From Bacteroidales bacterium (GTDB lineage: Bacteria; Bacteroidota; Bacteroidia; Bacteroidales; UBA932), in the NCBI GenBank assembly GCA_017428945.1, contig JAFRPW010000008.1, forward strand, positions 1-64,000: a stretch of 64,000 nucleotides of DNA, given 5' to 3'. This document shows positions 1 through 64,000 of this stretch, piece by piece. A program made the position numbers and the translations under genes. The first letter of the stretch is position 1; each line of letters begins with the position of its first letter. Below the pieces are notes generated by a model. It saw only the letters and a list, made by a program, of their open reading frames with translations, did no database searches and was not told the DNA's origin.

Positions 1-61
1 CCCTTAGGTCCTCCCTTAGGGCGGGAATATTCTGCAATCAAATCCAAAACAATACATGCTT

Positions 62-184
62 ATGAACGAAAAACAATTCTACACCTCACCTGAGGTGGAC
101 ATCCTCGTGGTACGATTCGAGGAAAACATCCTATCCGGTCAAGGATCTTCTCCGGATGATCCTGGTAGCCAGTATGGCTTCTAA
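62..184 (+). CDS. small PEV-type peptide upstream of surface protein
   Basis: A 40-codon frame (42 if the ATG at 56 is used) that ends just before the next gene. It reads MNEKQFYTSPEVDILVVRF and then EENILSGQG, followed by a Ser/Asp/Gly-rich tail. Similar short frames with a Y-x-x-PEV-x-x-L-x-V core followed by a N-I-L-S/A-G motif are common directly upstream of large exported proteins in Bacteroidales; I know no function for them. The spacing to the next start is 19 bp and includes an aggagg-like site, so the two are probably co-transcribed. It has no signal peptide. It is too short for automatic calling but its composition is clearly coding. Confidence 0.55.
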   Translation: MNEKQFYTSPEVDILVVRFEENILSGQGSSPDDPGSQYGF

Positions 185-203
185 TCAATAGGAGGACAGA
201 ACG

Positions 204-3200
204 ATGAATAGAATCATCTCAAGACTCTTTTCAAAGGTGGCGCTGGTCGCCTGCCTTGCTACTGCTTTTACTGGAACAGTTTGGGCTAGCGAAGGTGACA
301 CTCATGATTTTGCTCAAAACCTTTCACAGCTATTGAATAATAATGCGTCGATATCATCCATTAATATTGATGCACAAAGTTATCCAGTAAAAAAAGTCAT
401 TGTATCTTATCGTTACAATAAAACCCTTACTAACGCTGTTACCGTCTCTGTAAGTATTGGATCTACTAGCTGGGGAAGTCAGTATGTCGAGGGAACGGGA
501 AGTAACTACACAAATCTAGAGTTCTCGGGCGATGCTGTCAGTGGCGCAATTACTATTAGTTTCACAAACAATACTGGAAACGGCACGGGGCATGGCACTT
601 TTTATGTGAATAATGTTCAATTAGTCGAAGGTGCAGCAGGTGGCTCACCCTCTACTGTGGCCACACCTCAGATTAGCGGTTCAGATAGTTTTTATCCTTC
701 TACCGAAGTAAGCATTAGTTGTTCGACCGATGGTTCTACCATCTACTACACTACGGATGGTAATGACCCTACTACTTCTAGTTCCGTGTACTCCGATGCT
801 TTTTCTATTAATGCTACAACTACGGTTAAGGCAAAAGCTGTAAAAGACGGAATGTCAGATAGCGATGTGGCAAGCAGGACTTTTACAAAGATCACTCCTC
901 TTGCTAATATAGCGGCCCTTACGGATAAAACCGAAACTGCATCGTATTTTGTTGCACTGAATAATGCGGTGGTTACTTATGTAAATGGGAATTATGCTTA
1001 TATTCAGGATGACAGCGGAGCTGTTGCTTATTATAAGGCTGATCATGGGCTAAATGCGGGTGATGTCCTTACCGGTACTGCTACAGTTTCATATCAGCTA
1101 CGTAACAACAACCCTCAAATTACCAGTTTTACTGGAATTACGCCAGTTTCTGGTTCAGCACCAGATCCGACTATCGTTGCTGCTTCTTCATGGGCTTACA
1201 CGTTCGATAACGTACTCAGCCAGTTTTTCCAGATTACAGGTGCAACGCTAACTAGTAATGAAAGTAAGTACTATGTTTCTCTAAATGGAGATAACGTTCA
1301 ACTATATAAGGCCGGTGGTTCCATCAGTAGTTTAGATCTTGGCCGCACATATACAATCACAGGATTCCCGACGTTGTATAATTCGACAAAAGAATTGCAA
1401 ATCTTTGCTGATCCTGAGGTTGAGGCAACTATCGATCCTGTAATTTCTGTCAGTCCAAACTCTCTGTCAAGTTTCACTTACGAAGAAGGAAATGGTCCAA
1501 GTTCTACAAAGACATTCACTGTTTCCGGAGAGAATCTTACTACAGATATTAATATGTCTTTGAGCGGCAGCGACTTTGAAATGTCCCTTTCTTCGAGTAG
1601 CGGATATGCTTCAAGTCTTAACTTGACTCAGGTAGCAGGAGAAGTCGCAGAAACTACTGTATATGTCCGCCTTAAGGCAGGTTTAGATGCTGGGGATTGC
1701 GCTGGGACCATCACACTATCTTCAACGGGTGCAACTAATCAGACTGTCAGCTTATCTGGTGAAGTAACTGCCCCTGTAGTGCCCGCTACATTGCCGTTTG
1801 AATGGGCAGGCGGTGTAAGTGCGGATCTTTTAGCTCTTAATGGTGTTTCAGCATCTGGTCTTGGCAGCGATTATGCTGAATCTAATGCCCCATATAGAAT
1901 CAAATTTGACACTGTCGACGATTTTATTTTAATTCAAACTGATAGTAGGCCGGGCATAGTTACAATAGGAGTAAAAATGTTAGGAGGGAAAAATACCTCT
2001 AAAATCAAGGTACAGGGCTCCGCAGACGGAGAAAACTTCTCAGATGTTGAGGAACTGACAATAAGTGGATCTCAGAATGATGTGCTTAATCTTGAAACCT
2101 CAAATGAATTTGCTTTGGATGCACGCTTTGTAAAGATTCTCAAGAGCGTTCATGGTTCCAACATTGGAGTTGGTCCCATCAACATTGCTTCATATGTAGC
2201 TCCTTCTCCTTCAATCTCAGTCACACCCGATACTGCAACTCCAGCCGCAAATGTTGATAACGGCACCTTTGCTATTACATATCAGAATATCACAATTGCA
2301 GACATGAGTGAGTTCAGCGTTCACTTCTGCGATGAGTTGGGTGCAAGTGCCAGCCAACCCAGCTGGGTTACCGAAGTGTTGGTTGCCGAAGACAACGGTG
2401 ATTATGTTGTCTCTTACACCATTGAGACCAATGACGCCGCCGCCCGCTCTGCATACTTCAAGGTTTCTGCACTTGCAGATGACGGTATTACTACAGTCTA
2501 TTCCAACCTGGTTACCATTACTCAAGCAGCTTATGAGATTGATTATGCTACACTTCCCTTCGAAGAGTATACCGGAAATGGAACCGGAGATTTGCCTGCC
2601 GGTTTAACTGTATCTGGTACTGGAACATATAGCAGTAATCCCAAGATTAAATTTGAAGGAGGTAATGATAGCGTCATCTTAAAGATAAATGAATCTCCGA
2701 CCACTTACACTCTTGCCTTTGACATTAAAGGAAATGCTACTGGAACCGCCCCTGCGACAGGCGTCTTTAAGCTTCAGACTTCTGAAGATGGTGTAAGCTA
2801 TACAGATTTGAAAACGTATACTTCAATTAGTAGTGATATATCTTCAGAGCAATTTGACAATCTTGGCGAGAATGTTCGCTACATCCGGTGGATTCATGTG
2901 ACAAAAACAACTGGAAACGTTGCTTTGGGCAACATTTCCCTTACTAGGCCTGATCAGTCTGCGTCAAAAAACATAACTGGAACTCTCAGCAATGGTCATT
3001 ATTGGGCAACATTCTTCAATAGTGCTGCCTGCTACACGCTTTCAAGCGGTGCCAAAGCTTACACTATGAACTCCGCCGACCATCAGCTTTATCTTCTTGG
3101 TGACGGAGATATCATCCCCGCCAATACCGCAGTTGTCATTATCTCTGATGTTGAGGCAATAACTCTCACAAAGGATTCTGATACTGCTGTTCCCGTAAGC

Positions 3201-3362
3201 GGAACCGACAACATCCTACATGGTTCCAACTATGGTGTCACTGTTTCCGATATTCCTACCGGCACCCCTTACGTCCTTGGTATTCCTGACGCAAAGCCAC
3301 TGGGATTCTACCAGTTCACCGGAGCAGAGATTCCTGCCAACAAAGCATACTATGTTGAATAA
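204..3362 (+). CDS. large secreted multidomain surface protein (chitobiase-C / OB / BACON-like modules)
   Basis: 1052 residues with a Sec signal peptide (basic start, hydrophobic stretch to about residue 28, cleavage near VWA-SEG). Modules in order: a carbohydrate-binding-like region (about 30-145); a chitobiase/beta-hexosaminidase C-terminal repeat (about 150-228, with the hallmark STIYYTTDGNDPT); an OB-fold-like segment of the kind often called DUF5689 (about 235-320); beta-rich regions; two discoidin/anchor-like segments (about 535-660 and 785-915); a BACON/Ig-like domain (about 665-775); and a C-terminal module (about 925-1052) seen at the end of many Bacteroidales exported proteins. There are no catalytic motifs, so binding or adhesion at the cell surface is the best inference. 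An aggagga site lies 7 nt before the ATG. The stop overlaps an ATG by 1 nt, and a fimbrillin-like lipoprotein follows. Confidence 0.8.
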   Translation: MNRIISRLFSKVALVACLATAFTGTVWASEGDTHDFAQNLSQLLNNNASISSINIDAQSYPVKKVIVSYRYNKTLTNAVTVSVSIGSTSWGSQYVEGTGSNYTNLEFSGDAVSGAITISFTNNTGNGTGHGTFYVNNVQLVEGAAGGSPSTVATPQISGSDSFYPSTEVSISCSTDGSTIYYTTDGNDPTTSSSVYSDAFSINATTTVKAKAVKDGMSDSDVASRTFTKITPLANIAALTDKTETASYFVALNNAVVTYVNGNYAYIQDDSGAVAYYKADHGLNAGDVLTGTATVSYQLRNNNPQITSFTGITPVSGSAPDPTIVAASSWAYTFDNVLSQFFQITGATLTSNESKYYVSLNGDNVQLYKAGGSISSLDLGRTYTITGFPTLYNSTKELQIFADPEVEATIDPVISVSPNSLSSFTYEEGNGPSSTKTFTVSGENLTTDINMSLSGSDFEMSLSSSSGYASSLNLTQVAGEVAETTVYVRLKAGLDAGDCAGTITLSSTGATNQTVSLSGEVTAPVVPATLPFEWAGGVSADLLALNGVSASGLGSDYAESNAPYRIKFDTVDDFILIQTDSRPGIVTIGVKMLGGKNTSKIKVQGSADGENFSDVEELTISGSQNDVLNLETSNEFALDARFVKILKSVHGSNIGVGPINIASYVAPSPSISVTPDTATPAANVDNGTFAITYQNITIADMSEFSVHFCDELGASASQPSWVTEVLVAEDNGDYVVSYTIETNDAAARSAYFKVSALADDGITTVYSNLVTITQAAYEIDYATLPFEEYTGNGTGDLPAGLTVSGTGTYSSNPKIKFEGGNDSVILKINESPTTYTLAFDIKGNATGTAPATGVFKLQTSEDGVSYTDLKTYTSISSDISSEQFDNLGENVRYIRWIHVTKTTGNVALGNISLTRPDQSASKNITGTLSNGHYWATFFNSAACYTLSSGAKAYTMNSADHQLYLLGDGDIIPANTAVVIISDVEAITLTKDSDTAVPVSGTDNILHGSNYGVTVSDIPTGTPYVLGIPDAKPLGFYQFTGAEIPANKAYYVE

Positions 3363-3382
3363 TGAATAAGGAGGACATCATC

Positions 3383-4300
3383 ATGAAAAACAACAAAATA
3401 TTTTTGATTGCTGCCCTTCTGGGCACCATAGTAGCAAGCTGCCAGATTGTTGAGATAGTAGATCCGGAGAATGTTACAGAGACTCCTGAAGAGGTGATTG
3501 AGCAGCCTGAGGTTATTCTCTATTCTCTCACTGTCCACGCCAGCAAGGGTGAGGAGACAAAGGCGCTTTATCTTGACGGTGGAGCACTGAAGACGTATTG
3601 GAAAAACACGGAGACCGTGACAGTGTTCAAGGAAGACGGTACCAATATCGGTACACTTACCGTTACTCCCGAGGCTGGTGACCATCCCAAGACCGCCACT
3701 CTTACAACTGATGCTGTCAATGTTGCAGGGCTGAATCAGGGCGATCCTCTGGTGCTTGTAATCCCCAGGGCAACCTGGAGCTACACCGGTCAGAAGGGAA
3801 CGCTTGAAGACATTGAGGAGAACTTCGCTTATGCCACCGCAAACGTGACCATCAGCACTTTGGACGATGTGAACCATACCATCACAACATCGGATGCCGC
3901 ATTTGCATTCAAAGAGAGTTTCTATCAGTTCAACTTCTCTGACGGTAGTTCTGCACTTAGCGTCAAGAGTTTCACGGTTTCAAGCCCCAACATTGTGCTT
4001 ACTCACAGTTTGGACGGAACAGACACTCCCGGTCCAATATCTGTAGATATTGACGGCGGCTCAGCCACATCGGCACATGTTGCACTTCGCAACGTCAATG
4101 CCGGAACAGCCATTGCCGATGTTTATTCGTTCTCCGTGATTGCCAATGACAATGGCCTGTATATGGGTAACAAAGATATTCCTGCCGGTGCTATAGAGAA
4201 CTATGGCGAAGGCAAGTATCTTGGCACTACTGTAACGGTATCTCCCAAGTCTTTTGCTCCAGGTACGGGCACAATTGACTCCGAGCTTCTGGTACTGTAG
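3383..4300 (+). CDS. fimbrillin-like lipoprotein
   Basis: 305 residues. I chose the ATG at 3383 because an aaggaggac ribosome-binding site sits at 3368-3376, and because the protein then begins MKNNKIFLIAALLGTIVASC, a standard SPII signal with the lipobox cysteine at residue 20. The longer frame from 3362 overlaps the previous stop and lacks such a site. The body (beta-rich; KGEETKALYLDGG, then paired strands and a KSFTVSSPN segment) resembles Mfa/FimA fimbrillin-type proteins that build surface fibres or act as their anchors. No accessory fimbrial gene set is present nearby, so the role is inferred from fold resemblance only. It is co-directional with the large surface protein and ends at a strong terminator. 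Confidence 0.6.
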   Translation: MKNNKIFLIAALLGTIVASCQIVEIVDPENVTETPEEVIEQPEVILYSLTVHASKGEETKALYLDGGALKTYWKNTETVTVFKEDGTNIGTLTVTPEAGDHPKTATLTTDAVNVAGLNQGDPLVLVIPRATWSYTGQKGTLEDIEENFAYATANVTISTLDDVNHTITTSDAAFAFKESFYQFNFSDGSSALSVKSFTVSSPNIVLTHSLDGTDTPGPISVDIDGGSATSAHVALRNVNAGTAIADVYSFSVIANDNGLYMGNKDIPAGAIENYGEGKYLGTTVTVSPKSFAPGTGTIDSELLVL

Positions 4301-4318
4301 TATCATTACCATCTGCAA

Positions 4319-4354
4319 AGAGATAGGGCCCCAAGCAGGAGCCCTATCTCTTTT
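4319..4354 (+). terminator. intrinsic terminator after fimbrillin-like gene
   Basis: Perfect 11-bp stem (AGAGATAGGGC at 4319-4329 with its complement at 4341-4351), an 11-nt loop and a T-run at 4351-4354. It lies 18 bp past the stop of the fimbrillin-like gene. Confidence 0.85.
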
Positions 4355-4417
4355 GTTATATTGCATGCGAAACATACGGTGTTTTCCGGGCGACCAGTTG
4401 GCGAACTCAGTCACGAA

Positions 4418-4819
4418 CTATAAAGTCACAGCTATCAACTCGCTCCCTAATCTGTGCAGGGCAGTTTCAATTTTATGGACTTGAGTCTTTCTGGGTTTGG
4501 AGACTCCATTGGCATAGTGCCAGAGTTGCTTCTGATTGATACCGGTTATTCTTTCCAGTCCGGCTTTGGTGAAGATTCCGCTATAAATGGCCAGAAGGCT
4601 CTTGACATCCATTTTGAACTCAATGGAATACTCTCCGGAGAGTTCTGCCGGCACTTCGCAACCTACATCATTGCAGGTCTCGATAAAGACTTTGATTGCC
4701 TCCAAAAGATTATCTTTGATTTCAGAGATTGAATTACCGGTTGCAACAACCCCGTCGATGCCATCAATGTAAGCAGAGTAGTTGTGCTCTGCGCTCTCGA
4801 TAAGTAAGCATCCGAACAA
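4418..4819 (-). CDS. hicB: orphan HicB-type antitoxin, 5' end rewritten by IS66
   Basis: 133 residues. An N-terminal HicB fold (LIESAEHNYSAYIDGIDGVV, with ISEIKDNLLEAIKVFIETC after it) is followed by a C-terminal helix-turn-helix (GIFTKAGLERITGINQKQL region), the usual layout of HicB antitoxins that block a HicA mRNA interferase and repress their own operon. No hicA is visible on either side. The first codons (MFGCL) lie inside the left inverted repeat of the IS66 element (4804-4825), so the native start was lost and replaced by an ATG supplied by the insertion sequence. The rest of the domain looks intact, but expression and function are uncertain without the partner toxin. Confidence 0.75.
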   Translation of the reverse strand: MFGCLLIESAEHNYSAYIDGIDGVVATGNSISEIKDNLLEAIKVFIETCNDVGCEVPAELSGEYSIEFKMDVKSLLAIYSGIFTKAGLERITGINQKQLWHYANGVSKPRKTQVHKIETALHRLGSELIAVTL

Positions 4820-4883
4820 GTACGTCTGTCAGTTTGTATAAGTGCGGTGTAACTTTGCCCCACTAATACAAACTGACATTATT

Positions 4884-5234
4884 ATGATAACACGCGAGCA
4901 AATCGAAGAGATCCAGACGGAGAGCCGGGAGAAGGGCGTCTCCATCAAGAAGCTTTTGGAAGAGAAAGGCATCCCTGCGCATCAATACTTTTGGTGGAAA
5001 CGCAAGTATAGCAAACAGGAGGTTGCCGCGGGGTTCCTGCCGGTAGCCGGTACAATGCCTCCGGCGGTGATGTCAATGGCATCCGGTGCTGGTAACTCGC
5101 ATGGGAAGTCCAAGGCGGATCCAGCCGGAGAGAACTGGATGAGTATTGAGCTGCGCACGGTGAGCGGCACGGACATGCGCATCCAGGGTGGCCTGACGCC
5201 AGCGATGGTATACACCATCCTCAAAAGCCTGTAG
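4884..5234 (+). CDS. tnpA: IS66 accessory protein TnpA
   Basis: 116 residues starting MITREQIEEIQTESREKG. This is the small helical IS66 OrfA-type protein, with the N-terminal DNA-binding-like segment IKKLLEEKGIPAHQYFWWKRKY. The upstream in-frame ATG at 4842 would begin inside the 12-bp inverted repeat, so 4884 is preferred. It is required together with TnpB for transposition in studied IS66 elements; its biochemical role is not settled. Its stop is 2 nt before tnpB, so the two are probably translated together. Confidence 0.8.
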   Translation: MITREQIEEIQTESREKGVSIKKLLEEKGIPAHQYFWWKRKYSKQEVAAGFLPVAGTMPPAVMSMASGAGNSHGKSKADPAGENWMSIELRTVSGTDMRIQGGLTPAMVYTILKSL

Positions 5235-5236
5235 CC

Positions 5237-5638
5237 ATGTTCAGCCTTGGAGACGGGACGAAGTTCTGGCTGTACTCGAAGCCCACGGACATGCGGAAGA
5301 ACTTCAACATGCTGAGCGGCATCGTGAACAACCATATGGGGCAGAACCTGTACAGCGGCGACGTGTTTGTGTTCGTGAACTCCGCGAACAACATGATGAA
5401 GCTGCTGCGTTACGAGCCTGGCGGGCTTGTCATCTACAACAAGCGTCTGGACCACGGCCGGATGCATCTGGTGGAACGGATCCAGGATGGCGACCCCACC
5501 ATCACGCCCTTCGAATGGCACCGCCTGGTTGATACCATCCAGGGAATCATCGACGATCCGAGGCGCCGGCTGCAACGCCTGAAGGCCCTTAGAGATGTCC
5601 AGATGGAAGCCTCTTTGGCAGAGCGGAAAACTTTCTGA
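5237..5638 (+). CDS. tnpB: IS66 accessory protein TnpB (Orf2 type)
   Basis: 133 residues of the IS66 Orf2 family, recognisable by KFWLYSKPTDMRKNFNMLSGIV near the start, by GDVFVFVNSANNMMKLL and by YNKRLDHGRM. It is of usual length and intact. It follows tnpA by 2 nt and is separated from tnpC by 90 bp holding a hairpin with a T-run (5661-5697), which suggests that tnpC is expressed separately or only by read-through. Confidence 0.88.
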   Translation: MFSLGDGTKFWLYSKPTDMRKNFNMLSGIVNNHMGQNLYSGDVFVFVNSANNMMKLLRYEPGGLVIYNKRLDHGRMHLVERIQDGDPTITPFEWHRLVDTIQGIIDDPRRRLQRLKALRDVQMEASLAERKTF

Positions 5639-5660
5639 AAATCAGTAAAATAAATCAAAG

Positions 5661-5697
5661 AAAAACGGCCTCAGACTTGCATATGTGGCCGTTTTTT
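5661..5697 (+). terminator. terminator-like hairpin inside IS66 between tnpB and tnpC
   Basis: 10-bp perfect stem AAAAACGGCC (5661-5670) with GGCCGTTTTT (5687-5696), then an extra T. Its A/T flanks make it work in either direction. A near-consensus -7 box (TACCTTTA) at about 5700-5707 follows it, which may start tnpC transcription. Confidence 0.7.
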
Positions 5698-5728
5698 CGT
5701 ACCTTTACATATAGAAAGAACAGGTGAA

Positions 5729-7279
5729 ATGACTGCCGAAGAACAGAAAAGGATGGAGGCCTTGGAAGCCGAGAACGCTCTTCTCAAAGAGCGTCTCCTC
5801 CGTGCGCAGCAGACGCTTGCGAAGTACGCGCAGATGCTCTTCGGCCAGAAGACCGAGCGTGTCCGTCTTCCGGAAAAGCCGGAGGAACTTACCGGCAGTC
5901 TGTTCACGCAGGAGATGGATCCCGCCGAGCAGGCCCGCCTGGACAAAGAAGCAGCCAAGGCCCTTGCCCAGCAGGACAGACTCGTTCATGTGGAGGCTCA
6001 TGACCGTAAGGTCCGCAAGCCCATCGACACCAGCAAACTGGAAGTGAAGGAAGAACACCTCTATCCCGAACTTGACAACAAGGATGACTATACGGAGATG
6101 GCTCCCGAGGTGACGGACAGCCTGGTTCTGGTCCCCAAGCAGATGTACATCCGCCGGATCATCCGCCACAAGTTCGTCCTTAAAAGCAAGCTTCAGGTGG
6201 AGAATCCGGACCGTAAGGCCTTCGAGATAGCATCCCTTCCGCCCGCACCGCTGCACAAGTGCATGGCCGACGCCTCCCTGCTGGCAGACATTATCATCAG
6301 CAAGTACCACTACCACCTGCCGTTCTACCGAGTTATCGAGAGTTACAAGGAGCTGGGCGTCAGCATCAGCCCTTCCACCATCAACGACTGGTTCAAGGCG
6401 GTGGTGGGAAAACTCAAATCGGTGTACGATCTGCTTCGGGCGCAAATCCTCTCTTGTGACTATGTACAGGTGGATGAGAGTACATTGCCGGTAATCGACA
6501 ATGAGGCCCATCGTGCCGTGAAGGGCTACGTGTGGAGCGTTGTGAACGTAATGACGGGTGACCGGTTCTTCTTCTATGAACACGGTTCCCGGAGCACCCG
6601 CGTGGCAATGGGTCTGTTGAAGGACTTCAAGGGCGCCATCCAGAGTGACGGCTACATCGTGTACGAGCACTTCGAGGGCATGGAGGGTAAGAAGCTCCTT
6701 GGCTGCTGGGCGCATGCCCGGCGTAAGTTCTTCGAAGCCCGAAAGGAAAACGAAAAGCTTGCGAACGAGGCGCTGTTCTACATTGGAAAGCTCTATGATG
6801 TGGAGCGAGAAGCAGATGAGATGGATGAGGCAGACGAGAAACCCAACTACGAGCGCCGCAAGTCCCTGCGTCAGGAAAAGGCCTATCCGGAAATCCGGAA
6901 GTTCGAGACCTGGATGGAGGTCAATCTCCTCAAGTGCGCTCCCAAGTCCCTGATGGAGGAGGCCATCTCCTACACTTACAAAATCATCAAGAAGCTCTCG
7001 CTGTACGTGACGGACGGCCGCTACAAGATAGACAACAACATGGTGGAAAACAGCATCAGACCTCTGGCGATCGGCCGCAAGAACTATCTGTTCTGCGGCG
7101 ATGACGACGCCGCACAGCGAGCGGCCGTGGTCTATTCCCTGCTTGCCACCTGCAAGGCTCGCGGGGTAGACGAGAGGACCTGGCTGGAGGATGTCCTCCG
7201 CCGGATGCCGGAGTACGAACTGGGCAAAAAAGACTGCTCCGACCTTCTGCCTGGCAACTGGAAACCCGTGACAAAGTAA
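5729..7279 (+). CDS. tnpC: IS66 transposase TnpC
   Basis: 516 residues, full length for the family. An N-terminal coiled coil (about 1-35) and zinc-finger-like segment lead into the IS66 DDE core: DYVQVDESTLPV (first Asp), GAIQSDGYIVYE (second Asp), GCWAHARRKF, and the C-terminal acidic region NNMVENSIRPLAIGRKNYLFCG (Glu). It ends with the short IS66 C-terminal tail (LLATCKARGVDERTWL). All expected motifs are present with no frameshift, so the element is probably active or recently active. Confidence 0.93.
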   Translation: MTAEEQKRMEALEAENALLKERLLRAQQTLAKYAQMLFGQKTERVRLPEKPEELTGSLFTQEMDPAEQARLDKEAAKALAQQDRLVHVEAHDRKVRKPIDTSKLEVKEEHLYPELDNKDDYTEMAPEVTDSLVLVPKQMYIRRIIRHKFVLKSKLQVENPDRKAFEIASLPPAPLHKCMADASLLADIIISKYHYHLPFYRVIESYKELGVSISPSTINDWFKAVVGKLKSVYDLLRAQILSCDYVQVDESTLPVIDNEAHRAVKGYVWSVVNVMTGDRFFFYEHGSRSTRVAMGLLKDFKGAIQSDGYIVYEHFEGMEGKKLLGCWAHARRKFFEARKENEKLANEALFYIGKLYDVEREADEMDEADEKPNYERRKSLRQEKAYPEIRKFETWMEVNLLKCAPKSLMEEAISYTYKIIKKLSLYVTDGRYKIDNNMVENSIRPLAIGRKNYLFCGDDDAAQRAAVVYSLLATCKARGVDERTWLEDVLRRMPEYELGKKDCSDLLPGNWKPVTK

Positions 7280-7389
7280 GTCTTACCATCATCCAACCCA
7301 CACAAGAAAACTACGACTGACATCTCACTGATGCCAGTCGTAATCTCACTTTGTCAACACGTACTTCATCGAATGCTTACGACAATACG

Positions 7390-7482
7390 CTATAGCAGTT
7401 TCATGGCTATCACCGCGCACGCCTCGGCATCGGCAAGTGCGTGGTGATGTCGTTTCAGGTCATAGCCGCAGGCGGTACCGTA
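7390..7482 (-). pseudogene. C-terminal remnant of a DEDDh 3'-5' exonuclease
   Basis: Reading the minus strand from about 7482 to the stop at 7390-7392 gives ...CGYDLKRHHHALADAEACAVIAMKLL and stop. This is the last motif (H-x-x-x-x-D inside HHHALADAEACA) and C-terminus of DnaQ/PolIII-epsilon-type exonucleases. No upstream part is present; the sequence begins in a different frame inside the 3' end of the lipoprotein gene ending at 7455. It abuts the IS66 right end by 9 bp. Confidence 0.75.
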
Positions 7483-8744
7483 GGATAAAGATCCAGAAGC
7501 TCGCGGTCAATATGATATTTTCTGGTGTAGTATGTGTGATCAAGGGTAAAGCCTGCAACATTTACTTGCTCTGTGATTTTCTCCTCTGTATAGTTCGTAA
7601 AGAAATGCTTGTTCCACGGTTCGTCTCCGTTGGCGTACAGCCTATCCGTGAAGACATAGTTACTGACAAGGATAAAGACATAGTCGTGTTCGCGGATTGA
7701 TTCTCCAGGGACAAAGCATCCCGCAGTAAGTCTTAAATACTCCCCGGGTTCAATATAGTGAAAGAGTGGAGCATCATTTTCATCGTCACAAGTCGCAAAG
7801 GCAACTACTTCATCGAGGTCATTATAGACATCATCCCATCCATTGTAAGCCCATTCGACCAGAACATCCGTCGCCTTGTTTTCCAGGGAAAAGATAATGT
7901 CCGTGTAACCGTATGGCGCCCCGGATGCCAGGGAATACAGCAGGTCGGCGCTTTCAGGACTTACATGACCGATGGTAGACAAATAGCTACGGCCACTGAT
8001 ATCCTGATCCTTAAGGCAAATAGAAAAACCATAATAGCCGAAATACACCTCTCCAGCCTTGAGTTCTTTTCTGTTTTCATCATGATATTGTGGGATGGAT
8101 GCCCGTAAATAGTTCAGCATCTCACCTTGTGAAGACCAGTCAAAAGGAATTCCATCGTTGTTGACCTGAACACGGAACACAACGGCGTGTTCGTAGAACA
8201 AGCGCTTGAAAGCCTCGGCCGCTCCATTCTTATCCATGACAAAAGGAATCTGCTTGCCCTTAATCCTCATAATCAACCTTGCGTTTTCGAGTTCGGCATA
8301 TTGAAGCGGCTGGTCATCTGGCAGGCAAGCCTGCCTGGCTTCGTACAGCTTGTGCCACTCGTCCCATTTATCGCCGGAGTCAAAGTCCAGCGCCATTGAC
8401 CCCTCTGCCGTGACGGTCCTCACGGAGTGGCTGTCATTTGCGATAAGCGGGATGTCGAAAACATCGTAATACCCTTCCTCGCTGATTATTCCTTTACTGT
8501 AAAGCTCCCCGTCAACGAATACCCGGTAGCGATACCATTTCCAGCTATGGCCCGGTTCCCATTTAGTCACAGGGCCATAGTTAAGTGTCAGATGCAAAGT
8601 GGTTCCTTCTTGAGGCAGCAGGCCGTCTTCATCGGTGGCGGCGGTCATGGCTTCTGTTGTGGGGGCGGTATACTCTACCCAGTCCCAGCAGCTTGAGATA
8701 ATCAGGCAGGAAAGCGTTGCTGATATGATGTGCTTCAATTTCAT
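7455..8744 (-). CDS. unknown lipoprotein coupled to serpin
   Basis: 429 residues. An SPII signal (MKLKHIISATLSCLIISSC) predicts an outer-membrane or periplasmic lipoprotein. The rest is not a family I recognise: it is rich in aromatic and acidic residues, with a beta-rich profile. Its ATG overlaps the serpin stop by 1 nt (TAATG), so translation is coupled and a shared role with the serpin is likely. The last ten or so codons (LYPTVPPAAMT) run over, in another frame, the exonuclease remnant that ends at 7390. The C-terminus may therefore have been created by a fusion of unrelated DNA. Confidence 0.7.
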   Translation of the reverse strand: MKLKHIISATLSCLIISSCWDWVEYTAPTTEAMTAATDEDGLLPQEGTTLHLTLNYGPVTKWEPGHSWKWYRYRVFVDGELYSKGIISEEGYYDVFDIPLIANDSHSVRTVTAEGSMALDFDSGDKWDEWHKLYEARQACLPDDQPLQYAELENARLIMRIKGKQIPFVMDKNGAAEAFKRLFYEHAVVFRVQVNNDGIPFDWSSQGEMLNYLRASIPQYHDENRKELKAGEVYFGYYGFSICLKDQDISGRSYLSTIGHVSPESADLLYSLASGAPYGYTDIIFSLENKATDVLVEWAYNGWDDVYNDLDEVVAFATCDDENDAPLFHYIEPGEYLRLTAGCFVPGESIREHDYVFILVSNYVFTDRLYANGDEPWNKHFFTNYTEEKITEQVNVAGFTLDHTYYTRKYHIDRELLDLYPTVPPAAMT

Positions 8745-9979
8745 TATCCGCCGTACTTGCCAGCGAAGAGGACGGCACCGGTGCTGCTTTCCGTGATGAG
8801 ATAGAGGAATGGATGGTCGGCATGGAAGACAACGTGGTCATCGGGGCCAGCATCCGTCAACTTCCCAAACCCTGCGCTTGACACAACTGCGGCCTCGGAG
8901 CCCTCCTCATCGACCTTTATAATGGCGTCCTGCTGGACGAAGCGGAGGCTTTCCGCATAATCTGACAGGGCCTTGAAATCAGCGTTGGCCCGGTCGAAGG
9001 CAAGTGGCATCCCCATTCCGGAGAGGATGTCGTTGAGGTTGATGCGGAACTTGGTTTCGAACTTGGGAAGCCAGAGGTCCACTTCGCAGGTGACCATACT
9101 GCCGCGTACTTCTTCCCAGCTGGCGGTTGTCAGGTATTCTGTTATATCGGAAACGGTGTGTCCGCCGGTTGGAAGCAGGGCAATCATGGAGAAGACGCTG
9201 TTTCCGTATGGTATCTTTACGATTTGGAAAACGTCGTTGTCCTGGTACTGGTATTTCTTCTCCTGCTTCATCATCTTAACCTTTGACTTGGCGCCGGACT
9301 CATCGGTAAAATCTTCGTCTGTAGTAACAGACTTTTTGAATTTTTCTTTCCACTCGCTCTTGAAATACATGGCGTTGAGAAGGTATGCCAGCATTTCCGG
9401 GTCAACTTTGTCAAGGACTTTGGGTATCATGCCGCCGGTGTGTTTGGAACACCACCCGTTAATAGTATTGAGGGAACCGGCCCCGTCGGAGAAGTCCAGG
9501 TTGGCGACCTCTGCCTGGTAGTATCGGCTTACATTGCTTACGTATGTCTCCTTCAGGGGCCAGCCATCGTCCACGAAGATGGCGTTGGCAATGTTTAGTT
9601 TGGTCTTCTTGTCCATGGAAGGCAGTTGTTGCAACATGGACAGGCAGTACTCGTTTACGGCATCCACCTCTCCGGCGCCGTATCCGAGGACATCGCATAT
9701 TTGTCCAGCAGTCTGGCCTTGAGCACCATTGAGAATCATGCCAAGGAGGAACTGCATGCTGAGCGGGGAGATTATGTAATTGCCTTTAGTTGCGTCGTTT
9801 ATCCGGTCTATGAAGTTGAAGGTGAAGACCTCTCCTTCGCGGACGAACTGCTGGGACTTGGTAGTGAGGTCCATCCTTTTGTAGGGATTGTTTTTTAAAT
9901 CATCCCCGCCAATCTTGCCGCAGGAAATTCCTGTTGCGAGGAGCGCAGCAACAGCTGCAAATATACTTATCTTACGCAT
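8744..9979 (-). CDS. serpin (serine/cysteine protease inhibitor), lipoprotein
   Basis: About 411 residues from the ATG at 9979. That start gives MRKISIFAAVAALLATGISC, a clean SPII signal; the 10-codon longer frame does not begin with it. The whole serpin fold is visible: FIDRINDATKGNYIISPLSM, LNIANAIFVDDGWPL, YFKSEWKEKF, and the C-terminal FHADHPFLYLITESSTGAVLFAGK. The hinge (DEEGSEAAVVSSA) has the small-residue pattern of inhibitory serpins, so a suicide-substrate inhibitor is expected; the reactive loop follows (GFGKLTDAGPDD). Bacterial serpins in the gut are thought to protect against host or microbial proteases. It is coupled to the downstream lipoprotein gene. Confidence 0.93.
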   Translation of the reverse strand: MRKISIFAAVAALLATGISCGKIGGDDLKNNPYKRMDLTTKSQQFVREGEVFTFNFIDRINDATKGNYIISPLSMQFLLGMILNGAQGQTAGQICDVLGYGAGEVDAVNEYCLSMLQQLPSMDKKTKLNIANAIFVDDGWPLKETYVSNVSRYYQAEVANLDFSDGAGSLNTINGWCSKHTGGMIPKVLDKVDPEMLAYLLNAMYFKSEWKEKFKKSVTTDEDFTDESGAKSKVKMMKQEKKYQYQDNDVFQIVKIPYGNSVFSMIALLPTGGHTVSDITEYLTTASWEEVRGSMVTCEVDLWLPKFETKFRINLNDILSGMGMPLAFDRANADFKALSDYAESLRFVQQDAIIKVDEEGSEAAVVSSAGFGKLTDAGPDDHVVFHADHPFLYLITESSTGAVLFAGKYGG

Positions 9980-10015
9980 AACGTTTGTTTTTTCATATAA
10001 ATCCCGCAATTCCTG

Positions 10016-10180
10016 TTATCTTGCTTTAAAAACCCAGGCTTCCAACTCCTTCTTGGATGCGCCGTTCAGCAGTTTCCCTTCCTTCCAGTTAATGTCCGTT
10101 TTAGGGACTGTGGTTTTGCCTTTCCGGCTGAAGCCGTGAGATTCTTGTATACAAAACAATCTTGGAAGATTGAAATTCTT
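10016..10180 (-). pseudogene. short coding-like remnant of unknown family
   Basis: The minus strand is open from a stop at 10181-10183 to a stop at 10016-10018 and reads ...RLFCIQESHGFSRKGKTTV, continuing into KTDINWKEGKLLNGASKKELEAWVF. The composition is protein-like but there is no ATG, so I take it as the 3' end of a decayed gene. Its 5' part coincides with the tandem palindromes at 10154-10206. It is not assigned to a family. Confidence 0.35.
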
Positions 10181-10206
10181 TTAAAAAACAATCTTGGAAG
10201 ATTGAA
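10154..10206. repeat. tandem 21-bp repeat, each unit a 16-bp palindrome
   Basis: The unit AAACAATCTTGGAAGATTGAA occurs at 10154-10174 and 10186-10206, a period of 32 bp. Each contains CAATCTT-GG-AAGATTG, a perfect palindrome. The pair lies between the serpin start (9979) and the PIN gene end (10315). Confidence 0.85.
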
Positions 10207-10314
10207 CGAAAGGGAAGTTAGTCCCCAGAGGAGAACTTTTACTTATTTAAATAAAACAGGTAATTACCAGACCGATCCATGTTAAGATTTTATATACTAT
10301 TTTCATTTTCATTT

Positions 10315-10773
10315 TCATACAGTTTTAGTTCTTTTTTTTGATGCCATTTCAAGGAATTCTTTTGGTGATACGACCGGAATTCGCTCCGGCGTGTTCTGGT
10401 AGTTATTTAATAGTTTCAAATCTCCGGTAATGAACCATGAACAGTCATTGTCTTCTGCACATAGTATTTGTTCGTGGTCTTCAAAATCCACCGGTTCTGC
10501 CCAGATGGCCTCGTCAGCGTTTGCAGGTTTGATTGTTACAAGCTTTACTATCTTGAGAAGTTGTTTTACCTGTTCGTAGAATAGTTTTCTGTTATTTTCA
10601 CCAAATTTTGTCTGTGTATAGGCAATGTCGGTCAGTGATTGGACAGAAAAGATACCGGTTAGCCTTGAGTTTTTTTCTATGGCGTTCAGTATCTTTATTG
10701 AATATGGATAATTTGTGCGGGATGGTCCCACCAAAACATCCATTATGATGTTTGTGTCAAGGTATATTTTCAT
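10315..10773 (-). CDS. PIN-domain toxin (VapC-type ribonuclease)
   Basis: 152 residues. The PIN fold opens MKIYLDTNIIMDVLVG (first Asp in LDTN), with further acidic residues in SLTDIAY, PVDFEDHEQILCAEDNDCSWFITGDLKLL, matching the Mg-binding Asp set of PIN nucleases that cut RNA. It overlaps the upstream antitoxin gene by 4 nt (ATGA), as is typical for type II toxin-antitoxin pairs. A short (ATTTTC)n run lies just past its end. Confidence 0.88.
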   Translation of the reverse strand: MKIYLDTNIIMDVLVGPSRTNYPYSIKILNAIEKNSRLTGIFSVQSLTDIAYTQTKFGENNRKLFYEQVKQLLKIVKLVTIKPANADEAIWAEPVDFEDHEQILCAEDNDCSWFITGDLKLLNNYQNTPERIPVVSPKEFLEMASKKRTKTV

Positions 10774-11036
10774 AATCCGAAAACTGAAGCAAGCCTAGGG
10801 TCTGATTCAAGTTCCTCCTGGGGTGGGACGATTATTGTTCCTGCCATGGAAAGAAGCGCAGGACTTATCTTATCGTCCGGATCAATGTAAGGAATGTCGT
10901 TGTTTACGTCTTTCGTCAATAGATATTGAACATATGCATTGAACGAGATTCCATGATTTCTTGCCCTTTTTTTAAGCTGGATAATTAGATTTTCAGGAAG
11001 ACGTATTCCTGTTTGTATTTGTTTTTGTGTGTTCAT
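10770..11036 (-). CDS. ribbon-helix-helix-type antitoxin for PIN toxin
   Basis: 88 residues. The N-terminal RHH motif (TGIRLPENLIIQLKKRARNH, then GISFNAYVQYLL) is a CopG/Arc-type DNA-binding fold. The acidic, proline-rich C-terminus (IPYIDPDDKISPAL) fits a toxin-binding tail. It is encoded first in the pair and overlaps the toxin by 4 nt. A Bacteroidota -7 box (TATATTTG, 11053-11060 on the minus strand) sits 17 bp upstream, so autoregulation at this site is likely. Confidence 0.85.
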   Translation of the reverse strand: MNTQKQIQTGIRLPENLIIQLKKRARNHGISFNAYVQYLLTKDVNNDIPYIDPDDKISPALLSMAGTIIVPPQEELESDPRLASVFGL

Positions 11037-11052
11037 TTTTGTCTTGTTTTTG

Positions 11053-11060
11053 CAAATATA
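11053..11060 (-). promoter_or_regulatory. -7 box of toxin-antitoxin operon
   Basis: CAAATATA on the plus strand, i.e. TATATTTG reading toward the antitoxin gene, followed by GC as in the Bacteroidota consensus TAnnTTTG. Confidence 0.6.
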
Positions 11061-11187
11061 TTATTAAATGTTATCATTTCAAAGAAAATGACAACATATC
11101 ATGATGTTTTCATGGTAATTTTTGGTCAATAAAGTATTCTTCCCCTTGACAAGTCAGAGAGAGAACGTGTTTCTATGCGCCTGGATG

Positions 11188-11586
11188 TTATCCTAACATT
11201 TTCCGGTTTTTTTCTATTCCGTTCCTTTTCTGTATTTCGTCGGGGTGGATATAGAGGTTGAGAGTCGTGTTTACGTTCGAATGTCCCAGGAGTTCCGAGA
11301 CTGTCTTGTAGTCGCATTTTGTGGTTATTGCACGGGAGGCGAACGTGTGTCTGAGTCCATGGAACCGTATCGGCATTATGCCGGTTTCCCTGATTATTTT
11401 GTTGAAGTGGTTCCTGAGTACCCTTGTGTTTGTCGGTTGAGACGAGTTGTCGACAATGTAGTTGTTTTCCGGGGAATACTTTTTTATCGGTCGTATTATA
11501 GATACTATTTCCCAGGGAAGAGGAAGAGTCCTTTCTGATGACGGGATTTTCGGAGAAGTAATGTCCGACCGAAAGAGTCGCGCCAT
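11188..11586 (-). pseudogene. tyrosine recombinase C-terminal stump
   Basis: About 130 residues covering only the catalytic half of a phage-type integrase: FHGLRHTFASRA (H-x-x-R), LLGHSNVNTTLNLYIHPDE (H, then nucleophile Tyr). The region before SDITSPKIPSSERTLPLPWE, including the first Arg and the core-binding domain, is missing. The open frame runs into a 20-bp palindrome at 11591-11610, which marks the break. It is unlikely to be functional. Confidence 0.8.
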
Positions 11587-11590
11587 TCCT

Positions 11591-11610
11591 CCCACGGTTG
11601 AAACCGTGGG
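11591..11610. repeat. 20-bp palindrome between integrase stump and peptidase gene
   Basis: CCCACGGTT-GA-AACCGTGGG, two perfect 9-bp arms with a 2-nt centre. It lies 22 bp past the stop of the M64-like gene and could terminate it, although there is no clear T-run. It also marks the truncation point of the integrase fragment. Confidence 0.7.
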
Positions 11611-11631
11611 CTATCTGGCGTTATTGTCGTA

Positions 11632-13758
11632 TTAATATGGGAGGTGATTGTTTATCACGTCGTATTCAAGGAACATCTGCCATGTCTGCTCGTCATCACT
11701 GTCTATGTCGTATTTACCGCCTTCGTACTGTGATGCATAATGGATGTTTTTGAATATGGCGTATCTGGATGGAGAATCAAAGTACATATACTTTTGTCTA
11801 TCTCCCATTATAGAGTCTGGTGACGGATACAGGCCGTTTTCGTTTTCGTAGATTCCTACTCGGTTTTTATACTGTTCATATTCAAAGAACCTTTTCCAGG
11901 GAACATTGTCTGCGTTTTCCTTAGGGCAAGCGTTGGGCCGGTTAGTTCTTATTTTTGTTTTATTCCCTTCTATATATTGGTCTTTCAGGTTACCAATGGC
12001 GTGGCCCATTTCATGAGTTATGGAGTTAGCTATCGAATACATTCTTTTTTGGCATAAAGAAATATATGTATCGAATGGAAAACCACCCTTACATCCTGCC
12101 CTTATTTCAGTCCAATCTGGATCAAGGTCAATCTCATTGATTCTTATTGACATTTTCCAGTGCTGCTCTCCGTCATCTTCTATCCATTCTACGTCTCCCA
12201 GTTCTCCTTCGGTGTTGATATCCTTTGCAACTATCTGTACATGATAGATGTCAAAGTATCCCCTGAGTGACTTGAAGGGCTCGTAGCTGAAGAGGGTATC
12301 CATCTGGGCATTTGCGTATTCTTCCGCGGCACCGGATTCGTAATCCTTATCAAGGAATCCCCAGGAATAAAGGAAAAGGTGTATGCCTTTACCTTCAGTA
12401 TGCTTTTGTATTGTCTTTACTCCATTGTGGGAGAAATCTTCCGAACTGTAATACTTTGCCAGATTTATTCTTGTACCAGCATACTTGGGATATTTGCATT
12501 CAAACGAAGGTCCGGCATAGCATCCGCTGATATTTACAACCTTTTTCAACGGATTATCGAGACAATTGATTTTCTTCAGATTTGAATATGCAGAGATATC
12601 ATCCAACCAGACCACTTCAATATTGTTATTTGAACAGTCCAGTTCCTCAATCTTTTTGAAATACTCCAGTCCGTCGAGGTTATTGACGTTCTTTCCTGAG
12701 ATATCGAGTACCTTGACGGCCAGGGCCTCTTCATAGGAGATTTCTCCGTCATTGTCCTTATCGGCCACGGCAAGGCAGGCGTTTTTCATTTCCCAGTCTG
12801 TGAAAGGTATGCATCCTTCCTTTGCCTGAGGGCCGAGGGTTGTCTGGGTTACGGTGATGACCCTGGGAGTCATCTTCCCGGAGTTTTCACCTATATACAA
12901 CTTAGCGACGATATCGCTGCCGGTGTGGTTTTCTTCCGTTGAGGCGACGGAGTTCCCAGAAAGAACGAATGGAACGTTCTCTTCGAGAGTCAGCGTCACT
13001 TCATATTCAGGAATGTCCGTATTGACCGTATAAGTGACATCCATCCTGCTCCCGGCATTGCCGTCAAGGACGATGTCGGAGGCGGTTACGTCAAAGTAAT
13101 ATGTCTTTGCCTTGATGTTGTAGATGGATTTGTTGGTTCCGTCGGTTATGGTGACGGAACCGGTTGCTGTAGTTCTGGCTTCGTCAGGGAAAACCGCCTT
13201 GGCCGTACCTTCTCCGGTGGTTTCGTTGATGTCGGCTATTGTGATGCACCCTTCTGCGGAGACGGAAATCTTGTCCAGTCCCCTGCCTTTTTTTATGATG
13301 GAGAAACCTATCTCCTCTTCTTCGCCCGGATAGCCGCTGATCTCTGTTTCCTTTTCAAGGGAGAGGGTGACGGCGTTCTGGTATTTCAGCTCGACGGACT
13401 CATTGTTGGTGAAAGTGACGGTGCAGGTTTCCTCGGAGTCGTCAATCTTCTTTATGTTCTCATTCTTGACGGAGATTTCTTTCCAGGCGTCCTTGTCGGT
13501 GTCGAAATAGAACACCGCAGCTTCCGCCGTTGAGGTATAGCCGTTGAACTCACAGGCTTTGCCGGCCTCTATGAGAAGGGTTACGTCTGCGGGTGTCTGG
13601 CTTGCGGGCGGATTGGTGTTCTGTCCGTTGTTGTTTCCGGTCTTGCCATTATCGATGGGGGTAATGTCAATCTCAACGGGTTTTTTGCAGGAGTGGAATG
13701 CGCTCATTGCGGCCAGCAGCGTCAGGGCCGCAAGAATGGTGTATATATATCTTTTCAT
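11632..13758 (-). CDS. M64-type (IgA-peptidase-like) metallopeptidase lipoprotein
   Basis: 708 residues. SPII signal MKRYIYTILAALTLLAAMSAF, then HSC with the lipobox Cys. The N-terminal half (about 60-310) is a set of beta-rich Ig-like domains. An EF-hand-like loop follows (ADKDNDGEISYEEA), then a short leucine-rich stretch (LDGLEYFKKIEELDCSNNNI). The C-terminal half has the M64 pattern: YANAQMDTLFSYEPFKSLR with YFDIYHVQIV, and the zinc motif THEMGHAIGNLKDQY, close to the family HExxHxxGxLxDEY form. M64 members are secreted peptidases, some cleaving IgA; the substrate here is unknown. It is a single gene with a palindrome just past its end. Confidence 0.82.
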   Translation of the reverse strand: MKRYIYTILAALTLLAAMSAFHSCKKPVEIDITPIDNGKTGNNNGQNTNPPASQTPADVTLLIEAGKACEFNGYTSTAEAAVFYFDTDKDAWKEISVKNENIKKIDDSEETCTVTFTNNESVELKYQNAVTLSLEKETEISGYPGEEEEIGFSIIKKGRGLDKISVSAEGCITIADINETTGEGTAKAVFPDEARTTATGSVTITDGTNKSIYNIKAKTYYFDVTASDIVLDGNAGSRMDVTYTVNTDIPEYEVTLTLEENVPFVLSGNSVASTEENHTGSDIVAKLYIGENSGKMTPRVITVTQTTLGPQAKEGCIPFTDWEMKNACLAVADKDNDGEISYEEALAVKVLDISGKNVNNLDGLEYFKKIEELDCSNNNIEVVWLDDISAYSNLKKINCLDNPLKKVVNISGCYAGPSFECKYPKYAGTRINLAKYYSSEDFSHNGVKTIQKHTEGKGIHLFLYSWGFLDKDYESGAAEEYANAQMDTLFSYEPFKSLRGYFDIYHVQIVAKDINTEGELGDVEWIEDDGEQHWKMSIRINEIDLDPDWTEIRAGCKGGFPFDTYISLCQKRMYSIANSITHEMGHAIGNLKDQYIEGNKTKIRTNRPNACPKENADNVPWKRFFEYEQYKNRVGIYENENGLYPSPDSIMGDRQKYMYFDSPSRYAIFKNIHYASQYEGGKYDIDSDDEQTWQMFLEYDVINNHLPY

Positions 13759-13838
13759 TGTATTATGCAGTCCTCCTCGGGGAAATCATGTCTATGTGGT
13801 GGGGAGCAGTTGCCCCATATGTTATGACAGTGGGATAA

Positions 13839-15623
13839 TTAGAACTCGCTCTGTGTAAATACAAGAATCAATTCACCTAATCTATTGACATAACCAGTGG
13901 GGACATCAGAACCATCGGAAGCGCGAGTTTGTGTGATTTCATCAGAGAAAGGTTTGGAATCTTTTAATTCCCATCCATTATTATGCGAATAAGTAAAGCC
14001 ATCAGCCCAAAGTGTATGACTGGTGTGATTCACAATACTATTATCACGAATCGAGTGATTACCAGACATGACGAATGGTGAGCTATTTAATTCTGAATCA
14101 ACAAGTTTTGCGAAAAGGTCATTAGTAATAGCAATGGCATATCCGTCCCAAAAGTCTGTCAAATAGCGCGCTTCATACTTGACGGTACCATTCTTGTCAA
14201 TAAAAGCATCGTAATAACTATAGTTATCGGCGCGCTTTTTTATTACCGCAAATCCATTATGAAAGTCTTTAGGCTCTTTAGTAAATACTGGATTGATTAC
14301 GTATTTGCCCTTTGTATCGATATAACCCCATAGAAGCTGTTCCCCGTCTAAAATGGCTACTGCAGCTAAGCCGTCGCTGAAATCGTGAGCGTAGACGAAA
14401 CTTGGAGCGATAGAGACCAAGTTGTTTTCATTCATGTAACCAAATTTGCCGGTATTGAAATCTTGAAACAATCTTCTGTTATCATGTAGTTTATGAGGAA
14501 GAAATCCTGATTCTTTATCAATAAGGCCACTTGCACCAGCAAGAATACCAGGCACTTTTGATCCCTTATTAACATCATAGTAATAAAAACCGTTAAAGAT
14601 ATAAGGATACTTTGGGTTTTGACTTTTTATAAAGCTCGGCAATACGAGAAGGTTGTCAACAATCCCGGCTGGCACTTTGTTAGTAGAGACGGATAATTCA
14701 GATACTCCCAATTGCTTAATAGTGTTACCAAGAGTATCAATGATAACAAATTTGTTTCCTTCTAATTTGGCCACGGCTTTTCCTTTTGAATACACAGGGA
14801 TAAGTGTCGGCTTCCAAGAAGAAGCCTCGGTTCGGAAAGACCCTAATTCCTTGCCCTGTCGGTTGTAGATGTGGCAACGACCGGTTTTGGTCTCCACTAC
14901 GCTCATATACCCATCCTGATAATCCCCAAGTTTAAGTGTGGAAAGATCGATTACACTAACGGTCTTTGTTGCTGGGGTCTTATGGACGCTATAAAGGGGA
15001 TTCTCTTTCCGAATTCGTTTCTGCGGGTTGACAAATAGACCAGTTATTGGATCTACTGTGGGGGCGGGGTGGTCTTTAATCAATGCTTCAACTTCGGATT
15101 TTGCCTTGTCCCAAGGCAACTCTTTTGTCGAGAAATAGAACCTTACGGTATTACCAGTATCATCAATTCCTTCAATTGCCGAATCAAGCCATACGGATTT
15201 ATTTGCTTGGGAATAACGGAGGACAGATTCATCATTAAGCATGCATACGACAGTGAGTGTTTTATGATTATTGGAATCAGTCACCCATCCTGAATCATTG
15301 ATTATGTGTAAAGATGCCCAGGAGATGTAACCTGTTTTTCCAGGGACAATGGTTGATAACCTGATATCATTGTCCATTGGGAAAGATAAGAAAAGAATCC
15401 ATTGAGAGTCCCTGCCGTCTGTTACAATAGCCAAATTATGTTTCAATTGCCAAGAACGATTATAAACAGGTGAGAAATAGTCGTTAGAGCAATACCAAAC
15501 CAGACCATCGGGATCCACTGTTTTTTCCCCTGAAACAATGCTATTAAAATGGGTTTGACTAAAAGATGAGATACTAAGTAGGATGCAGACCGCCGTAATG
15601 ACAATACGTTTTAATGTAAACAT
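13839..15623 (-). CDS. secreted WG-repeat-like protein
   Basis: 594 residues from the ATG at 15623, which gives the signal peptide MFTLKRIVITAVCILLSISS with cleavage after FSQ. The open frame runs 59 codons further upstream, but that stretch lies in a folded leader, so it is excluded. The C-terminal half holds repeats of the WG type: GKFGYMNENNLVSIAPSFVYA, LLWGYIDTKGKYVINPVF, and the weaker FIDKNGTVKYEARY and GYVNRLGELILVF. The N-terminal part (about 25-190) is an unrecognised domain. WG repeats form beta-propeller-like or solenoid surfaces of unknown ligand. Transcribed alone behind a long leader. Confidence 0.75.
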   Translation of the reverse strand: MFTLKRIVITAVCILLSISSFSQTHFNSIVSGEKTVDPDGLVWYCSNDYFSPVYNRSWQLKHNLAIVTDGRDSQWILFLSFPMDNDIRLSTIVPGKTGYISWASLHIINDSGWVTDSNNHKTLTVVCMLNDESVLRYSQANKSVWLDSAIEGIDDTGNTVRFYFSTKELPWDKAKSEVEALIKDHPAPTVDPITGLFVNPQKRIRKENPLYSVHKTPATKTVSVIDLSTLKLGDYQDGYMSVVETKTGRCHIYNRQGKELGSFRTEASSWKPTLIPVYSKGKAVAKLEGNKFVIIDTLGNTIKQLGVSELSVSTNKVPAGIVDNLLVLPSFIKSQNPKYPYIFNGFYYYDVNKGSKVPGILAGASGLIDKESGFLPHKLHDNRRLFQDFNTGKFGYMNENNLVSIAPSFVYAHDFSDGLAAVAILDGEQLLWGYIDTKGKYVINPVFTKEPKDFHNGFAVIKKRADNYSYYDAFIDKNGTVKYEARYLTDFWDGYAIAITNDLFAKLVDSELNSSPFVMSGNHSIRDNSIVNHTSHTLWADGFTYSHNNGWELKDSKPFSDEITQTRASDGSDVPTGYVNRLGELILVFTQSEF

Positions 15624-15629
15624 GGGTTC

Positions 15630-15900
15630 TTGTGCCAATGCGCTGCCGCTCCCCGCAGCAAATAAATACAAAAGTGTGGAGCCGTTTCGCTTCCACCAGT
15701 CCGCGGTTCTGGAAAAACCTTGAGAGAATGAAAGACGACCTAAACTCCACACTCGCGGATATGAGGAGCCCCGGAAGGGGACTGCAACAATACCATGCAC
15801 GAGCGGAGTGTCTTAGTCGTTGCCTTCTCAGTTTAAAATTTTCCAGATTTCGGACTGGGCAACGCGAAAACACTTTCGCTTATTTTAGTGACCATGTGGT
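15630..15900 (-). ncRNA. long folded 5' leader or embedded RNA upstream of WG-repeat gene
   Basis: On the minus strand a TATATTTG box at about 15906-15913 would start a leader of about 270 nt before the ATG at 15623. Complementary arms seen: CGTTGCC/GGCAACG (15858-15864 with 15818-15824), enclosing CCAG/CTGG (15855-15858 with 15843-15846); CCCC-TTCC-GGGG near 15770-15781; GTGTGGAG/CTCCACAC (15745-15752 with 15674-15681), enclosing a GC-rich domain; and GCTGC/GCAGC (about 15643-15660). This ordered series is unlikely in ordinary spacer. I do not recognise the family. Confidence 0.45.
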
Positions 15901-15959
15901 CATCGCAAATATAGCTATTTTTTGTGGAGTTTTGGTCGTCCGGGTAGAAAATAAGAACA

Positions 15960-16130
15960 CTACGGTTTACTTGTAGTCATCAGCTGCCGTCTGGCTGCTT
16001 CTTGGTTCCTGAGACACTGTGCTACGAACTGCTCGTTGGTCAGGGGATGCTTGGCCATTTCTTCCACCTCCCTCATGCAGGCCTCTTCGTACTTCCGGTG
16101 GGATTCATTGATGTAGGTTCTTTCTGCCAT
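15960..16130 (-). CDS. small unknown protein
   Basis: 56 residues from the ATG at 16130 (MAERTYINESHRKYEEACMR). It is charged and predicted mostly helical, with no signal peptide. The longer frame to 16217 starts in a low-complexity run and is disfavoured. It lies 130 bp past the first metallophosphoesterase in the same direction and may be its operon partner. No family recognised. Confidence 0.5.
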   Translation of the reverse strand: MAERTYINESHRKYEEACMREVEEMAKHPLTNEQFVAQCLRNQEAARRQLMTTSKP

Positions 16131-16259
16131 ATTTTGATGTGTTTTTTGGGTTTTTTGGTTTGCGTGTAATAATACGGCCTTGCCGGGAAAAAGTTTCACG
16201 TCAACTTGTCGATTCACTATTCATAGTCCTTCCATCGATAATATCATGGTCTGTATTTG

Positions 16260-17027
16260 TCAGCCAAGGTCTACGGCACGGTCCCCTGAGAAATACTTAA
16301 TATATTCTCCGTATGACACATAGCCTATCTGGTTGGACGCCATCCGGGTGTTGCCTATGATGGTTTCAATGCTCCTATGCGAGTGGCCGTACACCCACAG
16401 GTCGATACCGGAAGACTCAATGTAATCCGTCAGATCTACCGTGAAGCCATTTTCGAGGTTGGAGTTCCGGAACTCCGGTGCCACTAAGAACCTGCTGGGA
16501 ACATGGTGGGTGACGACGACCTTGTGTTTGGCCTTGCTTGCCGCAATGCCCGCCTTGATGAAGGCAAGGTCTCGCTCGTGCAGCGCGTTGTATGCGGTTG
16601 CAGTGAACGGCTTTTCATTGTACTTGATGAGGGCGAAGTCGCTCATTCCCTTCCTGAGCGTGAGCCATTTGCTCATGGGAATATGGGACCAAAGCGTTGA
16701 GAGAATGAACTCTGTGTCGTCCACCACCACGCTGTCGTTTTCGTACATGGTGACATTGTCTCTCAAATGCATACTCCAAGTGTCTGGATACATGCCGATA
16801 TCGTTGTGGTAATACTCGTGGTTGCCGGGGATGAGGAAGGTCTCCCGGTAGTTTTTGGAGCACCAATCGAAGAAGCGGTGACGCTTGTAATCTTCGAATT
16901 CAATCAATGGCAAGGTGTCTCCGGCCAGCACAAGGACATCCCCAGCAACCTTGAAAGGCCCCCGGGCAAGGAACACCGAGTTGTCGTAGAACTCCAGGTG
17001 CAGGTCAGATGCGTATTGTATAATCAT
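16260..17027 (-). CDS. calcineurin-like metallophosphoesterase
   Basis: 255 residues with every metal-binding motif of the fold: ASDLHLEF (D-x-H), VLAGDTL (GD), IPGNHEYYH (GNHE), VVTHHVPS (H) and VYGHSHRS (GHxH). It is cytoplasmic with no signal peptide. The substrate is unknown; close family members act on phosphodiesters or nucleotides. It follows a second metallophosphoesterase by 26 bp in the same direction, so the two are probably one transcript and may work on successive products or on different substrates of one pathway. Confidence 0.88.
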   Translation of the reverse strand: MIIQYASDLHLEFYDNSVFLARGPFKVAGDVLVLAGDTLPLIEFEDYKRHRFFDWCSKNYRETFLIPGNHEYYHNDIGMYPDTWSMHLRDNVTMYENDSVVVDDTEFILSTLWSHIPMSKWLTLRKGMSDFALIKYNEKPFTATAYNALHERDLAFIKAGIAASKAKHKVVVTHHVPSRFLVAPEFRNSNLENGFTVDLTDYIESSGIDLWVYGHSHRSIETIIGNTRMASNQIGYVSYGEYIKYFSGDRAVDLG

Positions 17028-17053
17028 GTTCTTGACAAATGATGTCGATTGAC

Positions 17054-17656
17054 TTATCTACGTTCAGTGGGTACCTGTGCCTCGATCTTGGTCTTCACCT
17101 CGCTGAAGGAAACGGGGCGGTAGTCATTGTTGTCCACGCCCACATCGTACTGAAGATGATAAAGCATTTTTAGGCGTGGCAGGTCCAGTCCCGAGTGCGA
17201 CTGCGGCCCGCTATGGACGTGCCCGAAGAGCTGCCATACGTCGCGGTAGGAGCCGCCGTAGCACAGGAAGGGGTTGTGGTTCATTATTATTCTCTGGCCT
17301 CCCACGCGGATGGTCATTTGCTCGGCAACATACTCGAAGCGCTGCATGTATGCGGGACGGATGTATTTCATATCATGGTTGCCCAGGATGAGGTATATCT
17401 TCCCATGCAGCTGGTAGGCGATGTCGTTCCACTCCGAGGAGTTCCCTAGGCAAAAGTCCCCAAGGTGGAAGACGATTCCGTCCTCCGGGACGGTCTCGTT
17501 CCAGCGGCGGATAAGTTCCTCGTTCATCTGCGCAGCGTCGGCAAAGGGCCTGCAGCAGTACTTGATTATGTTCTCGTGGCAGAAGTGCGTGTCGGAGGTG
17601 AACCAGAGGCTGTCCGGTTCGAATACATGGTTATTGATTGAGTAGTTGTTGTTCAT
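17054..17656 (-). CDS. calcineurin-like metallophosphoesterase (short form)
   Basis: 200 residues with the motifs FTSDTHFCHENII (D-x-H), VFHLGDFCLG (GD), LILGNHDMKY (GNHD), IIMNHNPF (H) and LFGHVHSG (GHxH). This shorter version, with TSDTHFCHENII near the start, is a common phage- and island-borne subtype. It lies immediately upstream of the 255-residue paralogue. Cytoplasmic; substrate unknown. Confidence 0.88.
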   Translation of the reverse strand: MNNNYSINNHVFEPDSLWFTSDTHFCHENIIKYCCRPFADAAQMNEELIRRWNETVPEDGIVFHLGDFCLGNSSEWNDIAYQLHGKIYLILGNHDMKYIRPAYMQRFEYVAEQMTIRVGGQRIIMNHNPFLCYGGSYRDVWQLFGHVHSGPQSHSGLDLPRLKMLYHLQYDVGVDNNDYRPVSFSEVKTKIEAQVPTERR

Positions 17657-18089
17657 TACTTATTATCATCAATCTTGCCCCAAAGCCATATACAAACTTA
17701 TAAAACTCTGGTGTTTCTCTTTAGCGGGACTTGCTGGACTTGCTGGCATTGGGGATATTGGTTTTAAATTGTTTTCTGTCCAAAACACTGATAGCCATCC
17801 GCCTTTTTCATCATGATTCATATTCCGTTTTTTTATTTTTATGTGCCAAAAATGGAGGTTTTAAACAGAATCCGCAAGGCGAATTCGCATTGCCTCTATC
17901 GATAATTATCCGTATATTCATGTACGCACGCGGCCTATAGATCACTTCGTGATATTTGCGCGTGCGGGCGCGCGAGGGACCTCCTTCGTTCATACACACT
18001 GGGCTTTGGTCCGGTACAGGCTGGCAGCTCGATGTTGTGTGCGTAGGGGGCGAGATGGATCTCCGCCTCCGCCCCCTCTAAAGAGAGAG
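17657..18089. other. 433-bp stretch without a convincing gene
   Basis: Short open frames exist on both strands but look non-coding. Visible structure: a perfect ATCAC-TTC-GTGAT hairpin at 17941-17953, a GC-rich run of alternating C/G just after it (about 17957-17981), and complementary GGGGGCG/CGCCCCC arms at about 18045-18080, just past the end of the next minus-strand gene, where they might act as a terminator stem. Confidence 0.4.
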
Positions 18090-18557
18090 CTACCCCGCAA
18101 TCATACGCGCCCTTTCCACGGTGATAAGACCGTCGGCGAATTCATACAGGAAGGAGCCGACGATGTCGCTTTGGAGGAAGGACTTTATCCTGTCCACCTC
18201 CTCCTGACTCAACGACGAGTTAAACATTGATGCGAGCAACGCCGCCCCGATCATCTGGTTGAAATCGTCGATGGTGATCCATTTCCCGCGCGGCTTCTTG
18301 TCCTTGTTACGGTCGGCCATTCCCGGGCCGAGCGTGGTCACGGCAAGGTAAAAGGACAACAGGTAATACGTGAATGCGACATCCTGGAAGATGCCCATTT
18401 CTGCTAGTTTCTTGGGGTAATCCTTCGCATTCTTCTTCCCGAAAATACGGAATGCCTCAAGGGTGATGTTCACATGCTTGGAGACCGACTCCTCGATTTC
18501 CGCCCATTCCTTCTGATTGTCATCCGTGACCTGCTTGGTCTGTTTCTTTTTTGCCAT
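18090..18557 (-). CDS. unknown cytoplasmic protein behind a folded leader
   Basis: 155 residues from the ATG at 18557 (MAKKKQTKQVTDDNQKEWAE). The 15-codon longer frame is in the leader and is rejected. A lysine-rich N-terminus precedes a helical body (VTEAFRIFGKK-like, AFTYYLLSFYLAVTTLGPGM, then IDDFNQMIGAALLASMF). There are no recognisable catalytic motifs. The protein is of unknown family. Its leader contains a hairpin with a T-run, suggesting control by premature termination. Confidence 0.65.
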   Translation of the reverse strand: MAKKKQTKQVTDDNQKEWAEIEESVSKHVNITLEAFRIFGKKNAKDYPKKLAEMGIFQDVAFTYYLLSFYLAVTTLGPGMADRNKDKKPRGKWITIDDFNQMIGAALLASMFNSSLSQEEVDRIKSFLQSDIVGSFLYEFADGLITVERARMIAG

Positions 18558-18750
18558 AGTGTTTCTTGTCTTATTATAGGTTAAACTGTAAACAGCATAC
18601 ATGGTTGCCGCGCCACATGTGTGGTGCGTTGCTGTCTGCAGTCGGCGATACGGACATATCCGGCGCCCCAGCCAGAAAAAAGAAACACTGGTACTCCAGT
18701 GGAAGACGGCAGACCTCCGTCTTTGGCGCCCGATAGGGGCGATAACACAA
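18558..18750 (-). ncRNA. structured leader with terminator-like hairpin (possible attenuator or small RNA)
   Basis: A TATATTTG box (minus strand, 18758-18765) precedes, in order, four stems: CGCCC/GGGCG; GACGG/CCGTC (18717-18721 with 18705-18709); CACTGG-AGTA-CCAGTG (18701-18686), directly followed by TTTCTTTTTT (18685-18675), a convincing intrinsic terminator; and GGCG-C-CGGA-TATG-TCCG-TAT-CGCC. A fifth near-palindrome around CACCACACATGTGG lies just before the gene. Transcripts either stop after about 75-80 nt or read on into the 155-residue gene. Confidence 0.5.
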
Positions 18751-18849
18751 TCCTTGGCAAATATAAATCAAATAAACCAAATTTCCACATCATTTCGCTT
18801 ATAAAAACTCCTCCACGTTACTGTGGGAGAAGTTTTTCTATCCGCGTCC

Positions 18850-18873
18850 AGAAGGGCATGTGCCCTTCTTTTT
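18850..18873 (+). terminator. orphan intrinsic terminator
   Basis: Perfect 9-bp stem AGAAGGGCA-TG-TGCCCTTCT (18850-18869) followed by TTTT. No plus-strand gene precedes it; it lies 36 bp before a small frame on the same strand and would act as a leader terminator. An imperfect stem (around 18800-18834) precedes it. Confidence 0.65.
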
Positions 18874-18908
18874 CACTTCAATAACAAAACATTAACATCC
18901 AATCAATT

Positions 18909-19127
18909 ATGAAAGAATCCAAAGACCCGGCTCCACCAGCTGAGGTTGGGGTTGGGAAAAGGAAAAGTCCCAACAAACAACACATCAAGAAACTAAAAGC
19001 AAGGATGACTGGCAACACCGTTTACAGTATCGGCTTTCGTTCAGGGCATAAGGATGAAGAGGAGAAGATAGAAGGGGAGCCGAGGCCACCACCATGGGCT
19101 GGCGTCAGTGTATTATTCTTCAATTAA
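18909..19127 (+). CDS. possible small basic protein
   Basis: 72 residues (MKESKDPAPPAEVGVGKRKS...). It is rich in Lys/Pro, with no known domain. Its position 30 bp before the HTH gene in the same direction is the main support. The A/T-rich upstream spacer resembles that of the next gene. A short and weak call. Confidence 0.35.
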   Translation: MKESKDPAPPAEVGVGKRKSPNKQHIKKLKARMTGNTVYSIGFRSGHKDEEEKIEGEPRPPPWAGVSVLFFN

Positions 19128-19157
19128 CAAATTAACAAACCTCAAACTATATTAGCA

Positions 19158-19796
19158 ATGAAAAAGACAATCACAGAAACCCCAGAAGAACGCAAGGAAC
19201 GCTACCGCCGCTACCGCCAAAACAAACAATCGACCACTGAGAAGCAACGAGATGCCTTCCGGCAGGCAAAAAAGAATGGCACGATTGGAAAGCGTAACAT
19301 GGCTTTTCTATCGGATATACTAAAGGAACTCGGCCTTTCCCAAAAGGCGTTTGCAGAGGGCATTGGTTATACCCAGCAGGGTGTTCAGTACCATTTCATG
19401 GCCGATGATATGCGGCTGTCCTCCGTGCAGGAAGGCCTTCAGTACTTCGGCTATAGGATTACCGCGCGACTTGAGACAGGTGATGCCGGTCAACGTATCC
19501 CTATCACTGTTCAGGCGCCCGCTTACCGTGTGGAGGGCATCAGGACCCGGCCCGGTGAAACTAAACTGCCAGACTATCTGACCAGGTCTATCGAGCAGGG
19601 CGGGCGAGTGGCGTTTGTGGGCGAGGCTATCCTCCATTCTGGTAGAACCCTCGGATCCATTTGCGCCGAGGCGGGCATTGACCTAACATCCTTCCGCTTC
19701 TTCATCATCCAGGACGATTTCCGCGTGAGTTATCTCTACCGGATTGCGTCCGTCCTCCACGCCACCGTTGTGTGGACCGTGATGCCGATGGAGTAG
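19158..19796 (+). CDS. HTH-domain protein of unknown role
   Basis: 212 residues. A very basic N-terminus (about 1-45, rich in Arg/Lys/Gln) leads to an XRE-like helix-turn-helix (about 50-95: ILKELGLSQKAFAEGIGYTQ, then QGVQYHFMADD). A second segment near the C-terminus (HSGRTLGSICAEAGIDLTSF) has a similar pattern and may be a second HTH. It is probably a DNA-binding regulator of this accessory region; targets are unknown. It is followed by an intergenic region with a candidate small RNA. Confidence 0.65.
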   Translation: MKKTITETPEERKERYRRYRQNKQSTTEKQRDAFRQAKKNGTIGKRNMAFLSDILKELGLSQKAFAEGIGYTQQGVQYHFMADDMRLSSVQEGLQYFGYRITARLETGDAGQRIPITVQAPAYRVEGIRTRPGETKLPDYLTRSIEQGGRVAFVGEAILHSGRTLGSICAEAGIDLTSFRFFIIQDDFRVSYLYRIASVLHATVVWTVMPME

Positions 19797-19895
19797 GTTA
19801 TATTCATATTTCCTCCTGGGGCTGAAAGAGTGGTTTCGGGAGGAATAATTGCCGCTACATGGGAAAAAGATTTGTTTGAAAAAACTGCGAAATAA

Positions 19896-19927
19896 TTTGG
19901 AAAACTAAAACAATATTGCCATATTTG
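19896..19927 (+). promoter_or_regulatory. Bacteroidota promoter of candidate small RNA 1
   Basis: TTTG at 19896-19899, 20 nt, then CATATTTG at 19920-19927 (one base off TAnnTTTG). Confidence 0.6.
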
Positions 19928-19933
19928 CAGCAA

Positions 19934-20055
19934 TACCTACTACTTGTAGGGAAGTATAATTACTTTATCCATAATATCTACTGATATGTAGAGACGTAGT
20001 TCCCCAGTGGAACAAGGATTTAGTCTACAGCCAGTCCTTATGGGGCTGGCTTTTT
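19934..20055 (+). ncRNA. candidate small RNA 1 (about 120 nt)
   Basis: It begins about 7 nt after a good -7 box and ends at an intrinsic terminator. Stems: CCTAC-TACTT-GTAGG (19936-19950); outer TGTAGA/TCTACA (19987-19992 with 20024-20029), enclosing GTTCC-CCAGT-GGAAC (19999-20013); then the terminator AGCCAGTCC/GGGCTGGCT (20029-20037 with 20043-20051) and TTTTT. No plausible coding frame. It could instead be an attenuated leader of the HNH gene that starts 80 nt further on. Confidence 0.6.
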
Positions 20056-20135
20056 GTGTTTTTGTGTGCATGAAGAGTAGAGCCGAGACTACTGTTTTGA
20101 GGCGGGGTGGCCTGTTTGATATTATATAGCGAGTT

Positions 20136-20888
20136 ATGAGCAAGACAGAAAAGAAAGATGCACTCTTCGCTGAGAGTGGCGGAGTGTGCATGGTTTGCGG
20201 TCGGCCACGTGAAGAGGCATCAGACTGGGCCATGGCCCAAATCATTCCAGACAAAGCCAAGGGAGGTGTGAGCCTTTCCGGAAGGGCTATGTTATGCATG
20301 CCATGCGTTGGGGCAAAGCACACCCTTCCGATTCCCAGGTATGCTGGGACTCTCCCTTTCAGAGGACGGTTTGGATATTGGTTAAGGGTGTGGCGCAGAT
20401 ACCTTTATGGAAAGATTACCAAGGAAAAAAGGGACCTGCTCCTGCAGGACTTCTCTCTGCTTGTCCAGGGCAAACCATTGAGTAAAGGAAAACAAAAGAA
20501 CGGATTATACGTGACCATGGCTAAGGAGACCAATGGTGCTTGTGTCTACTGCGGGAAGCCCTTGTCAAGGACGGGTGTAACGTATGATCATATTATTCCC
20601 AAGAGTCTTGGTGGAAACCGAAAGCCCAGTAATATCATTCTGTGCTGCTCAGACTGCAACAGCAGGAAGAGCAACTTGTCGGTTGACGAGTTCATCAATA
20701 CGTTCCCGGAAAGCCAGAGAAGCCGCTATGTCAACCGCCTGCACGGTCTTGTAAAGGAAAAGCATCTTCCCAAAGAGAAGGCGGCACTATTGCTAAGTTT
20801 CGAGAACGAGCATCGGCGCACCATCAGGTTTCGCTTTTTCAAAAGGATAATCACCGTGACCTTTGCGCAGCAGAGAGTGACGATTTGA
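20136..20888 (+). CDS. tandem-HNH protein, second HNH intact
   Basis: 250 residues with two related zinc-ribbon HNH units. The C-terminal unit (about 134-182) is complete: CVYC, TYDHIIPKSLGG with the catalytic His 152, Asn 166, and CCSDC. The N-terminal unit (about 16-60) keeps the zinc cysteines (C18/C21 and C54/C57) and the spacing, but the DH pair is replaced by AQ (34-35), so it is probably non-catalytic and structural or DNA-binding. A basic region (about 75-120) links them. The likely activity is a metal-dependent DNA or RNA nuclease. It is flanked by candidate small RNAs on both sides and faces the defence operon. It lacks the RuvC parts of Cas9 or IscB. Confidence 0.85.
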   Translation: MSKTEKKDALFAESGGVCMVCGRPREEASDWAMAQIIPDKAKGGVSLSGRAMLCMPCVGAKHTLPIPRYAGTLPFRGRFGYWLRVWRRYLYGKITKEKRDLLLQDFSLLVQGKPLSKGKQKNGLYVTMAKETNGACVYCGKPLSRTGVTYDHIIPKSLGGNRKPSNIILCCSDCNSRKSNLSVDEFINTFPESQRSRYVNRLHGLVKEKHLPKEKAALLLSFENEHRRTIRFRFFKRIITVTFAQQRVTI

Positions 20889-20914
20889 TATTGGTAAATA
20901 GATTATTATCTTTG
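20884..20914 (+). promoter_or_regulatory. Bacteroidota promoter of candidate small RNA 2
   Basis: TTTG (20884-20887), exactly 19 nt, TATCTTTG (20907-20914). The -33 box overlaps the end of the HNH gene. Confidence 0.7.
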
Positions 20915-20920
20915 CCTTGT

Positions 20921-21012
20921 ATTTCGATGTATTAGGCCTATCGAATAGGCGATAGGCCCCTTACATTAACGTTTTAAATCCTTGGAACGCGGCCGATGTT
21001 TTTCGTCGGCCG
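20921..21012 (+). ncRNA. candidate small RNA 2
   Basis: Outer stem ATGTA/TACAT (20927-20931 with 20962-20966), internal loop TTA on one side and CCT on the other, and inner stem GGCCTATCG-AATAGG-CGATAGGCC (20935-20958). A second hairpin follows: CGGCCGA/TCGGCCG (20990-20996 with 21006-21012). There is no T-run, so the 3' end is uncertain and the transcript may run on to the terminator at 21134-21162. It shares the TTA-GGCC...GGCC-CCT core with small RNA 3. No coding potential. Confidence 0.6.
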
Positions 21013-21041
21013 TTGCCCTAACTGGAAAAAGGCCGGTCTCA

Positions 21042-21072
21042 TTTGCGGGTTGGCAAATTATTATTATTTTTG
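21042..21072 (+). promoter_or_regulatory. Bacteroidota promoter of candidate small RNA 3
   Basis: TTTG (21042-21045), exactly 19 nt, TATTTTTG (21065-21072) followed by C: full match to the consensus. Confidence 0.75.
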
Positions 21073-21078
21073 CATGGC

Positions 21079-21162
21079 GAAAGGATGATTAGGCCTCCGA
21101 TGGAGGCCCCTTCGTCCTTAGAATAAACTCGACGCCGGCCCGCTTGACAGGGCCGGCTTTTT
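21079..21162 (+). ncRNA. candidate small RNA 3 (about 84 nt), antisense to lipoprotein 3' end
   Basis: Outer stem AAGGATGA/TCGTCCTT (21081-21088 with 21112-21119, one G-T pair), internal loop TTA/CCT, inner stem GGCCTCC-GAT-GGAGGCC (21092-21108), a 14-nt linker, then the terminator GCCGGCCC/GGGCCGGC (21134-21141 with 21150-21157) and TTTTT. Promoter, compact fold and terminator together make this the best-supported RNA in the window. Its last 45 nt are antisense to the end of the minus-strand lipoprotein gene. Confidence 0.7.
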
Positions 21163-22230
21163 ACTTGAACCGCTTGATCTCACTGTAGTTTCTTCTTCAG
21201 GCGATGGGACTATAGCAATCGCCAGATTATCTATTAGTATGCCTTCAAGTTCCTCATATGGAATTACAGCCTCGTATTGTCCATCGGCACCAGAACTAAG
21301 ATTATACGGGTAGAAAAAGAAGACCAGGCCTTCGTGGATAAGTGCACAGCCGTTGGCGCGTTGGAGGATACCGGTGTACTCTTCAGGCTTGTAGGGGTAT
21401 TGGTCTAAAATGAACGAATCCTTGTCGTTGATCAGGCGGGGCATCATCAGAGCAGCGAGAGTGTCCAGTTTGTCGGGCAGGATGAAGTCTGAGAGGCTAA
21501 GGAGTTTACCGCTGGTGGCATCGACCGTCCACCAGGATTCCCGGGCATTGTTGCCGCAGCTCATCCAGTCATACCAATCAATCCGATAAAAGGTGCACAA
21601 GTTGCCGCTATTCCAACAATCGACTAAGAGTAGACCGGCTTGCTCATTGAAGCTATCGTGGTCTCCTTCGCCAGTGCAATGCCAGCCGTCGTAAACGTGC
21701 CGTAGCTGGCCGATGTAATAGTCACAAATCTCTTTGTCGGTTTTCAGATGCTTGACGGGGATGTCTAGCGGCTTATCATTGTAGGTGAGCAAGCTATTCC
21801 CGATAGGGCACCCTTGGGCGAATGTATTGACCGTATCCGCAACCCAGTCCAACAGGGTCTGGACAGGCGGGCATCGGAGCGCCAAAACTACATATTCCGC
21901 AAAGCATGTGTCTTTAGGGCACATAGCGTATGCGGAGCGGTGAACAAGGCCTTCAATTGGCGGAAAGAGTAGCGTATCGTCCTGGAACGAACGGTCCCAA
22001 GATCCAATTTGACCGAAGGACAAGTACTTTCCTTCAGTTGCGATGAGGCCTTGCTCCGGATACACCAATTCCGGTTTGACTGCAACAGTTTTCTTCTTTT
22101 CTGAATCGCTTAATATGGTCATGGTTTCTTTCGAGAGTTCATTCAACGAAAGGTTAGCTGACTTTTGTTTCTTTGGATCGCATGAAAAGACGCTGACTAG
22201 CGCCAATGCGCATAGAAGAAGTTTCCTCAT
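21118..22230 (-). CDS. lipoprotein, DUF3298/RsiV-like
   Basis: 370 residues from the ATG at 22230 (MRKLLLCALALVSVFSC, an SPII signal); the longer frame overlaps the helicase and lacks a signal at its start. The C-terminal half (SGKLLSLSDFILPD, then FFYPYNLSSGADGQYEAVIP and YEELEGIL) matches the DUF3298 fold found in RsiV and in many Bacteroidota lipoproteins. Its ATG is 1 nt past the helicase stop, so the two are tightly linked even though one is a membrane-anchored exported protein. The last codons (KKPALSSGPASS) overlap the small RNA 3 terminator on the other strand, so the C-terminus may be a late addition. Confidence 0.78.
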   Translation of the reverse strand: MRKLLLCALALVSVFSCDPKKQKSANLSLNELSKETMTILSDSEKKKTVAVKPELVYPEQGLIATEGKYLSFGQIGSWDRSFQDDTLLFPPIEGLVHRSAYAMCPKDTCFAEYVVLALRCPPVQTLLDWVADTVNTFAQGCPIGNSLLTYNDKPLDIPVKHLKTDKEICDYYIGQLRHVYDGWHCTGEGDHDSFNEQAGLLLVDCWNSGNLCTFYRIDWYDWMSCGNNARESWWTVDATSGKLLSLSDFILPDKLDTLAALMMPRLINDKDSFILDQYPYKPEEYTGILQRANGCALIHEGLVFFFYPYNLSSGADGQYEAVIPYEELEGILIDNLAIAIVPSPEEETTVRSSGSSKKPALSSGPASSLF

Positions 22231-22231
22231 A

Positions 22232-24868
22232 TCAATAGGATTGGGTTCTAAAGAAGTCATCGAATCTGCCGTTGCCCATATTGAGAACGAATAGGTTCTG
22301 CTTTGCACGGGTAATAGCAGTGTAAATCAATTCCGGCCTGCCCATTACAGCGCTTTCTCCGAAATCGTCAAGGTCATCATCGGGTTGAATGATAAGAATG
22401 ACATTGTCGGCATCCCATCCCTTATAGCTATGGATAGACGAGACCTTTAGTTGCTCCGTATCCATAGTGAAATGAAGTTTCTTATTATCCCGGACATCCT
22501 TGATGGTATCGACAAAGTGCTCGCTTTTGGTATTGCCATCGTTCTCGGCCAGAATCTTGTCGTACACCTCCTGCGTCTCAAATGTTGTCATACATGAACA
22601 GCCCTGGGATAGTCGGATTTGCTGTTCAAGCGCCCTTAACAGAGGGTATGTCTGGGAGACAATGACCGTCCTGCCTTTGTTAAGGTTGTTGTTGACAATC
22701 AATTTCTGACAAGCATCCGTCATCTCCTTTGCTGTTGCGTTTGCCAGGAAGGTTTCATAGAAAATATCTTTTTCTGATGCAAAACCGAATTCCAATTGTG
22801 TCTGAATATCATCGGCCACCTGATCCGGGAAGAAGTATCGCTGGAAGGACATAGCGAGAGACGCGATTCGTGGATTATCAAAACGCTGTCCTTGATTCAG
22901 CTTCTCAGTCCATCTACCTGGAATGGGCGTTTTTATTTCGTGCTGCTCATCCAACTCTCGTCTGTAGATGTTTTGCTTTGCGTCTCCAAACAAGATAAAT
23001 TCGCCATTCTCGGCCAAGAAGTATTTCTCCAGTATTTTCAGCCATGAATACTGATAATCCTGGACCTCATCAATCAGGATGGCAGAATACTTCGGTAAAC
23101 TATCCTTTTCAAACTCGAAGAAATTCTCATTTTCAAAGCACGTAAGGCTCATCTTTATATGATGATTTCGCGCCTGGGATACAAAGAACCTATGGTAGTT
23201 TGAGATGGTGAATTTGTTCCAAAGGAAGTCGGCCGGAATTCTGCCTATACGGTAGCGGATATAGTTAACCAGCGTGACATTGTAGGTCAATATCAGTATG
23301 TTTCCGCCTGTGCGAAGTTGGCAGTTGACCGCACGCGAAGCCAGCACTTGGGTCTTTCCTGAACCGGCAACACCCTTGATTTTCTGCCGACGGCCATCAA
23401 CGCTTTCTGCCAGCGGAGCTTGCTCCGGACGAAGCTTCAATGACGGGTCTCCGTCCCGGAATGTATGCCAACCGGTCTTCAGTTGACTGATGAATTCGTT
23501 ATAGGCTTCATCCGTGAAACTGCTGCGCGAACGTCTCAGATCCAAAACATCCAGGATGTCTTTATTGAAATCTTCGGCACCAAGAATCAGGACCTTGCTC
23601 TTCTCATTGTCGGTATTGAATACGGAGCCCAGTTGAACCCTTGTAGCGTCCGGGAACCATACTGCAGGACGAACGGCAAACCAACCATTCTTTTCCTTGA
23701 TGGTATTCCGGAGCAATGTGGAGGATTTTTCTGTAAGGATGTTCTCACAGTATCCTAAGACTGTTGACAGAGGTGAAGCCATCGGAACATCATCGCATAC
23801 AAAGCCTCGTTCTCCATCATAGAGACAGTTTCCCAGGTCTCCCTCGAAGACATTCATCACGACAATACCCTTACACCTGCGAACGATAACCAGATCAGGA
23901 GTATCCCCGCCCATTTCCGGCTTCAGATATACCCGGTCATCGGCCGACATATTCCGGCTTATATGGTTGTACACCCGGACGAGTTTTTCAGTAAGAAGGC
24001 CATTTTTGATAAGCCCAGCGGTGTCATAATCATCGTAAGCGCCAGCCGCTTCATATTTACCCTCCCTGAACGATGTGTCAATATGGCTGAGGCCCGTCTG
24101 AATGTAAAAACAGCGGGTCTTACAGGTAATAGGATAGTTGGTGTCAGAAGTATGGGCTATGCACCGGTCCTCAACATTGGAGAATTCAACGCGGTCCGTG
24201 AAATAGCTACAGAAGTCATCAATACGGCTTTTGTTCCCATTGCAAGGCCCCATGCACAGCACATATTGTGTCCCTTTCCCATTCTCAATCACCTCGGCCG
24301 TTTTCCTTAAGCTGATGTCCACCAAGTCAAGGATATTTGAGAAAAGGTGAACTGTGGTGGTCTCGTTCAGACTAAGTCCAAAGGCCCCGTTGTCCGTTCC
24401 ATTAGAAGGCAGTTTCTGGTTGAGACATACAATCTCTACGGAATGGCCGTTGAGTGCCTGCTCAATATTCCTTTTTGCTCGATTGAGGGCGGCTTTGGAT
24501 GGCTCAATCAACGTTACTCTTCTCACGTAGGAAAGCAGGCCGCGATGCTCAAGCGATTCCAGAAAGCAAAGTGAAGCAATAGCTTGACCGCACCCCCAGT
24601 CAACAATATGAATCCGCATCCCGAGATCCTGGTAAGGAAAGTTTTGGGCTGCAATGTTGCATTTGACCTTGTGCATTTCCCCGTACCAGCTGAGGTATGC
24701 AGCAAGCTGATCCTCCGTCTGAAGGATGTTTTTCCCGTGATTCAGGGAATCCTTCAGTTCGTAGCGCTGGGGCCAAGTTATCTGCCGGCGGCTATCGGAT
24801 ATGATGTTGTCAACTGTAAACATCTCGCTAATAGATGGTCTCTCCGAAAGGTTTGGATTTGTGTTCAC
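22232..24868 (-). CDS. methyltransferase-like / NERD-like / SF1 helicase fusion
   Basis: 878 residues (or 863 from the ATG at 24823, which avoids a 41-nt overlap with the upstream gene). Residues about 85-215 form a SAM-dependent methyltransferase-like Rossmann fold: HIVDWGCGQA (motif I, 86-96) and VTLIEPSKAA (motif II). Residues about 312-400 resemble a NERD nuclease module (GGDTPDLVIV, GIVVMNVFEGDL), but the usual E-x-K is not clear, so it may be inactive. Residues 470-878 are a UvrD/Rep-type SF1 helicase: KGVAGSGKTQVL (Walker A, 498-509), AILIDEVQDYQ (Walker B), LFGDAKQNIY (motif III), VSSIHSYKGWDADNVI (motif V) and IYTAITRAKQNL (motif VI). Probably DNA processing in anti-phage defence; it sits at the end of the type I RM operon. 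Confidence 0.85.
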   Translation of the reverse strand: MNTNPNLSERPSISEMFTVDNIISDSRRQITWPQRYELKDSLNHGKNILQTEDQLAAYLSWYGEMHKVKCNIAAQNFPYQDLGMRIHIVDWGCGQAIASLCFLESLEHRGLLSYVRRVTLIEPSKAALNRAKRNIEQALNGHSVEIVCLNQKLPSNGTDNGAFGLSLNETTTVHLFSNILDLVDISLRKTAEVIENGKGTQYVLCMGPCNGNKSRIDDFCSYFTDRVEFSNVEDRCIAHTSDTNYPITCKTRCFYIQTGLSHIDTSFREGKYEAAGAYDDYDTAGLIKNGLLTEKLVRVYNHISRNMSADDRVYLKPEMGGDTPDLVIVRRCKGIVVMNVFEGDLGNCLYDGERGFVCDDVPMASPLSTVLGYCENILTEKSSTLLRNTIKEKNGWFAVRPAVWFPDATRVQLGSVFNTDNEKSKVLILGAEDFNKDILDVLDLRRSRSSFTDEAYNEFISQLKTGWHTFRDGDPSLKLRPEQAPLAESVDGRRQKIKGVAGSGKTQVLASRAVNCQLRTGGNILILTYNVTLVNYIRYRIGRIPADFLWNKFTISNYHRFFVSQARNHHIKMSLTCFENENFFEFEKDSLPKYSAILIDEVQDYQYSWLKILEKYFLAENGEFILFGDAKQNIYRRELDEQHEIKTPIPGRWTEKLNQGQRFDNPRIASLAMSFQRYFFPDQVADDIQTQLEFGFASEKDIFYETFLANATAKEMTDACQKLIVNNNLNKGRTVIVSQTYPLLRALEQQIRLSQGCSCMTTFETQEVYDKILAENDGNTKSEHFVDTIKDVRDNKKLHFTMDTEQLKVSSIHSYKGWDADNVILIIQPDDDLDDFGESAVMGRPELIYTAITRAKQNLFVLNMGNGRFDDFFRTQSY

Positions 24869-25850
24869 GAAGGTGCCTTAACGCAATCTCCTTTGAACTG
24901 TTGGCATAGCAGTACTCGCAAAGGTGGGCGCAGGTGTTGTATTCGCCAATATCTTTGCTGACGATGCAGCCGCAGAACTGGCGCTGGCCTTTATCCTTAT
25001 TGTTCCGGTGCTTGATGATGGTCTTCTCCGGATTGAAGAGGTCCCCGCCGGTGATTTCAACACCAAGGAATTCCATCAGGCGGGTATCATCCGAAAAGAA
25101 GCGAATCATCAGGTCGTCATCGACACATTTGTTGTGGTCGATATCATACTGTTTAATATCAATCTTCTCTCCGCAGGTGGCCAGCGTGTAGCCCCAATCT
25201 TGGTTCAGCTGCTGGATAACAGTTGCAAACTCAATCATATCCTCTTCCTCAAATTCATGGTAGTGGATATTGTTGTTGACGAGGTTGGCGCGAACCTTCC
25301 TATAGGCAGCGATATCAGCGAAGCTGAAGACCATCTTCTCCGTGTACCCCTTAAGTTGGTCGCCGATGTTCTTTGCTTTCTGCAGAAGATCCTGAACACT
25401 GATCTCGTCCGTCAAAATGAGCGGATCAAAGCGCCAAATAACCTTCCCAACACCAAGTCTGTCGACCAGGCGTTTGAAGATGTCAATCCTTTTCTCAACA
25501 GATGGAACGCCCTTCTCTAGTTTCTCGGCAACATAATCGTTGAGGGTGTACTGGATATAACAATGGATACCTTTCGCATCCAGATAATCCAGAAGGCCAC
25601 CTTCCTTCAGGAGTGCCTCTGGGTACTTTGACCAGAATACAATTAGCCTGGTATCCCTGTAAGAAACATAGGACTGAACGCCGTTGAAAGGATTAGTCCA
25701 TGCCGAATAGCCGACCTTTAGCCGATGCAGAAACCAATCAGCATAGAAGCCCGGAATATCCGTGCTCCTGCTGGCAGAAACGATGACGGGGAACTGGGCT
25801 GGGACCATTTCTCCATTCTCCTTGATGATTGTTTCTTTTATTTTAGCCAT
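24828..25850 (-). CDS. DUF1848 family protein
   Basis: 340 residues from the ATG at 25850. Family hallmarks: VIVSASRSTDIPGFYADWFL, TNPFNGVQSYVSY, LIVFWSKYPEALL, CYIQYTLNDY, VIWRFDPLIL and a C-terminal cysteine cluster (CGCIVSKDIG, CAHLCEYCYAN). The cysteines suggest a metal or iron-sulphur site; the barrel-like body resembles radical-SAM-type folds, but no reaction has been established that I know of. It lies between hsdR (18 bp upstream) and the fusion helicase (overlapping or 5 bp away), so it is part of the same transcript. Confidence 0.85.
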   Translation of the reverse strand: MAKIKETIIKENGEMVPAQFPVIVSASRSTDIPGFYADWFLHRLKVGYSAWTNPFNGVQSYVSYRDTRLIVFWSKYPEALLKEGGLLDYLDAKGIHCYIQYTLNDYVAEKLEKGVPSVEKRIDIFKRLVDRLGVGKVIWRFDPLILTDEISVQDLLQKAKNIGDQLKGYTEKMVFSFADIAAYRKVRANLVNNNIHYHEFEEEDMIEFATVIQQLNQDWGYTLATCGEKIDIKQYDIDHNKCVDDDLMIRFFSDDTRLMEFLGVEITGGDLFNPEKTIIKHRNNKDKGQRQFCGCIVSKDIGEYNTCAHLCEYCYANSSKEIALRHLREHKSKPFGETIY

Positions 25851-25868
25851 ACATTGGTCCCTAAACAA

Positions 25869-28800
25869 TTATGCACCTATAACGTTATGCAATTGGCGGA
25901 TGTAACCGACAAATGCGGGGGTGTCTGTATTGAAGAATGACTGAAGGTCCCATTCGGAGAAGGGTTCTTCGTGGTAGAGAGTGGCGGGCTGGATGTCGCC
26001 GTTGAGGCTGACGTAGTCGAGGACGCTCTTGAGGTATTCTTCCTGCTCGGGATTGAGCGGACTGGCGGTGAGGTATTTGGAGTATAACTCCAGGGCCTTG
26101 GAACGGTCCACGTGGATGATGGAACGGATGAAGGCCGCAACGCTGTCGCCGCAGATAAGACCTCCACGCCTGACATAAGCCTGGTATTCTTCCTTGGTGC
26201 CAAGATCTTTCCAGCAGATATTCTCAAGGGCGAGGATGTCTTGCTGAGTCAGCTGCTGCAGGGAGCGAATCTTCTCCAGCACAGGATGGTGACGGTTCTT
26301 GGAGATGAAGTCAATGACGCGTTCCTTGTAAGTAAGCGTAGGCATTGTGTGCTTGGGGGCGTCTTTGTACTCAATGATGTCCGGGACGTTGATGGTGAAG
26401 TTACGCTTCTTATCTCCCTTTATAAACTGGACCAGGTCACGCATCTCGATGCGAACTGTCTCCAGTTTGTCAAGCGTTGCGGATTTCCAGAAGTCAGGGT
26501 TGGCCACTTCGTTTACAATGGCAATCTTATCCTTGACCTGCTGAATTGTAGCCTTGCTTTGCAGAGATTTGGCAATCTCCGTCACGCGGACCATACTCTT
26601 CCCGGCCTGATGGTCTGGCAGGATCTGGGCAAGCTGGATGTTGAGGATAAGGATGTCGAATCGAAGGGCCGAGTTGTCCGTGACGCTCCGGATGATAATC
26701 GGGGCAATCTGATCCTTGAGGTCCAGGGCATCAATATCAGACAGACACACCCAGGACTCTTCCTTCCGGAACTTATCTACCACTTCCCAGTGGCGGCGGA
26801 CCGTGATGTTCTGGTCGCTCAGGGCAAGTACTTGGGTGCGGAGCGTCTTCTTGATGTCATCGTGAAGAGACCGGGCGAAGGGGTCTTGCTGGTATTGGGC
26901 GTGCTGCAGGGCAAGGGCCATATCTACGCGAAGGTCAAAGAGCCGTTCCGTGACGGAGACCATCGGGAGCAGCGGCTCTCCTTCAGGGGTGACATCGAAG
27001 AAGTCGAAGTTGCCGCACCAGTCGTAGATGGTGAAGTATTGCTTGTCCAGCCCTTCCCCGTGAACATCCGGTGATTTGCGTGTGCCACGGCCAACCATCT
27101 GCCAGAACTTGATTTTGGACTTTACCTGTTTGAAGAAAACGAGGTTCAGCACGTCAGGGACATCGATGCCGGTATCCATCATATCCACAGACACCACTAT
27201 CTGAGGCATCTTCCCGCGGACTTCAAAACTGTTGATAAGGTCCTGCGCCTTGGTGACCTGGTTGTCTATCAGGACGCAGAAATCGCTGCCGTATTCCGGA
27301 TACTGTTTCTGGAAGCGCTCCACAATCTTGACCGCGTGCTCGTGCTTGTGGGCAAAGATGATGGTCTTACCGATGGTGTCGCCGCCATTGACGGTGAGGC
27401 CTGTTGTTATCAGGTCCTCCAGTACCAGGTCGATGGTCTTCTCGTTATAGATGTAGTCGATGATTTCGGAACTGCGGATGTCACGCGGTGTAGGGGCTGC
27501 ACCCTCCTCTGAACGAGCCGCCTCATACTTCCAGATGTCCTCGAACTGCCCCTTCTGTTCTGCCGTAAGTTCCTTGTATTTAATTCCTTCGCGCAGATGC
27601 TTGGAGGTCCGGTTCATTACGACAAAGTTGACCAGGTATTTGTCATCTACAGCCTCAGCCAGTTCATAGGCAAAGTTGGGCTCTCCGTCGAGACCGAAGA
27701 GTTCATAGGTGCTGCGGTCCACGTCTTCACGCGGCGTGGCGGTGAGGCCTACCATCAGGGCGTCAAAGTAGTCCAGGATGGCGGTGTATTTGCCGAAAAC
27801 GCTGCGGTGGGCTTCATCAATGATAATGAGGTCGAAGCGGCCGACAGAGAAGTTCTTCTTGTCGGAATCGATGTACCCGATCATCGTCTGGTAAGTGCTG
27901 AAGATGAATCGAGCGGACAAGTCCGGCTTGGGCATATCCAGGCGTGTCTTGGAGTAGTCCGGAAGCAGCTTCTCGAAATTGACATAGGCCTGCTCCACAA
28001 GCGCGTTGCGGTCTGCCAGGAAGAGAACGTTTTTCACCCACTTGTTACGGATGAGGACATCGCAGAGGGAAATGGATACGCGGGTCTTTCCGGAGCCTGT
28101 GGCCATCACCAGCAGGCCGCGTCGGTGCATCTTGTTGAAGTGGTCGCAGATGCTGTGGATAGCGCGTTTCTGGTATTCACGGTCCGTGATGTGGTCTTTG
28201 ACCTTGGTGTCTGTAATGGCGGCACGACCACGGCTGCGATGGATGACCAGCAGGTCTTCCTGGCTGTGGAAGCCCAGAATCTGGCGGGGCGGATAGCCCA
28301 GACCATCAATAACAAAAGTCTGGAAGCCGTTGGTATAATAGATAACCGGAAGGATGCCGTATTGCTCCTTCAGGCACTGTGCGTAGAGTTCTGCCTGGTG
28401 CTTGCCGATGACCGGGTCTTTGCTGGTGCGCTTGGCCTCAATGACTGCAAGCGGCTTACCGTCTGAGCCATAGAGAACATAGTCCGCATAGCCGATGTCT
28501 TGGGCAGGCATCCCGTGAACCTCAATCTCGGTACCGGCCTTATTGGGAAGAACTACGTTATCCTTGCCAACCAGTTCCCAGCCTGCATCACGCAGCATCA
28601 GGTCAATGAACAGGCGGCGGGTCTCAAATTCAGAATAATCGGAGAGGACCGGTGCCGGGGTCTTGCTGGCAACGGCTTCTGCAGGAACACTCTCGACGAA
28701 CTGGTGAACAGGAACCGGGACGGTTTCCCTGGGCGTAATCCTGACGCCGGTTTTGGGAATGAGTGTCCTGTTGAAGGGAGCAAGTGATGAAAGGAAGCGT

Positions 28801-29171
28801 AGCTTGAGCAGGGTGCCACCAACCAGGTTGTAGAGGTTGAGGAGGCAGAAATAGGCCTCACCGCTCTTGACTCCTCCGGCGTGCGCTGCAATATTGCCCA
28901 CTCTGCGTATGTAGTGTGCCGCAGCCATCAAACGGTCATCGTCGATGAACGTGACAAACGGCTCGCCTGTCATCAGTTCAAACAGGGGCTTTCGCTCGCC
29001 AATCTCGGCATTTTTGAGGGTATAGATGGCCTTGACCAACCATTCGAGTCCCCGGCGGCAATGCAGGGCACAGGCGTCGTGGTCTGATTCCATTGAGGCC
29101 TCTGCACCCTGACAGAAGGTGTAGAGGTCATGAAGTGGCTCTATGTCACGCAGGTAATCGAAGTTGGTCAT
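25869..29171 (-). CDS. hsdR: type I restriction enzyme, HsdR subunit with N-terminal DUF4145
   Basis: 1100 residues from the ATG at 29171 (MTNFDYLRDIEPLHDLYTFC), 4 bp past hsdS; the longer frame overlaps hsdS. Order: DUF4145-like helical domain (about 15-120); HSDR_N nuclease with the D...E-x-K set (ADYVLYGSDGKPLAVIEAKR, about 250); two RecA-like helicase domains with MATGSGKTRVS (Walker A, about 350), LIIIDEAHRS (motif II) and QMVGRGTRKS (motif VI); and an EcoEI_R_C-type C-terminus. It translocates and cuts unmethylated DNA in complex with HsdM and HsdS. Confidence 0.94.
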   Translation of the reverse strand: MTNFDYLRDIEPLHDLYTFCQGAEASMESDHDACALHCRRGLEWLVKAIYTLKNAEIGERKPLFELMTGEPFVTFIDDDRLMAAAHYIRRVGNIAAHAGGVKSGEAYFCLLNLYNLVGGTLLKLRFLSSLAPFNRTLIPKTGVRITPRETVPVPVHQFVESVPAEAVASKTPAPVLSDYSEFETRRLFIDLMLRDAGWELVGKDNVVLPNKAGTEIEVHGMPAQDIGYADYVLYGSDGKPLAVIEAKRTSKDPVIGKHQAELYAQCLKEQYGILPVIYYTNGFQTFVIDGLGYPPRQILGFHSQEDLLVIHRSRGRAAITDTKVKDHITDREYQKRAIHSICDHFNKMHRRGLLVMATGSGKTRVSISLCDVLIRNKWVKNVLFLADRNALVEQAYVNFEKLLPDYSKTRLDMPKPDLSARFIFSTYQTMIGYIDSDKKNFSVGRFDLIIIDEAHRSVFGKYTAILDYFDALMVGLTATPREDVDRSTYELFGLDGEPNFAYELAEAVDDKYLVNFVVMNRTSKHLREGIKYKELTAEQKGQFEDIWKYEAARSEEGAAPTPRDIRSSEIIDYIYNEKTIDLVLEDLITTGLTVNGGDTIGKTIIFAHKHEHAVKIVERFQKQYPEYGSDFCVLIDNQVTKAQDLINSFEVRGKMPQIVVSVDMMDTGIDVPDVLNLVFFKQVKSKIKFWQMVGRGTRKSPDVHGEGLDKQYFTIYDWCGNFDFFDVTPEGEPLLPMVSVTERLFDLRVDMALALQHAQYQQDPFARSLHDDIKKTLRTQVLALSDQNITVRRHWEVVDKFRKEESWVCLSDIDALDLKDQIAPIIIRSVTDNSALRFDILILNIQLAQILPDHQAGKSMVRVTEIAKSLQSKATIQQVKDKIAIVNEVANPDFWKSATLDKLETVRIEMRDLVQFIKGDKKRNFTINVPDIIEYKDAPKHTMPTLTYKERVIDFISKNRHHPVLEKIRSLQQLTQQDILALENICWKDLGTKEEYQAYVRRGGLICGDSVAAFIRSIIHVDRSKALELYSKYLTASPLNPEQEEYLKSVLDYVSLNGDIQPATLYHEEPFSEWDLQSFFNTDTPAFVGYIRQLHNVIGA

Positions 29172-29175
29172 AGGC

Positions 29176-30306
29176 TCATACGTTAAAGTATTTATCCATT
29201 CTACTGGAGAATAGCATGATAGCCGCTTTTTTCGATTCTTCAATGTAATTCCTTTGTCTTTCTATTGCTTGAAGCCTTTGGGCAAAAGCATCTTGCCTTT
29301 CGCGGCATACCAAAGGTATCGTAACACTCAAAAGCTTAGGTTTTGAGATGTTCTTCATTGTACCACTTGTTCCAGACGCCAATGAACGGATTTGTTGTTT
29401 AGCGTCAAATTGAATCAAGGCTTTCCAGATGAATATGGGATTAGCTCCTTCCGTGAGAGTAGCCCTCCATAAACGGTCTGGAAGATATACATTGGGTTTA
29501 ACGTCCCATACATAGGCGACAGCACCAACAAGTTCGGCAGTATTCATCCGGCTAATCAGCAAGTCTCCTTTATGTACTCGATCTTCTTCTCGGGGAATGT
29601 AATCAAGCGGAAGATTTTTCACATCATCGCCTCTGAAGTAATCATACGTAACGGCACCTGTTTTCAATACTTTATACTGATTCTCTTCATCGCCAGCAAG
29701 ACTCTTTCCTCCGGATAGTTCTGTCACATAGGTCGATAATGTTGTCTTCTCTTTTACATCACCGAACATCTCGTGAAAGATGGACTGAGCAAGGTCATCG
29801 AGGGTCTTGAGCTGGGCTTTCTTCTTCTCAACTATGCCGGAGAGGAGGTCCAGTTCGGCCACGATGCGCTGCTGGTCGGCATGGGACGGAAGGTCTATTT
29901 CTATTAACAGGATACTCTTCAAATCAAGTGTTGGGACAGCACCCCTTCGCATGTATTGAGCAAAGTCAATTTGCTGAAAAAGATAGAAAAGATAGTCAGT
30001 GCCAACAAGATCGGCGTTAGGTTTAACGCCTCCGGTATTCAAATCGACGATGCTGTCCTGCCCAAGAATACGTTTCTTATTTGTGGCAATAGCGGCGCCA
30101 TTCTTCGGGAAAACGATTGCTCCTTTAGGAAAGATTTTTCGGCTTTCCTTGACATAGGCATCTGTGTCAGTCATCACTCGCTTGTTAGCTTCGCGATTCA
30201 TTTCTGCAACCTTGAAATACGGATACTTGCCGCTTGGAAACAATTCTGACGCGGCGGGTGTAAACCCGCTGAAAGGTGTGCATATGTCACCAATTTGAAC
30301 TTTCAT
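29176..30306 (-). CDS. hsdS: type I restriction-modification specificity subunit HsdS
   Basis: 376 residues with two target-recognition domains (about 1-150 and 185-345), each followed by a helical spacer (about 150-180, AELDLLSGIVEKKKAQLKTL; and about 345-370). Conserved ends such as LKSILLIEIDLPSHADQQRI and ISKPKLLSVTIPLV mark the TRD borders. It sets the bipartite DNA target for both methylation and cutting. It is 3 nt past hsdM. The N-terminal TRD differs strongly from the C-terminal one, as expected for asymmetric sites. Confidence 0.93.
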   Translation of the reverse strand: MKVQIGDICTPFSGFTPAASELFPSGKYPYFKVAEMNREANKRVMTDTDAYVKESRKIFPKGAIVFPKNGAAIATNKKRILGQDSIVDLNTGGVKPNADLVGTDYLFYLFQQIDFAQYMRRGAVPTLDLKSILLIEIDLPSHADQQRIVAELDLLSGIVEKKKAQLKTLDDLAQSIFHEMFGDVKEKTTLSTYVTELSGGKSLAGDEENQYKVLKTGAVTYDYFRGDDVKNLPLDYIPREEDRVHKGDLLISRMNTAELVGAVAYVWDVKPNVYLPDRLWRATLTEGANPIFIWKALIQFDAKQQIRSLASGTSGTMKNISKPKLLSVTIPLVCRERQDAFAQRLQAIERQRNYIEESKKAAIMLFSSRMDKYFNV

Positions 30307-30309
30307 GGA

Positions 30310-31806
30310 TTACAGATACTTTTCACGGAACTCTTTGAGTGCCTGGGTAATCTCTCTCTGGTAATCGTCCAGCTGGTCCAGCAGCTTGTCGCTGGGCTCA
30401 TATTTCACCTTTTCAACCTTGACTTCGCGGTACTTGTTGAGGGAAAGGACGTAGCCGTTTTTGCGAATTTCATCCACCGGCACCAGGAAACTCTGGTCCT
30501 GACGGGTACGGCTCTCTTCTGCAGCAAGATTGGCGTAGCGGGCAATGACATCCGGAATGTCGTTCTCCTCAACGGGTGTGCGCTTCTGATCCAGGGAGAG
30601 GCCGTCGGCCTTCATATCGTAGAACCAAACCTTGTCCGTGCCGCCGGCATTGGTCTTGGAGAAGATGAGAATGGCCGTGGAGACACCGGAATAAGGGAGG
30701 AACACGCCGGAGGGCATTGAGATGACGGCTTTGAGATGCTGGTTATCCACCAGCTCCTTGCGAATGGCCTGATGAGCCGTGGAGGCACCGAAGAGAACGC
30801 CATCGGGAACAATGCTGGCGCACTTGCCACCAATGCGGAGCATACGGACAAACAGTGCCAGGAAGAGGAGTTCGGTTTTCTTGGTATTGGTTACCGAAAG
30901 CAGAGATTTTGCGATGTTGCCGCCATCGATGCTGCCGGCGAAGGGCGGATTGGCCAGAATGAGGTCGTAGCAATCGGCGTCCTCGTTCTCCGGAGAGAGA
31001 CTGTCCTGCCATTTGACATCGGGGGCATCTACGCCGTGAAGCATCAGATTCATCGCGCCGATACGGAGCATCGTGGTGTCGGTATCAAAGCCGTGGAACA
31101 TCTGCGTCTTGTAGTGCTGCATATTGGCTTTCTTCATCAGCTCGGCATGGTGATGGTCCTGGACGTATTTAGCTGCCTCAACGATAAAGCCCGCAGAGCC
31201 CATAGCCGGGTCGCAGATTTCCCAATCCACCTGAGGCTGCATCATCTCCACCATCATACGGATGATGTGACGCGGGGTGCGGAACTGGCCATTGTTGCCG
31301 GATGCGGCCATCTTTCCGAGGATGTATTCATAGACATCGCCCATGGTGTCGCGGTCGGTCATATCCAGATTCTGGATGCCAGCCACCACTTTATCCAACG
31401 TGCGCGGGTTCTGGATCATAAAGACGGCCGACTGCATATAGCGGCTGTAGGCGGACTGCTTGCCTTCCCCGAGGTTCTTGATGAAGACGAACACATCGTT
31501 GCGGACGATGGAGAACATCTTGGCGGGATCTTCAAGGCGGAAGTTCTTCCAACGAAGCTCCTCATAAGGAACATCACGGTCGGTTTCCGGGTTATGCCAG
31601 AGTTTGCTTTTCTTGAAAACAAGGTCATCGGGTTCTATTCCGAGCTGGCGGGCATTGCGCTCACGAACGTCCTGAGCATCGTCCAGCATCTTCATAAAGA
31701 AGAGGTAGGTCATCTGCTCCAGGATGGTCATCGAGTTGGTGATGCCACCGGTCCAGAAGGTGTCCCAGATTTGGTCGATTCTATTTTTGATTTCGCCTGT
31801 AATCAT
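30310..31806 (-). CDS. hsdM: type I DNA methyltransferase subunit HsdM
   Basis: 498 residues. N-terminal HsdM helical domain (about 5-140, FMKMLDDAQDVRERNARQLG), then the N6-adenine methyltransferase core: DPAMGSAGFIVEAA (SAM motif I, about 200) and LILANPPFAGSID (NPPF catalytic motif, about 285). GGKCASIVPDGVLFG follows. A -7 box (TACCTTTG on the minus strand, 31830-31837) sits 24 bp upstream, so hsdMSR has its own promoter inside the locus, in keeping with methylation being kept on. Confidence 0.95.
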   Translation of the reverse strand: MITGEIKNRIDQIWDTFWTGGITNSMTILEQMTYLFFMKMLDDAQDVRERNARQLGIEPDDLVFKKSKLWHNPETDRDVPYEELRWKNFRLEDPAKMFSIVRNDVFVFIKNLGEGKQSAYSRYMQSAVFMIQNPRTLDKVVAGIQNLDMTDRDTMGDVYEYILGKMAASGNNGQFRTPRHIIRMMVEMMQPQVDWEICDPAMGSAGFIVEAAKYVQDHHHAELMKKANMQHYKTQMFHGFDTDTTMLRIGAMNLMLHGVDAPDVKWQDSLSPENEDADCYDLILANPPFAGSIDGGNIAKSLLSVTNTKKTELLFLALFVRMLRIGGKCASIVPDGVLFGASTAHQAIRKELVDNQHLKAVISMPSGVFLPYSGVSTAILIFSKTNAGGTDKVWFYDMKADGLSLDQKRTPVEENDIPDVIARYANLAAEESRTRQDQSFLVPVDEIRKNGYVLSLNKYREVKVEKVKYEPSDKLLDQLDDYQREITQALKEFREKYL

Positions 31807-31829
31807 ATGGTGTGTTTCGTTTTCGTTTG

Positions 31830-31837
31830 CAAAGGTA
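31830..31837 (-). promoter_or_regulatory. -7 box of hsdM
   Basis: Plus strand CAAAGGTA, i.e. TACCTTTG toward hsdM, followed by C; matches TAnnTTTG. Confidence 0.6.
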
Positions 31838-31867
31838 TGTGGGGCATATGCAAAGTATCTGCACAGG

Positions 31868-32806
31868 TTATTTAAATATCAAAAAGTTGCTTACTTTATC
31901 TCCAATACATTTGGAAGGATTATTAACAATGTTCTGATATTCAGCCAATAAACGTGCAGTAAACTCGTGGTTCTTCCGGATAGCGTGCGTCTTCACTTCT
32001 GTGGACACATCGTGCTTTATACTGTTCTGCTTGATGTTGAAACTGCTTCCGTGTTTAACGCGATAGTAGTTCGTAATCAAAGCTCTGTCGTGCGTGGCAT
32101 ACGTGGTCAATATGGTAACGGTAGATTGGTTGCTGCCGGATGCCTTCTTGACGATGGCTTTGATTTTGGCCTGCTCTGTAGCAAGATCTATCTGATTATC
32201 GACTTCCCGCTCTTTGACAATAATGATGACATTGACGGGAATATTCTGAGGTATCGCACTCAAACCCCGGATTATCTCATTATCGTTGGCGTCGTAGACA
32301 TATTTATCCTTGAAGTAGTGGTTGTCGCAAATGATAATATCTGTAAGCGGAAGATGAGGAAGGTATTTACCCCAGTCTATTATCTGGTAAGACAGCTCTT
32401 CACCGTTATCCTCCAGGGAGAATATCTCCTTCAACTTTGAAAGCTCATCTCCCACCTTGGACACAATTACACAGCACTTCGTCTCAGCTGCAGCAGTCTT
32501 GCCGGCATCGTCCAGGAAGAACATGGAAGACCGTCCAGCGGCATCCAGCGAATTGTAGAAATTAGACTTCATCGGGCGCTCGGGAACTACTGTCTTAGGT
32601 GGGCAGAAGTCCTGGGAGCCGCCGACACCGGAACCGAATTGAGAAAACCAGAAAGTCAGGTATTCATTCCCTTTGATTTCTTCTTTCGAGAAGTTGTATT
32701 GAACGTCCAGGTTCTTTCTGACGAGGGCAGCATACTCGGCAAAGGCCGCTTTGTCTTCAGAGCGGACCAACGAGATGAGATTTTCCTTGTCGATGTACAG
32801 AACCAT
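31868..32806 (-). CDS. unknown protein paired with TRD-ATPase (HDR motif)
   Basis: 312 residues, cytoplasmic. The N-terminal half is mixed and unrecognised. The C-terminal half reads LPLTDIIICDNHYFKDKYVY, then PVNVIIIVKER, then YATHDRALITNYYRVKHGSS. This strand-loop-HDR-strand order resembles phospholipase-D-like folds, in which an HxD/HxK-type motif is catalytic, but here the spacing is not canonical, so nuclease activity is only a hypothesis. It is 2 nt past the ATPase gene, which strongly implies a two-protein module. It precedes hsdM. Confidence 0.7.
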   Translation of the reverse strand: MVLYIDKENLISLVRSEDKAAFAEYAALVRKNLDVQYNFSKEEIKGNEYLTFWFSQFGSGVGGSQDFCPPKTVVPERPMKSNFYNSLDAAGRSSMFFLDDAGKTAAAETKCCVIVSKVGDELSKLKEIFSLEDNGEELSYQIIDWGKYLPHLPLTDIIICDNHYFKDKYVYDANDNEIIRGLSAIPQNIPVNVIIIVKEREVDNQIDLATEQAKIKAIVKKASGSNQSTVTILTTYATHDRALITNYYRVKHGSSFNIKQNSIKHDVSTEVKTHAIRKNHEFTARLLAEYQNIVNNPSKCIGDKVSNFLIFK

Positions 32807-32808
32807 AG

Positions 32809-34926
32809 CTACAGTATGTCAAAAACCAGATTACTTGCTTCGTCAAAGAAGCCGTGACCAAATTCGTTTTCGAACTTGCCGTCAGGACGGTAAAGCATGT
32901 CATAAGGAAGTTTGCCATCACTTGGGAAATAAATCACCTTAAAAGGCGATGCCTTCAGGAGTTCTTCCTGTGAAGCGAAATGTTCCTTGGCAACAAGCAC
33001 CTGGGACTTTCTAATCATGTATTCCGAGTGAGTCTCGATGATGAAACGGAAGCCGTAATCCTTGTTGAGGCTGTAGAAGAAGTCCGCCAACTCACTTTGG
33101 AGCATCGGGTGAAGGTTCTGCTCAGGCTCTTCAATAATAAGAAGGGAAATGACCTTTTTACCGCCATAACCAATGCCGGCCTCGGCCATCTTGGTTGCAA
33201 TACGGAATAGAAGAATCATGAGCTGGATGGAGCCCATACCTTTGTCTGCAAGGTTCACCCATTGACCGTCGAGGTTCTGAATCTTGACCAGGTGGGCTTC
33301 GCCGCCGACGGAGGTGATTTCATAATCCTGGCCAATCTTGAATGTCTTCATCCACTTGATGATGAAGTCGTATGAGGGCGAGCCAAGGCCGACCTGCAGA
33401 TTGGCATATTCGTGGATAGTCTTGACGTGATAGTCGTTGGTGTCCTTAGCGCTGAACAGGATAGTCTGAGTAACGGCGTGGGCATAAATATACTCCACGC
33501 TTATCTCTGTCTGCTTATTCAGCTTGAAGTACTTGTCCCGGAAAACGGATTTCTTCTTAGTGAGGAATTCCTTAGCCTTATCGGAAAGACCGAAAACGCC
33601 AAGATCATCTTGCGATACCCTTTTAGAACTGAGGTTGTCGAGGGTTGCAGCGAGTCGAGTAAAGAAACTTTGTAAAAGGGCGTCGGCCACATATTCGTCG
33701 CGGATAGATAGGCCGGGCACTATGCCCATATCAATTTCGATATCCTCCGTAAGGCCCTTGTAATATTTCTGTAGATATTTTACCGGATATCCATCTGGCA
33801 CTTTTTCAATGTCATAGCCTGGATATGGATTAGCATGAAAGATAACGCTGATAGTTCGGTCCGATTTCAATGAAAAAGTCAGGTCGATGTTAAAAGGCAA
33901 CAACGTTATCTTTATCCTCGAGACGCGGCCAAACACATCAGATTCGCTGTCGGACTTTTCCACGTCTATCTCATACATGCGGTCTCCGACAGTAATTGTG
34001 AAAGTGATTGGAGTACCTTCAGGAGCCTTATTATAGCGAGCCCGATCAAATGTTCCGATATGGGTATAATAACTCTTGTTGAAATAGAAATTCAGATTCA
34101 TCCACGCATCTCCTTCAAGCGAGGTAATACGGGTTTTCAGGAAATCCAAGATAGAGAGCATAGCCTTCACAACCGTGGATTTTCCAGCATTGTTCTCACC
34201 AACAAAAATGCTTATCTGACCCAGATTAAGAGGTTCAAGTTCCTTGAACTTCCTAAAGTTTTTAAAACCAATTACGTTTTGTCCAGTGATCGCGACTTGC
34301 TTATCTTCAATAATAGTCGGCGAATCTGGAGTACAACGATTTGTTAAAGGTGGGTTCTCCAGAAGAATTCTATCTATCGTATCTTCATCTGGCACAACAA
34401 TCTGAATCGCAAGGAAGTCCTCCTCGGTCAGTTGCAAATCGGGATTCTTGTCAACGGCTTCCCGAGCCTGTAATGCGACATAATCAGACAATAGTTCTCT
34501 AAGCACATACTTGATGGGGGCTTCAGCACCTCGTTTAGTATGAAAGAGAAATAGATCGTTTTCAACCCATACCGGAGGAAATAAACTTGCTTCCTCTTCA
34601 ATTAAACGTATATCTAAGGAAATGTTTTTAGTTTTGCCTATGAGGCCTATTTTAAACTTTCCATCTTTAAAAGAGGCTAGGCTATCAGTTCCATCATACG
34701 CCAACAGCTTCTCTTTGTATTTCTTGCTATGAGGACGCGAAGGAATATCTTTATCGTTGATAGGCTTTGCTTTATAGTAATCACAAAGTATGGTATGGCG
34801 ATATACTGGCACCTCTGCGGCGCCATCCCCACGCAAATAGTCCCATTCACCAGGATAACTCTTGTCGATTTGAATTAACTCCGAAAGTTTAACTAACTTC
34901 TCGTTCTCGTTAAGTTTAATCTTCAT
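32809..34926 (-). CDS. AAA ATPase (DUF3696-like) with HsdS-like N-terminus
   Basis: 705 residues from the ATG at 34926; the longer frame starts before the likely transcription start (GATCTTTG box at 34966-34973). Residues about 10-190 look like a half HsdS (KLVKLSELIQI, PVWVENDLFLFHTKRG, LTEEDFLAIQIVVPDEDTID), i.e. one target-recognition domain. Residues about 220-705 are an ABC/SMC-type ATPase of the OLD/DUF3696 kind: SIFVGENNAGKSTVVKAM (Walker A, about 241-258), LLIIEEPEQNLHP (Walker B/D-loop region), FIIETHSEYMIRK (H-loop). Probable DNA-sensing ATPase; the effector may be the adjacent 312-residue protein. Confidence 0.85.
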   Translation of the reverse strand: MKIKLNENEKLVKLSELIQIDKSYPGEWDYLRGDGAAEVPVYRHTILCDYYKAKPINDKDIPSRPHSKKYKEKLLAYDGTDSLASFKDGKFKIGLIGKTKNISLDIRLIEEEASLFPPVWVENDLFLFHTKRGAEAPIKYVLRELLSDYVALQAREAVDKNPDLQLTEEDFLAIQIVVPDEDTIDRILLENPPLTNRCTPDSPTIIEDKQVAITGQNVIGFKNFRKFKELEPLNLGQISIFVGENNAGKSTVVKAMLSILDFLKTRITSLEGDAWMNLNFYFNKSYYTHIGTFDRARYNKAPEGTPITFTITVGDRMYEIDVEKSDSESDVFGRVSRIKITLLPFNIDLTFSLKSDRTISVIFHANPYPGYDIEKVPDGYPVKYLQKYYKGLTEDIEIDMGIVPGLSIRDEYVADALLQSFFTRLAATLDNLSSKRVSQDDLGVFGLSDKAKEFLTKKKSVFRDKYFKLNKQTEISVEYIYAHAVTQTILFSAKDTNDYHVKTIHEYANLQVGLGSPSYDFIIKWMKTFKIGQDYEITSVGGEAHLVKIQNLDGQWVNLADKGMGSIQLMILLFRIATKMAEAGIGYGGKKVISLLIIEEPEQNLHPMLQSELADFFYSLNKDYGFRFIIETHSEYMIRKSQVLVAKEHFASQEELLKASPFKVIYFPSDGKLPYDMLYRPDGKFENEFGHGFFDEASNLVFDIL

Positions 34927-34965
34927 AGGATGAGGCTTTAATCTGTTTTTTCCTGCTTGACGATG

Positions 34966-34973
34966 CAAAGATC
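34966..34973 (-). promoter_or_regulatory. near-consensus -7 box of ATPase gene
   Basis: Plus strand CAAAGATC, i.e. GATCTTTG toward the ATPase gene, followed by C; one base off TAnnTTTG. It supports 34926 as the start. Confidence 0.45.
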
Positions 34974-34994
34974 TTATTCCTCTATGCAATCTAT

Positions 34995-36002
34995 CTACAC
35001 ACTAAAATACTTTTCGTAAGATTGGCGAATTATATCCTGAACCTGCTTTCTAAAGAGATCAGGCGTCAGCACCTCCACGTCCTTCCCAAAGGAGAGGATG
35101 AGGGCCTCCAGTTCATGATTGGGGATAACTTCAATTTCAACAATGCACTTATCCATATCCACAATTCGCTGGGAGGGATGAAGAGACTTCGTCAAAACAT
35201 ACTGAAAGCGTTTCTCCTCAAATTGCAGCTGGATACGCACCTTGTCGCCATTATTTACACTAACCCCAACGACATCATCGAAAAAGTTTTCGAAATCAAT
35301 ATCATTTTGGATGTATTTTACGTGCACCTGCTCAATATTCACGATTCGATCCAACGCCAAATTGTAGATGCTCTTCGTTTCGTCATTCAAGCCGAAGAGA
35401 AACCACCTGTTATTGTACTGCTTGATGTAGTAGGGATGGATAATCCATTCAAAAGATTTCTCGTCGAAAGTGGAATAGTTTATCTTCAATACCTGCTCGT
35501 TGATAATGGCCTCAAATAAATCTTGAAACCAGTCCAATCCAGTGTAATTCTTATTCTCCTCATAACCAATCACACTTTTCGACGAGCCGTTCAGTGAGAG
35601 TTTGTCTTCTAATTTTACCACTAGTTCGGACATCCAGTCGAAATTGGGCATTCCCTTGAAGCGCTGGAGCATCAGGATGGTTTCTTTAAGCTGGGCTAAA
35701 TCGTCTTCTCCAAGACCACGCTTGAAGATGGAGAAATCGGGCTCGGAATAGCGGTAGTAGTAGCCGTTGCCATCGTCAATGGCCTCCACATCTACCCCAG
35801 CCTCGGTTGCGCGTGTGCGGATGTAATTGATGTCGCTGCGGAGTGTGCGGGTTTTTATGCCGGAATGGTCGCTGCCGTAGAGTTCACGCAAGGCTTCATT
35901 ACAACGCTCCATAAGGTCGTTGAAATAGAATTTTCGCCGGAAATTGCTGAAACAATCATCCAGTACTTTGTAGCGAATCTGTGCGTGTTTGTTACTAGCC
36001 AA
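34995..36002 (-). CDS. WYL-domain transcriptional regulator of the defence locus
   Basis: 335 residues. An N-terminal helix-turn-helix region (about 5-90, MERCNEALRELYG, TRTLRSDINYIRTRATEAGV) is followed by a WYL domain (about 165-240, INYSTFDEKSFEWIIHPYYI, NNRWFLFGL) and a WCX-like C-terminus (about 250-335). WYL regulators commonly head phage-defence clusters such as BREX and CBASS, and sense nucleic acid or nucleotide ligands. It is the first gene of the long minus-strand run; a TAAATTTG box lies 24 bp upstream (36026-36033). Confidence 0.9.
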   Translation of the reverse strand: MASNKHAQIRYKVLDDCFSNFRRKFYFNDLMERCNEALRELYGSDHSGIKTRTLRSDINYIRTRATEAGVDVEAIDDGNGYYYRYSEPDFSIFKRGLGEDDLAQLKETILMLQRFKGMPNFDWMSELVVKLEDKLSLNGSSKSVIGYEENKNYTGLDWFQDLFEAIINEQVLKINYSTFDEKSFEWIIHPYYIKQYNNRWFLFGLNDETKSIYNLALDRIVNIEQVHVKYIQNDIDFENFFDDVVGVSVNNGDKVRIQLQFEEKRFQYVLTKSLHPSQRIVDMDKCIVEIEVIPNHELEALILSFGKDVEVLTPDLFRKQVQDIIRQSYEKYFSV

Positions 36003-36025
36003 GGGGTTTTCGTGTTATAATCAAG

Positions 36026-36033
36026 CAAATTTA
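36026..36033 (-). promoter_or_regulatory. -7 box of WYL gene / defence operon
   Basis: Plus strand CAAATTTA, i.e. TAAATTTG toward the WYL gene, followed by C. A TTTG lies 22 nt further upstream. Confidence 0.6.
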
Positions 36034-36099
36034 GCTTTTTTTCTTGAAAGACCCCGCAAATTTGGTAGAATAGTGTGCAATTTAATTGCATAACCCCCT

Positions 36100-36306
36100 T
36101 CACACCATCAACCTCACCAACCTCCCATCCCTGCAAAACATCTCTGGATGCCGGAAGAATGCCGCCCACACCTGGCTGACGTTCACGGGCTGGCCGTCCT
36201 TCCGCACGCAAAGGCGGCGGCTGTTGATCTCAAACACCAGCCTGTCGGCAGTCATCCCGCAGCCCTCGGTGGAGAGGAGAAATACTATAGCTTCTTCTAT
36301 ACTCAC
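36100..36306 (-). CDS. small winged-helix protein, HARE-HTH-like
   Basis: 68 residues. The pattern EEAIVFLLSTEGCGMTADRL, then INSRRLCVRKDGQPVNVSQV, then FFRHPEMFCRDGRLVRL fits the HARE-HTH winged helix (also found joined to restriction endonucleases and in RNA polymerase delta). No partner domain is present. It lies 97 bp upstream of the WYL gene in the same direction. Its start is supported by the preceding hairpin, which should end transcription from the gene above. Family call is by pattern only. Confidence 0.5.
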   Translation of the reverse strand: MSIEEAIVFLLSTEGCGMTADRLVFEINSRRLCVRKDGQPVNVSQVWAAFFRHPEMFCRDGRLVRLMV

Positions 36307-36333
36307 AAAGCAGAGTTAGATTCTCTTTCTATA

Positions 36334-36370
36334 AATACTAGCGATGCGGATTTATCGCATCGCTAGTATT
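36334..36370. terminator. 15-bp perfect inverted repeat, likely terminator
   Basis: AATACTAGCGATGCG (36334-36348) and its exact complement (36356-36370), loop GATTTAT. It lies 20 bp past the end of the MORN-like gene and 28 bp before the HARE-HTH start, all on the minus strand; a TTT follows on that strand. It may also serve as an operator. Confidence 0.7.
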
Positions 36371-36390
36371 ACACTATAATACAATAATTA

Positions 36391-39030
36391 CTACCTGTAT
36401 AATGCATTTTCTGGTCTTTTGTACAGATAGTCCAGATCTAGCACAACAGTACTACCTGACTGGATATCTAATTCTCCTATATGCCAGTATTGAAAAGACT
36501 TGTCCGGTGAAGGGACTACGATTGTAGACACTTTACTACTACTTATACCATGCCAGGACAAAGTACATTGGCCTTTATCATCTGTACTCGTTTTATACCA
36601 TCTATCATCGCCGGAAACAAGGTATTCAATGCGCTGGTTAATACAATAAGAATTATGACTTCCATAATAAAGAGTAACTTTGCACGACTTGTCGGATGGA
36701 ATATTTCCATCGCGCTCATCTATTCTACGATAAATAATATTATAGGCATTGGTGCGTGCCTCAATAAGAGGTCCTTTGGCCCCGTAGGCCATCTCCTGGA
36801 CGGTATCTATCATGGTTCTGTCTGTAACGCTGAACAAGGGATTGGCAAACAACGCCTCTACTTCATCAATGTTCTGATTGATAATAAACTCGATATAATT
36901 GTCGTCATACCCAATGATATCTGAAGGTGAATAGAGTTTCTTGTCAAATAAAAGACCACTCTTTGTGAGAGGATCGGTATTGGCCTTATTCATCAGATTC
37001 TCAATTTGCATATTTACATTACTATGCGTCAGCAGATTAACATAAAAATCATTGAGTTGCCTTACTAGAAGCATCTCTTTCTCAGCTTTGGGATTCTCCT
37101 TTATTGCCTGCTGGAAAAAAGGGAGAAGTTTTTCATCGCGCCACTTCAGTGTCACGCTTTCACTGTCGAACTCGAATCGGCCGATAGCGTTGCTGATATC
37201 CTGCATCTTGACCCCTTTTCGGATGAGGGCATCACAGGGGTCGTAAATGTCCTGCTTATTAAATACGGAAACCAGAGGGTCAAGATACTGGGTAACTTCA
37301 GCGATAGCCTTGGTGAACATCTCCTTGTTAGCGTTGATGGGACCTTCCTGCTGTCCGCGGCAGTCAACCCGGTATTTCAGCGGAGCACCGAGAAAATCAT
37401 TCTTTTCGGAGTCTTGATAATAGGCATATCCCTGGACAAAGTCGGTGATAGCGCCTTCATCCCCTACAGGTGGGTCGAAGGCCTTGTCCAGCGCCTCGTC
37501 GATAAACATTTTGAACTGGCCTTTAACCATGACTTTGGCGTATCCCTCAGCGAAGGGCCTTACGGTGTAACTGGTTAACTCTTTTTGCCGATACTCACCA
37601 TCTGCAAAAAACGTATAATCGAACCTCCTTATTGTGACGTCCCCTGATGGTAGGCCATTCTTGAATGTCCCCGAAAACACCAGCATCTGATTTGGCATAA
37701 AGCAGATGCCCAAACCTTTTCCGTCCGGACGGCCCATACGCACCGAGCCACTCCAAAGCATATTATGCAAGTCCTTGGGCTGCCATACTTCTTTCTGGAC
37801 GGTGTACCAATCGCTGCTGTGATTTCTTTCTGCCTTCAATTCCAAAGTGAGCGCACGAGTATTTACCGCGACCTTCATCTTATCCATAGACGGCAAGTTC
37901 TGATTACACTTTATCTTGGCGTAATACTGTGGTAAATAGGTCTTTGGGAAGAAGGATACCCAGATATAATCAGTAGCATTATCCCTGGGAGATCTCAGGT
38001 ACTTATCCAGTTCGTAATAGGTTTTGGCGTTATCGTCTTTGCCTTGAGAAAAACGAAAACTGAAGGGTATATATCTGGTATCAAAGGCATCGGTAATCAA
38101 AACCATTGCCTGTGTCATAGATTCGAAGGTTCCTCTTGTTACAGGGAAGCATAGACGATAGGTCCCGCTGTTTGTCATTAACCCGTTCTTTGAAAAACCA
38201 TCAATTAATGATTGAATCTCAAGGATAGAGTCTTTGTCTTTTGCGTCCAACATGGACTGGTCCTTTACAAAAAGGATTGTACCGATGCCTTGGCGATTGA
38301 CGGTTCCCTTGAAGCCATCGGCAAAGAAAACTGCCTGCTCCATCGTGAAGGGTTGGACTATGACATCCTGCGGGTACACATAGTCATCCAGGCGGACGGG
38401 AAGGTGCGAACTGTGCCAATAGGATTGTACCAGGCCCACGGGGAAGCCCTTGTCAAAAGCGCCATGGAAGCATACCCATCGGCCATTGCCGAAAGCTATT
38501 CCCGTGCCCTCGCCCTGCAGGAGACCGTCTTGGACACTGCCGCTCCAGTACACGTTGGAGTACTGCTCCATAAAGGGGATGGGCTTACCTCTTCTGGTGT
38601 AGGGCAAGATATCCATCTTAAATCCTTCGCCCTGGCTGCAACCTCGGTAAAGATAGGCCTTGCCGATGCTTCGTAGACTCTCGAACGGTTCCTCGAACGT
38701 GCCATACTGCTTAAGTTGGCCATAGAGGAGTGCAAATGCCTCCTTCTCCTGAAGGAAACTGAAGGCGTCCACGTTATTCTTGTCCCTTGCCGAAAGACAA
38801 CAGTCGAAGAAAAAAAAGTTGGGCTTTGTCTGCTTCCAGTCCTGAAACTGTTGCACGGTTATTCTACCCTTGGTATTGCACCAAATGAGGCCTTCCTTCT
38901 TTTGCCCTTTCTGGATGGCCTTTGCAAACTCTTTCTCCTGAGCGATGGCGGCGGGATAAAAACATACAAAGCATAAAAAGAAAAGAAGGATGCGCTTTAG
39001 AATCAACATTACAATTCGGCTTCTACGCAT
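36391..39030 (-). CDS. secreted MORN-like repeat protein
   Basis: 879 residues. The signal peptide is clear (LILKRILLFFLCFVCFYPAA then IAQ); the ATG at 39009 (MLILKR) is an alternative start. Several MORN-like units occur: VYWSGSVQDGLLQGEGTGIA, WVCFHGAFDKGFPVGL, MLWSGSVRMGRPDGKGLGIC, LVFSGTFKNGLPSGD. The C-terminal 350 residues are mostly helical, ending in a beta-rich domain. It is periplasmic or surface; MORN repeats bind lipids or proteins. It has no enzyme motif and no obvious partner gene. Confidence 0.7.
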   Translation of the reverse strand: MRRSRIVMLILKRILLFFLCFVCFYPAAIAQEKEFAKAIQKGQKKEGLIWCNTKGRITVQQFQDWKQTKPNFFFFDCCLSARDKNNVDAFSFLQEKEAFALLYGQLKQYGTFEEPFESLRSIGKAYLYRGCSQGEGFKMDILPYTRRGKPIPFMEQYSNVYWSGSVQDGLLQGEGTGIAFGNGRWVCFHGAFDKGFPVGLVQSYWHSSHLPVRLDDYVYPQDVIVQPFTMEQAVFFADGFKGTVNRQGIGTILFVKDQSMLDAKDKDSILEIQSLIDGFSKNGLMTNSGTYRLCFPVTRGTFESMTQAMVLITDAFDTRYIPFSFRFSQGKDDNAKTYYELDKYLRSPRDNATDYIWVSFFPKTYLPQYYAKIKCNQNLPSMDKMKVAVNTRALTLELKAERNHSSDWYTVQKEVWQPKDLHNMLWSGSVRMGRPDGKGLGICFMPNQMLVFSGTFKNGLPSGDVTIRRFDYTFFADGEYRQKELTSYTVRPFAEGYAKVMVKGQFKMFIDEALDKAFDPPVGDEGAITDFVQGYAYYQDSEKNDFLGAPLKYRVDCRGQQEGPINANKEMFTKAIAEVTQYLDPLVSVFNKQDIYDPCDALIRKGVKMQDISNAIGRFEFDSESVTLKWRDEKLLPFFQQAIKENPKAEKEMLLVRQLNDFYVNLLTHSNVNMQIENLMNKANTDPLTKSGLLFDKKLYSPSDIIGYDDNYIEFIINQNIDEVEALFANPLFSVTDRTMIDTVQEMAYGAKGPLIEARTNAYNIIYRRIDERDGNIPSDKSCKVTLYYGSHNSYCINQRIEYLVSGDDRWYKTSTDDKGQCTLSWHGISSSKVSTIVVPSPDKSFQYWHIGELDIQSGSTVVLDLDYLYKRPENALYR

Positions 39031-39061
39031 ATGTTCAGTTTTATTGGTTTTTCTTTTAGTT

Positions 39062-39720
39062 GTTCAGTTTCGCAAGTGAAATAAAATTGATATACAAAAG
39101 GTCAAAGGTTTTGATAATTCAATGATTATCCCTATCTTGTGTTTGCGATACAAATAGATGGAGCCCTTTAGCCATGAACAAAAATAGACAAATAATCTCT
39201 GAACTCAAAGACTTTTTCAGACATAATGACTCCAGCAAGGCCAAGTATGCCGGCATGGATGCTCAGATCTTCTTTTACAAGTAGGGCAACGGCTCCTGGA
39301 ACGCCCTCATCACGACGGATATGGGCATTGATGCCAAACGGGCTTTTGAACTTTATCCCAGAAGATGGTGTATTGAAGTGGCTCATAAGGAGATGAGGGG
39401 ACTTCTGAACCTGGGTAAATGCCAGTGTGTTGACTTTGCCGGGCAAATTGCCACACTGTCTCTGTGCATGATACAGTACAACATCCTGGGAACGGTCAAG
39501 CGCTTCGAATCGTACGAGACCATTGTATTTATAGTCATCCAGAGAATCTGGGGACTCATTATAGAGCTCATCAACGTCATTGCTGAGTTCATCTCGTGCA
39601 ATCCGTTTGAACTAACTGAAAACGTAATAAACAATAATCATCAAATCAAAGCAGTGAAGATGGCTTTCGACCGGCTAGACCTCGCCGGAGCGGCAGCCTA
39701 AATCACTTGCGAAACTTGAG
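39062..39720 (+). mobile_element. decayed IS4-like insertion sequence
   Basis: Inverted ends AGTTTCGCAAGTGA (39066-39079) and its complement (39703-39716) flank a broken transposase. From 39174 the frame reads MNKNRQIISELKDFF...QIFFYK, then TAG, then GNGSWNALITTDMGIDAKRA and on to 39701. Only the ends of the transposase remain; the tail has YPRRWCIEVAHKEMRG, the Glu region of IS4-type DDE transposases. Confidence 0.75.
39174..39701 (+). pseudogene. IS4-family DDE transposase, internally deleted with a stop
   Basis: N-terminal 36 codons, an in-frame TAG at 39282-39284, then the C-terminal part (RRWCIEVAHKEMRGLLNLGK, CMIQYNILGTVKRFESYET). The central catalytic part with the two Asp residues is absent. 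Full-length relatives are about 400 residues or more, so most of the gene is gone. Not functional. Confidence 0.8.
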
Positions 39721-39781
39721 TTACACTATGTTTTGACGCATAATTCTCTAAACCAAGGCTCGAATTACAAAAGTAGTAAAA

Positions 39782-40366
39782 TTATCTTTCTTTAAAAACC
39801 CGATAAACCATTCTTTGAAAATCCGTCCCGAAGGCGTGCCGATGCTCCTCCCGAACGAACCCAAGCGACTCATACAGCGACACCAGGTGCGGCATCTCGG
39901 AATCGGCCACTAGGGCAATCCTGGTGAACCCCAGCGACTGGCCAATTCGCATGCCGTCCTTCATGAGCGCACGGCCGATGCCCTGGTGGCGGAAGGCCGG
40001 GAGGACGGCGAGGGAGTCAAGATAGTACTCTCCGGGATCCGTCTCGGGGTCGTCACCAGAGAACTGCTGGAAGAACGCCGGCCAGAACTCCCTGAAAGTC
40101 TTCTCCTTGAGTTTCTTGTAGAGCTCTCCAGGGTAGGAGAGGAGGGCTCCAACCGGAGTCCCGTCAATATCGGCCACGCGGGTGCGGGCATGGGTATACA
40201 GCGTGTCTGTGCGCTCCTCACAGGCGGTCAGACGCTCATGGATGTCCGACATATCGTCATTTGCCAAATCCTCGAAGTCATACATGTGCATCCCAGCCAA
40301 GACGCACTTGGCAAGGAATGGCGCGTCGGAAGGACGTCCATCACGGATATGAAGGTTCGCTACCAA
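39782..40366 (-). CDS. GNAT-family N-acetyltransferase
   Basis: 194 residues with the acetyl-CoA motif A AVLPAFRHQGIGRALM and the C-terminal LVSLYESLGFVREEHRHAF, typical of GNAT enzymes. The acceptor is unknown. It overlaps the upstream SGNH hydrolase by 7 nt, so they are coupled; a metabolic or resistance cassette is plausible. Cytoplasmic. Confidence 0.88.
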   Translation of the reverse strand: MVANLHIRDGRPSDAPFLAKCVLAGMHMYDFEDLANDDMSDIHERLTACEERTDTLYTHARTRVADIDGTPVGALLSYPGELYKKLKEKTFREFWPAFFQQFSGDDPETDPGEYYLDSLAVLPAFRHQGIGRALMKDGMRIGQSLGFTRIALVADSEMPHLVSLYESLGFVREEHRHAFGTDFQRMVYRVFKER

Positions 40367-40941
40367 TTGACTGTGGAATAGATTGCCTCCGCCAGCATCC
40401 TGGCCCCGGCGGCCTGGGGATGGACGCCGTCCATCATGTATTTTGAATCCGTGAACAGGTCCACCAGGTCCACTAGTTCCAGGCCCATCTCCGTGGCAAT
40501 CTCCCGAATGGCGGGACGGACGCCCTCCTCCATGGTGTCCGAGTACAGGCCGAGTACAGGGATGTGAAGGGGCTGGAAAATCCTGATGGGAGCTATAAGT
40601 ATTACCCTTGGTTTGGATGGAAGATCCAGGTATGACTGAACCAGTTTCCTGTAATCCCTGCGGAAGACCTCAGGATCCCAGTTTCGCCTTTTGGTGTCAT
40701 TGCTGCCAAGCATCAGAAGGACGATGTCCGGAGCCCACTCGAGGCTACGGGTATATACCTTCTTGCTCACATACGGAGTGTCCGCATCGAAGCGGGCCGA
40801 GGCGTCATTGTACCCGAAGTTCCGTACCTGGTAGTCCGGACCTAGCATCTGCTGGAGCTGGGAGGGATAGCTGTTGCTCCGGCGGTTCAGGATGGTGAAC
40901 CCCCAAGTGATGCTGTCTCCGATGCAGGCAACCTTTTTCAT
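40360..40941 (-). CDS. SGNH/GDSL-type esterase
   Basis: 193 residues. Block I GDSITWGF (nucleophile Ser), block III LMLGSNDTKRR (Asn) and block V DGVHPQAAGA (catalytic Asp/His) identify the SGNH fold; related arylesterases, thioesterases and carbohydrate esterases are of similar length. No signal peptide. It is followed by the GNAT gene with a 7-nt overlap. Confidence 0.9.
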   Translation of the reverse strand: MKKVACIGDSITWGFTILNRRSNSYPSQLQQMLGPDYQVRNFGYNDASARFDADTPYVSKKVYTRSLEWAPDIVLLMLGSNDTKRRNWDPEVFRRDYRKLVQSYLDLPSKPRVILIAPIRIFQPLHIPVLGLYSDTMEEGVRPAIREIATEMGLELVDLVDLFTDSKYMMDGVHPQAAGARMLAEAIYSTVNW

Positions 40942-40950
40942 CGCATAACC

Positions 40951-42243
40951 CTATATCAGATTATTCATCTTATTCATTTCCTTGGCTTTTATAGTATCGG
41001 CCACATCGATATAAGGCTTCATAGCTTCATACTTGGAGTGCCCCGTCCATTTCATGACGACGTTGACGGGGATGCCTGCGGCCAGGGCGTTGCAAATGAA
41101 CGAACGACGTCCGGCATGAGTGGATATAACCTCATATTTAGGCACCACCTTATCAATCCTCTTGTTCCCTTTGTATGTGGTTATACGTATCTCCTCATCA
41201 AGTCCGGCAATCTTGCACAGGTCGTACAGGTAATCGTTCATCTTCTGGTTGCTGATAACGGGAAGGGCACGGTTGTCCGGGAATGATATATCCTTATACT
41301 TTTCCAATATTGATCTGGATACGTCATTCAACTCTATGACGAGGCTGTCGGAAGTCTTTATTGTTGTCACTTCAATACAATCGTCCTTGATGTCGCTTTT
41401 CCTTAGATTATAGGCATCAGAGTACCTGAGGCCTGTAAAACAGCAGAATACGAACACGTCCCTTACTTGTTCCAGGCATTGTTTACGGGAGGGTGGGAGA
41501 GGAGCTGCAATAAGCTGCTTTATCTCTGGAATTGTCAGGAATATTACTTTTTTCTGGGTTGTCGCAAGCCTGGGTTTGTAAGTCTGGTAATCCAGTACAC
41601 TGTGATACTTGTTCTCCGCCGCCCATTTCAGGAACCACTTCAGATGAGCCAATTGCTTTACGGCAGTTACGTTTGATAGGTTCTCTACATCAATGAGAGT
41701 CTGCATGAACTGTGTTAAGCCCTTGTCATTGAAATCCTCAAACCGTGGGTTGTCTTTATAAGCCCTAATATGATTCTCTAACGCATTAAATTTCTGTACA
41801 GTGCGGCGCTGCCAGGAATTCTTGATACTTTCCGTCTGCTTGAATGCGCCGAATGCTTTCCAAAAATTGGCACCCTTTCTTGCCATCTTTACCTCTCCTC
41901 CAGACCGGGCCATCCGTTTCGTAAAGGAGTCCTCTACTTCTGCTTTCGTTGGCATCCTGTCCACCACCTCGAATTCCTTAAACGTTTCGTCCATCTCATA
42001 AGAGGCCTTGTTGAGGTAGGAATTGATATCGGAATAACTCTCTTTCTTCTTATTATAGGCATTCTTTTTTACTCTTTGGGCAGAGGAATCCCATTTCGCT
42101 TCATCTATGCAATACCCCGTAAGTATCTCAAGTCTGTCAGAATTGAAGGTCACTCTCATCCTTATAGGTAAATTATCAATTATTTTATTACCTTTGCAAG
42201 TACGCTTTTTGAGAGAGAATTGGATGTTGCGTTTAATATTCAT
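40951..42243 (-). CDS. tyrosine recombinase / integrase of a Bacteroidales island
   Basis: 430 residues from the ATG at 42243, chosen because a full promoter (TTG, 20 nt, TATCTTTG) lies only 54 bp upstream; the longer frame would begin before it. ARM-type N-terminus (about 1-90, Bacteroidota DUF-like arm), SAM-like core-binding domain (about 125-230) and catalytic domain: GLRYSDAYNLRKSDI (Arg), STHAGRRSFICNAL (H-x-x-R), WTGHSKYEAMKPYIDV (H, Tyr). It is intact and sits at the accessory/core border, fitting the integrase of an integrated element whose other end lies left of this window or has decayed. Confidence 0.9.
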   Translation of the reverse strand: MNIKRNIQFSLKKRTCKGNKIIDNLPIRMRVTFNSDRLEILTGYCIDEAKWDSSAQRVKKNAYNKKKESYSDINSYLNKASYEMDETFKEFEVVDRMPTKAEVEDSFTKRMARSGGEVKMARKGANFWKAFGAFKQTESIKNSWQRRTVQKFNALENHIRAYKDNPRFEDFNDKGLTQFMQTLIDVENLSNVTAVKQLAHLKWFLKWAAENKYHSVLDYQTYKPRLATTQKKVIFLTIPEIKQLIAAPLPPSRKQCLEQVRDVFVFCCFTGLRYSDAYNLRKSDIKDDCIEVTTIKTSDSLVIELNDVSRSILEKYKDISFPDNRALPVISNQKMNDYLYDLCKIAGLDEEIRITTYKGNKRIDKVVPKYEVISTHAGRRSFICNALAAGIPVNVVMKWTGHSKYEAMKPYIDVADTIKAKEMNKMNNLI

Positions 42244-42246
42244 TTT

Positions 42247-42304
42247 GGGCCCTTTCTGTTTTTTCGGGCCCAAAAATGGGCCCAAAAATCTTTTTACAAA
42301 GATA
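42247..42304 (-). promoter_or_regulatory. integrase promoter and leader with three GGGCCC repeats
   Basis: TATCTTTG (minus strand, 42297-42304), with GGGCCC at 42278-42283, 42266-42271 and 42247-42252 inside the leader, each flanked by T- or A-rich sequence. Spacing is 12 and 19 bp. They may be operator sites for a repressor of integration. Confidence 0.55.
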
Positions 42305-42408
42305 GTAAAGTTTATTAAAGGACGCAATAGGGTACTCTAAAAGTGCTTTTATTTGAAGAAGTTAGCGGTCTTATGGACTATAGGTGATATTCCGATCGTC
42401 CCTACACA

Positions 42409-42438
42409 AAGAAGGCAGCCGTCAAAGGCCGCCTTCTT
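42409..42438. terminator. terminator after YpfJ-type gene
   Basis: 12-bp stem with one mismatch (AAGAAGGCAGCC at 42409-42420 with GGCCGCCTTCTT at 42427-42438), 6-nt loop; just past the minus-strand gene ending at 42457, with T-rich sequence on both sides. Confidence 0.7.
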
Positions 42439-42456
42439 GTTCTTTTATATAATACC

Positions 42457-43323
42457 TTAAAGCTGATTGTCCTGGAGCTGGAAGGTGTTGCCCTGGCGGA
42501 CATCGCCGGTCTGCATGCCCTTCTTGAGCCAGCGCATGCGCTGGGCGGCTGTGCCGTGGGTGAAGGACTCCTCTACGGCATAGCCCTGGGACTTTTTCTG
42601 GAGGTAATCGTCACCTATTACGGAGGCGCAGCGTATGGCTTCCTCGAGGTCCCCGTCCTCTATGGAGGTGAACATGGAATTCTCATAGTGGGCCCAGACA
42701 CCTGCATAGAAGTCGGCCTGGAGCTCTATCCTTACGCTCATTCGGTTAGAGTCCGTCTTGCTCATGCGGGCCATCTGCTGGTGGGCCTGGCCAAGGGTTC
42801 CAAGGAGGTTCTGGACATGGTGGCCAACCTCATGGGCTATAACATAGGCATAAGCAAAGTCTCCGTCCGCCCCAAGCTGGGACTTCATGCTGGAGAAGAA
42901 ACTTAGGTCTATGTAGAGCTTCTGGTCTGCAGAGCAGTAGAAGGGGCCCATTGCCGCCTGGCCGGTGCCGCAGGAGGTGGAGGTGGTGCCGGTGTAAAGC
43001 ACCAGGGTGGGGTTCTGGTATTCCCCGAAGCCGTTTTTACGGAAATAGCTGCCCCAGACGTCTTCCGTTGAGGCAAGAATCTGGCGGGAGAACTTTGCAA
43101 GGGCCTCGTTCTCCGCGGTGGGCTCGTAGGAGGTTTCCGTGGCGGAGCCGATGCCGCCGACGCTCTGGACGTTGCGGAAAACGTCGCCTATGTTGCCGCC
43201 CATCAGGAGCGTAATGATTGCAACTACGGCTATGCCGCCGATGCCTATTCCGGCTTTTCCGCCGCCGCTGAGTCCCCGGCGGTCTTCTACGTTGTGGCTC
43301 TCACGCCTTCCGTCCATTCTCAT
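42457..43323 (-). CDS. neutral zinc metallopeptidase, YpfJ/KPN_02809 family
   Basis: About 289 residues from the ATG at 43323 (MRMDGRRESHNVEDRRG); the longer frame extends past a TATATTTG promoter (43343-43350) and is rejected. One transmembrane helix (about 25-45), then an extracytoplasmic peptidase domain with AYVIAHEVGHHVQNLLG (HExxH) and RIELQADFYAGVWAH (third zinc-ligand region). The function of the family is poorly known. Divergent from the Na/Pi symporter, with a shared 76-bp promoter region. Confidence 0.85.
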   Translation of the reverse strand: MRMDGRRESHNVEDRRGLSGGGKAGIGIGGIAVVAIITLLMGGNIGDVFRNVQSVGGIGSATETSYEPTAENEALAKFSRQILASTEDVWGSYFRKNGFGEYQNPTLVLYTGTTSTSCGTGQAAMGPFYCSADQKLYIDLSFFSSMKSQLGADGDFAYAYVIAHEVGHHVQNLLGTLGQAHQQMARMSKTDSNRMSVRIELQADFYAGVWAHYENSMFTSIEDGDLEEAIRCASVIGDDYLQKKSQGYAVEESFTHGTAAQRMRWLKKGMQTGDVRQGNTFQLQDNQL

Positions 43324-43342
43324 AGTTCCAGTGTATTTTTTA

Positions 43343-43379
43343 CAAATATAGCAATTTTGGGATTTTCTGACTATATTTG
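43343..43379. promoter_or_regulatory. divergent promoters, YpfJ-type gene and Na/Pi symporter
   Basis: TATATTTG toward the minus strand (43343-43350) and TATATTTG toward the plus strand (43372-43379). Both predict short leaders and fix the starts at 43323 and 43400. Confidence 0.7.
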
Positions 43380-43399
43380 TAGTGGTAAAAATTGCACCT

Positions 43400-45079
43400 A
43401 TGCTCATTGTACTAAAACTCCTGGGCTCCATCGCCCTCCTCATCTACGGCATGAAGGTGATGAGTGAAGCCCTCCAGAAAATGGCTGGTCCACAGCTGCG
43501 TCACCTCCTTGGCAAAATGACTACAAACCGCGTTTCGGGCGTCCTCACAGGCGCGCTTGTCACCGTGGCCGTACAGTCATCGGCAGCTACTACCGTGATG
43601 ACGGTGTCGTTCGTGAACGCATCGCTTCTCACGCTGGCGCAGGCCATATCGGTAATCATGGGCGCTAACATCGGCACCACAATGAGCGCATGGATAATGT
43701 CTGCGGGATTCTCCTTCAACATTACCATGGTTGTGTGGGCCGCATTTCTTATTGGTATAGTACTCATCCAGCTGGGAAAGCACCGCTATCTGGGAGATTT
43801 CCTCTTCGGCCTTTCCTTCCTGCTGTTCGCCCTTGGCATGCTTAAGGAGACTGGCATAGAGATGGACCTTGCCAGCAAGCCGGCGGTGGTGAATTTCTTT
43901 GCCAGCTTCGGCACAAACTATGGAACCATACTGCTGTTCCTTCTCATAGGTACAATCCTTACCGCAATGGTGCAGAGCTCGGCCGCCCTCATGGCAATTA
44001 CCATGGTGCTGTGCTCTACCGGTGCAATCACAATCTTCCAGGGTATCGCCCTTGTGATGGGTGAGAATATCGGCACCACGCTTACCGCAAACCTGGCGGC
44101 CATGAGCGCAAATACGCAGGCGCGCCGGACGGCACTTGCCCACCTGGTGTTCAACGTATTCGGCGTCCTGTGGGTGCTGGCGGTGTTCTTCCCCTTCGTG
44201 AAGATGGTCTGCGGCATAGTTGGAATGGATCCCTATGCCGACGCCCAGACCGCTACGCAGCTCTCCTTTGCACTGGCCACCTTCCATACCGCTTTCAACG
44301 TCATAAACACCAGCGTACTTATCTGGTTCATTCCTCAGATTGAGAAACTTGTCTGCTTCCTGATCAAGCCAAAGAAGGCGGAGCAGGAGGACGAGTTCCG
44401 CCTGGAGTTCATCCGCGCCGGTATCATGAAGACTCCGGAACTTTCCGTCTTCCAGGCACAGAAGGAGATTGTGGTTTTCAGCGAGCGCATGCTCAAGATG
44501 TTCGACCTTCTGCGGGACCTTTACAAGTCTTCGGACGATGACTTCCCCAAGGTCTTCGAGCGCATTGAGAAGTACGAGGACATGAGCGACCGCATGGAAA
44601 ACAGCATAGGCCGTTACCTCGGAGAGGTAGGTGAGGCCCACCTGTCCGACGATACCAAGGCCAAGATCCGCGCCATGCTCCGTGAGATAGGGGAGCTGGA
44701 ATCCATCGGCGACAGTTTCTTCAACGTGGCCCGTACCTTCCGCCGCAAGAGGGAGAACAAGATAGTGTTCGGCGATGCCCAGACCGCCTCCCTGCACGAT
44801 ATGTACCACCTTGTGGAAGAGGCCCTTCTGAGGATGAACGAAATCCTGTCCGGCCAGAAGAAAGACTACGACATTGAAGTGTCCCAGGAGATTGAAGGCC
44901 GCATAAACGAGTGCCGCAACCATCTCAAGCAGAAGACCATCTCCGACGTTGACAACCACGTCTACAGCTACGACAACGGAACAGTGTTCATGGATCTCAT
45001 CGGTGAATTCGAGAAGACCGGTGACTACATCATGAACGTTGCCGAAGCCCGCCTGGGCACCTCCCACAAGGAGCTCTGA
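43400..45079 (+). CDS. Na+/phosphate symporter with PhoU-like tail
   Basis: 559 residues from the ATG at 43400 (the one at 43382 falls at the predicted transcription start). Two PNaS repeats, each with the QSSA motif (VAVQSSAATTVMTVSF and AMVQSSAALMAITMVL) and GANIGTT/GENIGTTL, among about 8-9 membrane helices (1-310). A cytoplasmic PhoU-like helical domain follows (about 345-550). It takes up phosphate with sodium; the PhoU-like part may regulate it. Inner membrane. Confidence 0.92.
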   Translation: MLIVLKLLGSIALLIYGMKVMSEALQKMAGPQLRHLLGKMTTNRVSGVLTGALVTVAVQSSAATTVMTVSFVNASLLTLAQAISVIMGANIGTTMSAWIMSAGFSFNITMVVWAAFLIGIVLIQLGKHRYLGDFLFGLSFLLFALGMLKETGIEMDLASKPAVVNFFASFGTNYGTILLFLLIGTILTAMVQSSAALMAITMVLCSTGAITIFQGIALVMGENIGTTLTANLAAMSANTQARRTALAHLVFNVFGVLWVLAVFFPFVKMVCGIVGMDPYADAQTATQLSFALATFHTAFNVINTSVLIWFIPQIEKLVCFLIKPKKAEQEDEFRLEFIRAGIMKTPELSVFQAQKEIVVFSERMLKMFDLLRDLYKSSDDDFPKVFERIEKYEDMSDRMENSIGRYLGEVGEAHLSDDTKAKIRAMLREIGELESIGDSFFNVARTFRRKRENKIVFGDAQTASLHDMYHLVEEALLRMNEILSGQKKDYDIEVSQEIEGRINECRNHLKQKTISDVDNHVYSYDNGTVFMDLIGEFEKTGDYIMNVAEARLGTSHKEL

Positions 45080-45085
45080 TCCAGA

Positions 45086-45634
45086 CTAGCTCCTAAGGAG
45101 CCTCAGGGTTTCCTTCCGGGCTTCATGCCACCTGGGATAGTACTTGTCCATGAGGGCATGGAAACGGGCATTGTGGCTGGGTTCGATAAGGTGACATAGT
45201 TCGTGAACCACAATGTGTTCTATACACCATTCGGGAAGTAATAGCAGGTAAAGGGAAAAGCAGATGCTTTTCTCTTTTATCTTGCATACGCCCCAGCGCG
45301 AGATCATCCGCCTGTAGCTGATTGACGACGGCGCCACTGCCATTTCCTGCGAATGCCGGGCAATCATGGGTTCAACTATAGCGCTTAATCTGCTGACGGC
45401 TTCCACTCTCTGGGCATTGGTCGTGAGCGGGAGCCGGGCGTAGAACGCCGCGCGCTTTTCCTGGCTTTGAGCGGCCTTTTCACGTGCCTTTTCCAGCCAT
45501 TCCCGGTGCTGGCCGATGAACGCTTCTATAACCCTTTTGGATGTGCCGTATGGTGCAGATACATGGACGTCGCCGTTTTTGACAACGCGCATGAACAGCC
45601 TTCTTGTCCACCTGTATGTAATCTGCACGGCCAT
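45086..45634 (-). CDS. YgjP/WSS1-like metallopeptidase (M48-type)
   Basis: 182 residues. IVVHELCHLIEPSHNARFHALM carries HELCH and the third ligand, as in YgjP-like zinc peptidases. N-terminal RRLFMRVVKNGDVHVSAPYG and the RWGVCKIKEKSICFSLYLLL segment are also typical. Cytoplasmic and of the usual family length. It converges on the symporter gene with a 6-bp gap. Confidence 0.87.
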   Translation of the reverse strand: MAVQITYRWTRRLFMRVVKNGDVHVSAPYGTSKRVIEAFIGQHREWLEKAREKAAQSQEKRAAFYARLPLTTNAQRVEAVSRLSAIVEPMIARHSQEMAVAPSSISYRRMISRWGVCKIKEKSICFSLYLLLLPEWCIEHIVVHELCHLIEPSHNARFHALMDKYYPRWHEARKETLRLLRS

Positions 45635-45723
45635 ATTCTTCCTGTCTGGAGGGCGAATTTACGAAAACTTGAAAAATTTTGCAAAATTTCATAAATTTTT
45701 ATTGCAATTCAATAATTTCTTAT

Positions 45724-45731
45724 TATATTTG
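45724..45731 (+). promoter_or_regulatory. promoter of NfeD-flotillin operon
   Basis: TATATTTG followed by C, with TTG 19 nt upstream. It supports 45757 as the start of the next gene. Confidence 0.7.
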
Positions 45732-45756
45732 CGACAACAAACAAAACTTAATTGCC

Positions 45757-46365
45757 ATGATTGCTACCTGGTGGGCTTCCTTAAGCCTTATTATGAAGAT
45801 CGTCTGGGGAATTACCCTTTCGGCAACCTTAGTATTCATCATCCAGAGCATCCTCACCTTCGTGGGAGCAGATGCGGACGCAGACTTTGACACGGATGTG
45901 GACCTGTCAGGTGACGGAGCGGACCTTTCAAACATAGAGGGCGGCTCCAACCTGTACACCTTCCGCAACTTCGTCAACTTCCTGCTGGGCTTCGGATGGA
46001 GCATCGTCCTCCTTCAGGACAGCATCACCTCCGTGCCTGTGCTCATCATCGTTGCGGTGCTCATCGGCGCTGCCCTGGTTGCAGCCGTCATGTACCTGTT
46101 CAAATGGCTCTCCAGCATGCAGCAGAGCGGCAACATAGACGTCGCAACTGCAGCAAAGGGTTGCGAGGGCAAGGTCTACCTTACCATCCCTGCCGCCCGC
46201 GGCGGTACCGGCAAGGTCCAGATCACCATCAACGGCGCCGTACGCGAGTACGATGCCATCACAGAGAGTGACAGCACCCTCAAGACCGGCGCCCCCATCC
46301 GCGTGGTGGATGTCATCGACTCCAATACCGTACTTGTAGAAGAATCAAACTCATATACCATCTAA
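45757..46365 (+). CDS. NfeD-like membrane protein, flotillin partner
   Basis: 202 residues from the ATG at 45757 (MIATWWASLSLIMKIVWGIT). Three hydrophobic segments (about 10-30, 65-85, 90-115) flank an acidic loop (ADADADFDTDVDLSGDGADL). The C-terminal beta-barrel (about 130-200: ATAAKGCEGKVYLTIPAARG, GAPIRVVDVIDSNTVLVEE) is the NfeD OB-like fold. NfeD proteins pair with flotillins in membrane microdomains. The flotillin gene starts 3 nt downstream. Confidence 0.82.
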   Translation: MIATWWASLSLIMKIVWGITLSATLVFIIQSILTFVGADADADFDTDVDLSGDGADLSNIEGGSNLYTFRNFVNFLLGFGWSIVLLQDSITSVPVLIIVAVLIGAALVAAVMYLFKWLSSMQQSGNIDVATAAKGCEGKVYLTIPAARGGTGKVQITINGAVREYDAITESDSTLKTGAPIRVVDVIDSNTVLVEESNSYTI

Positions 46366-46368
46366 GCC

Positions 46369-47739
46369 ATGACACAGATTACCCTTATCCTTATCCTCGT
46401 GGCTGTGGTGTTCGTCACCATGGCCGCCATCCTGAGGCGCTATCGCCGCTGCCCTTCGGACAAGATCCTTGTCATCTACGGTAAAACTGGCCGCAGGTCC
46501 TCTGCAAAGTGCATCCACGGCGGCGCAGCCTTCATATGGCCCGTCTTCCAGGACTATGCATACCTGGACCTCAAGCCCATCTCCATCGAGTGCAACCTCA
46601 CCAACGCCCTGTCAAAGCAGAACATCCGCGTTGACGTTCCCTGCCGCTTCACCGTCGGTATTTCCACGGAGCCCGAGGTCATGACCAACGCCGCAGAGCG
46701 TCTCCTTGGCCTGTCCACAGACAACATCCAGAGCATCGCCACTGATATCCTCTTCGGTCAGCTCCGTCTTGTCATCGCTACCATGGACATCGAGGAAATC
46801 AACGCGGACCGTGACAAATTCCTCGCATCCGTCTCCGCAAACGTGGAGGCAGAGCTCCGCAAGATAGGCCTCAAGCTCATCAACGTGAACGTTACCGATA
46901 TCCGCGACGAGTCCGGCTACATCGAGGCCCTTGGTAAGGAAGCTGCCGCAAAGGCAATCAACGACGCAAAGAAGAGCGTTGCAGAGCAGAACCGTTACGG
47001 TGAAACCGGTAAGGCCAATGCCGACAAGGACACCCGCGTGAACGTTGCCGCCGCAGACGCCGACGCCGTGAAGGGTGAGAACAACGCAAAGATAGAGATC
47101 GCAAACTCCGACGCTCTCCGCCGTCAGAAGACCGCGGAAGCAGACCGCCTTGCAGTGGCCGCAGAAAAGGTCCAGGCCGCAAAGGCACTCCAGGAGGCAT
47201 ACCAGAGCGAGCGCGACGCCGAGCTTGCCCGTGCCGAGCGTGAGCAGGCCACCCAGAAGGCCAACATCGTGGTTGCCGCTGAAATCGACAAGGAGAAGAA
47301 GATTATCGAGGCTGAGGCTGAAGCTGAGCAGGCCCGCCGCAAGGCAAAGGGTGAGGCCGATGCCATCTACGCCAAGATGGACGCCCAGGCCCGCGGTCTC
47401 TTTGAGATCCTCACCAAGCAGGCCGACGGTTTCAAGAGCCTGGTAACGGCCGCGGAAGGCGATGCCCAGAAGGCCGTCCTCATGATGATTGCCGACAAAC
47501 TGCCCGAACTGGTGAAGACCCAGGTAGAGGCCGTCAAGGGCATCAACATCGACAAGGTCACCGTCTGGGACACCGGTTCCGGAGAAAACGGCAAGACCGC
47601 TACTTCCAACTTCATCTCCGGTATGATGAAGTCCGTTCCCCCGCTTGAGGACCTCTTCAAGATGGCCGGCATGGAACTGCCCTCATACCTTAAGGGAAAA
47701 GCGGCTCCCGAGGAGCAGCAGCCCGCGGATGAAAAGTAA
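46369..47739 (+). CDS. floT: flotillin (SPFH/band-7)
   Basis: 456 residues. N-terminal hydrophobic anchor (about 3-20), then an SPFH domain (about 25-190, SDKILVIYGKTGRRS, CRFTVGISTEPEVMTNAAER, LGLKLINVNVTDIRDESGYI-like), then a long Ala/Glu/Lys-rich coiled coil (about 195-340) and a C-terminal oligomerisation region. Scaffold for membrane microdomains. In an operon with NfeD; the small HTH gene follows 6 nt later. Confidence 0.9.
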   Translation: MTQITLILILVAVVFVTMAAILRRYRRCPSDKILVIYGKTGRRSSAKCIHGGAAFIWPVFQDYAYLDLKPISIECNLTNALSKQNIRVDVPCRFTVGISTEPEVMTNAAERLLGLSTDNIQSIATDILFGQLRLVIATMDIEEINADRDKFLASVSANVEAELRKIGLKLINVNVTDIRDESGYIEALGKEAAAKAINDAKKSVAEQNRYGETGKANADKDTRVNVAAADADAVKGENNAKIEIANSDALRRQKTAEADRLAVAAEKVQAAKALQEAYQSERDAELARAEREQATQKANIVVAAEIDKEKKIIEAEAEAEQARRKAKGEADAIYAKMDAQARGLFEILTKQADGFKSLVTAAEGDAQKAVLMMIADKLPELVKTQVEAVKGINIDKVTVWDTGSGENGKTATSNFISGMMKSVPPLEDLFKMAGMELPSYLKGKAAPEEQQPADEK

Positions 47740-47745
47740 AAGTAT

Positions 47746-47955
47746 ATGGCAATAATCGTTAATATAGATGTAATGCTGGCCCGCCGGAAAATGAGTTCCG
47801 GCGAGCTGGCAGAGAAAGTGGGAATCACCCCGGCAAACCTTTCCATCCTCAAGTGCGGAAAGGCAAAGGCTGTGCGCCTGAGCACCCTGGAATCCATATG
47901 CAAGGCATTGGACTGCCAGCCCGGAGACCTGCTTGAATACAAGTCAGACACCTGA
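47746..47955 (+). CDS. small XRE/Cro-type HTH regulator
   Basis: 69 residues, a single helix-turn-helix: MLARRKMSSGELAEKVGITP, ANLSILKCGKAKAVRLSTLE, ICKALDCQPGDLLEY. This YozG-like subtype is DNA-binding and common in Bacteroidota and Firmicutes. It lies between the flotillin and recQ genes (6 and 8 nt gaps), so it is co-transcribed with them. Confidence 0.9.
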   Translation: MAIIVNIDVMLARRKMSSGELAEKVGITPANLSILKCGKAKAVRLSTLESICKALDCQPGDLLEYKSDT

Positions 47956-47963
47956 AGAGTCCA

Positions 47964-49829
47964 ATGACAGCTTTAGAGGTCCTGAAAACATACTGGGGAT
48001 ACCAGAGTTTCCGTCCCATGCAGGAAGAGATTGTCAGGGAAGCCGCCTCCGGGCGGGACGTCCTTGCAATCCTTCCTACAGGAGGCGGAAAGTCTGTGTG
48101 TTTTCAGGTACCGGCAATGATGAAAGATGGAATCGCCATAGTGGTGACTCCCCTCATTGCGCTTATGAAGGACCAGGTGCAGAACCTGCAGGCACGCGGG
48201 ATCAAGGCCATGGCCATCCATGCCGGCATGGGCCGCCATGAGGTTGAGCTTGCCCTTAACAACGCTGCCTACGGGGACTATAAGTTCCTGTACCTCAGCC
48301 CGGAGCGCCTTCAGACACAGCTTTTCAACGCGTATATCAGCGTCATGAAGGTCTCCTACATAGTGGTGGACGAGGCCCACTGTATATCCCAGTGGGGCTA
48401 CGACTTCCGCCCTCCGTACCTCCGGATAGGGGACCTGCGTTCCCGCGTAGACGCCCCGGTCATCGCCCTTACCGCTACCGCCACCCCGGCGGTTGCCAGA
48501 GACATAATGGAGCACCTTAAGTTCAAGGATCCCAACATCATACGCTCCGGTTTCGAGAGGCCCAACCTCAGCTACATAGTCCGCCATACTCAGGACAAGA
48601 TGGGCCAGATACGCGCCGTTTGCAACGGCGTCCCGGGTACCGGAATAGTATATGTCCGAAGCCGGGACAAAGCAGGAGAGATGGCAGCTGCGCTTGCCCA
48701 GGCGGGCATATCGGCCTCCTTCTACCACGCCGGTCTGGGGCCGGTCCTGAGGGCAGAGCGCCAGGAAGACTGGAAATCCGGCAAGACCCGTGTCATGGTA
48801 TGCACCAACGCCTTCGGCATGGGAATAGACAAGCCTGACGTACGCTTTGTTATCCATGCCGATATGCCGGATTCCCCGGAAGCCTATTTCCAGGAGGCGG
48901 GGCGCGCCGGCCGCGACGGCAAGCCTTCCTATGCCGTTCTTCTCTGGAATGGCACTGACACCGCCCGTCTCAAGCAGCTGGAGCAGGTGTCTTTTCCGTC
49001 CCTGGAGTACATAGAAGACATATATCACAAGATGCACATCTTCTTCGAGATTCCGTACGATGCGGGGGCGGGGAGGATGCTCAAACTGGACGTAGACCAG
49101 TTCTGCAAGCACTTTCGCCTGCAGAAGGCTCCGGCCTATTACGCAATCAAATACCTGGAACGCGAGGGCCACTGGACCCTTGCGGAAGACATGGATATCC
49201 AGACAAGGGTACGCATAGAGGTAGATAGAACCGCCCTCTACGGCGTTGAACTCCCGGATCCCTTGATGGCCAGTGTCCTTGAAACCCTGATGAGAAACTA
49301 CACAGGGCTGTTTTCCTTTGCAACACCTATTGACGAGGAACTTATAGCGTCAAGGAGCGGAGTCACAGTGACGATGCTCCGCCAACTGCTTTACGGGCTC
49401 AGCGTCAATCATATAATACGATACATCCCGCAGGACCACGCCAACGTGCTGTTCATCCTCCACGACCGCCTGCGTCCCGGCAACGTAAAGCTTTCCCCGG
49501 ACCGCTACGCCCTCCTTCGCAGCACCTACCGCGAAAGGGTGGAAACCATGATGGATTATGCCTCCCAGGACGATACCTGCCGCAGCCAGTACCTTCTCAA
49601 GTACTTCGGCCAGGAGGAAAGCGCCCCCTGCGGATCGTGTGATATTTGCCGCGCCGCGGCCGCAAAGCCCCGTGAGCTGGCAAAGGCTCTCAGGGAGTGG
49701 ATTGCCGGCAAAGGCGGCAAATATACCCTGCATGAACTCAAGGCTGCCTTCGGCACCGCCGACGACTCCTACCTTACCGTCCTCCGTGACCTCATAGACC
49801 GCCGCGAAGTGCCTCCGTATGAAGGGTGA
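47964..49829 (+). CDS. recQ: ATP-dependent DNA helicase RecQ
   Basis: 621 residues. Motif 0 (YWGYQSFRPMQEEIV), Walker A (LPTGGGKSVCFQVPA), DEAH (IVVDEAHCISQWGYDFRP), aromatic-rich loop, motif VI (YFQEAGRAGRDG) and the RecQ-Ct zinc site (CRSQYLLKYFGQ, CGSCDIC). The HRDC domain of longer RecQ proteins is absent; the protein ends soon after the winged helix. Unwinds DNA in recombination and replication repair. Its end overlaps the MATE gene by 11 nt. Confidence 0.94.
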   Translation: MTALEVLKTYWGYQSFRPMQEEIVREAASGRDVLAILPTGGGKSVCFQVPAMMKDGIAIVVTPLIALMKDQVQNLQARGIKAMAIHAGMGRHEVELALNNAAYGDYKFLYLSPERLQTQLFNAYISVMKVSYIVVDEAHCISQWGYDFRPPYLRIGDLRSRVDAPVIALTATATPAVARDIMEHLKFKDPNIIRSGFERPNLSYIVRHTQDKMGQIRAVCNGVPGTGIVYVRSRDKAGEMAAALAQAGISASFYHAGLGPVLRAERQEDWKSGKTRVMVCTNAFGMGIDKPDVRFVIHADMPDSPEAYFQEAGRAGRDGKPSYAVLLWNGTDTARLKQLEQVSFPSLEYIEDIYHKMHIFFEIPYDAGAGRMLKLDVDQFCKHFRLQKAPAYYAIKYLEREGHWTLAEDMDIQTRVRIEVDRTALYGVELPDPLMASVLETLMRNYTGLFSFATPIDEELIASRSGVTVTMLRQLLYGLSVNHIIRYIPQDHANVLFILHDRLRPGNVKLSPDRYALLRSTYRERVETMMDYASQDDTCRSQYLLKYFGQEESAPCGSCDICRAAAAKPRELAKALREWIAGKGGKYTLHELKAAFGTADDSYLTVLRDLIDRREVPPYEG

Positions 49830-51189
49830 AAAAGACATACTGCTTGAAAAAATCCGCAGCGGCGGGGTGCTTACGGGCATCCAGCAGGTGAAGCTTGCGC
49901 TTTTCCTGAGCTATCCGGCAATACTGGCGCAGTTGTCGTCGGTGCTCATGCAGTATATAGACTCCGCCATGGTGGGGCATCTGGGGCCGGCGGCAGGAGC
50001 CTCCATAGGCCTTGTGAGCACCTGCCTGTGGCTTTTCGGCGGCTTTGGAATGGCCGTCACAAGCGGCTTTTCAGTGCAGGTTGCCCACCGCATAGGAGCA
50101 GGCGACTTCAAGGGCGCCAGGGCCGTTCTCCGGCAGGGACTCACCTTTGCCATGTGCTTCAGCTTTGTGATGGCGGCCGTGGGAATGTCCATTTCCGGAA
50201 CTCTCCCGCACTGGCTTGGAGGCGGAGAGGACATCGTCCATGACTCCGGCCGGTACTTCTTCATAATGGCCGCATTCATGCCGGCAATGCAGCTGGACTG
50301 GATGTGCGCATACTTCCTGCAGGCCAGCGGCAATATGAAGGTGCCAAGCCTTCTGGCAATAGGGATGTGCGTCCTGGACGTGGTTTTCAACTATGTCTTC
50401 ATCTATCTTCTGGACATGGGCGTTGAAGGCGCCGCCATCGGCAGCGGCCTGGCGGAGCTCATTACCGGACTTGCCATGTTCTCATTCCTGGCGTTCGGGT
50501 CCAAGGAACTTAAGTTTGTGAAGGAGAAAGGCAGCTTCAAGCCCACCAGGGAAGTGCTGTCCCGCGCCTGGGGCATTTCCGGGCCCATGGCCCTGCAGAA
50601 TATCCTCATGAGGGGAGGCTACATTGCGGCAACCGTAATTGTGGCGCCTCTTGGCACCATAGCAATAGCCGCAAACTCCTTTGCAATTACAGCGGAAAGC
50701 CTCTGCTACATGCCAGGCTACGGCATTGCCGATGCCTCCACAACCCTTGTGGGCCAGTCCATCGGCGCAGGGAGAAAGCCCCTTGCAAAGCGCTTTGCCT
50801 GGATTACAACCTTCCTGGGGATGGGTATAATGGGCCTTCTGGCAATTCTCATGTATATCTTTGCCCCGCACATGATAGGCATAATGTCTCCTGATCCCGA
50901 TGTGATTGCCCTTGGAGGCAGGGTGCTCCGTATTGAGGCATTTGCAGAGATAGGATATGCTGCTTCAATTGTGGCCTATGGCGCATGCGTGGGAGCAGGG
51001 GACACCAAGTGGCCAAGTTTCATGAACCTTGGCTCCATGTGGTTCGTGAGGATTATCCCCGCCATATTCATGACCCGGGCCTATGGCCTTGTGGGATTCT
51101 GGATATGCATGGCGGTGGAGCTTTCCTTCCGCGGACTCATCTTCATAATACGCCTTGCAAGAGGCAGATGGCTGAATAAAAACATTTAA
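49819..51189 (+). CDS. MATE-family multidrug/sodium antiporter
   Basis: 456 residues with 12 predicted transmembrane helices in two MatE repeats (SVLMQYIDSAMVGHLG near the start and NILMRGGYIAATVIVAPLG in the middle). NorM/DinF-like, exports cationic compounds in exchange for Na+ or H+. It overlaps recQ by 11 nt. Substrate unknown. Confidence 0.92.
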   Translation: MKGEKDILLEKIRSGGVLTGIQQVKLALFLSYPAILAQLSSVLMQYIDSAMVGHLGPAAGASIGLVSTCLWLFGGFGMAVTSGFSVQVAHRIGAGDFKGARAVLRQGLTFAMCFSFVMAAVGMSISGTLPHWLGGGEDIVHDSGRYFFIMAAFMPAMQLDWMCAYFLQASGNMKVPSLLAIGMCVLDVVFNYVFIYLLDMGVEGAAIGSGLAELITGLAMFSFLAFGSKELKFVKEKGSFKPTREVLSRAWGISGPMALQNILMRGGYIAATVIVAPLGTIAIAANSFAITAESLCYMPGYGIADASTTLVGQSIGAGRKPLAKRFAWITTFLGMGIMGLLAILMYIFAPHMIGIMSPDPDVIALGGRVLRIEAFAEIGYAASIVAYGACVGAGDTKWPSFMNLGSMWFVRIIPAIFMTRAYGLVGFWICMAVELSFRGLIFIIRLARGRWLNKNI

Positions 51190-51194
51190 AAGAT

Positions 51195-51533
51195 ATGTAC
51201 TACGTAGTTAAAAGACTGGAAATTTCATCGGCTCATGCCCTGACCCTTTCCTATGAGAGCAAATGCGAAACCCTTCACGGTCACAACTGGATAGTGAAGA
51301 TCTACTGCAAGAGCGAAACCCTCAATGCCGACGGCATGGTGACGGACTTCACCCACATCAAAAAGGACATCGAGGGTGCCCTGGACCACAAGAACCTGAA
51401 CGAGGTTCTCCCCTTCAATCCAACCGCGGAGAATATCGCCAGGTGGATCTGCGACCGCGTAGAGCACGCCTACCGCGTTGAGGTCTGGGAGAGCGAGATG
51501 AACATGGCCGCCTATGAAGTACAGGGTAAATGA
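51195..51533 (+). CDS. queD: 6-carboxytetrahydropterin synthase QueD
   Basis: 112 residues. Zinc histidines in ISSAHAL and CETLHGHNW, plus DFTHIKKDI and LDHKNLNEV, match QueD/PTPS-I. Makes 6-carboxytetrahydropterin for queuosine/7-deazaguanine synthesis. It overlaps queE by 20 nt, which feeds the next step. Confidence 0.94.
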   Translation: MYYVVKRLEISSAHALTLSYESKCETLHGHNWIVKIYCKSETLNADGMVTDFTHIKKDIEGALDHKNLNEVLPFNPTAENIARWICDRVEHAYRVEVWESEMNMAAYEVQGK

Positions 51534-52092
51534 GATTTTCCTGAGCCTGCAGGGAGAAGGCTTCTGGACGGGGACGCCCATGGTGTTCCTGCGCCTTAGC
51601 GGCTGTAACCTTGCCTGCCCCTTCTGCGACACGGATTTCACGGCTTTCAAGGAGATGGAGGCCGATGAGATTGTTGCGGAGCTTCTGAACGTGGCAGGGG
51701 AGTGCCGAAGGGTTTGCATTACGGGCGGTGAGCCCCTCCTGCAGCTGGAAAGCGGCCTTGTCGACGCCCTTCACCGTGCCGGCTTCACAATCCATCTGGA
51801 GACAAACGGCACCATTGAGGCCCCTGATGGCATAGACTGGATTACAGTGAGCCCAAAGGCGGGTCTTAAGCTCAAAAAGTCCAACGAACTCAAGCTGGTT
51901 TTCCAGGGTTCAGATGAGGCTTATATAGAGGGATTCAGATCTTTTGATGCCGGGAACTTTTTTCTGCAGCCCTGCGACACCGGCAGTCCTGAAAACAGCG
52001 CCGCCATCCTTGGACAGTGCATTGCCTACATCAAGTCCCACCCCTGGTGGAGACTTTCCCTCCAGACCCACAAACTGCTTGGAATAAGGTAA
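51514..52092 (+). CDS. queE: 7-carboxy-7-deazaguanine synthase QueE (radical SAM)
   Basis: 192 residues. SLQGEGFWTGTPMVFLRLSG and the radical-SAM cysteines CNLACPFCDTDF (CxxxCxxC-type), then CITGGEPLLQ. The N-terminus MKYRVNEIFLSLQGEG fits. It converts the QueD product to 7-carboxy-7-deazaguanine, the precursor of queuosine in tRNA (and, elsewhere, of DNA 7-deazaguanine). Overlaps queD by 20 nt. Confidence 0.94.
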   Translation: MKYRVNEIFLSLQGEGFWTGTPMVFLRLSGCNLACPFCDTDFTAFKEMEADEIVAELLNVAGECRRVCITGGEPLLQLESGLVDALHRAGFTIHLETNGTIEAPDGIDWITVSPKAGLKLKKSNELKLVFQGSDEAYIEGFRSFDAGNFFLQPCDTGSPENSAAILGQCIAYIKSHPWWRLSLQTHKLLGIR

Positions 52093-52100
52093 AAAATCCT

Positions 52101-52108
52101 TATCTTTG
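52101..52108 (+). promoter_or_regulatory. promoter of DUF4290-ftsK operon
   Basis: TATCTTTG followed by CC, 21 bp before the ATG at 52130. Confidence 0.6.
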
Positions 52109-52129
52109 CCTTAATGTAATTATTTGTCT

Positions 52130-52788
52130 ATGGAAGCAAGCGAGAATACCATTAAACTATACTATAACACAGAGGTAGAGAAGCTGGGAATGCCCGAGTA
52201 CGGGCGCAATGTGCTCAAGATGGTAGAGCAGCTCAGGGATATCCCGGACAAGGAAAAGCGCACTCAGCAGGCAGCCGCTGTAGTTAAGGTGATGGAGAGT
52301 CTCAACCCCCAGGTTCACCAGCAGGAAAACTGGCGCCAGAAGCTCTGGGACCACCTTTTCATGATTGCCGGCTATGACCTTGACGTAGATTCCCCTTATC
52401 CAAGGCCGCTGCCGGAGCTCGCCTCCACCAAACCGGACCCCATCCCGCTAAATACAAAGCCCATAAGGGCCCGCCATTACGGCCGCAACATAGAGAATAT
52501 AATGAACCTCATCGCGGAGCAGGAAGACGGAGAGGTCAAAACTGCCATGATCCGCTCCCTGGCAATCTATATGAGGCAGCAGTACCTTATCTGGAACAAG
52601 GATTCGGTGGCGGATGAGACCATCTTCTCCGACATCCACCGTCTCTCCGGCGGCCGCATAGTGGTTCCGGAGGGCATACAGCTTTCCAAGATTTCCTCGG
52701 ACGCCCAGTTCTCACGCCCGGGCATGAACCTTGGCTTCCAGAACAACAAGGGCGGCAAGTTTAACCGCGGCTTCAAGAAAAAGAAAAA

Positions 52789-52792
<4 letters not shown>
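52130..52792 (+). CDS. DUF4290 protein
   Basis: 220 residues from the ATG at 52130; a TTG two codons earlier is less likely. Family hallmarks: LPEYGRNVLKMV-like start (GMPEYGRNVLKMVEQLRDIP), WRQKLWDHLFMIAGYDLDVD and YGRNIENIMNLI. Found across Bacteroidota; no known reaction. Ends in a Lys-rich tail (FKKKKK). Overlaps ftsK by 4 nt. Confidence 0.88.
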
Positions 52793-55169
<2,377 letters not shown>

Positions 55170-55173
<4 letters not shown>

Positions 55174-55694
55174 AAAGAATAATTACAGCAGTATTAGTCC
55201 TGTCCCTTACCCTGAGCCTCCAGGCCCAGGGAATCAAGATGCTGGATAAGGTAAAGGACAGCCGTGCCGCTTTCCACTATACCTACAGCCTTTCCCGCGG
55301 GGGAGGTGAGTTCACTCCGGTCACAGACGGAGATGTCACCGTAGAGGACAACTGTTACGTAATGGACGGCCTTGGCATCAAGGTTACCAGCAACGGGGAG
55401 ATCCGCCTCAGCATAGACCCGGAGGCCCGTGAAGCCGTGGTGGAAAAGGTTGAAAAGGAAGACATCTTCACCAACCCGGCGCTTTTCATCGGCTCATACA
55501 AGAACTACCTGGACCGCATAACAGTCAATTCATCGGACAAAACCTCCATGGATGTAACCCTGACCCTTGACGAGGACACCAAAGCCCGCTTTGTCCTTAC
55601 GGGCATCAAGTTCTCTCCAAAGGAAGGAAAAAGCGACTTTACGGTAGACGTAAAATCGCTTCCTGAGGATTATCTTGTAACGGATCTCCGTTAA
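55170..55694 (+). CDS. lolA: LolA-like outer-membrane lipoprotein carrier
   Basis: 174 residues. Signal peptide MKRIITAVLVLSLTLSLQAQ. The beta-rich body (SRAAFHYTYSLSRGGGEFTP, GLGIKVTSNGEIRLSIDPEA, ITVNSSDKTSMDVTLTLDED) fits the LolA fold of Bacteroidota. Its place immediately after ftsK is typical of the phylum. Shuttles lipoproteins across the periplasm. Confidence 0.8.
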
Positions 55695-56630
55695 CTATTT
55701 TACGCAGCGGACGCTGAGGGCGAGGGAAGTTCTGCTTCCTTCGCCTTTTTGTACCGTGGGATTTGTGCCGAAGATATAGCGGTAATAAGCCATGGTGGCG
55801 TCTTTGGCGTCGGCCGTCCAGAACATCGCGTATTCCTTTGTGCCGCTGTTGATGTTCACCGTGTAGGAGCGGTCTATGTAACCGGCGGGGATGGCGTTGA
55901 ATCCCAGGGCGTTGGTGATGCTGACTTCCTTGCAGTAGGTCCAGAGCTGTCCTTCAAGGAACTGGGCATCGGCCATGAGGGCGCCAGAATCAGTACCGAG
56001 GGCGTCCCATTCCGCCTGGGTGGGCAGGTGCCAGCCGTCGGGGCATGCCGTGAGGGCTTCCTCGTACGTGTAGAAGCGGCCGAAGACGGTGTTCAGGACT
56101 TCACAGCTCTCATATGGAAGGCCGGCAGGGGTTTCATATAGGTTCTGCGCCATCCAGGTTTGCCCGCCGATGGCCTTTTCTATGTATTTTTTACCTGCAG
56201 GGACGGTTCCTGCAGTGCCGGTAAGGACTTTGCCGGGGTCTATGGCGCGGAAAGACTCGGTGGTGGAAGAACTGTACTGTTTGCCCGAAGGGTCAAATGC
56301 GTAGCAGGTTATGGTGTACAGGCCAAGGGTATCTGCCTTGAAGCTGAAGCTCTTGACGGGATTTGCCTTGATGTCTGTTGTGAGGGTATCCCTTTTTGCA
56401 GTGTTCACCTGGTAGTAGATGCCAATCTTTTCCGGCATTTCCGATGCGGATGTCCTGAGGTTAGAGAAGTTGGGCCTGATCTGCTGGGAATCTCCCGCGG
56501 CTACAAAAGCCACCACTCCTTCTATCTTGAATCCTGACAGGGAATAGCTTTTTTCTTCTTCTTTGTCTTTGCAGGAGACCGCTGCACAGATGCAAAGGGC
56601 GGCTGCAAGGTATATTGAAAGTTTTTTCAT
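55695..56630 (-). CDS. FISUMP-domain lipoprotein
   Basis: 311 residues from the ATG at 56630, giving MKKLSIYLAAALCICAAVSC with its lipobox; the longer frame to 56891 runs through the divergent promoter region. After an Ig-like part (about 40-130), the C-terminal FISUMP domain reads GQTWMAQNLYE, YTYEEALTACPDGWHLPTQA, EWDALG and ends SLALSVRCVK. These domains are common surface modules of Bacteroidota and Fibrobacter; ligand unknown. Converges on lolA with no gap. Confidence 0.85.
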   Translation of the reverse strand: MKKLSIYLAAALCICAAVSCKDKEEEKSYSLSGFKIEGVVAFVAAGDSQQIRPNFSNLRTSASEMPEKIGIYYQVNTAKRDTLTTDIKANPVKSFSFKADTLGLYTITCYAFDPSGKQYSSSTTESFRAIDPGKVLTGTAGTVPAGKKYIEKAIGGQTWMAQNLYETPAGLPYESCEVLNTVFGRFYTYEEALTACPDGWHLPTQAEWDALGTDSGALMADAQFLEGQLWTYCKEVSITNALGFNAIPAGYIDRSYTVNINSGTKEYAMFWTADAKDATMAYYRYIFGTNPTVQKGEGSRTSLALSVRCVK

Positions 56631-56671
56631 TGCAATTGCTTTACAAGAATGCAAATATCGTAATTTTTGGA

Positions 56672-56679
56672 TAAATTTG
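56672..56679 (+). promoter_or_regulatory. -7 box of apbE
   Basis: TAAATTTG followed by C, 18 bp before the ATG at 56698. Confidence 0.55.
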
Positions 56680-56697
56680 CACAAATTTCTTGCCAAT

Positions 56698-57687
56698 ATG
56701 AGAAAGATGGCCATACTTGCGGCTCTGCTTCTTTTGCTGTCCTGTTCCGGCGGCAAAGGGCGGTACGTGCAGATTACCGGATACGCCCAGGGCGGGACAT
56801 ATACGGTGAAGTACAATACCCGCGGCGTGGCTGTCCCCGCAGATGCAGTCAAGGACAGCATAGAAGCAATCCTTACGGGCATAGACACCACACTTTCAGG
56901 CTATAACAAAAAATCCGTCCTTTCCCGTTTCAATGCCGGAGAGAAGGTCCGCCCCAATGCACTATTCATGGAAATGTACGCCATGGGGTATGAACTGTGG
57001 CAGCGCTCCGGGGGTGCCCTGGACTTCGCCTCAGGGCCCCTTTACGATGCCTGGGGCTTCGGCTTCCGCAACAGCGATTTCCCGTCGGCACAGGAGATAG
57101 AGACCCTGCGCAAAAGCTGCGGGATGCGGCTTCTTCCCGCGGAGCTTCCGGTAAGGGACGGCGTGCTGGACCCCGCAGACCTTGGATTTCCGCGCCTTAA
57201 CTACAACGCCGTGGCGCAGGGCTACAGCTGCGACATGGTTGCCCGTTACCTCTATTCCGTAGGCGTAAAGGACATGCTTGTAGACATCGGCGAGATCTGG
57301 TGCGACGGCCTCAATCCTTCCGGGCAGCCCTGGGCGGTGGGTATAGACCGTATAGAGAGCGTCTGGGTAAGCCAGGGTGGTCCCAAGGCCATTGTCACAT
57401 CGGGCAACTATCGTCAGTTCTATATCCGGGACGGCCGTAAATATGCTCATACAATAGACCCTGTGACAGGTTATCCGGTAACTCATAACCTTTTGAGTGC
57501 CACGGTGGTAAGCAGTGTCAGCTCTGCAGATGCCGATGCCCTTGCCACATGGTGCATGGTCCTTGGCGTGTCAGGCGCAAAAGACCTTATCCTGGGTAAT
57601 TCTTCTCTGGAGGGTTGTCTGGTATATGAAGACGGTGACGGCGCTCTCCGGACCTGGTACTCTCCGGGTTTTACGGTAAGGAACTGA
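56698..57687 (+). CDS. apbE: FAD:protein FMN transferase ApbE, lipoprotein
   Basis: 329 residues from the ATG at 56698, which gives the SPII signal MRKMAILAALLLLLSC; the longer frame precedes the promoter. Motifs: GGTYTVKYN, IDTTLSGYNKKSVLSRFNAG, GALDFASGPLYDAWGF, NYNAVAQGYSCDMVARYL, DIGEIWCDG, YAHTIDPVTGYPVTH (metal/FAD site). It attaches FMN to Thr/Ser of proteins such as Rnf/Nqr subunits. No partner in view. Confidence 0.92.
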   Translation: MRKMAILAALLLLLSCSGGKGRYVQITGYAQGGTYTVKYNTRGVAVPADAVKDSIEAILTGIDTTLSGYNKKSVLSRFNAGEKVRPNALFMEMYAMGYELWQRSGGALDFASGPLYDAWGFGFRNSDFPSAQEIETLRKSCGMRLLPAELPVRDGVLDPADLGFPRLNYNAVAQGYSCDMVARYLYSVGVKDMLVDIGEIWCDGLNPSGQPWAVGIDRIESVWVSQGGPKAIVTSGNYRQFYIRDGRKYAHTIDPVTGYPVTHNLLSATVVSSVSSADADALATWCMVLGVSGAKDLILGNSSLEGCLVYEDGDGALRTWYSPGFTVRN

Positions 57688-58759
57688 TAATCTCAAGAGC
57701 CCTTGTCAGAAGGCTGCAGAGCGTATCTGTAGCCCAAATCGCCCATGAAGGGCACAGCCCTGTGCCGCTCAGGATTATTGTTATCAGGGCAACGCTCATA
57801 AGGCAGGTGGTGAGCGGGAGCGCCATCAGGTTGGTAATGAGGAAATACCGCGGGAAAGTGTGGAATCTAAGCCACGCCAGCGGGGCGGTGAACACCTGGC
57901 AGCTGATGGCAAGTGCGGCGCTTTTCCAAATCCAACGGAGCGGACTATTTGTCTCCGGATACCACTTTTCCATTACGGGATACAGAATGAAGATGCCTCC
58001 CATGGCAAGGTATGAGAGCTGGAAGCCAAGCGTAGATATCACCTCCGGCTGCAGCACAAGTTGAACCAGAAGGGCAAGGCAGAGCACTCTCACGGCCTTC
58101 CTTGGCCTTCCCGCCAGCGTGAGAGTCTCGTTTATGAGAATGAAAAGAAATGCCCTTACGATGGACGGCGACGCTCCGGTCATGACGGTGAAAAAGCCTG
58201 CTGCCCCTATCATGAGGAAGAACCTCACGTATCTGGCTGCGGGGGAGCGCCCCAGAATGCGTGACAGCCTGTCAAAAACCATATAGATAATGCCCATGTG
58301 CAGCCCTGAAAGGGCAAGGATATGGGAGGCGCCGCTGTTTCTGAAGGCAGATATAATATCCCGGGGCAAGGCGCTGCGGTCGCCGGTAAACAGCGCCTGC
58401 AGAAGAGGTGCGGTATTCCCGCTCCGGAAAGGTATCCTGCCGATAACCGTCTTCAGCTTTTCCGCGCAGCCGGCTGCCAGCCCCGTGAGCGCATTGCCGC
58501 CGGAATCCGGAATCATGGATGCGTTCAGTGCGCAGAAGGCTCCCAGTACGGCGAATGCTGCACAGAATACGGCCCCGATAGCTTTTGCATTGGCTTTTAG
58601 GAGTTTACCTCCGGCAAGGCAGGGGAGTGCGGCAATGGGCAGAAGCACCGCGCACAGGGCACCCGACGATGGCCCGGCAAGGACCGATCCCGCCGCAGCG
58701 CCTGCCGTAAAGAAGAGCGACAGTGATTCTATGCTTTTCGCCTCTGCCATACGTTTCAA
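57671..58759 (-). CDS. comEC: ComEC/Rec2-type DNA-uptake channel protein, short form
   Basis: 362 residues. About 8-10 membrane helices; ALSGLHMGIIYMVFDRLSRI and TGASPSIVRAFLFILINETL are the conserved competence-domain motifs. Shorter than full ComEC (about 700): it lacks the N-terminal OB (DUF4131) part and the C-terminal metallo-beta-lactamase-like domain. Short forms are seen in many Bacteroidales. Its end overlaps apbE by 17 nt, convergently. Confidence 0.82.
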   Translation of the reverse strand: MKRMAEAKSIESLSLFFTAGAAAGSVLAGPSSGALCAVLLPIAALPCLAGGKLLKANAKAIGAVFCAAFAVLGAFCALNASMIPDSGGNALTGLAAGCAEKLKTVIGRIPFRSGNTAPLLQALFTGDRSALPRDIISAFRNSGASHILALSGLHMGIIYMVFDRLSRILGRSPAARYVRFFLMIGAAGFFTVMTGASPSIVRAFLFILINETLTLAGRPRKAVRVLCLALLVQLVLQPEVISTLGFQLSYLAMGGIFILYPVMEKWYPETNSPLRWIWKSAALAISCQVFTAPLAWLRFHTFPRYFLITNLMALPLTTCLMSVALITIILSGTGLCPSWAIWATDTLCSLLTRALEIISSLP

Positions 58760-58777
58760 AATTACATAATAATTTGC

Positions 58778-58785
58778 TATATTTG
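58778..58785 (+). promoter_or_regulatory. promoter of ackA operon
   Basis: TATATTTG followed by C, with a TTTC -33-like element 20 nt upstream; 34 bp before the ackA ATG. Confidence 0.6.
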
Positions 58786-58819
58786 CAAAGATATATCTGA
58801 GATATTAATCAATCACAAT

Positions 58820-60034
58820 ATGATCATTCTTGTTATCAACTGCGGAAGCTCATCCATCAAGTATCAGCTTCTGGACATGAAGAGCGACGACGTATTCAAT
58901 GTCATTGCCAAGGGTATTGCAGAAAAGATAGGCCTCCCCGCCGGAGTGCTCCAGTACGCCCCTGCAGGAAAGGAAAAAATAGTCACGGACATTCCCATTC
59001 CGGACCACAAGGTTGGCATGCAGCTCATCCTTGCAGCCCTTACGGATCCCCAGACAGGTGTCCTGAAATCCCTTGAGGACATTGAGGCCGTGGGCCACCG
59101 TATCGTCCAGGGCGGAGATTTCTTCTCCGGTTCAGTTCTCGTGAACGACGACGTCCTCCAGAAAATTGCATTCTGCGCAGACTTCGCCCCTCTTCACAAT
59201 CCTGCCCACCTCCTTGGTATCCATGCCATGCAGGACGTGCTTCCCAGCGTACCCCAGGTCGTCACCTTCGACACCGCTTTTCACCAGACCATGCCCGCAT
59301 ACGCATACATGTACGGCCTTCCGTACGAGTATTATGAGAAATACCGCGTACGCCGTTACGGCGCCCACGGTACGTCCCACCAGTTCGTCGCCGGTGTCGG
59401 TGCAAAGCTTGCGGGCATCGATATCAACAACTCAAAGATCATCACCTGCCATCTTGGCGCCGGCAGTTCCATCTGCGCCATCCAGAACGGCAAGTGCGTA
59501 GACACCTCCATGGGTTTCACCCCTCTCGAAGGCATGATCATGGGCACCCGTGTGGGCAACATCGACGCCAATGCGGTGCTGTACCTGGAAAAGAAACTGG
59601 GTGTAGACCCCGATGAGATGACCACCATCCTCAACCGCAAGTCCGGTTTCCTGGGCGTATCCACCAAGACTTCCGACGCCCGTGAACTTGACGAGCTCGC
59701 AAACGGCGGAGATCCCAAGGCAAAGCTCTCCCTCAAAAAGTATACATACGATATCATCAAGAACATCGGCTCATATGTTGCGGCCATGAACGGCGTAGAC
59801 CTCATCATCTTCACCGGAGGCATCGGAGAGCACAATTCCCGCCTGCGCCGCCGCGTGCTGGAGAACTTCTCCTACCTGGGCCTCAAGGTAGATTATGAAG
59901 CCAATGTCGCATGGGGAGAAGACGCCATCATTACTACGGAAGATTCCACTGTGAAGGCCGCCCTCATCTGCACCAACGAAGAGCTTGTCATAGCCCGCGA
60001 TACCATGCACCTCGTACTCGAAAACCAAGAATAA
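58820..60034 (+). CDS. ackA: acetate kinase
   Basis: 404 residues. ILVINCGSSSIKYQLLDM, VFDTAFHQTMP-like (VVTFDTAFHQTMPAYAYMYG), RRYGAHGTSH, GFTPLEGMIMGTR, IIFTGGIGEHN: all acetate kinase motifs, full length. Makes ATP from acetyl phosphate. The next gene, 13 nt on, encodes an acyl-phosphate-forming transferase. Confidence 0.95.
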   Translation: MIILVINCGSSSIKYQLLDMKSDDVFNVIAKGIAEKIGLPAGVLQYAPAGKEKIVTDIPIPDHKVGMQLILAALTDPQTGVLKSLEDIEAVGHRIVQGGDFFSGSVLVNDDVLQKIAFCADFAPLHNPAHLLGIHAMQDVLPSVPQVVTFDTAFHQTMPAYAYMYGLPYEYYEKYRVRRYGAHGTSHQFVAGVGAKLAGIDINNSKIITCHLGAGSSICAIQNGKCVDTSMGFTPLEGMIMGTRVGNIDANAVLYLEKKLGVDPDEMTTILNRKSGFLGVSTKTSDARELDELANGGDPKAKLSLKKYTYDIIKNIGSYVAAMNGVDLIIFTGGIGEHNSRLRRRVLENFSYLGLKVDYEANVAWGEDAIITTEDSTVKAALICTNEELVIARDTMHLVLENQE

Positions 60035-60047
60035 ACCTACAATAACC

Positions 60048-60953
60048 ATGATTACTTCTTTCAACGACTTGTTTGCCGAGCTCCAGGCAAAAGGAATCTG
60101 CAAGAGAATGATAGTGGCCTGGGGTGTGGATTCCCACTCCATAGAGGCTGCATCACTGGCAACTGACAAGGGCTTCGTCACAACCACCCTGGTCGGAGAC
60201 CCCGACCTCATCGACGCCGTTTGCAAAGACTGCAAGATAGATTCTTCCAAGTTCACCATCATCCCTGAAAAGGACGAGCTCAAGGCTGTCGCAAAGGCGG
60301 TCCAGATGGTTCACGACGGTGAAGGCGACGTCCTCATGAAGGGCCTCTGCTCTACGGACAAGTTCCTCCGCGCCATCCTCAACAAGGAAGTTGGCCTGCT
60401 CCCTGCAAAGGGCCTCCTTTCTCACGTAGGCGTCATCGAGAATCCCAACTACCACAAGCTCCTCTTCCTTACCGATATGGCCGTCATCCCTCAGCCGGAT
60501 TTCCGCCAGAAGGTTAAGCTCGCCGGATTCGTTACCGGTGTGGCAAAGAGCTTCGGCATCGCTATGCCAAAGATTGCCTTCATCGCCGCCTCGGAGCAGA
60601 TGCTGGATTCCATGCCCGCCTGCATAGAGGGCGCCATGCTTGCCAAGATGTGTGACCGCGGCCAGATCAAGGCCATCGGCGACGGCCCTCTTGCCCTGGA
60701 TGTCGCAATTGACCAGGAAGCAGTTGAAATCAAGAAGCTCAAGAGCCCCGTGGCCGGAGATGCAGACTGCCTGCTCTTCCCCAACATCGAGAGTGCAAAC
60801 GTCTTCTGGAAAACCAACTCCAAGCTTGCCACAGGCGTACGCCAGGCCGGTTTCCTAGTGGGCACAAAGGTCCCTTGCATCCTTGCCTCCCGCGCAGACT
60901 CCGTTGACGTAAAACTCAACTCCATTGCATCCGCAGTTATTTCAGCCAAATAA
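60048..60953 (+). CDS. phosphate acyltransferase of the Ptb (butyryl/acetyl) type
   Basis: 301 residues. The length and pattern (AVAKAVQMVHDGEGDVLMKG, RAILNKEVGLL, FVTGVAKSFGIAMPKIAFIA, DGPLALDVAIDQEA) match phosphate butyryl/acetyltransferases rather than the longer Pta. Converts acyl-CoA to acyl phosphate. Paired with acetate kinase, so acetyl-CoA is the likely substrate here; butyryl-CoA remains possible. The tpiA gene follows 6 nt later. Confidence 0.87.
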   Translation: MITSFNDLFAELQAKGICKRMIVAWGVDSHSIEAASLATDKGFVTTTLVGDPDLIDAVCKDCKIDSSKFTIIPEKDELKAVAKAVQMVHDGEGDVLMKGLCSTDKFLRAILNKEVGLLPAKGLLSHVGVIENPNYHKLLFLTDMAVIPQPDFRQKVKLAGFVTGVAKSFGIAMPKIAFIAASEQMLDSMPACIEGAMLAKMCDRGQIKAIGDGPLALDVAIDQEAVEIKKLKSPVAGDADCLLFPNIESANVFWKTNSKLATGVRQAGFLVGTKVPCILASRADSVDVKLNSIASAVISAK

Positions 60954-60959
60954 AACGAA

Positions 60960-61715
60960 ATGAGAAAGTATATCGTAGCAGGGAACTGGAAAATGAACAC
61001 CACCGTTCCCGAGGGCGTACAGCTCGCCAAAGAAGTTGTAGAAAAAGCAAAGGATCTCCCCGCAAACGTAGAGCTTGTAGTAGCTCCTCCTTTCACCCAT
61101 CTTGCACTTGTAGCAGAGGCTCTCAAGGGTTCAAAGGTAAAGCTCAGCGCCCAGAACTGCGCAGACCATGAAAAGGGTGCTTATACCGGTGAGGTTGCAG
61201 TTAACATGCTCACCTCCATCGGCTGCCAGTACACGATCCTCGGTCACTCCGAGCGCCGCCAGTACTATGGAGAAACAGACGAAAAGCTGGTCGTCAAGAC
61301 CAAACTCGCCCTTGAGGCCGGCCTCAAGGTTATCCTCTGCGTAGGTGAGAACCTTGATGAGCGCGAAGCCGGAAAGCACTTCCAGGTTGTTACGGAGCAG
61401 ACCAAGAATGTTCTCTTCAACTTCTCTGCAGAAGACATGAAAAACATCGTTATTGCATACGAGCCCGTCTGGGCAATCGGCACCGGCAAAACCGCAACTG
61501 CAGAACAGGCGGAGGAAATCCACGCATGCATCCGCAGCGTCATTGCTGAGAAGTTCGGCGCCCAGGTGGCAGACGACCTCACAATCCTCTACGGCGGCTC
61601 ATGCAAGCCTTCCAATGCAAAGGAACTCTTTGCCCAGAAAGATATCGACGGCGGCCTCATCGGCGGCGCAGCCCTCAAGGCTGACGACTTCCTGGGAATC
61701 GCTACCAGTTTCTAG
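60960..61715 (+). CDS. tpiA: triosephosphate isomerase
   Basis: 251 residues. GNWKMN (Lys), [13 protein letters not shown] (His), [17 protein letters not shown] (Glu, loop 6) and [19 protein letters not shown]: complete and canonical. Glycolysis; in an operon with ackA and the acyltransferase, linking triose flux to acetate formation. Confidence 0.97.
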
Positions 61716-61719
61716 CCGG

Positions 61720-62571
61720 CTACCTCCGCGGGTGATGCTCCAGGATGGAGCGGTGCCAGGTGGAGGAGTCGATATGTGTATAAATCTCGGTCGTGAGGAT
61801 ACTCTCATGACCGAGCATTTCTTGTACTATCCTCAGGTCCGCGCCGTTTTCTATAAGATGAGTGGCAAAGCTGTGGCGGAAGGTGTGGGGAGAGATTTCC
61901 TTGTTCACTCCGGCAGCCATTGCCTGGGTCTTTACCATATTGAAAATGGATACGCGGCTGAGGGGCTTTCCAAACTTGTTGAGGAAAAGGTAATCGTCAA
62001 AAGCGGAGGCGGCGGGCGCGGGACGGGACGGAAGATATGCCTTTATGGCATCTGCAGCGCAGTCTCCAAGAGGCACCAGCCGCTGCTTGTTGCCTTTGCC
62101 GATTACATTCACAAAACCGTCGTCAAGATACACGCGGGATAATCTCAGGGCCGATACCTCGCTTACCCTGAGACCGCAGCCGTAAAGCACTTCCAGGATA
62201 GCCCTGTCCCTGTGGCCAAGCGGGACGGACTCCAGGATGGCGGTGACCTCTTCCACGCTAAGGACCGCCGGGAGATACTTTCCAAGCTTTGGGGATTCCA
62301 CCCTGTCGCAGGGGTTAACCTTTATCTCTCCTTCCTCCACGCACCATGAAAAGAAACTCCTGAGAGAACTTAGCAGCCTGGCCGAAGAGCGTTTGGATAT
62401 GCCATGGTCCGTCTTCCGGCCAAGAAATGAAGTGATGTCCCCGGGCCGGACGCTGCGGGGATTCCCGCCATAGAACTCCAGAAACTCCTCTACATCATGG
62501 CAATAGGATGCCACCGTATTGGGTGACATCCTTCTTTCAAGAATAAGGTAATTTCTGTAGTCCTTAATCAT
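61720..62571 (-). CDS. site-specific tyrosine recombinase XerC/XerD
   Basis: 283 residues, the usual Xer length. SAM-like N-terminal domain (about 1-85), then catalytic: GCGLRVSEVSALRL (Arg), GKGNKQRLVPLG (Lys), SPHTFRHSFATHLIENGADL (H-x-x-R), LGHESILTTEIYTHID (H, Tyr). Acts at dif with its partner and FtsK. I cannot decide between XerC and XerD. It converges on tpiA with a 4-bp gap. Confidence 0.9.
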   Translation of the reverse strand: MIKDYRNYLILERRMSPNTVASYCHDVEEFLEFYGGNPRSVRPGDITSFLGRKTDHGISKRSSARLLSSLRSFFSWCVEEGEIKVNPCDRVESPKLGKYLPAVLSVEEVTAILESVPLGHRDRAILEVLYGCGLRVSEVSALRLSRVYLDDGFVNVIGKGNKQRLVPLGDCAADAIKAYLPSRPAPAASAFDDYLFLNKFGKPLSRVSIFNMVKTQAMAAGVNKEISPHTFRHSFATHLIENGADLRIVQEMLGHESILTTEIYTHIDSSTWHRSILEHHPRR

Positions 62572-62604
62572 ATAAGATTCCCGGTCAAGCCGGGAATGAT
62601 GTGG

Positions 62605-64000
62605 TTACAACGTACCGTACTTCTTGCCGTAGAGGAGCATCTGGCCAAGGTAGTCGTCCGTGTAGACGACCTCGTAGTCCTTGACAGAGCCGTCATCGGC
62701 CACTACGGGACGGATTTCCGGGTTCACGAATCCGCCGTAAGGCTTGAGGTTAAGGGCTTCGTAGCGGGCTTTCACTTCCTTGTGCAGTTCGGGGTCAATG
62801 TTTACGGCATAGGTCTCAATCAGGTTCTTTCCGGCCTGGTAGTCACCTTCGGACTTTATTCGCTGTATCTCCGCCAGGAGCTCTGCAAACAGGGCGCGGA
62901 GCTTGACGTAGTCGTTTACTACAAAGTAGGTCTTGCCGCCACGGACTTTCTTTTCGATAACCTTGTCCTTAGCACCCTTTTCATAGCACCATTCGGCAAC
63001 CAGCTTGCGGTTCTGCATGTGGGCTTCGGTGTTGGGACGGCCAAGTTCAACGCGGGTGAACTGCACCATGAGGCCGTTACGGATGTAGTTGGCGTACTCA
63101 GCCTTATAGGCCTCGGGATCCGGCATAATGCCAAGTTCCACCATCTTGGGATCGGCAGTGTAGTAAAGGCCGAAGAGGTCTGCCCTGGCTTCTTCAAGTG
63201 CGCTGGCGTATTCTCCCATCTGGGTGGCGCTTACCCCGGGAAGGAGCTGGCCGGAAGCGTGGCCGAGGCACTCGTGGAGGTCTGTGTGTATTTCATCGGC
63301 AATGGTGCCCCACTTCTTGGCCATGTCTATTTCCTTCTGGTCCCAGGCGAACTCCTTGAGGGTGCTGGTGGGCATCTCCTGGGCGGCGAGGTCGTAGGTG
63401 TGGGTAATGTTGGCTATGGTGACGCTCTTTGAGCCGTGCTCCTTTCGGATCCAGTCCGCATTGGGCAGGTTGATGCCGATTGGCGTGGACGGATAGCTGT
63501 CTCCCGCCAGGCACACGGCGTTGATGACCTTGGCCGATACGCCCTTTACCTTCTCCTTTTTGAAGCGGGGGTCTACCGGGGAGTTGTCCTCGAACCACTG
63601 TGCGTTGGCGGAAAGGGTCTCCGTGCGGCGGGAGGCGTCGAAGTCCTTGATGTTCACGTATCCTTCCCAGGATGCCTTGCGGCCCAGAGGGTCGTTGTAG
63701 TCTTCGATGAAGCCGTTGATGAAGTCCACCGTGCCGATGGTATCCTTCACCCACTCGATATTGAACTTGTCCCAGGTGCGGAGGTCTCCGGTCTTATAAT
63801 AATCTATAAGGAGGGCGATGGCACGCTTCTGGATATCGTTCTCTGCCACATCGGCGGCTTTTGCGAGCTCCTCACATATTTTTTCGATGGCAGCGGAGTA
63901 TATGCCTCCGATCTTCCAGGGAAGCTCCTTTACCTTTCCGTCCTTGCCCTTCACTACCTTGGTGTTGAGGCCGTAGGAGACTGGCTCCGGGTCGTTGACT
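62605..64000 (-). CDS. dipeptidyl-peptidase III-type peptidase (M49), 5' part outside window
   Basis: At least 465 residues; the frame stays open to the right edge (reading NDPEPVSYGLNTKVVKGKDG before the GTG at 63954), so the true start lies outside. The M49 zinc motif is HECLGHASGQLLPG (HExxGH) and the second one EEARADLFGLYY (EExRAD). Removes dipeptides from peptide N-termini; Bacteroidota versions can be cytoplasmic or exported, which cannot be told without the N-terminus. Confidence 0.9.
   Translation of the reverse strand, partial: VNDPEPVSYGLNTKVVKGKDGKVKELPWKIGGIYSAAIEKICEELAKAADVAENDIQKRAIALLIDYYKTGDLRTWDKFNIEWVKDTIGTVDFINGFIEDYNDPLGRKASWEGYVNIKDFDASRRTETLSANAQWFEDNSPVDPRFKKEKVKGVSAKVINAVCLAGDSYPSTPIGINLPNADWIRKEHGSKSVTIANITHTYDLAAQEMPTSTLKEFAWDQKEIDMAKKWGTIADEIHTDLHECLGHASGQLLPGVSATQMGEYASALEEARADLFGLYYTADPKMVELGIMPDPEAYKAEYANYIRNGLMVQFTRVELGRPNTEAHMQNRKLVAEWCYEKGAKDKVIEKKVRGGKTYFVVNDYVKLRALFAELLAEIQRIKSEGDYQAGKNLIETYAVNIDPELHKEVKARYEALNLKPYGGFVNPEIRPVVADDGSVKDYEVVYTDDYLGQMLLYGKKYGTL

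What the first reader, a model, noticed from the sequence alone, without database searches (positions are those of the whole stretch)
18600..36310. Composite defence locus: WYL regulator, TRD-ATPase pair, type I RM, DUF1848, fusion helicase, lipoprotein
Nine minus-strand genes (36002 to 21118) follow each other with gaps of at most about 70 bp (most under 20 bp, some overlapping). The type I RM and WYL parts are known defence building blocks. The TRD-bearing ATPase with its partner, the DUF1848 protein and the MTase/NERD-like/helicase fusion are not part of standard type I RM and I know of no named system with this set. Tight packing suggests that the extra genes extend or guard the RM system.
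Basis: partly seen in the sequence, partly recalled or inferred. Interest (0 to 1): 0.82.

Follow-up and report, generated by a model that had tools for sequence, protein, structure and literature searches.

The report
Restriction operon with two defence add-ons
A bacterial genome carries one tightly packed gene run that joins an ordinary type I restriction system to two separate, recurring and unnamed gene modules that look like extra phage-defence layers, and that turn up in other bacteria with different partners.

Summary
The nine-gene minus-strand run is real. It joins three parts. (1) A complete EcoAI-type hsdM-hsdS-hsdR. (2) A WYL regulator, a Rad50/PtuA-like ATPase and a partner that I identify as phospholipase-D/MIT_C-fold (model pLDDT 86; MITD1 and PLDs are the top structural matches). 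The pair recurs: in its clade 12 of 15 pairs have a DNA methyltransferase gene directly downstream; of the 13 pairs outside none was seen, one of them with too little sequence to judge. Restriction genes differ between related pairs while the link stays, which favours a functional tie. (3) DUF1848 plus a methyltransferase-like (MTL), degenerate-NERD, UvrD helicase. This is an independent module: 15 of 18 MTL loci carry DUF1848, with exchangeable extra parts, but only 2 of 18 lie near hsd-type genes; DUF1848 itself mostly occurs without MTL. Modules 2 and 3 meet in one other locus seen (L031), without RM. The 'TRD' in the ATPase could not be confirmed. No named system tested matches. Function is inferred, not shown.

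The parts
34995..36002 (-). WYL+WCX transcriptional regulator (g1)
   Evidence: Pfam WYL 2.9e-11, WCX 1.4e-9; WYL gene upstream of the ATPase in 11 of 14 assessable clade members (window, others)
32809..34926 (-). Rad50/SMC/PtuA/GajA-like ATPase (g2) with a ~215-aa N-terminal extension of unknown fold
31868..32806 (-). Partner (g3): PLD/MIT_C-fold C-terminal half with HxRx4N in place of HxKx4D, plus N-terminal part of untested fold
30310..31806 (-). HsdM, N6-adenine methyltransferase, motif IV NPPF intact (g4)
   Evidence: N6_Mtase 9.6e-67, HsdM_N 8.6e-14; NPPF
29176..30306 (-). HsdS, two target-recognition stretches (g5)
   Evidence: Methylase_S 6e-20, 2 stretches
25869..29171 (-). HsdR, EcoAI/EcoEI type (g6)
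   Evidence: ResIII 1.4e-40, EcoEI_R_C 4.7e-9, HSDR_N 9.7e-7; PADLOC REase_I 2.1e-143
24828..25850 (-). DUF1848 protein with invariant C-terminal CxxxCxYC, a radical-SAM-like cysteine motif (g7)
   Evidence: PF08902 3.4e-87; motif in 21 of 21 aligned sequences
22232..24823 (-). MTL (methyltransferase-like) domain + degenerate NERD + UvrD-type SF1 helicase (g8)
   Evidence: UvrD 3.9e-12; PADLOC NERD+UvrD 7.1e-32; MTL domain shared by 19 aligned ORFs; NERD ExK lost
21118..22230 (-). DUF3298-like lipoprotein (g9); co-directional, probably not part of either module
   Evidence: DUF3298 23.5 bits, cut-off 24.1; lipobox read by eye

Best explanation
This is a layered defence operon assembled from exchangeable modules. 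The hsdM-S-R genes form an ordinary type I restriction system. The WYL regulator controls expression of the run. The Rad50/PtuA-like ATPase and the PLD/MIT_C-fold partner form one complex that is tied to the neighbouring DNA methyltransferase or its DNA site. When that tie is disturbed, by unmodified phage DNA or by an anti-restriction factor, ATP hydrolysis releases or activates the partner, which acts as the effector. The most likely action is nucleic-acid cleavage by a dimer, with membrane or phosphate binding as the alternative. DUF1848-MTL-helicase is a second, separate defence module that has joined the same gene run. Shown here: gene order, RM motifs, fold of the ATPase head and of the partner's C-terminal half, recurrence, and different RM genes beside related pairs. 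Inferred: co-transcription, complex formation, trigger, effector chemistry, abortive outcome, anti-phage function.
For: A methyltransferase gene is directly downstream of the partner, on the same strand and 34-400 bp away, in 12 of 15 clade members, and was seen in none of the 13 pairs outside (L037 shows only 562 bp of downstream sequence). For all 12 a Pfam N6_Mtase match lies in that gene (coordinates mapped by hand). Different histories: window versus L030 partner 43%, ATPase 48%, HsdM 25%; window versus L036 HsdM 64%, HsdR 45%, partner 26%. In L036, L041 and L042 the downstream gene is an M-S fusion with degenerate motif IV, so recognition without methylation may be enough. Folds. Precedent: PrrC, a tRNase silenced by a linked type I RM enzyme (RloC paper PMC2610378, start of abstract seen in listing).
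Against: L031, L044 and L039 belong to the clade yet have no methyltransferase next to the pair in the sequence at hand (990 bp for L044). Outgroup pairs occur without one; L028, an outgroup, has an N6_Mtase-matching 1202-aa gene three genes downstream, so the clade rule is not clean. L031, L032 and L033 have no WYL gene. The canonical HxKx4D motif is HxRx4N in 17 of 17 members, as in the membrane-binding MITD1 (recalled), so the partner may not be an enzyme. ATPase and partner were paired by selection on partner homologues, so their adjacency in the tree set is not an independent test. No physical or phage data. Defence genes cluster anyway, so linkage alone does not prove cooperation.
Confidence: 0.45

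Rival explanations
1. Plain defence island: three independent systems (RM, ATPase-PLD pair, DUF1848-MTL-helicase) sit together for shared WYL regulation and joint transfer, with no mechanistic contact.
For: Each part is found without the others: 16 of 28 pairs have no methyltransferase gene directly downstream in the sequence at hand, 16 of 18 MTL loci have no hsd-type genes near, RM genes differ between related pairs.
Against: The methyltransferase gene is the immediate next gene in 12 of 15 clade members, in Bacteroidales and Flavobacteriales records and with two dissimilar RM sets; a random island would give varied neighbours.
Confidence: 0.35
2. The ATPase-partner pair is an accessory of the RM enzyme itself: it regulates restriction or DNA repair after restriction, and is not a killing effector.
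Against: GajA (17.5) and PtuA (up to 17.3) score nearly as high, PADLOC NsnB and AriA match, and pairs without adjacent RM exist.
Confidence: 0.15
3. The DUF1848-MTL-helicase part is a housekeeping repair or modification cassette that was caught by the operon and has no defence role.
For: DUF1848 mostly stands without MTL: 47 of 49 further DUF1848 loci, picked from those not already in the MTL set, have none in reach; neighbours there include an M20 peptidase and a TonB receptor.
Against: MTL proteins carry changing extra parts (UvrD, DpdF-like helicase, Sel1, LRR) and in one Pfam-tested locus lie beside an ART/ARG gene, a pattern typical of conflict systems.
Confidence: 0.2

Closest known systems
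PrrC / RloC anticodon nucleases linked to type I RM
   Same: ABC-type ATPase effector encoded with a type I RM operon; guard logic (PMC2610378, start of abstract in listing)
   Different: here the candidate effector is a separate PLD/MIT_C-fold protein; no anticodon nuclease domain was listed for g2 or g3
Septu (PtuAB), Gabija (GajA), PARIS (AriA), Menshen (NsnB)
   Same: same ATPase superfamily (NsnB 4.5e-32, AriA 7.4e-27; PtuA/GajA structures)
   Different: partner beside the ATPase has no HNH, UvrD, DUF4435 or Nsn match; linked to hsd genes
Type I RM, EcoAI/EcoEI type
   Same: hsdM, hsdS, hsdR all present
   Different: nothing seen; the RM part is ordinary
MADS (methylation-associated defence system)
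   Same: combines a methyltransferase, S subunit and AAA ATPase (from the NCBIfam names)
   Different: matches to MAD2, MAD3, MAD5 lie far below the curated cut-offs (98.4 of 720, 27.1 of 420, 18.5 of 400 bits)
MITD1 C-terminal domain (PF16565 MIT_C)
   Same: fold of the partner's C-terminal half; HDR motif of MITD1 recalled
   Different: eukaryotic protein with an MIT domain; the partner has another N-terminal part
PADLOC RTasDUF1848 and C3a187 NERD+UvrD
   Same: DUF1848 (8.4e-31) and NERD-UvrD (7.1e-32) are in the defence library
   Different: no reverse transcriptase among the nine genes; g8 adds the MTL domain and has a degenerate NERD

Membership tests
Type I restriction-modification (EcoAI type) | HsdM with N6 motif NPP[FY], HsdS with two TRDs, HsdR with nuclease, helicase and C-terminal domains | tested here: met
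   HSDR_N match is partial
Type I restriction-modification (EcoAI type) | ATP-dependent restriction of unmodified DNA | not testable with these tools
   needs bench work
Septu/Gabija-type ATPase systems | Rad50/SMC-like ABC ATPase head | tested here: met
Septu/Gabija-type ATPase systems | HNH (PtuB) or UvrD (GajB) partner directly beside the ATPase | tested here: not met
   partner has no such hit and a PLD/MIT_C fold; the GajB-like g8 (2.4e-12) lies five genes away from the partner
Menshen | NsnB-like ATPase | tested here: met
   PDLC03878 4.5e-32
Menshen | NsnA and NsnC beside it | tested here: not met
   no Nsn family in the complete PADLOC lists of g1, g3, g6, g7, g9; lists of g2, g4, g5, g8 were cut at 25 rows
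MADS | MAD1-8 set | tested here: not met
   only far sub-cut-off matches to MAD2, 3, 5
PLD superfamily | PLD fold | tested here: met
PLD superfamily, catalytic | HxKx4D motif (recalled) | tested here: not met
   HxRx4N in 17 of 17
MIT_C (PF16565) | profile match | tested here: inconclusive
   2 of 17 members, best 5.1e-4; the window protein itself none
HsdS-type target-recognition domain in the ATPase N-terminus | profile or fold match to TRD | tested here: inconclusive
Radical SAM | CxxxCxxC cysteine motif (recalled) in DUF1848 | tested here: met
   21 of 21 sequences
Radical SAM | radical SAM barrel fold and Fe-S cluster | not tested
   only weak NCBIfam rSAM matches, 0.0016 and 0.0054, far below cut-off
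PrrC/RloC guard effector | anticodon nuclease domain, silenced by RM | tested here: inconclusive
   no such domain listed for g2 or g3; silencing not testable here

The most novel reading that the evidence does not exclude
Two undescribed defence principles meet here. (b) A radical-SAM-like DUF1848 protein and a dedicated methyltransferase-like domain form a common sensor or modifier core to which effectors (helicase, ADP-ribosyltransferase pair, DpdF-like helicase) are swapped in.
Probability: 0.25. Interest if true: 0.8.

Novelty: new variant of a known kind. Interest (0 to 1): 0.58.

Why it matters
If the ATPase-partner pair watches the restriction enzyme, it would be a guard that works with more than one RM family: related effector pairs sit beside dissimilar RM genes. 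It would also suggest a function for a bacterial relative of the MITD1 domain. The DUF1848-MTL core with exchangeable effectors is a candidate defence class; the word DUF1848 occurs in no paper of the searched library.

Tried and rejected
TRD in the ATPase: not confirmed. The idea that the long N-terminus of the L031 ATPase is a degenerate M-S protein got no support (hhalign probability 0.5% or less). Reading the run as Menshen or MADS: rejected. Flank genes to see an empty site in five related genomes: one gave only distant multi-copy matches, the other no match outside the own genome. Viral contigs: no relative of the partner by six peptide patterns. Plasmids: one relative. PDB by sequence: no relative of the partner family. 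DUF1848 against PDB: only FKBP rows at E 0.11 or worse. PADLOC for the partner family: best PDC-S05 0.0028, 2 of 17 members, too weak. A paper on MADS, or on MIT_C in such pairs, was not recognised in the rows listed; the Menshen domain paper is not held.

Rows dropped before counts: L009 (same contig as L040), L014 and L043 (cut by contig ends), L045 (partner only a 90-aa piece, no ATPase recognised) and L029 (weak hit, no ATPase) were left out of the tree; L043 and L045 do have the methyltransferase next. L076, L077, L078 and the unfetched G073:C32 and G170:C22 matches were left out of the MTL count, because they match only the NERD-helicase part. The 49 further DUF1848 loci are part of the matches (71 of 344 genomes), mostly those above 250 bits plus five weak ones, without those already fetched as MTL loci; several are cut by contig ends.
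Full report
WHAT IS THERE. The window holds nine consecutive minus-strand genes from 36002 down to 21118. With starts chosen by inspection the gaps are 68, 2, 61, 3, 4, 18, 4 and 1 bp. In order: WYL+WCX regulator; AAA_15 ATPase; a 312-aa partner without a meaningful family hit; HsdM; HsdS; HsdR; DUF1848; a UvrD-type helicase with a weak N-terminal methyltransferase match; a DUF3298-like lipoprotein. The RM part looks complete and ordinary: HsdM has NPPF, HsdS two Methylase_S stretches, HsdR a partial HSDR_N match, helicase domains and the EcoEI C-terminal domain. One genome of the same order, G037, holds a contig of the same length (109,073 bases) as the contig of L040, which is titled a Bacteroides fragilis MAG, so the order is probably Bacteroidales.

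MODULE 1 RECURS WITH METHYLTRANSFERASES. Relatives of the partner are rare: 8 of 393 genomes of the order and 7 of 395 of the phylum with a profile, own genome counted in both; 17 loci in the species-level genome collection by two peptide patterns; one plasmid record. In the annotated plasmid of Prevotella sp. E2-28 the order is WYL, small ORF, ATPase, partner, methyltransferase, S subunit, helicase-type R. A tree of 28 ATPase-partner pairs puts the window in a 15-member clade (support 0.896; 1.0 with two further members). In that clade 12 of 15 have a DNA methyltransferase gene directly downstream on the same strand, each confirmed by a Pfam N6_Mtase match at the mapped place. The exceptions are L031, L039 and L044, the last with only 990 bp of downstream sequence. 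None was seen directly downstream in the 13 pairs outside; L037 (562 bp) and L013 (866 bp) end soon after, and L028 has an N6_Mtase-matching gene as third gene downstream. N6_Mtase matches number 1 to 16 per whole genome in this set, so an adjacent one is not expected by chance. A WYL gene lies upstream in 11 of 14 assessable clade members, not in L031, L032 and L033. An hsdR follows in 9 of 10 clade members that have the methyltransferase and enough sequence; L041 has none, and in L030 it is a 194-aa piece at the contig end.

RM GENES DIFFER, THE LINK STAYS. Window against L030: partner 43%, ATPase 48% over 238 residues, but HsdM 25%; the HsdR piece of L030 matches only over 47 residues (E 0.048), but it is incomplete. 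Window against L036: HsdM 64%, HsdR 45%, but partner 26%. So the pair and the RM genes have different histories and have been joined more than once. In L036, L041 and L042 the next gene is a fused M-S protein (N6_Mtase and Methylase_S by Pfam for L036; L041 and L042 by similarity to it, and by N6_Mtase). Its motif IV is degenerate in all three (DYPF, DLPL, DLPF), and a YhcG-type nuclease gene sits between WYL and ATPase. This suggests that recognition rather than methylation is what the pair needs. That step is inference.

MODULE 2 IS INDEPENDENT. The helicase protein carries a methyltransferase-like domain (MTL, about residues 20-285) that is conserved by itself. A search of 393 order genomes gave hits in 21. 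After removing NERD-only matches there are 18 loci with MTL, counting the window and L031. DUF1848 lies in the same locus in 15 of 18: 13 seen, with none to two genes between or fused, and two cut by contig ends (L089, L100, the latter just under the family cut-off). For L079 and L080 DUF1848 sits near the end of another contig of the same genome, and only L087's genome has none. DUF1848 is present in 71 of 344 genomes of the order overall. The reverse does not hold: 47 of 49 further DUF1848 loci have no MTL in reach. MTL proteins carry different parts: NERD-UvrD (window, L031, L074, L075), a DpdF-like helicase (L083), Sel1 repeats (L081, L084, L086), LRRs fused with DUF1848 (L082). One cassette reads DUF1848, SF1 helicase, 2CompART/2CompARG ADP-ribosyltransferase/glycohydrolase, MTL; this was tested by Pfam for L088, and L085 and L101 have the same layout by gene lengths. 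In the four MTL-NERD-UvrD proteins the NERD E-x-K is lost, while Walker motifs are kept; one of three NERD-UvrD proteins without MTL (L076) has lost it too. NERD nuclease activity is therefore unlikely here. DUF1848 has invariant cysteines, three as CxxxCxYC, in 21 of 21 sequences, like radical SAM enzymes (recalled). The word DUF1848 occurs in no paper of the library. Only the window and L083 have hsd-type genes near this module: by similarity, and by Pfam N6_Mtase in the 17 other genomes, where only G331 (L083) has a listed match within 10 kb of MTL on the same contig; several loci are cut by contig ends.

BOTH MODULES TOGETHER. Among the loci seen, only L031 repeats the combination, as DUF1848, MTL-helicase, a TerB-like ORF, ATPase, partner, without RM genes. 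The complete nine-gene set was found once, here.

INTERPRETATION. The best reading is a layered operon: RM, a guard-like ATPase-effector pair tied to the methyltransferase, and an added DUF1848-MTL module. The guard idea has a precedent in PrrC, which is silenced by a linked type I RM enzyme (PMC2610378, start of abstract in listing). A plain defence island remains a strong rival. No step of the mechanism has been shown experimentally.

LITERATURE SEEN. PMC12839542: outline and passages. PMC10952713: passages. PMC12715929: passages. PMC2610378: start of abstract only. In the rows listed by searches I recognised no paper that describes either module; long result lists were cut.

Noticed in passing
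L036:11056-13284, L041:11027-13255, L042:11045-13294: Fused M-S methyltransferases with degenerate motif IV directly after the ATPase-partner pair; possible sensor pseudo-methyltransferases.
   Followed up: partly
L088:203-5506 (similar layout in L085, L101): Four-gene cassette DUF1848, SF1 helicase, 2CompART/2CompARG, MTL protein; looks like an unnamed defence system.
   Followed up: partly
L038:6494-7723: DUF3825 + OST-HTH/LOTUS protein between WYL and ATPase.
   Followed up: no
L041:8424-16091: Two ATPase-partner pairs in one locus, separated by the M-S fusion.
   Followed up: no
L043:4857-9471: Two GmrSD_N (DUF262) genes behind partner, M and S genes, where hsdR would be expected.
   Followed up: no
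L028:1700-10821: Outgroup pair followed by three long genes, the third with a weak N6_Mtase match (2.3e-7); possibly another DNA-modification system beside the pair.
   Followed up: no
window 36334-36370: Perfect 15-bp inverted repeat with 7 nt between the arms, between the MORN-like gene and the WYL gene; terminator of the former or WYL operator.
   Followed up: no
window 20136-20888 (+): Plus-strand ORF that reads by eye like an HNH endonuclease (not tested), next to the run but on the other strand.
   Followed up: no
L170:3453-8390, L165:2658-5222, L175:2528-4099: DUF1848 near other conflict-type genes: NERD+AAA_11/12 giant protein, NB-ARC with effector-associated domain, Schlafen AlbA_2.
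   Followed up: no
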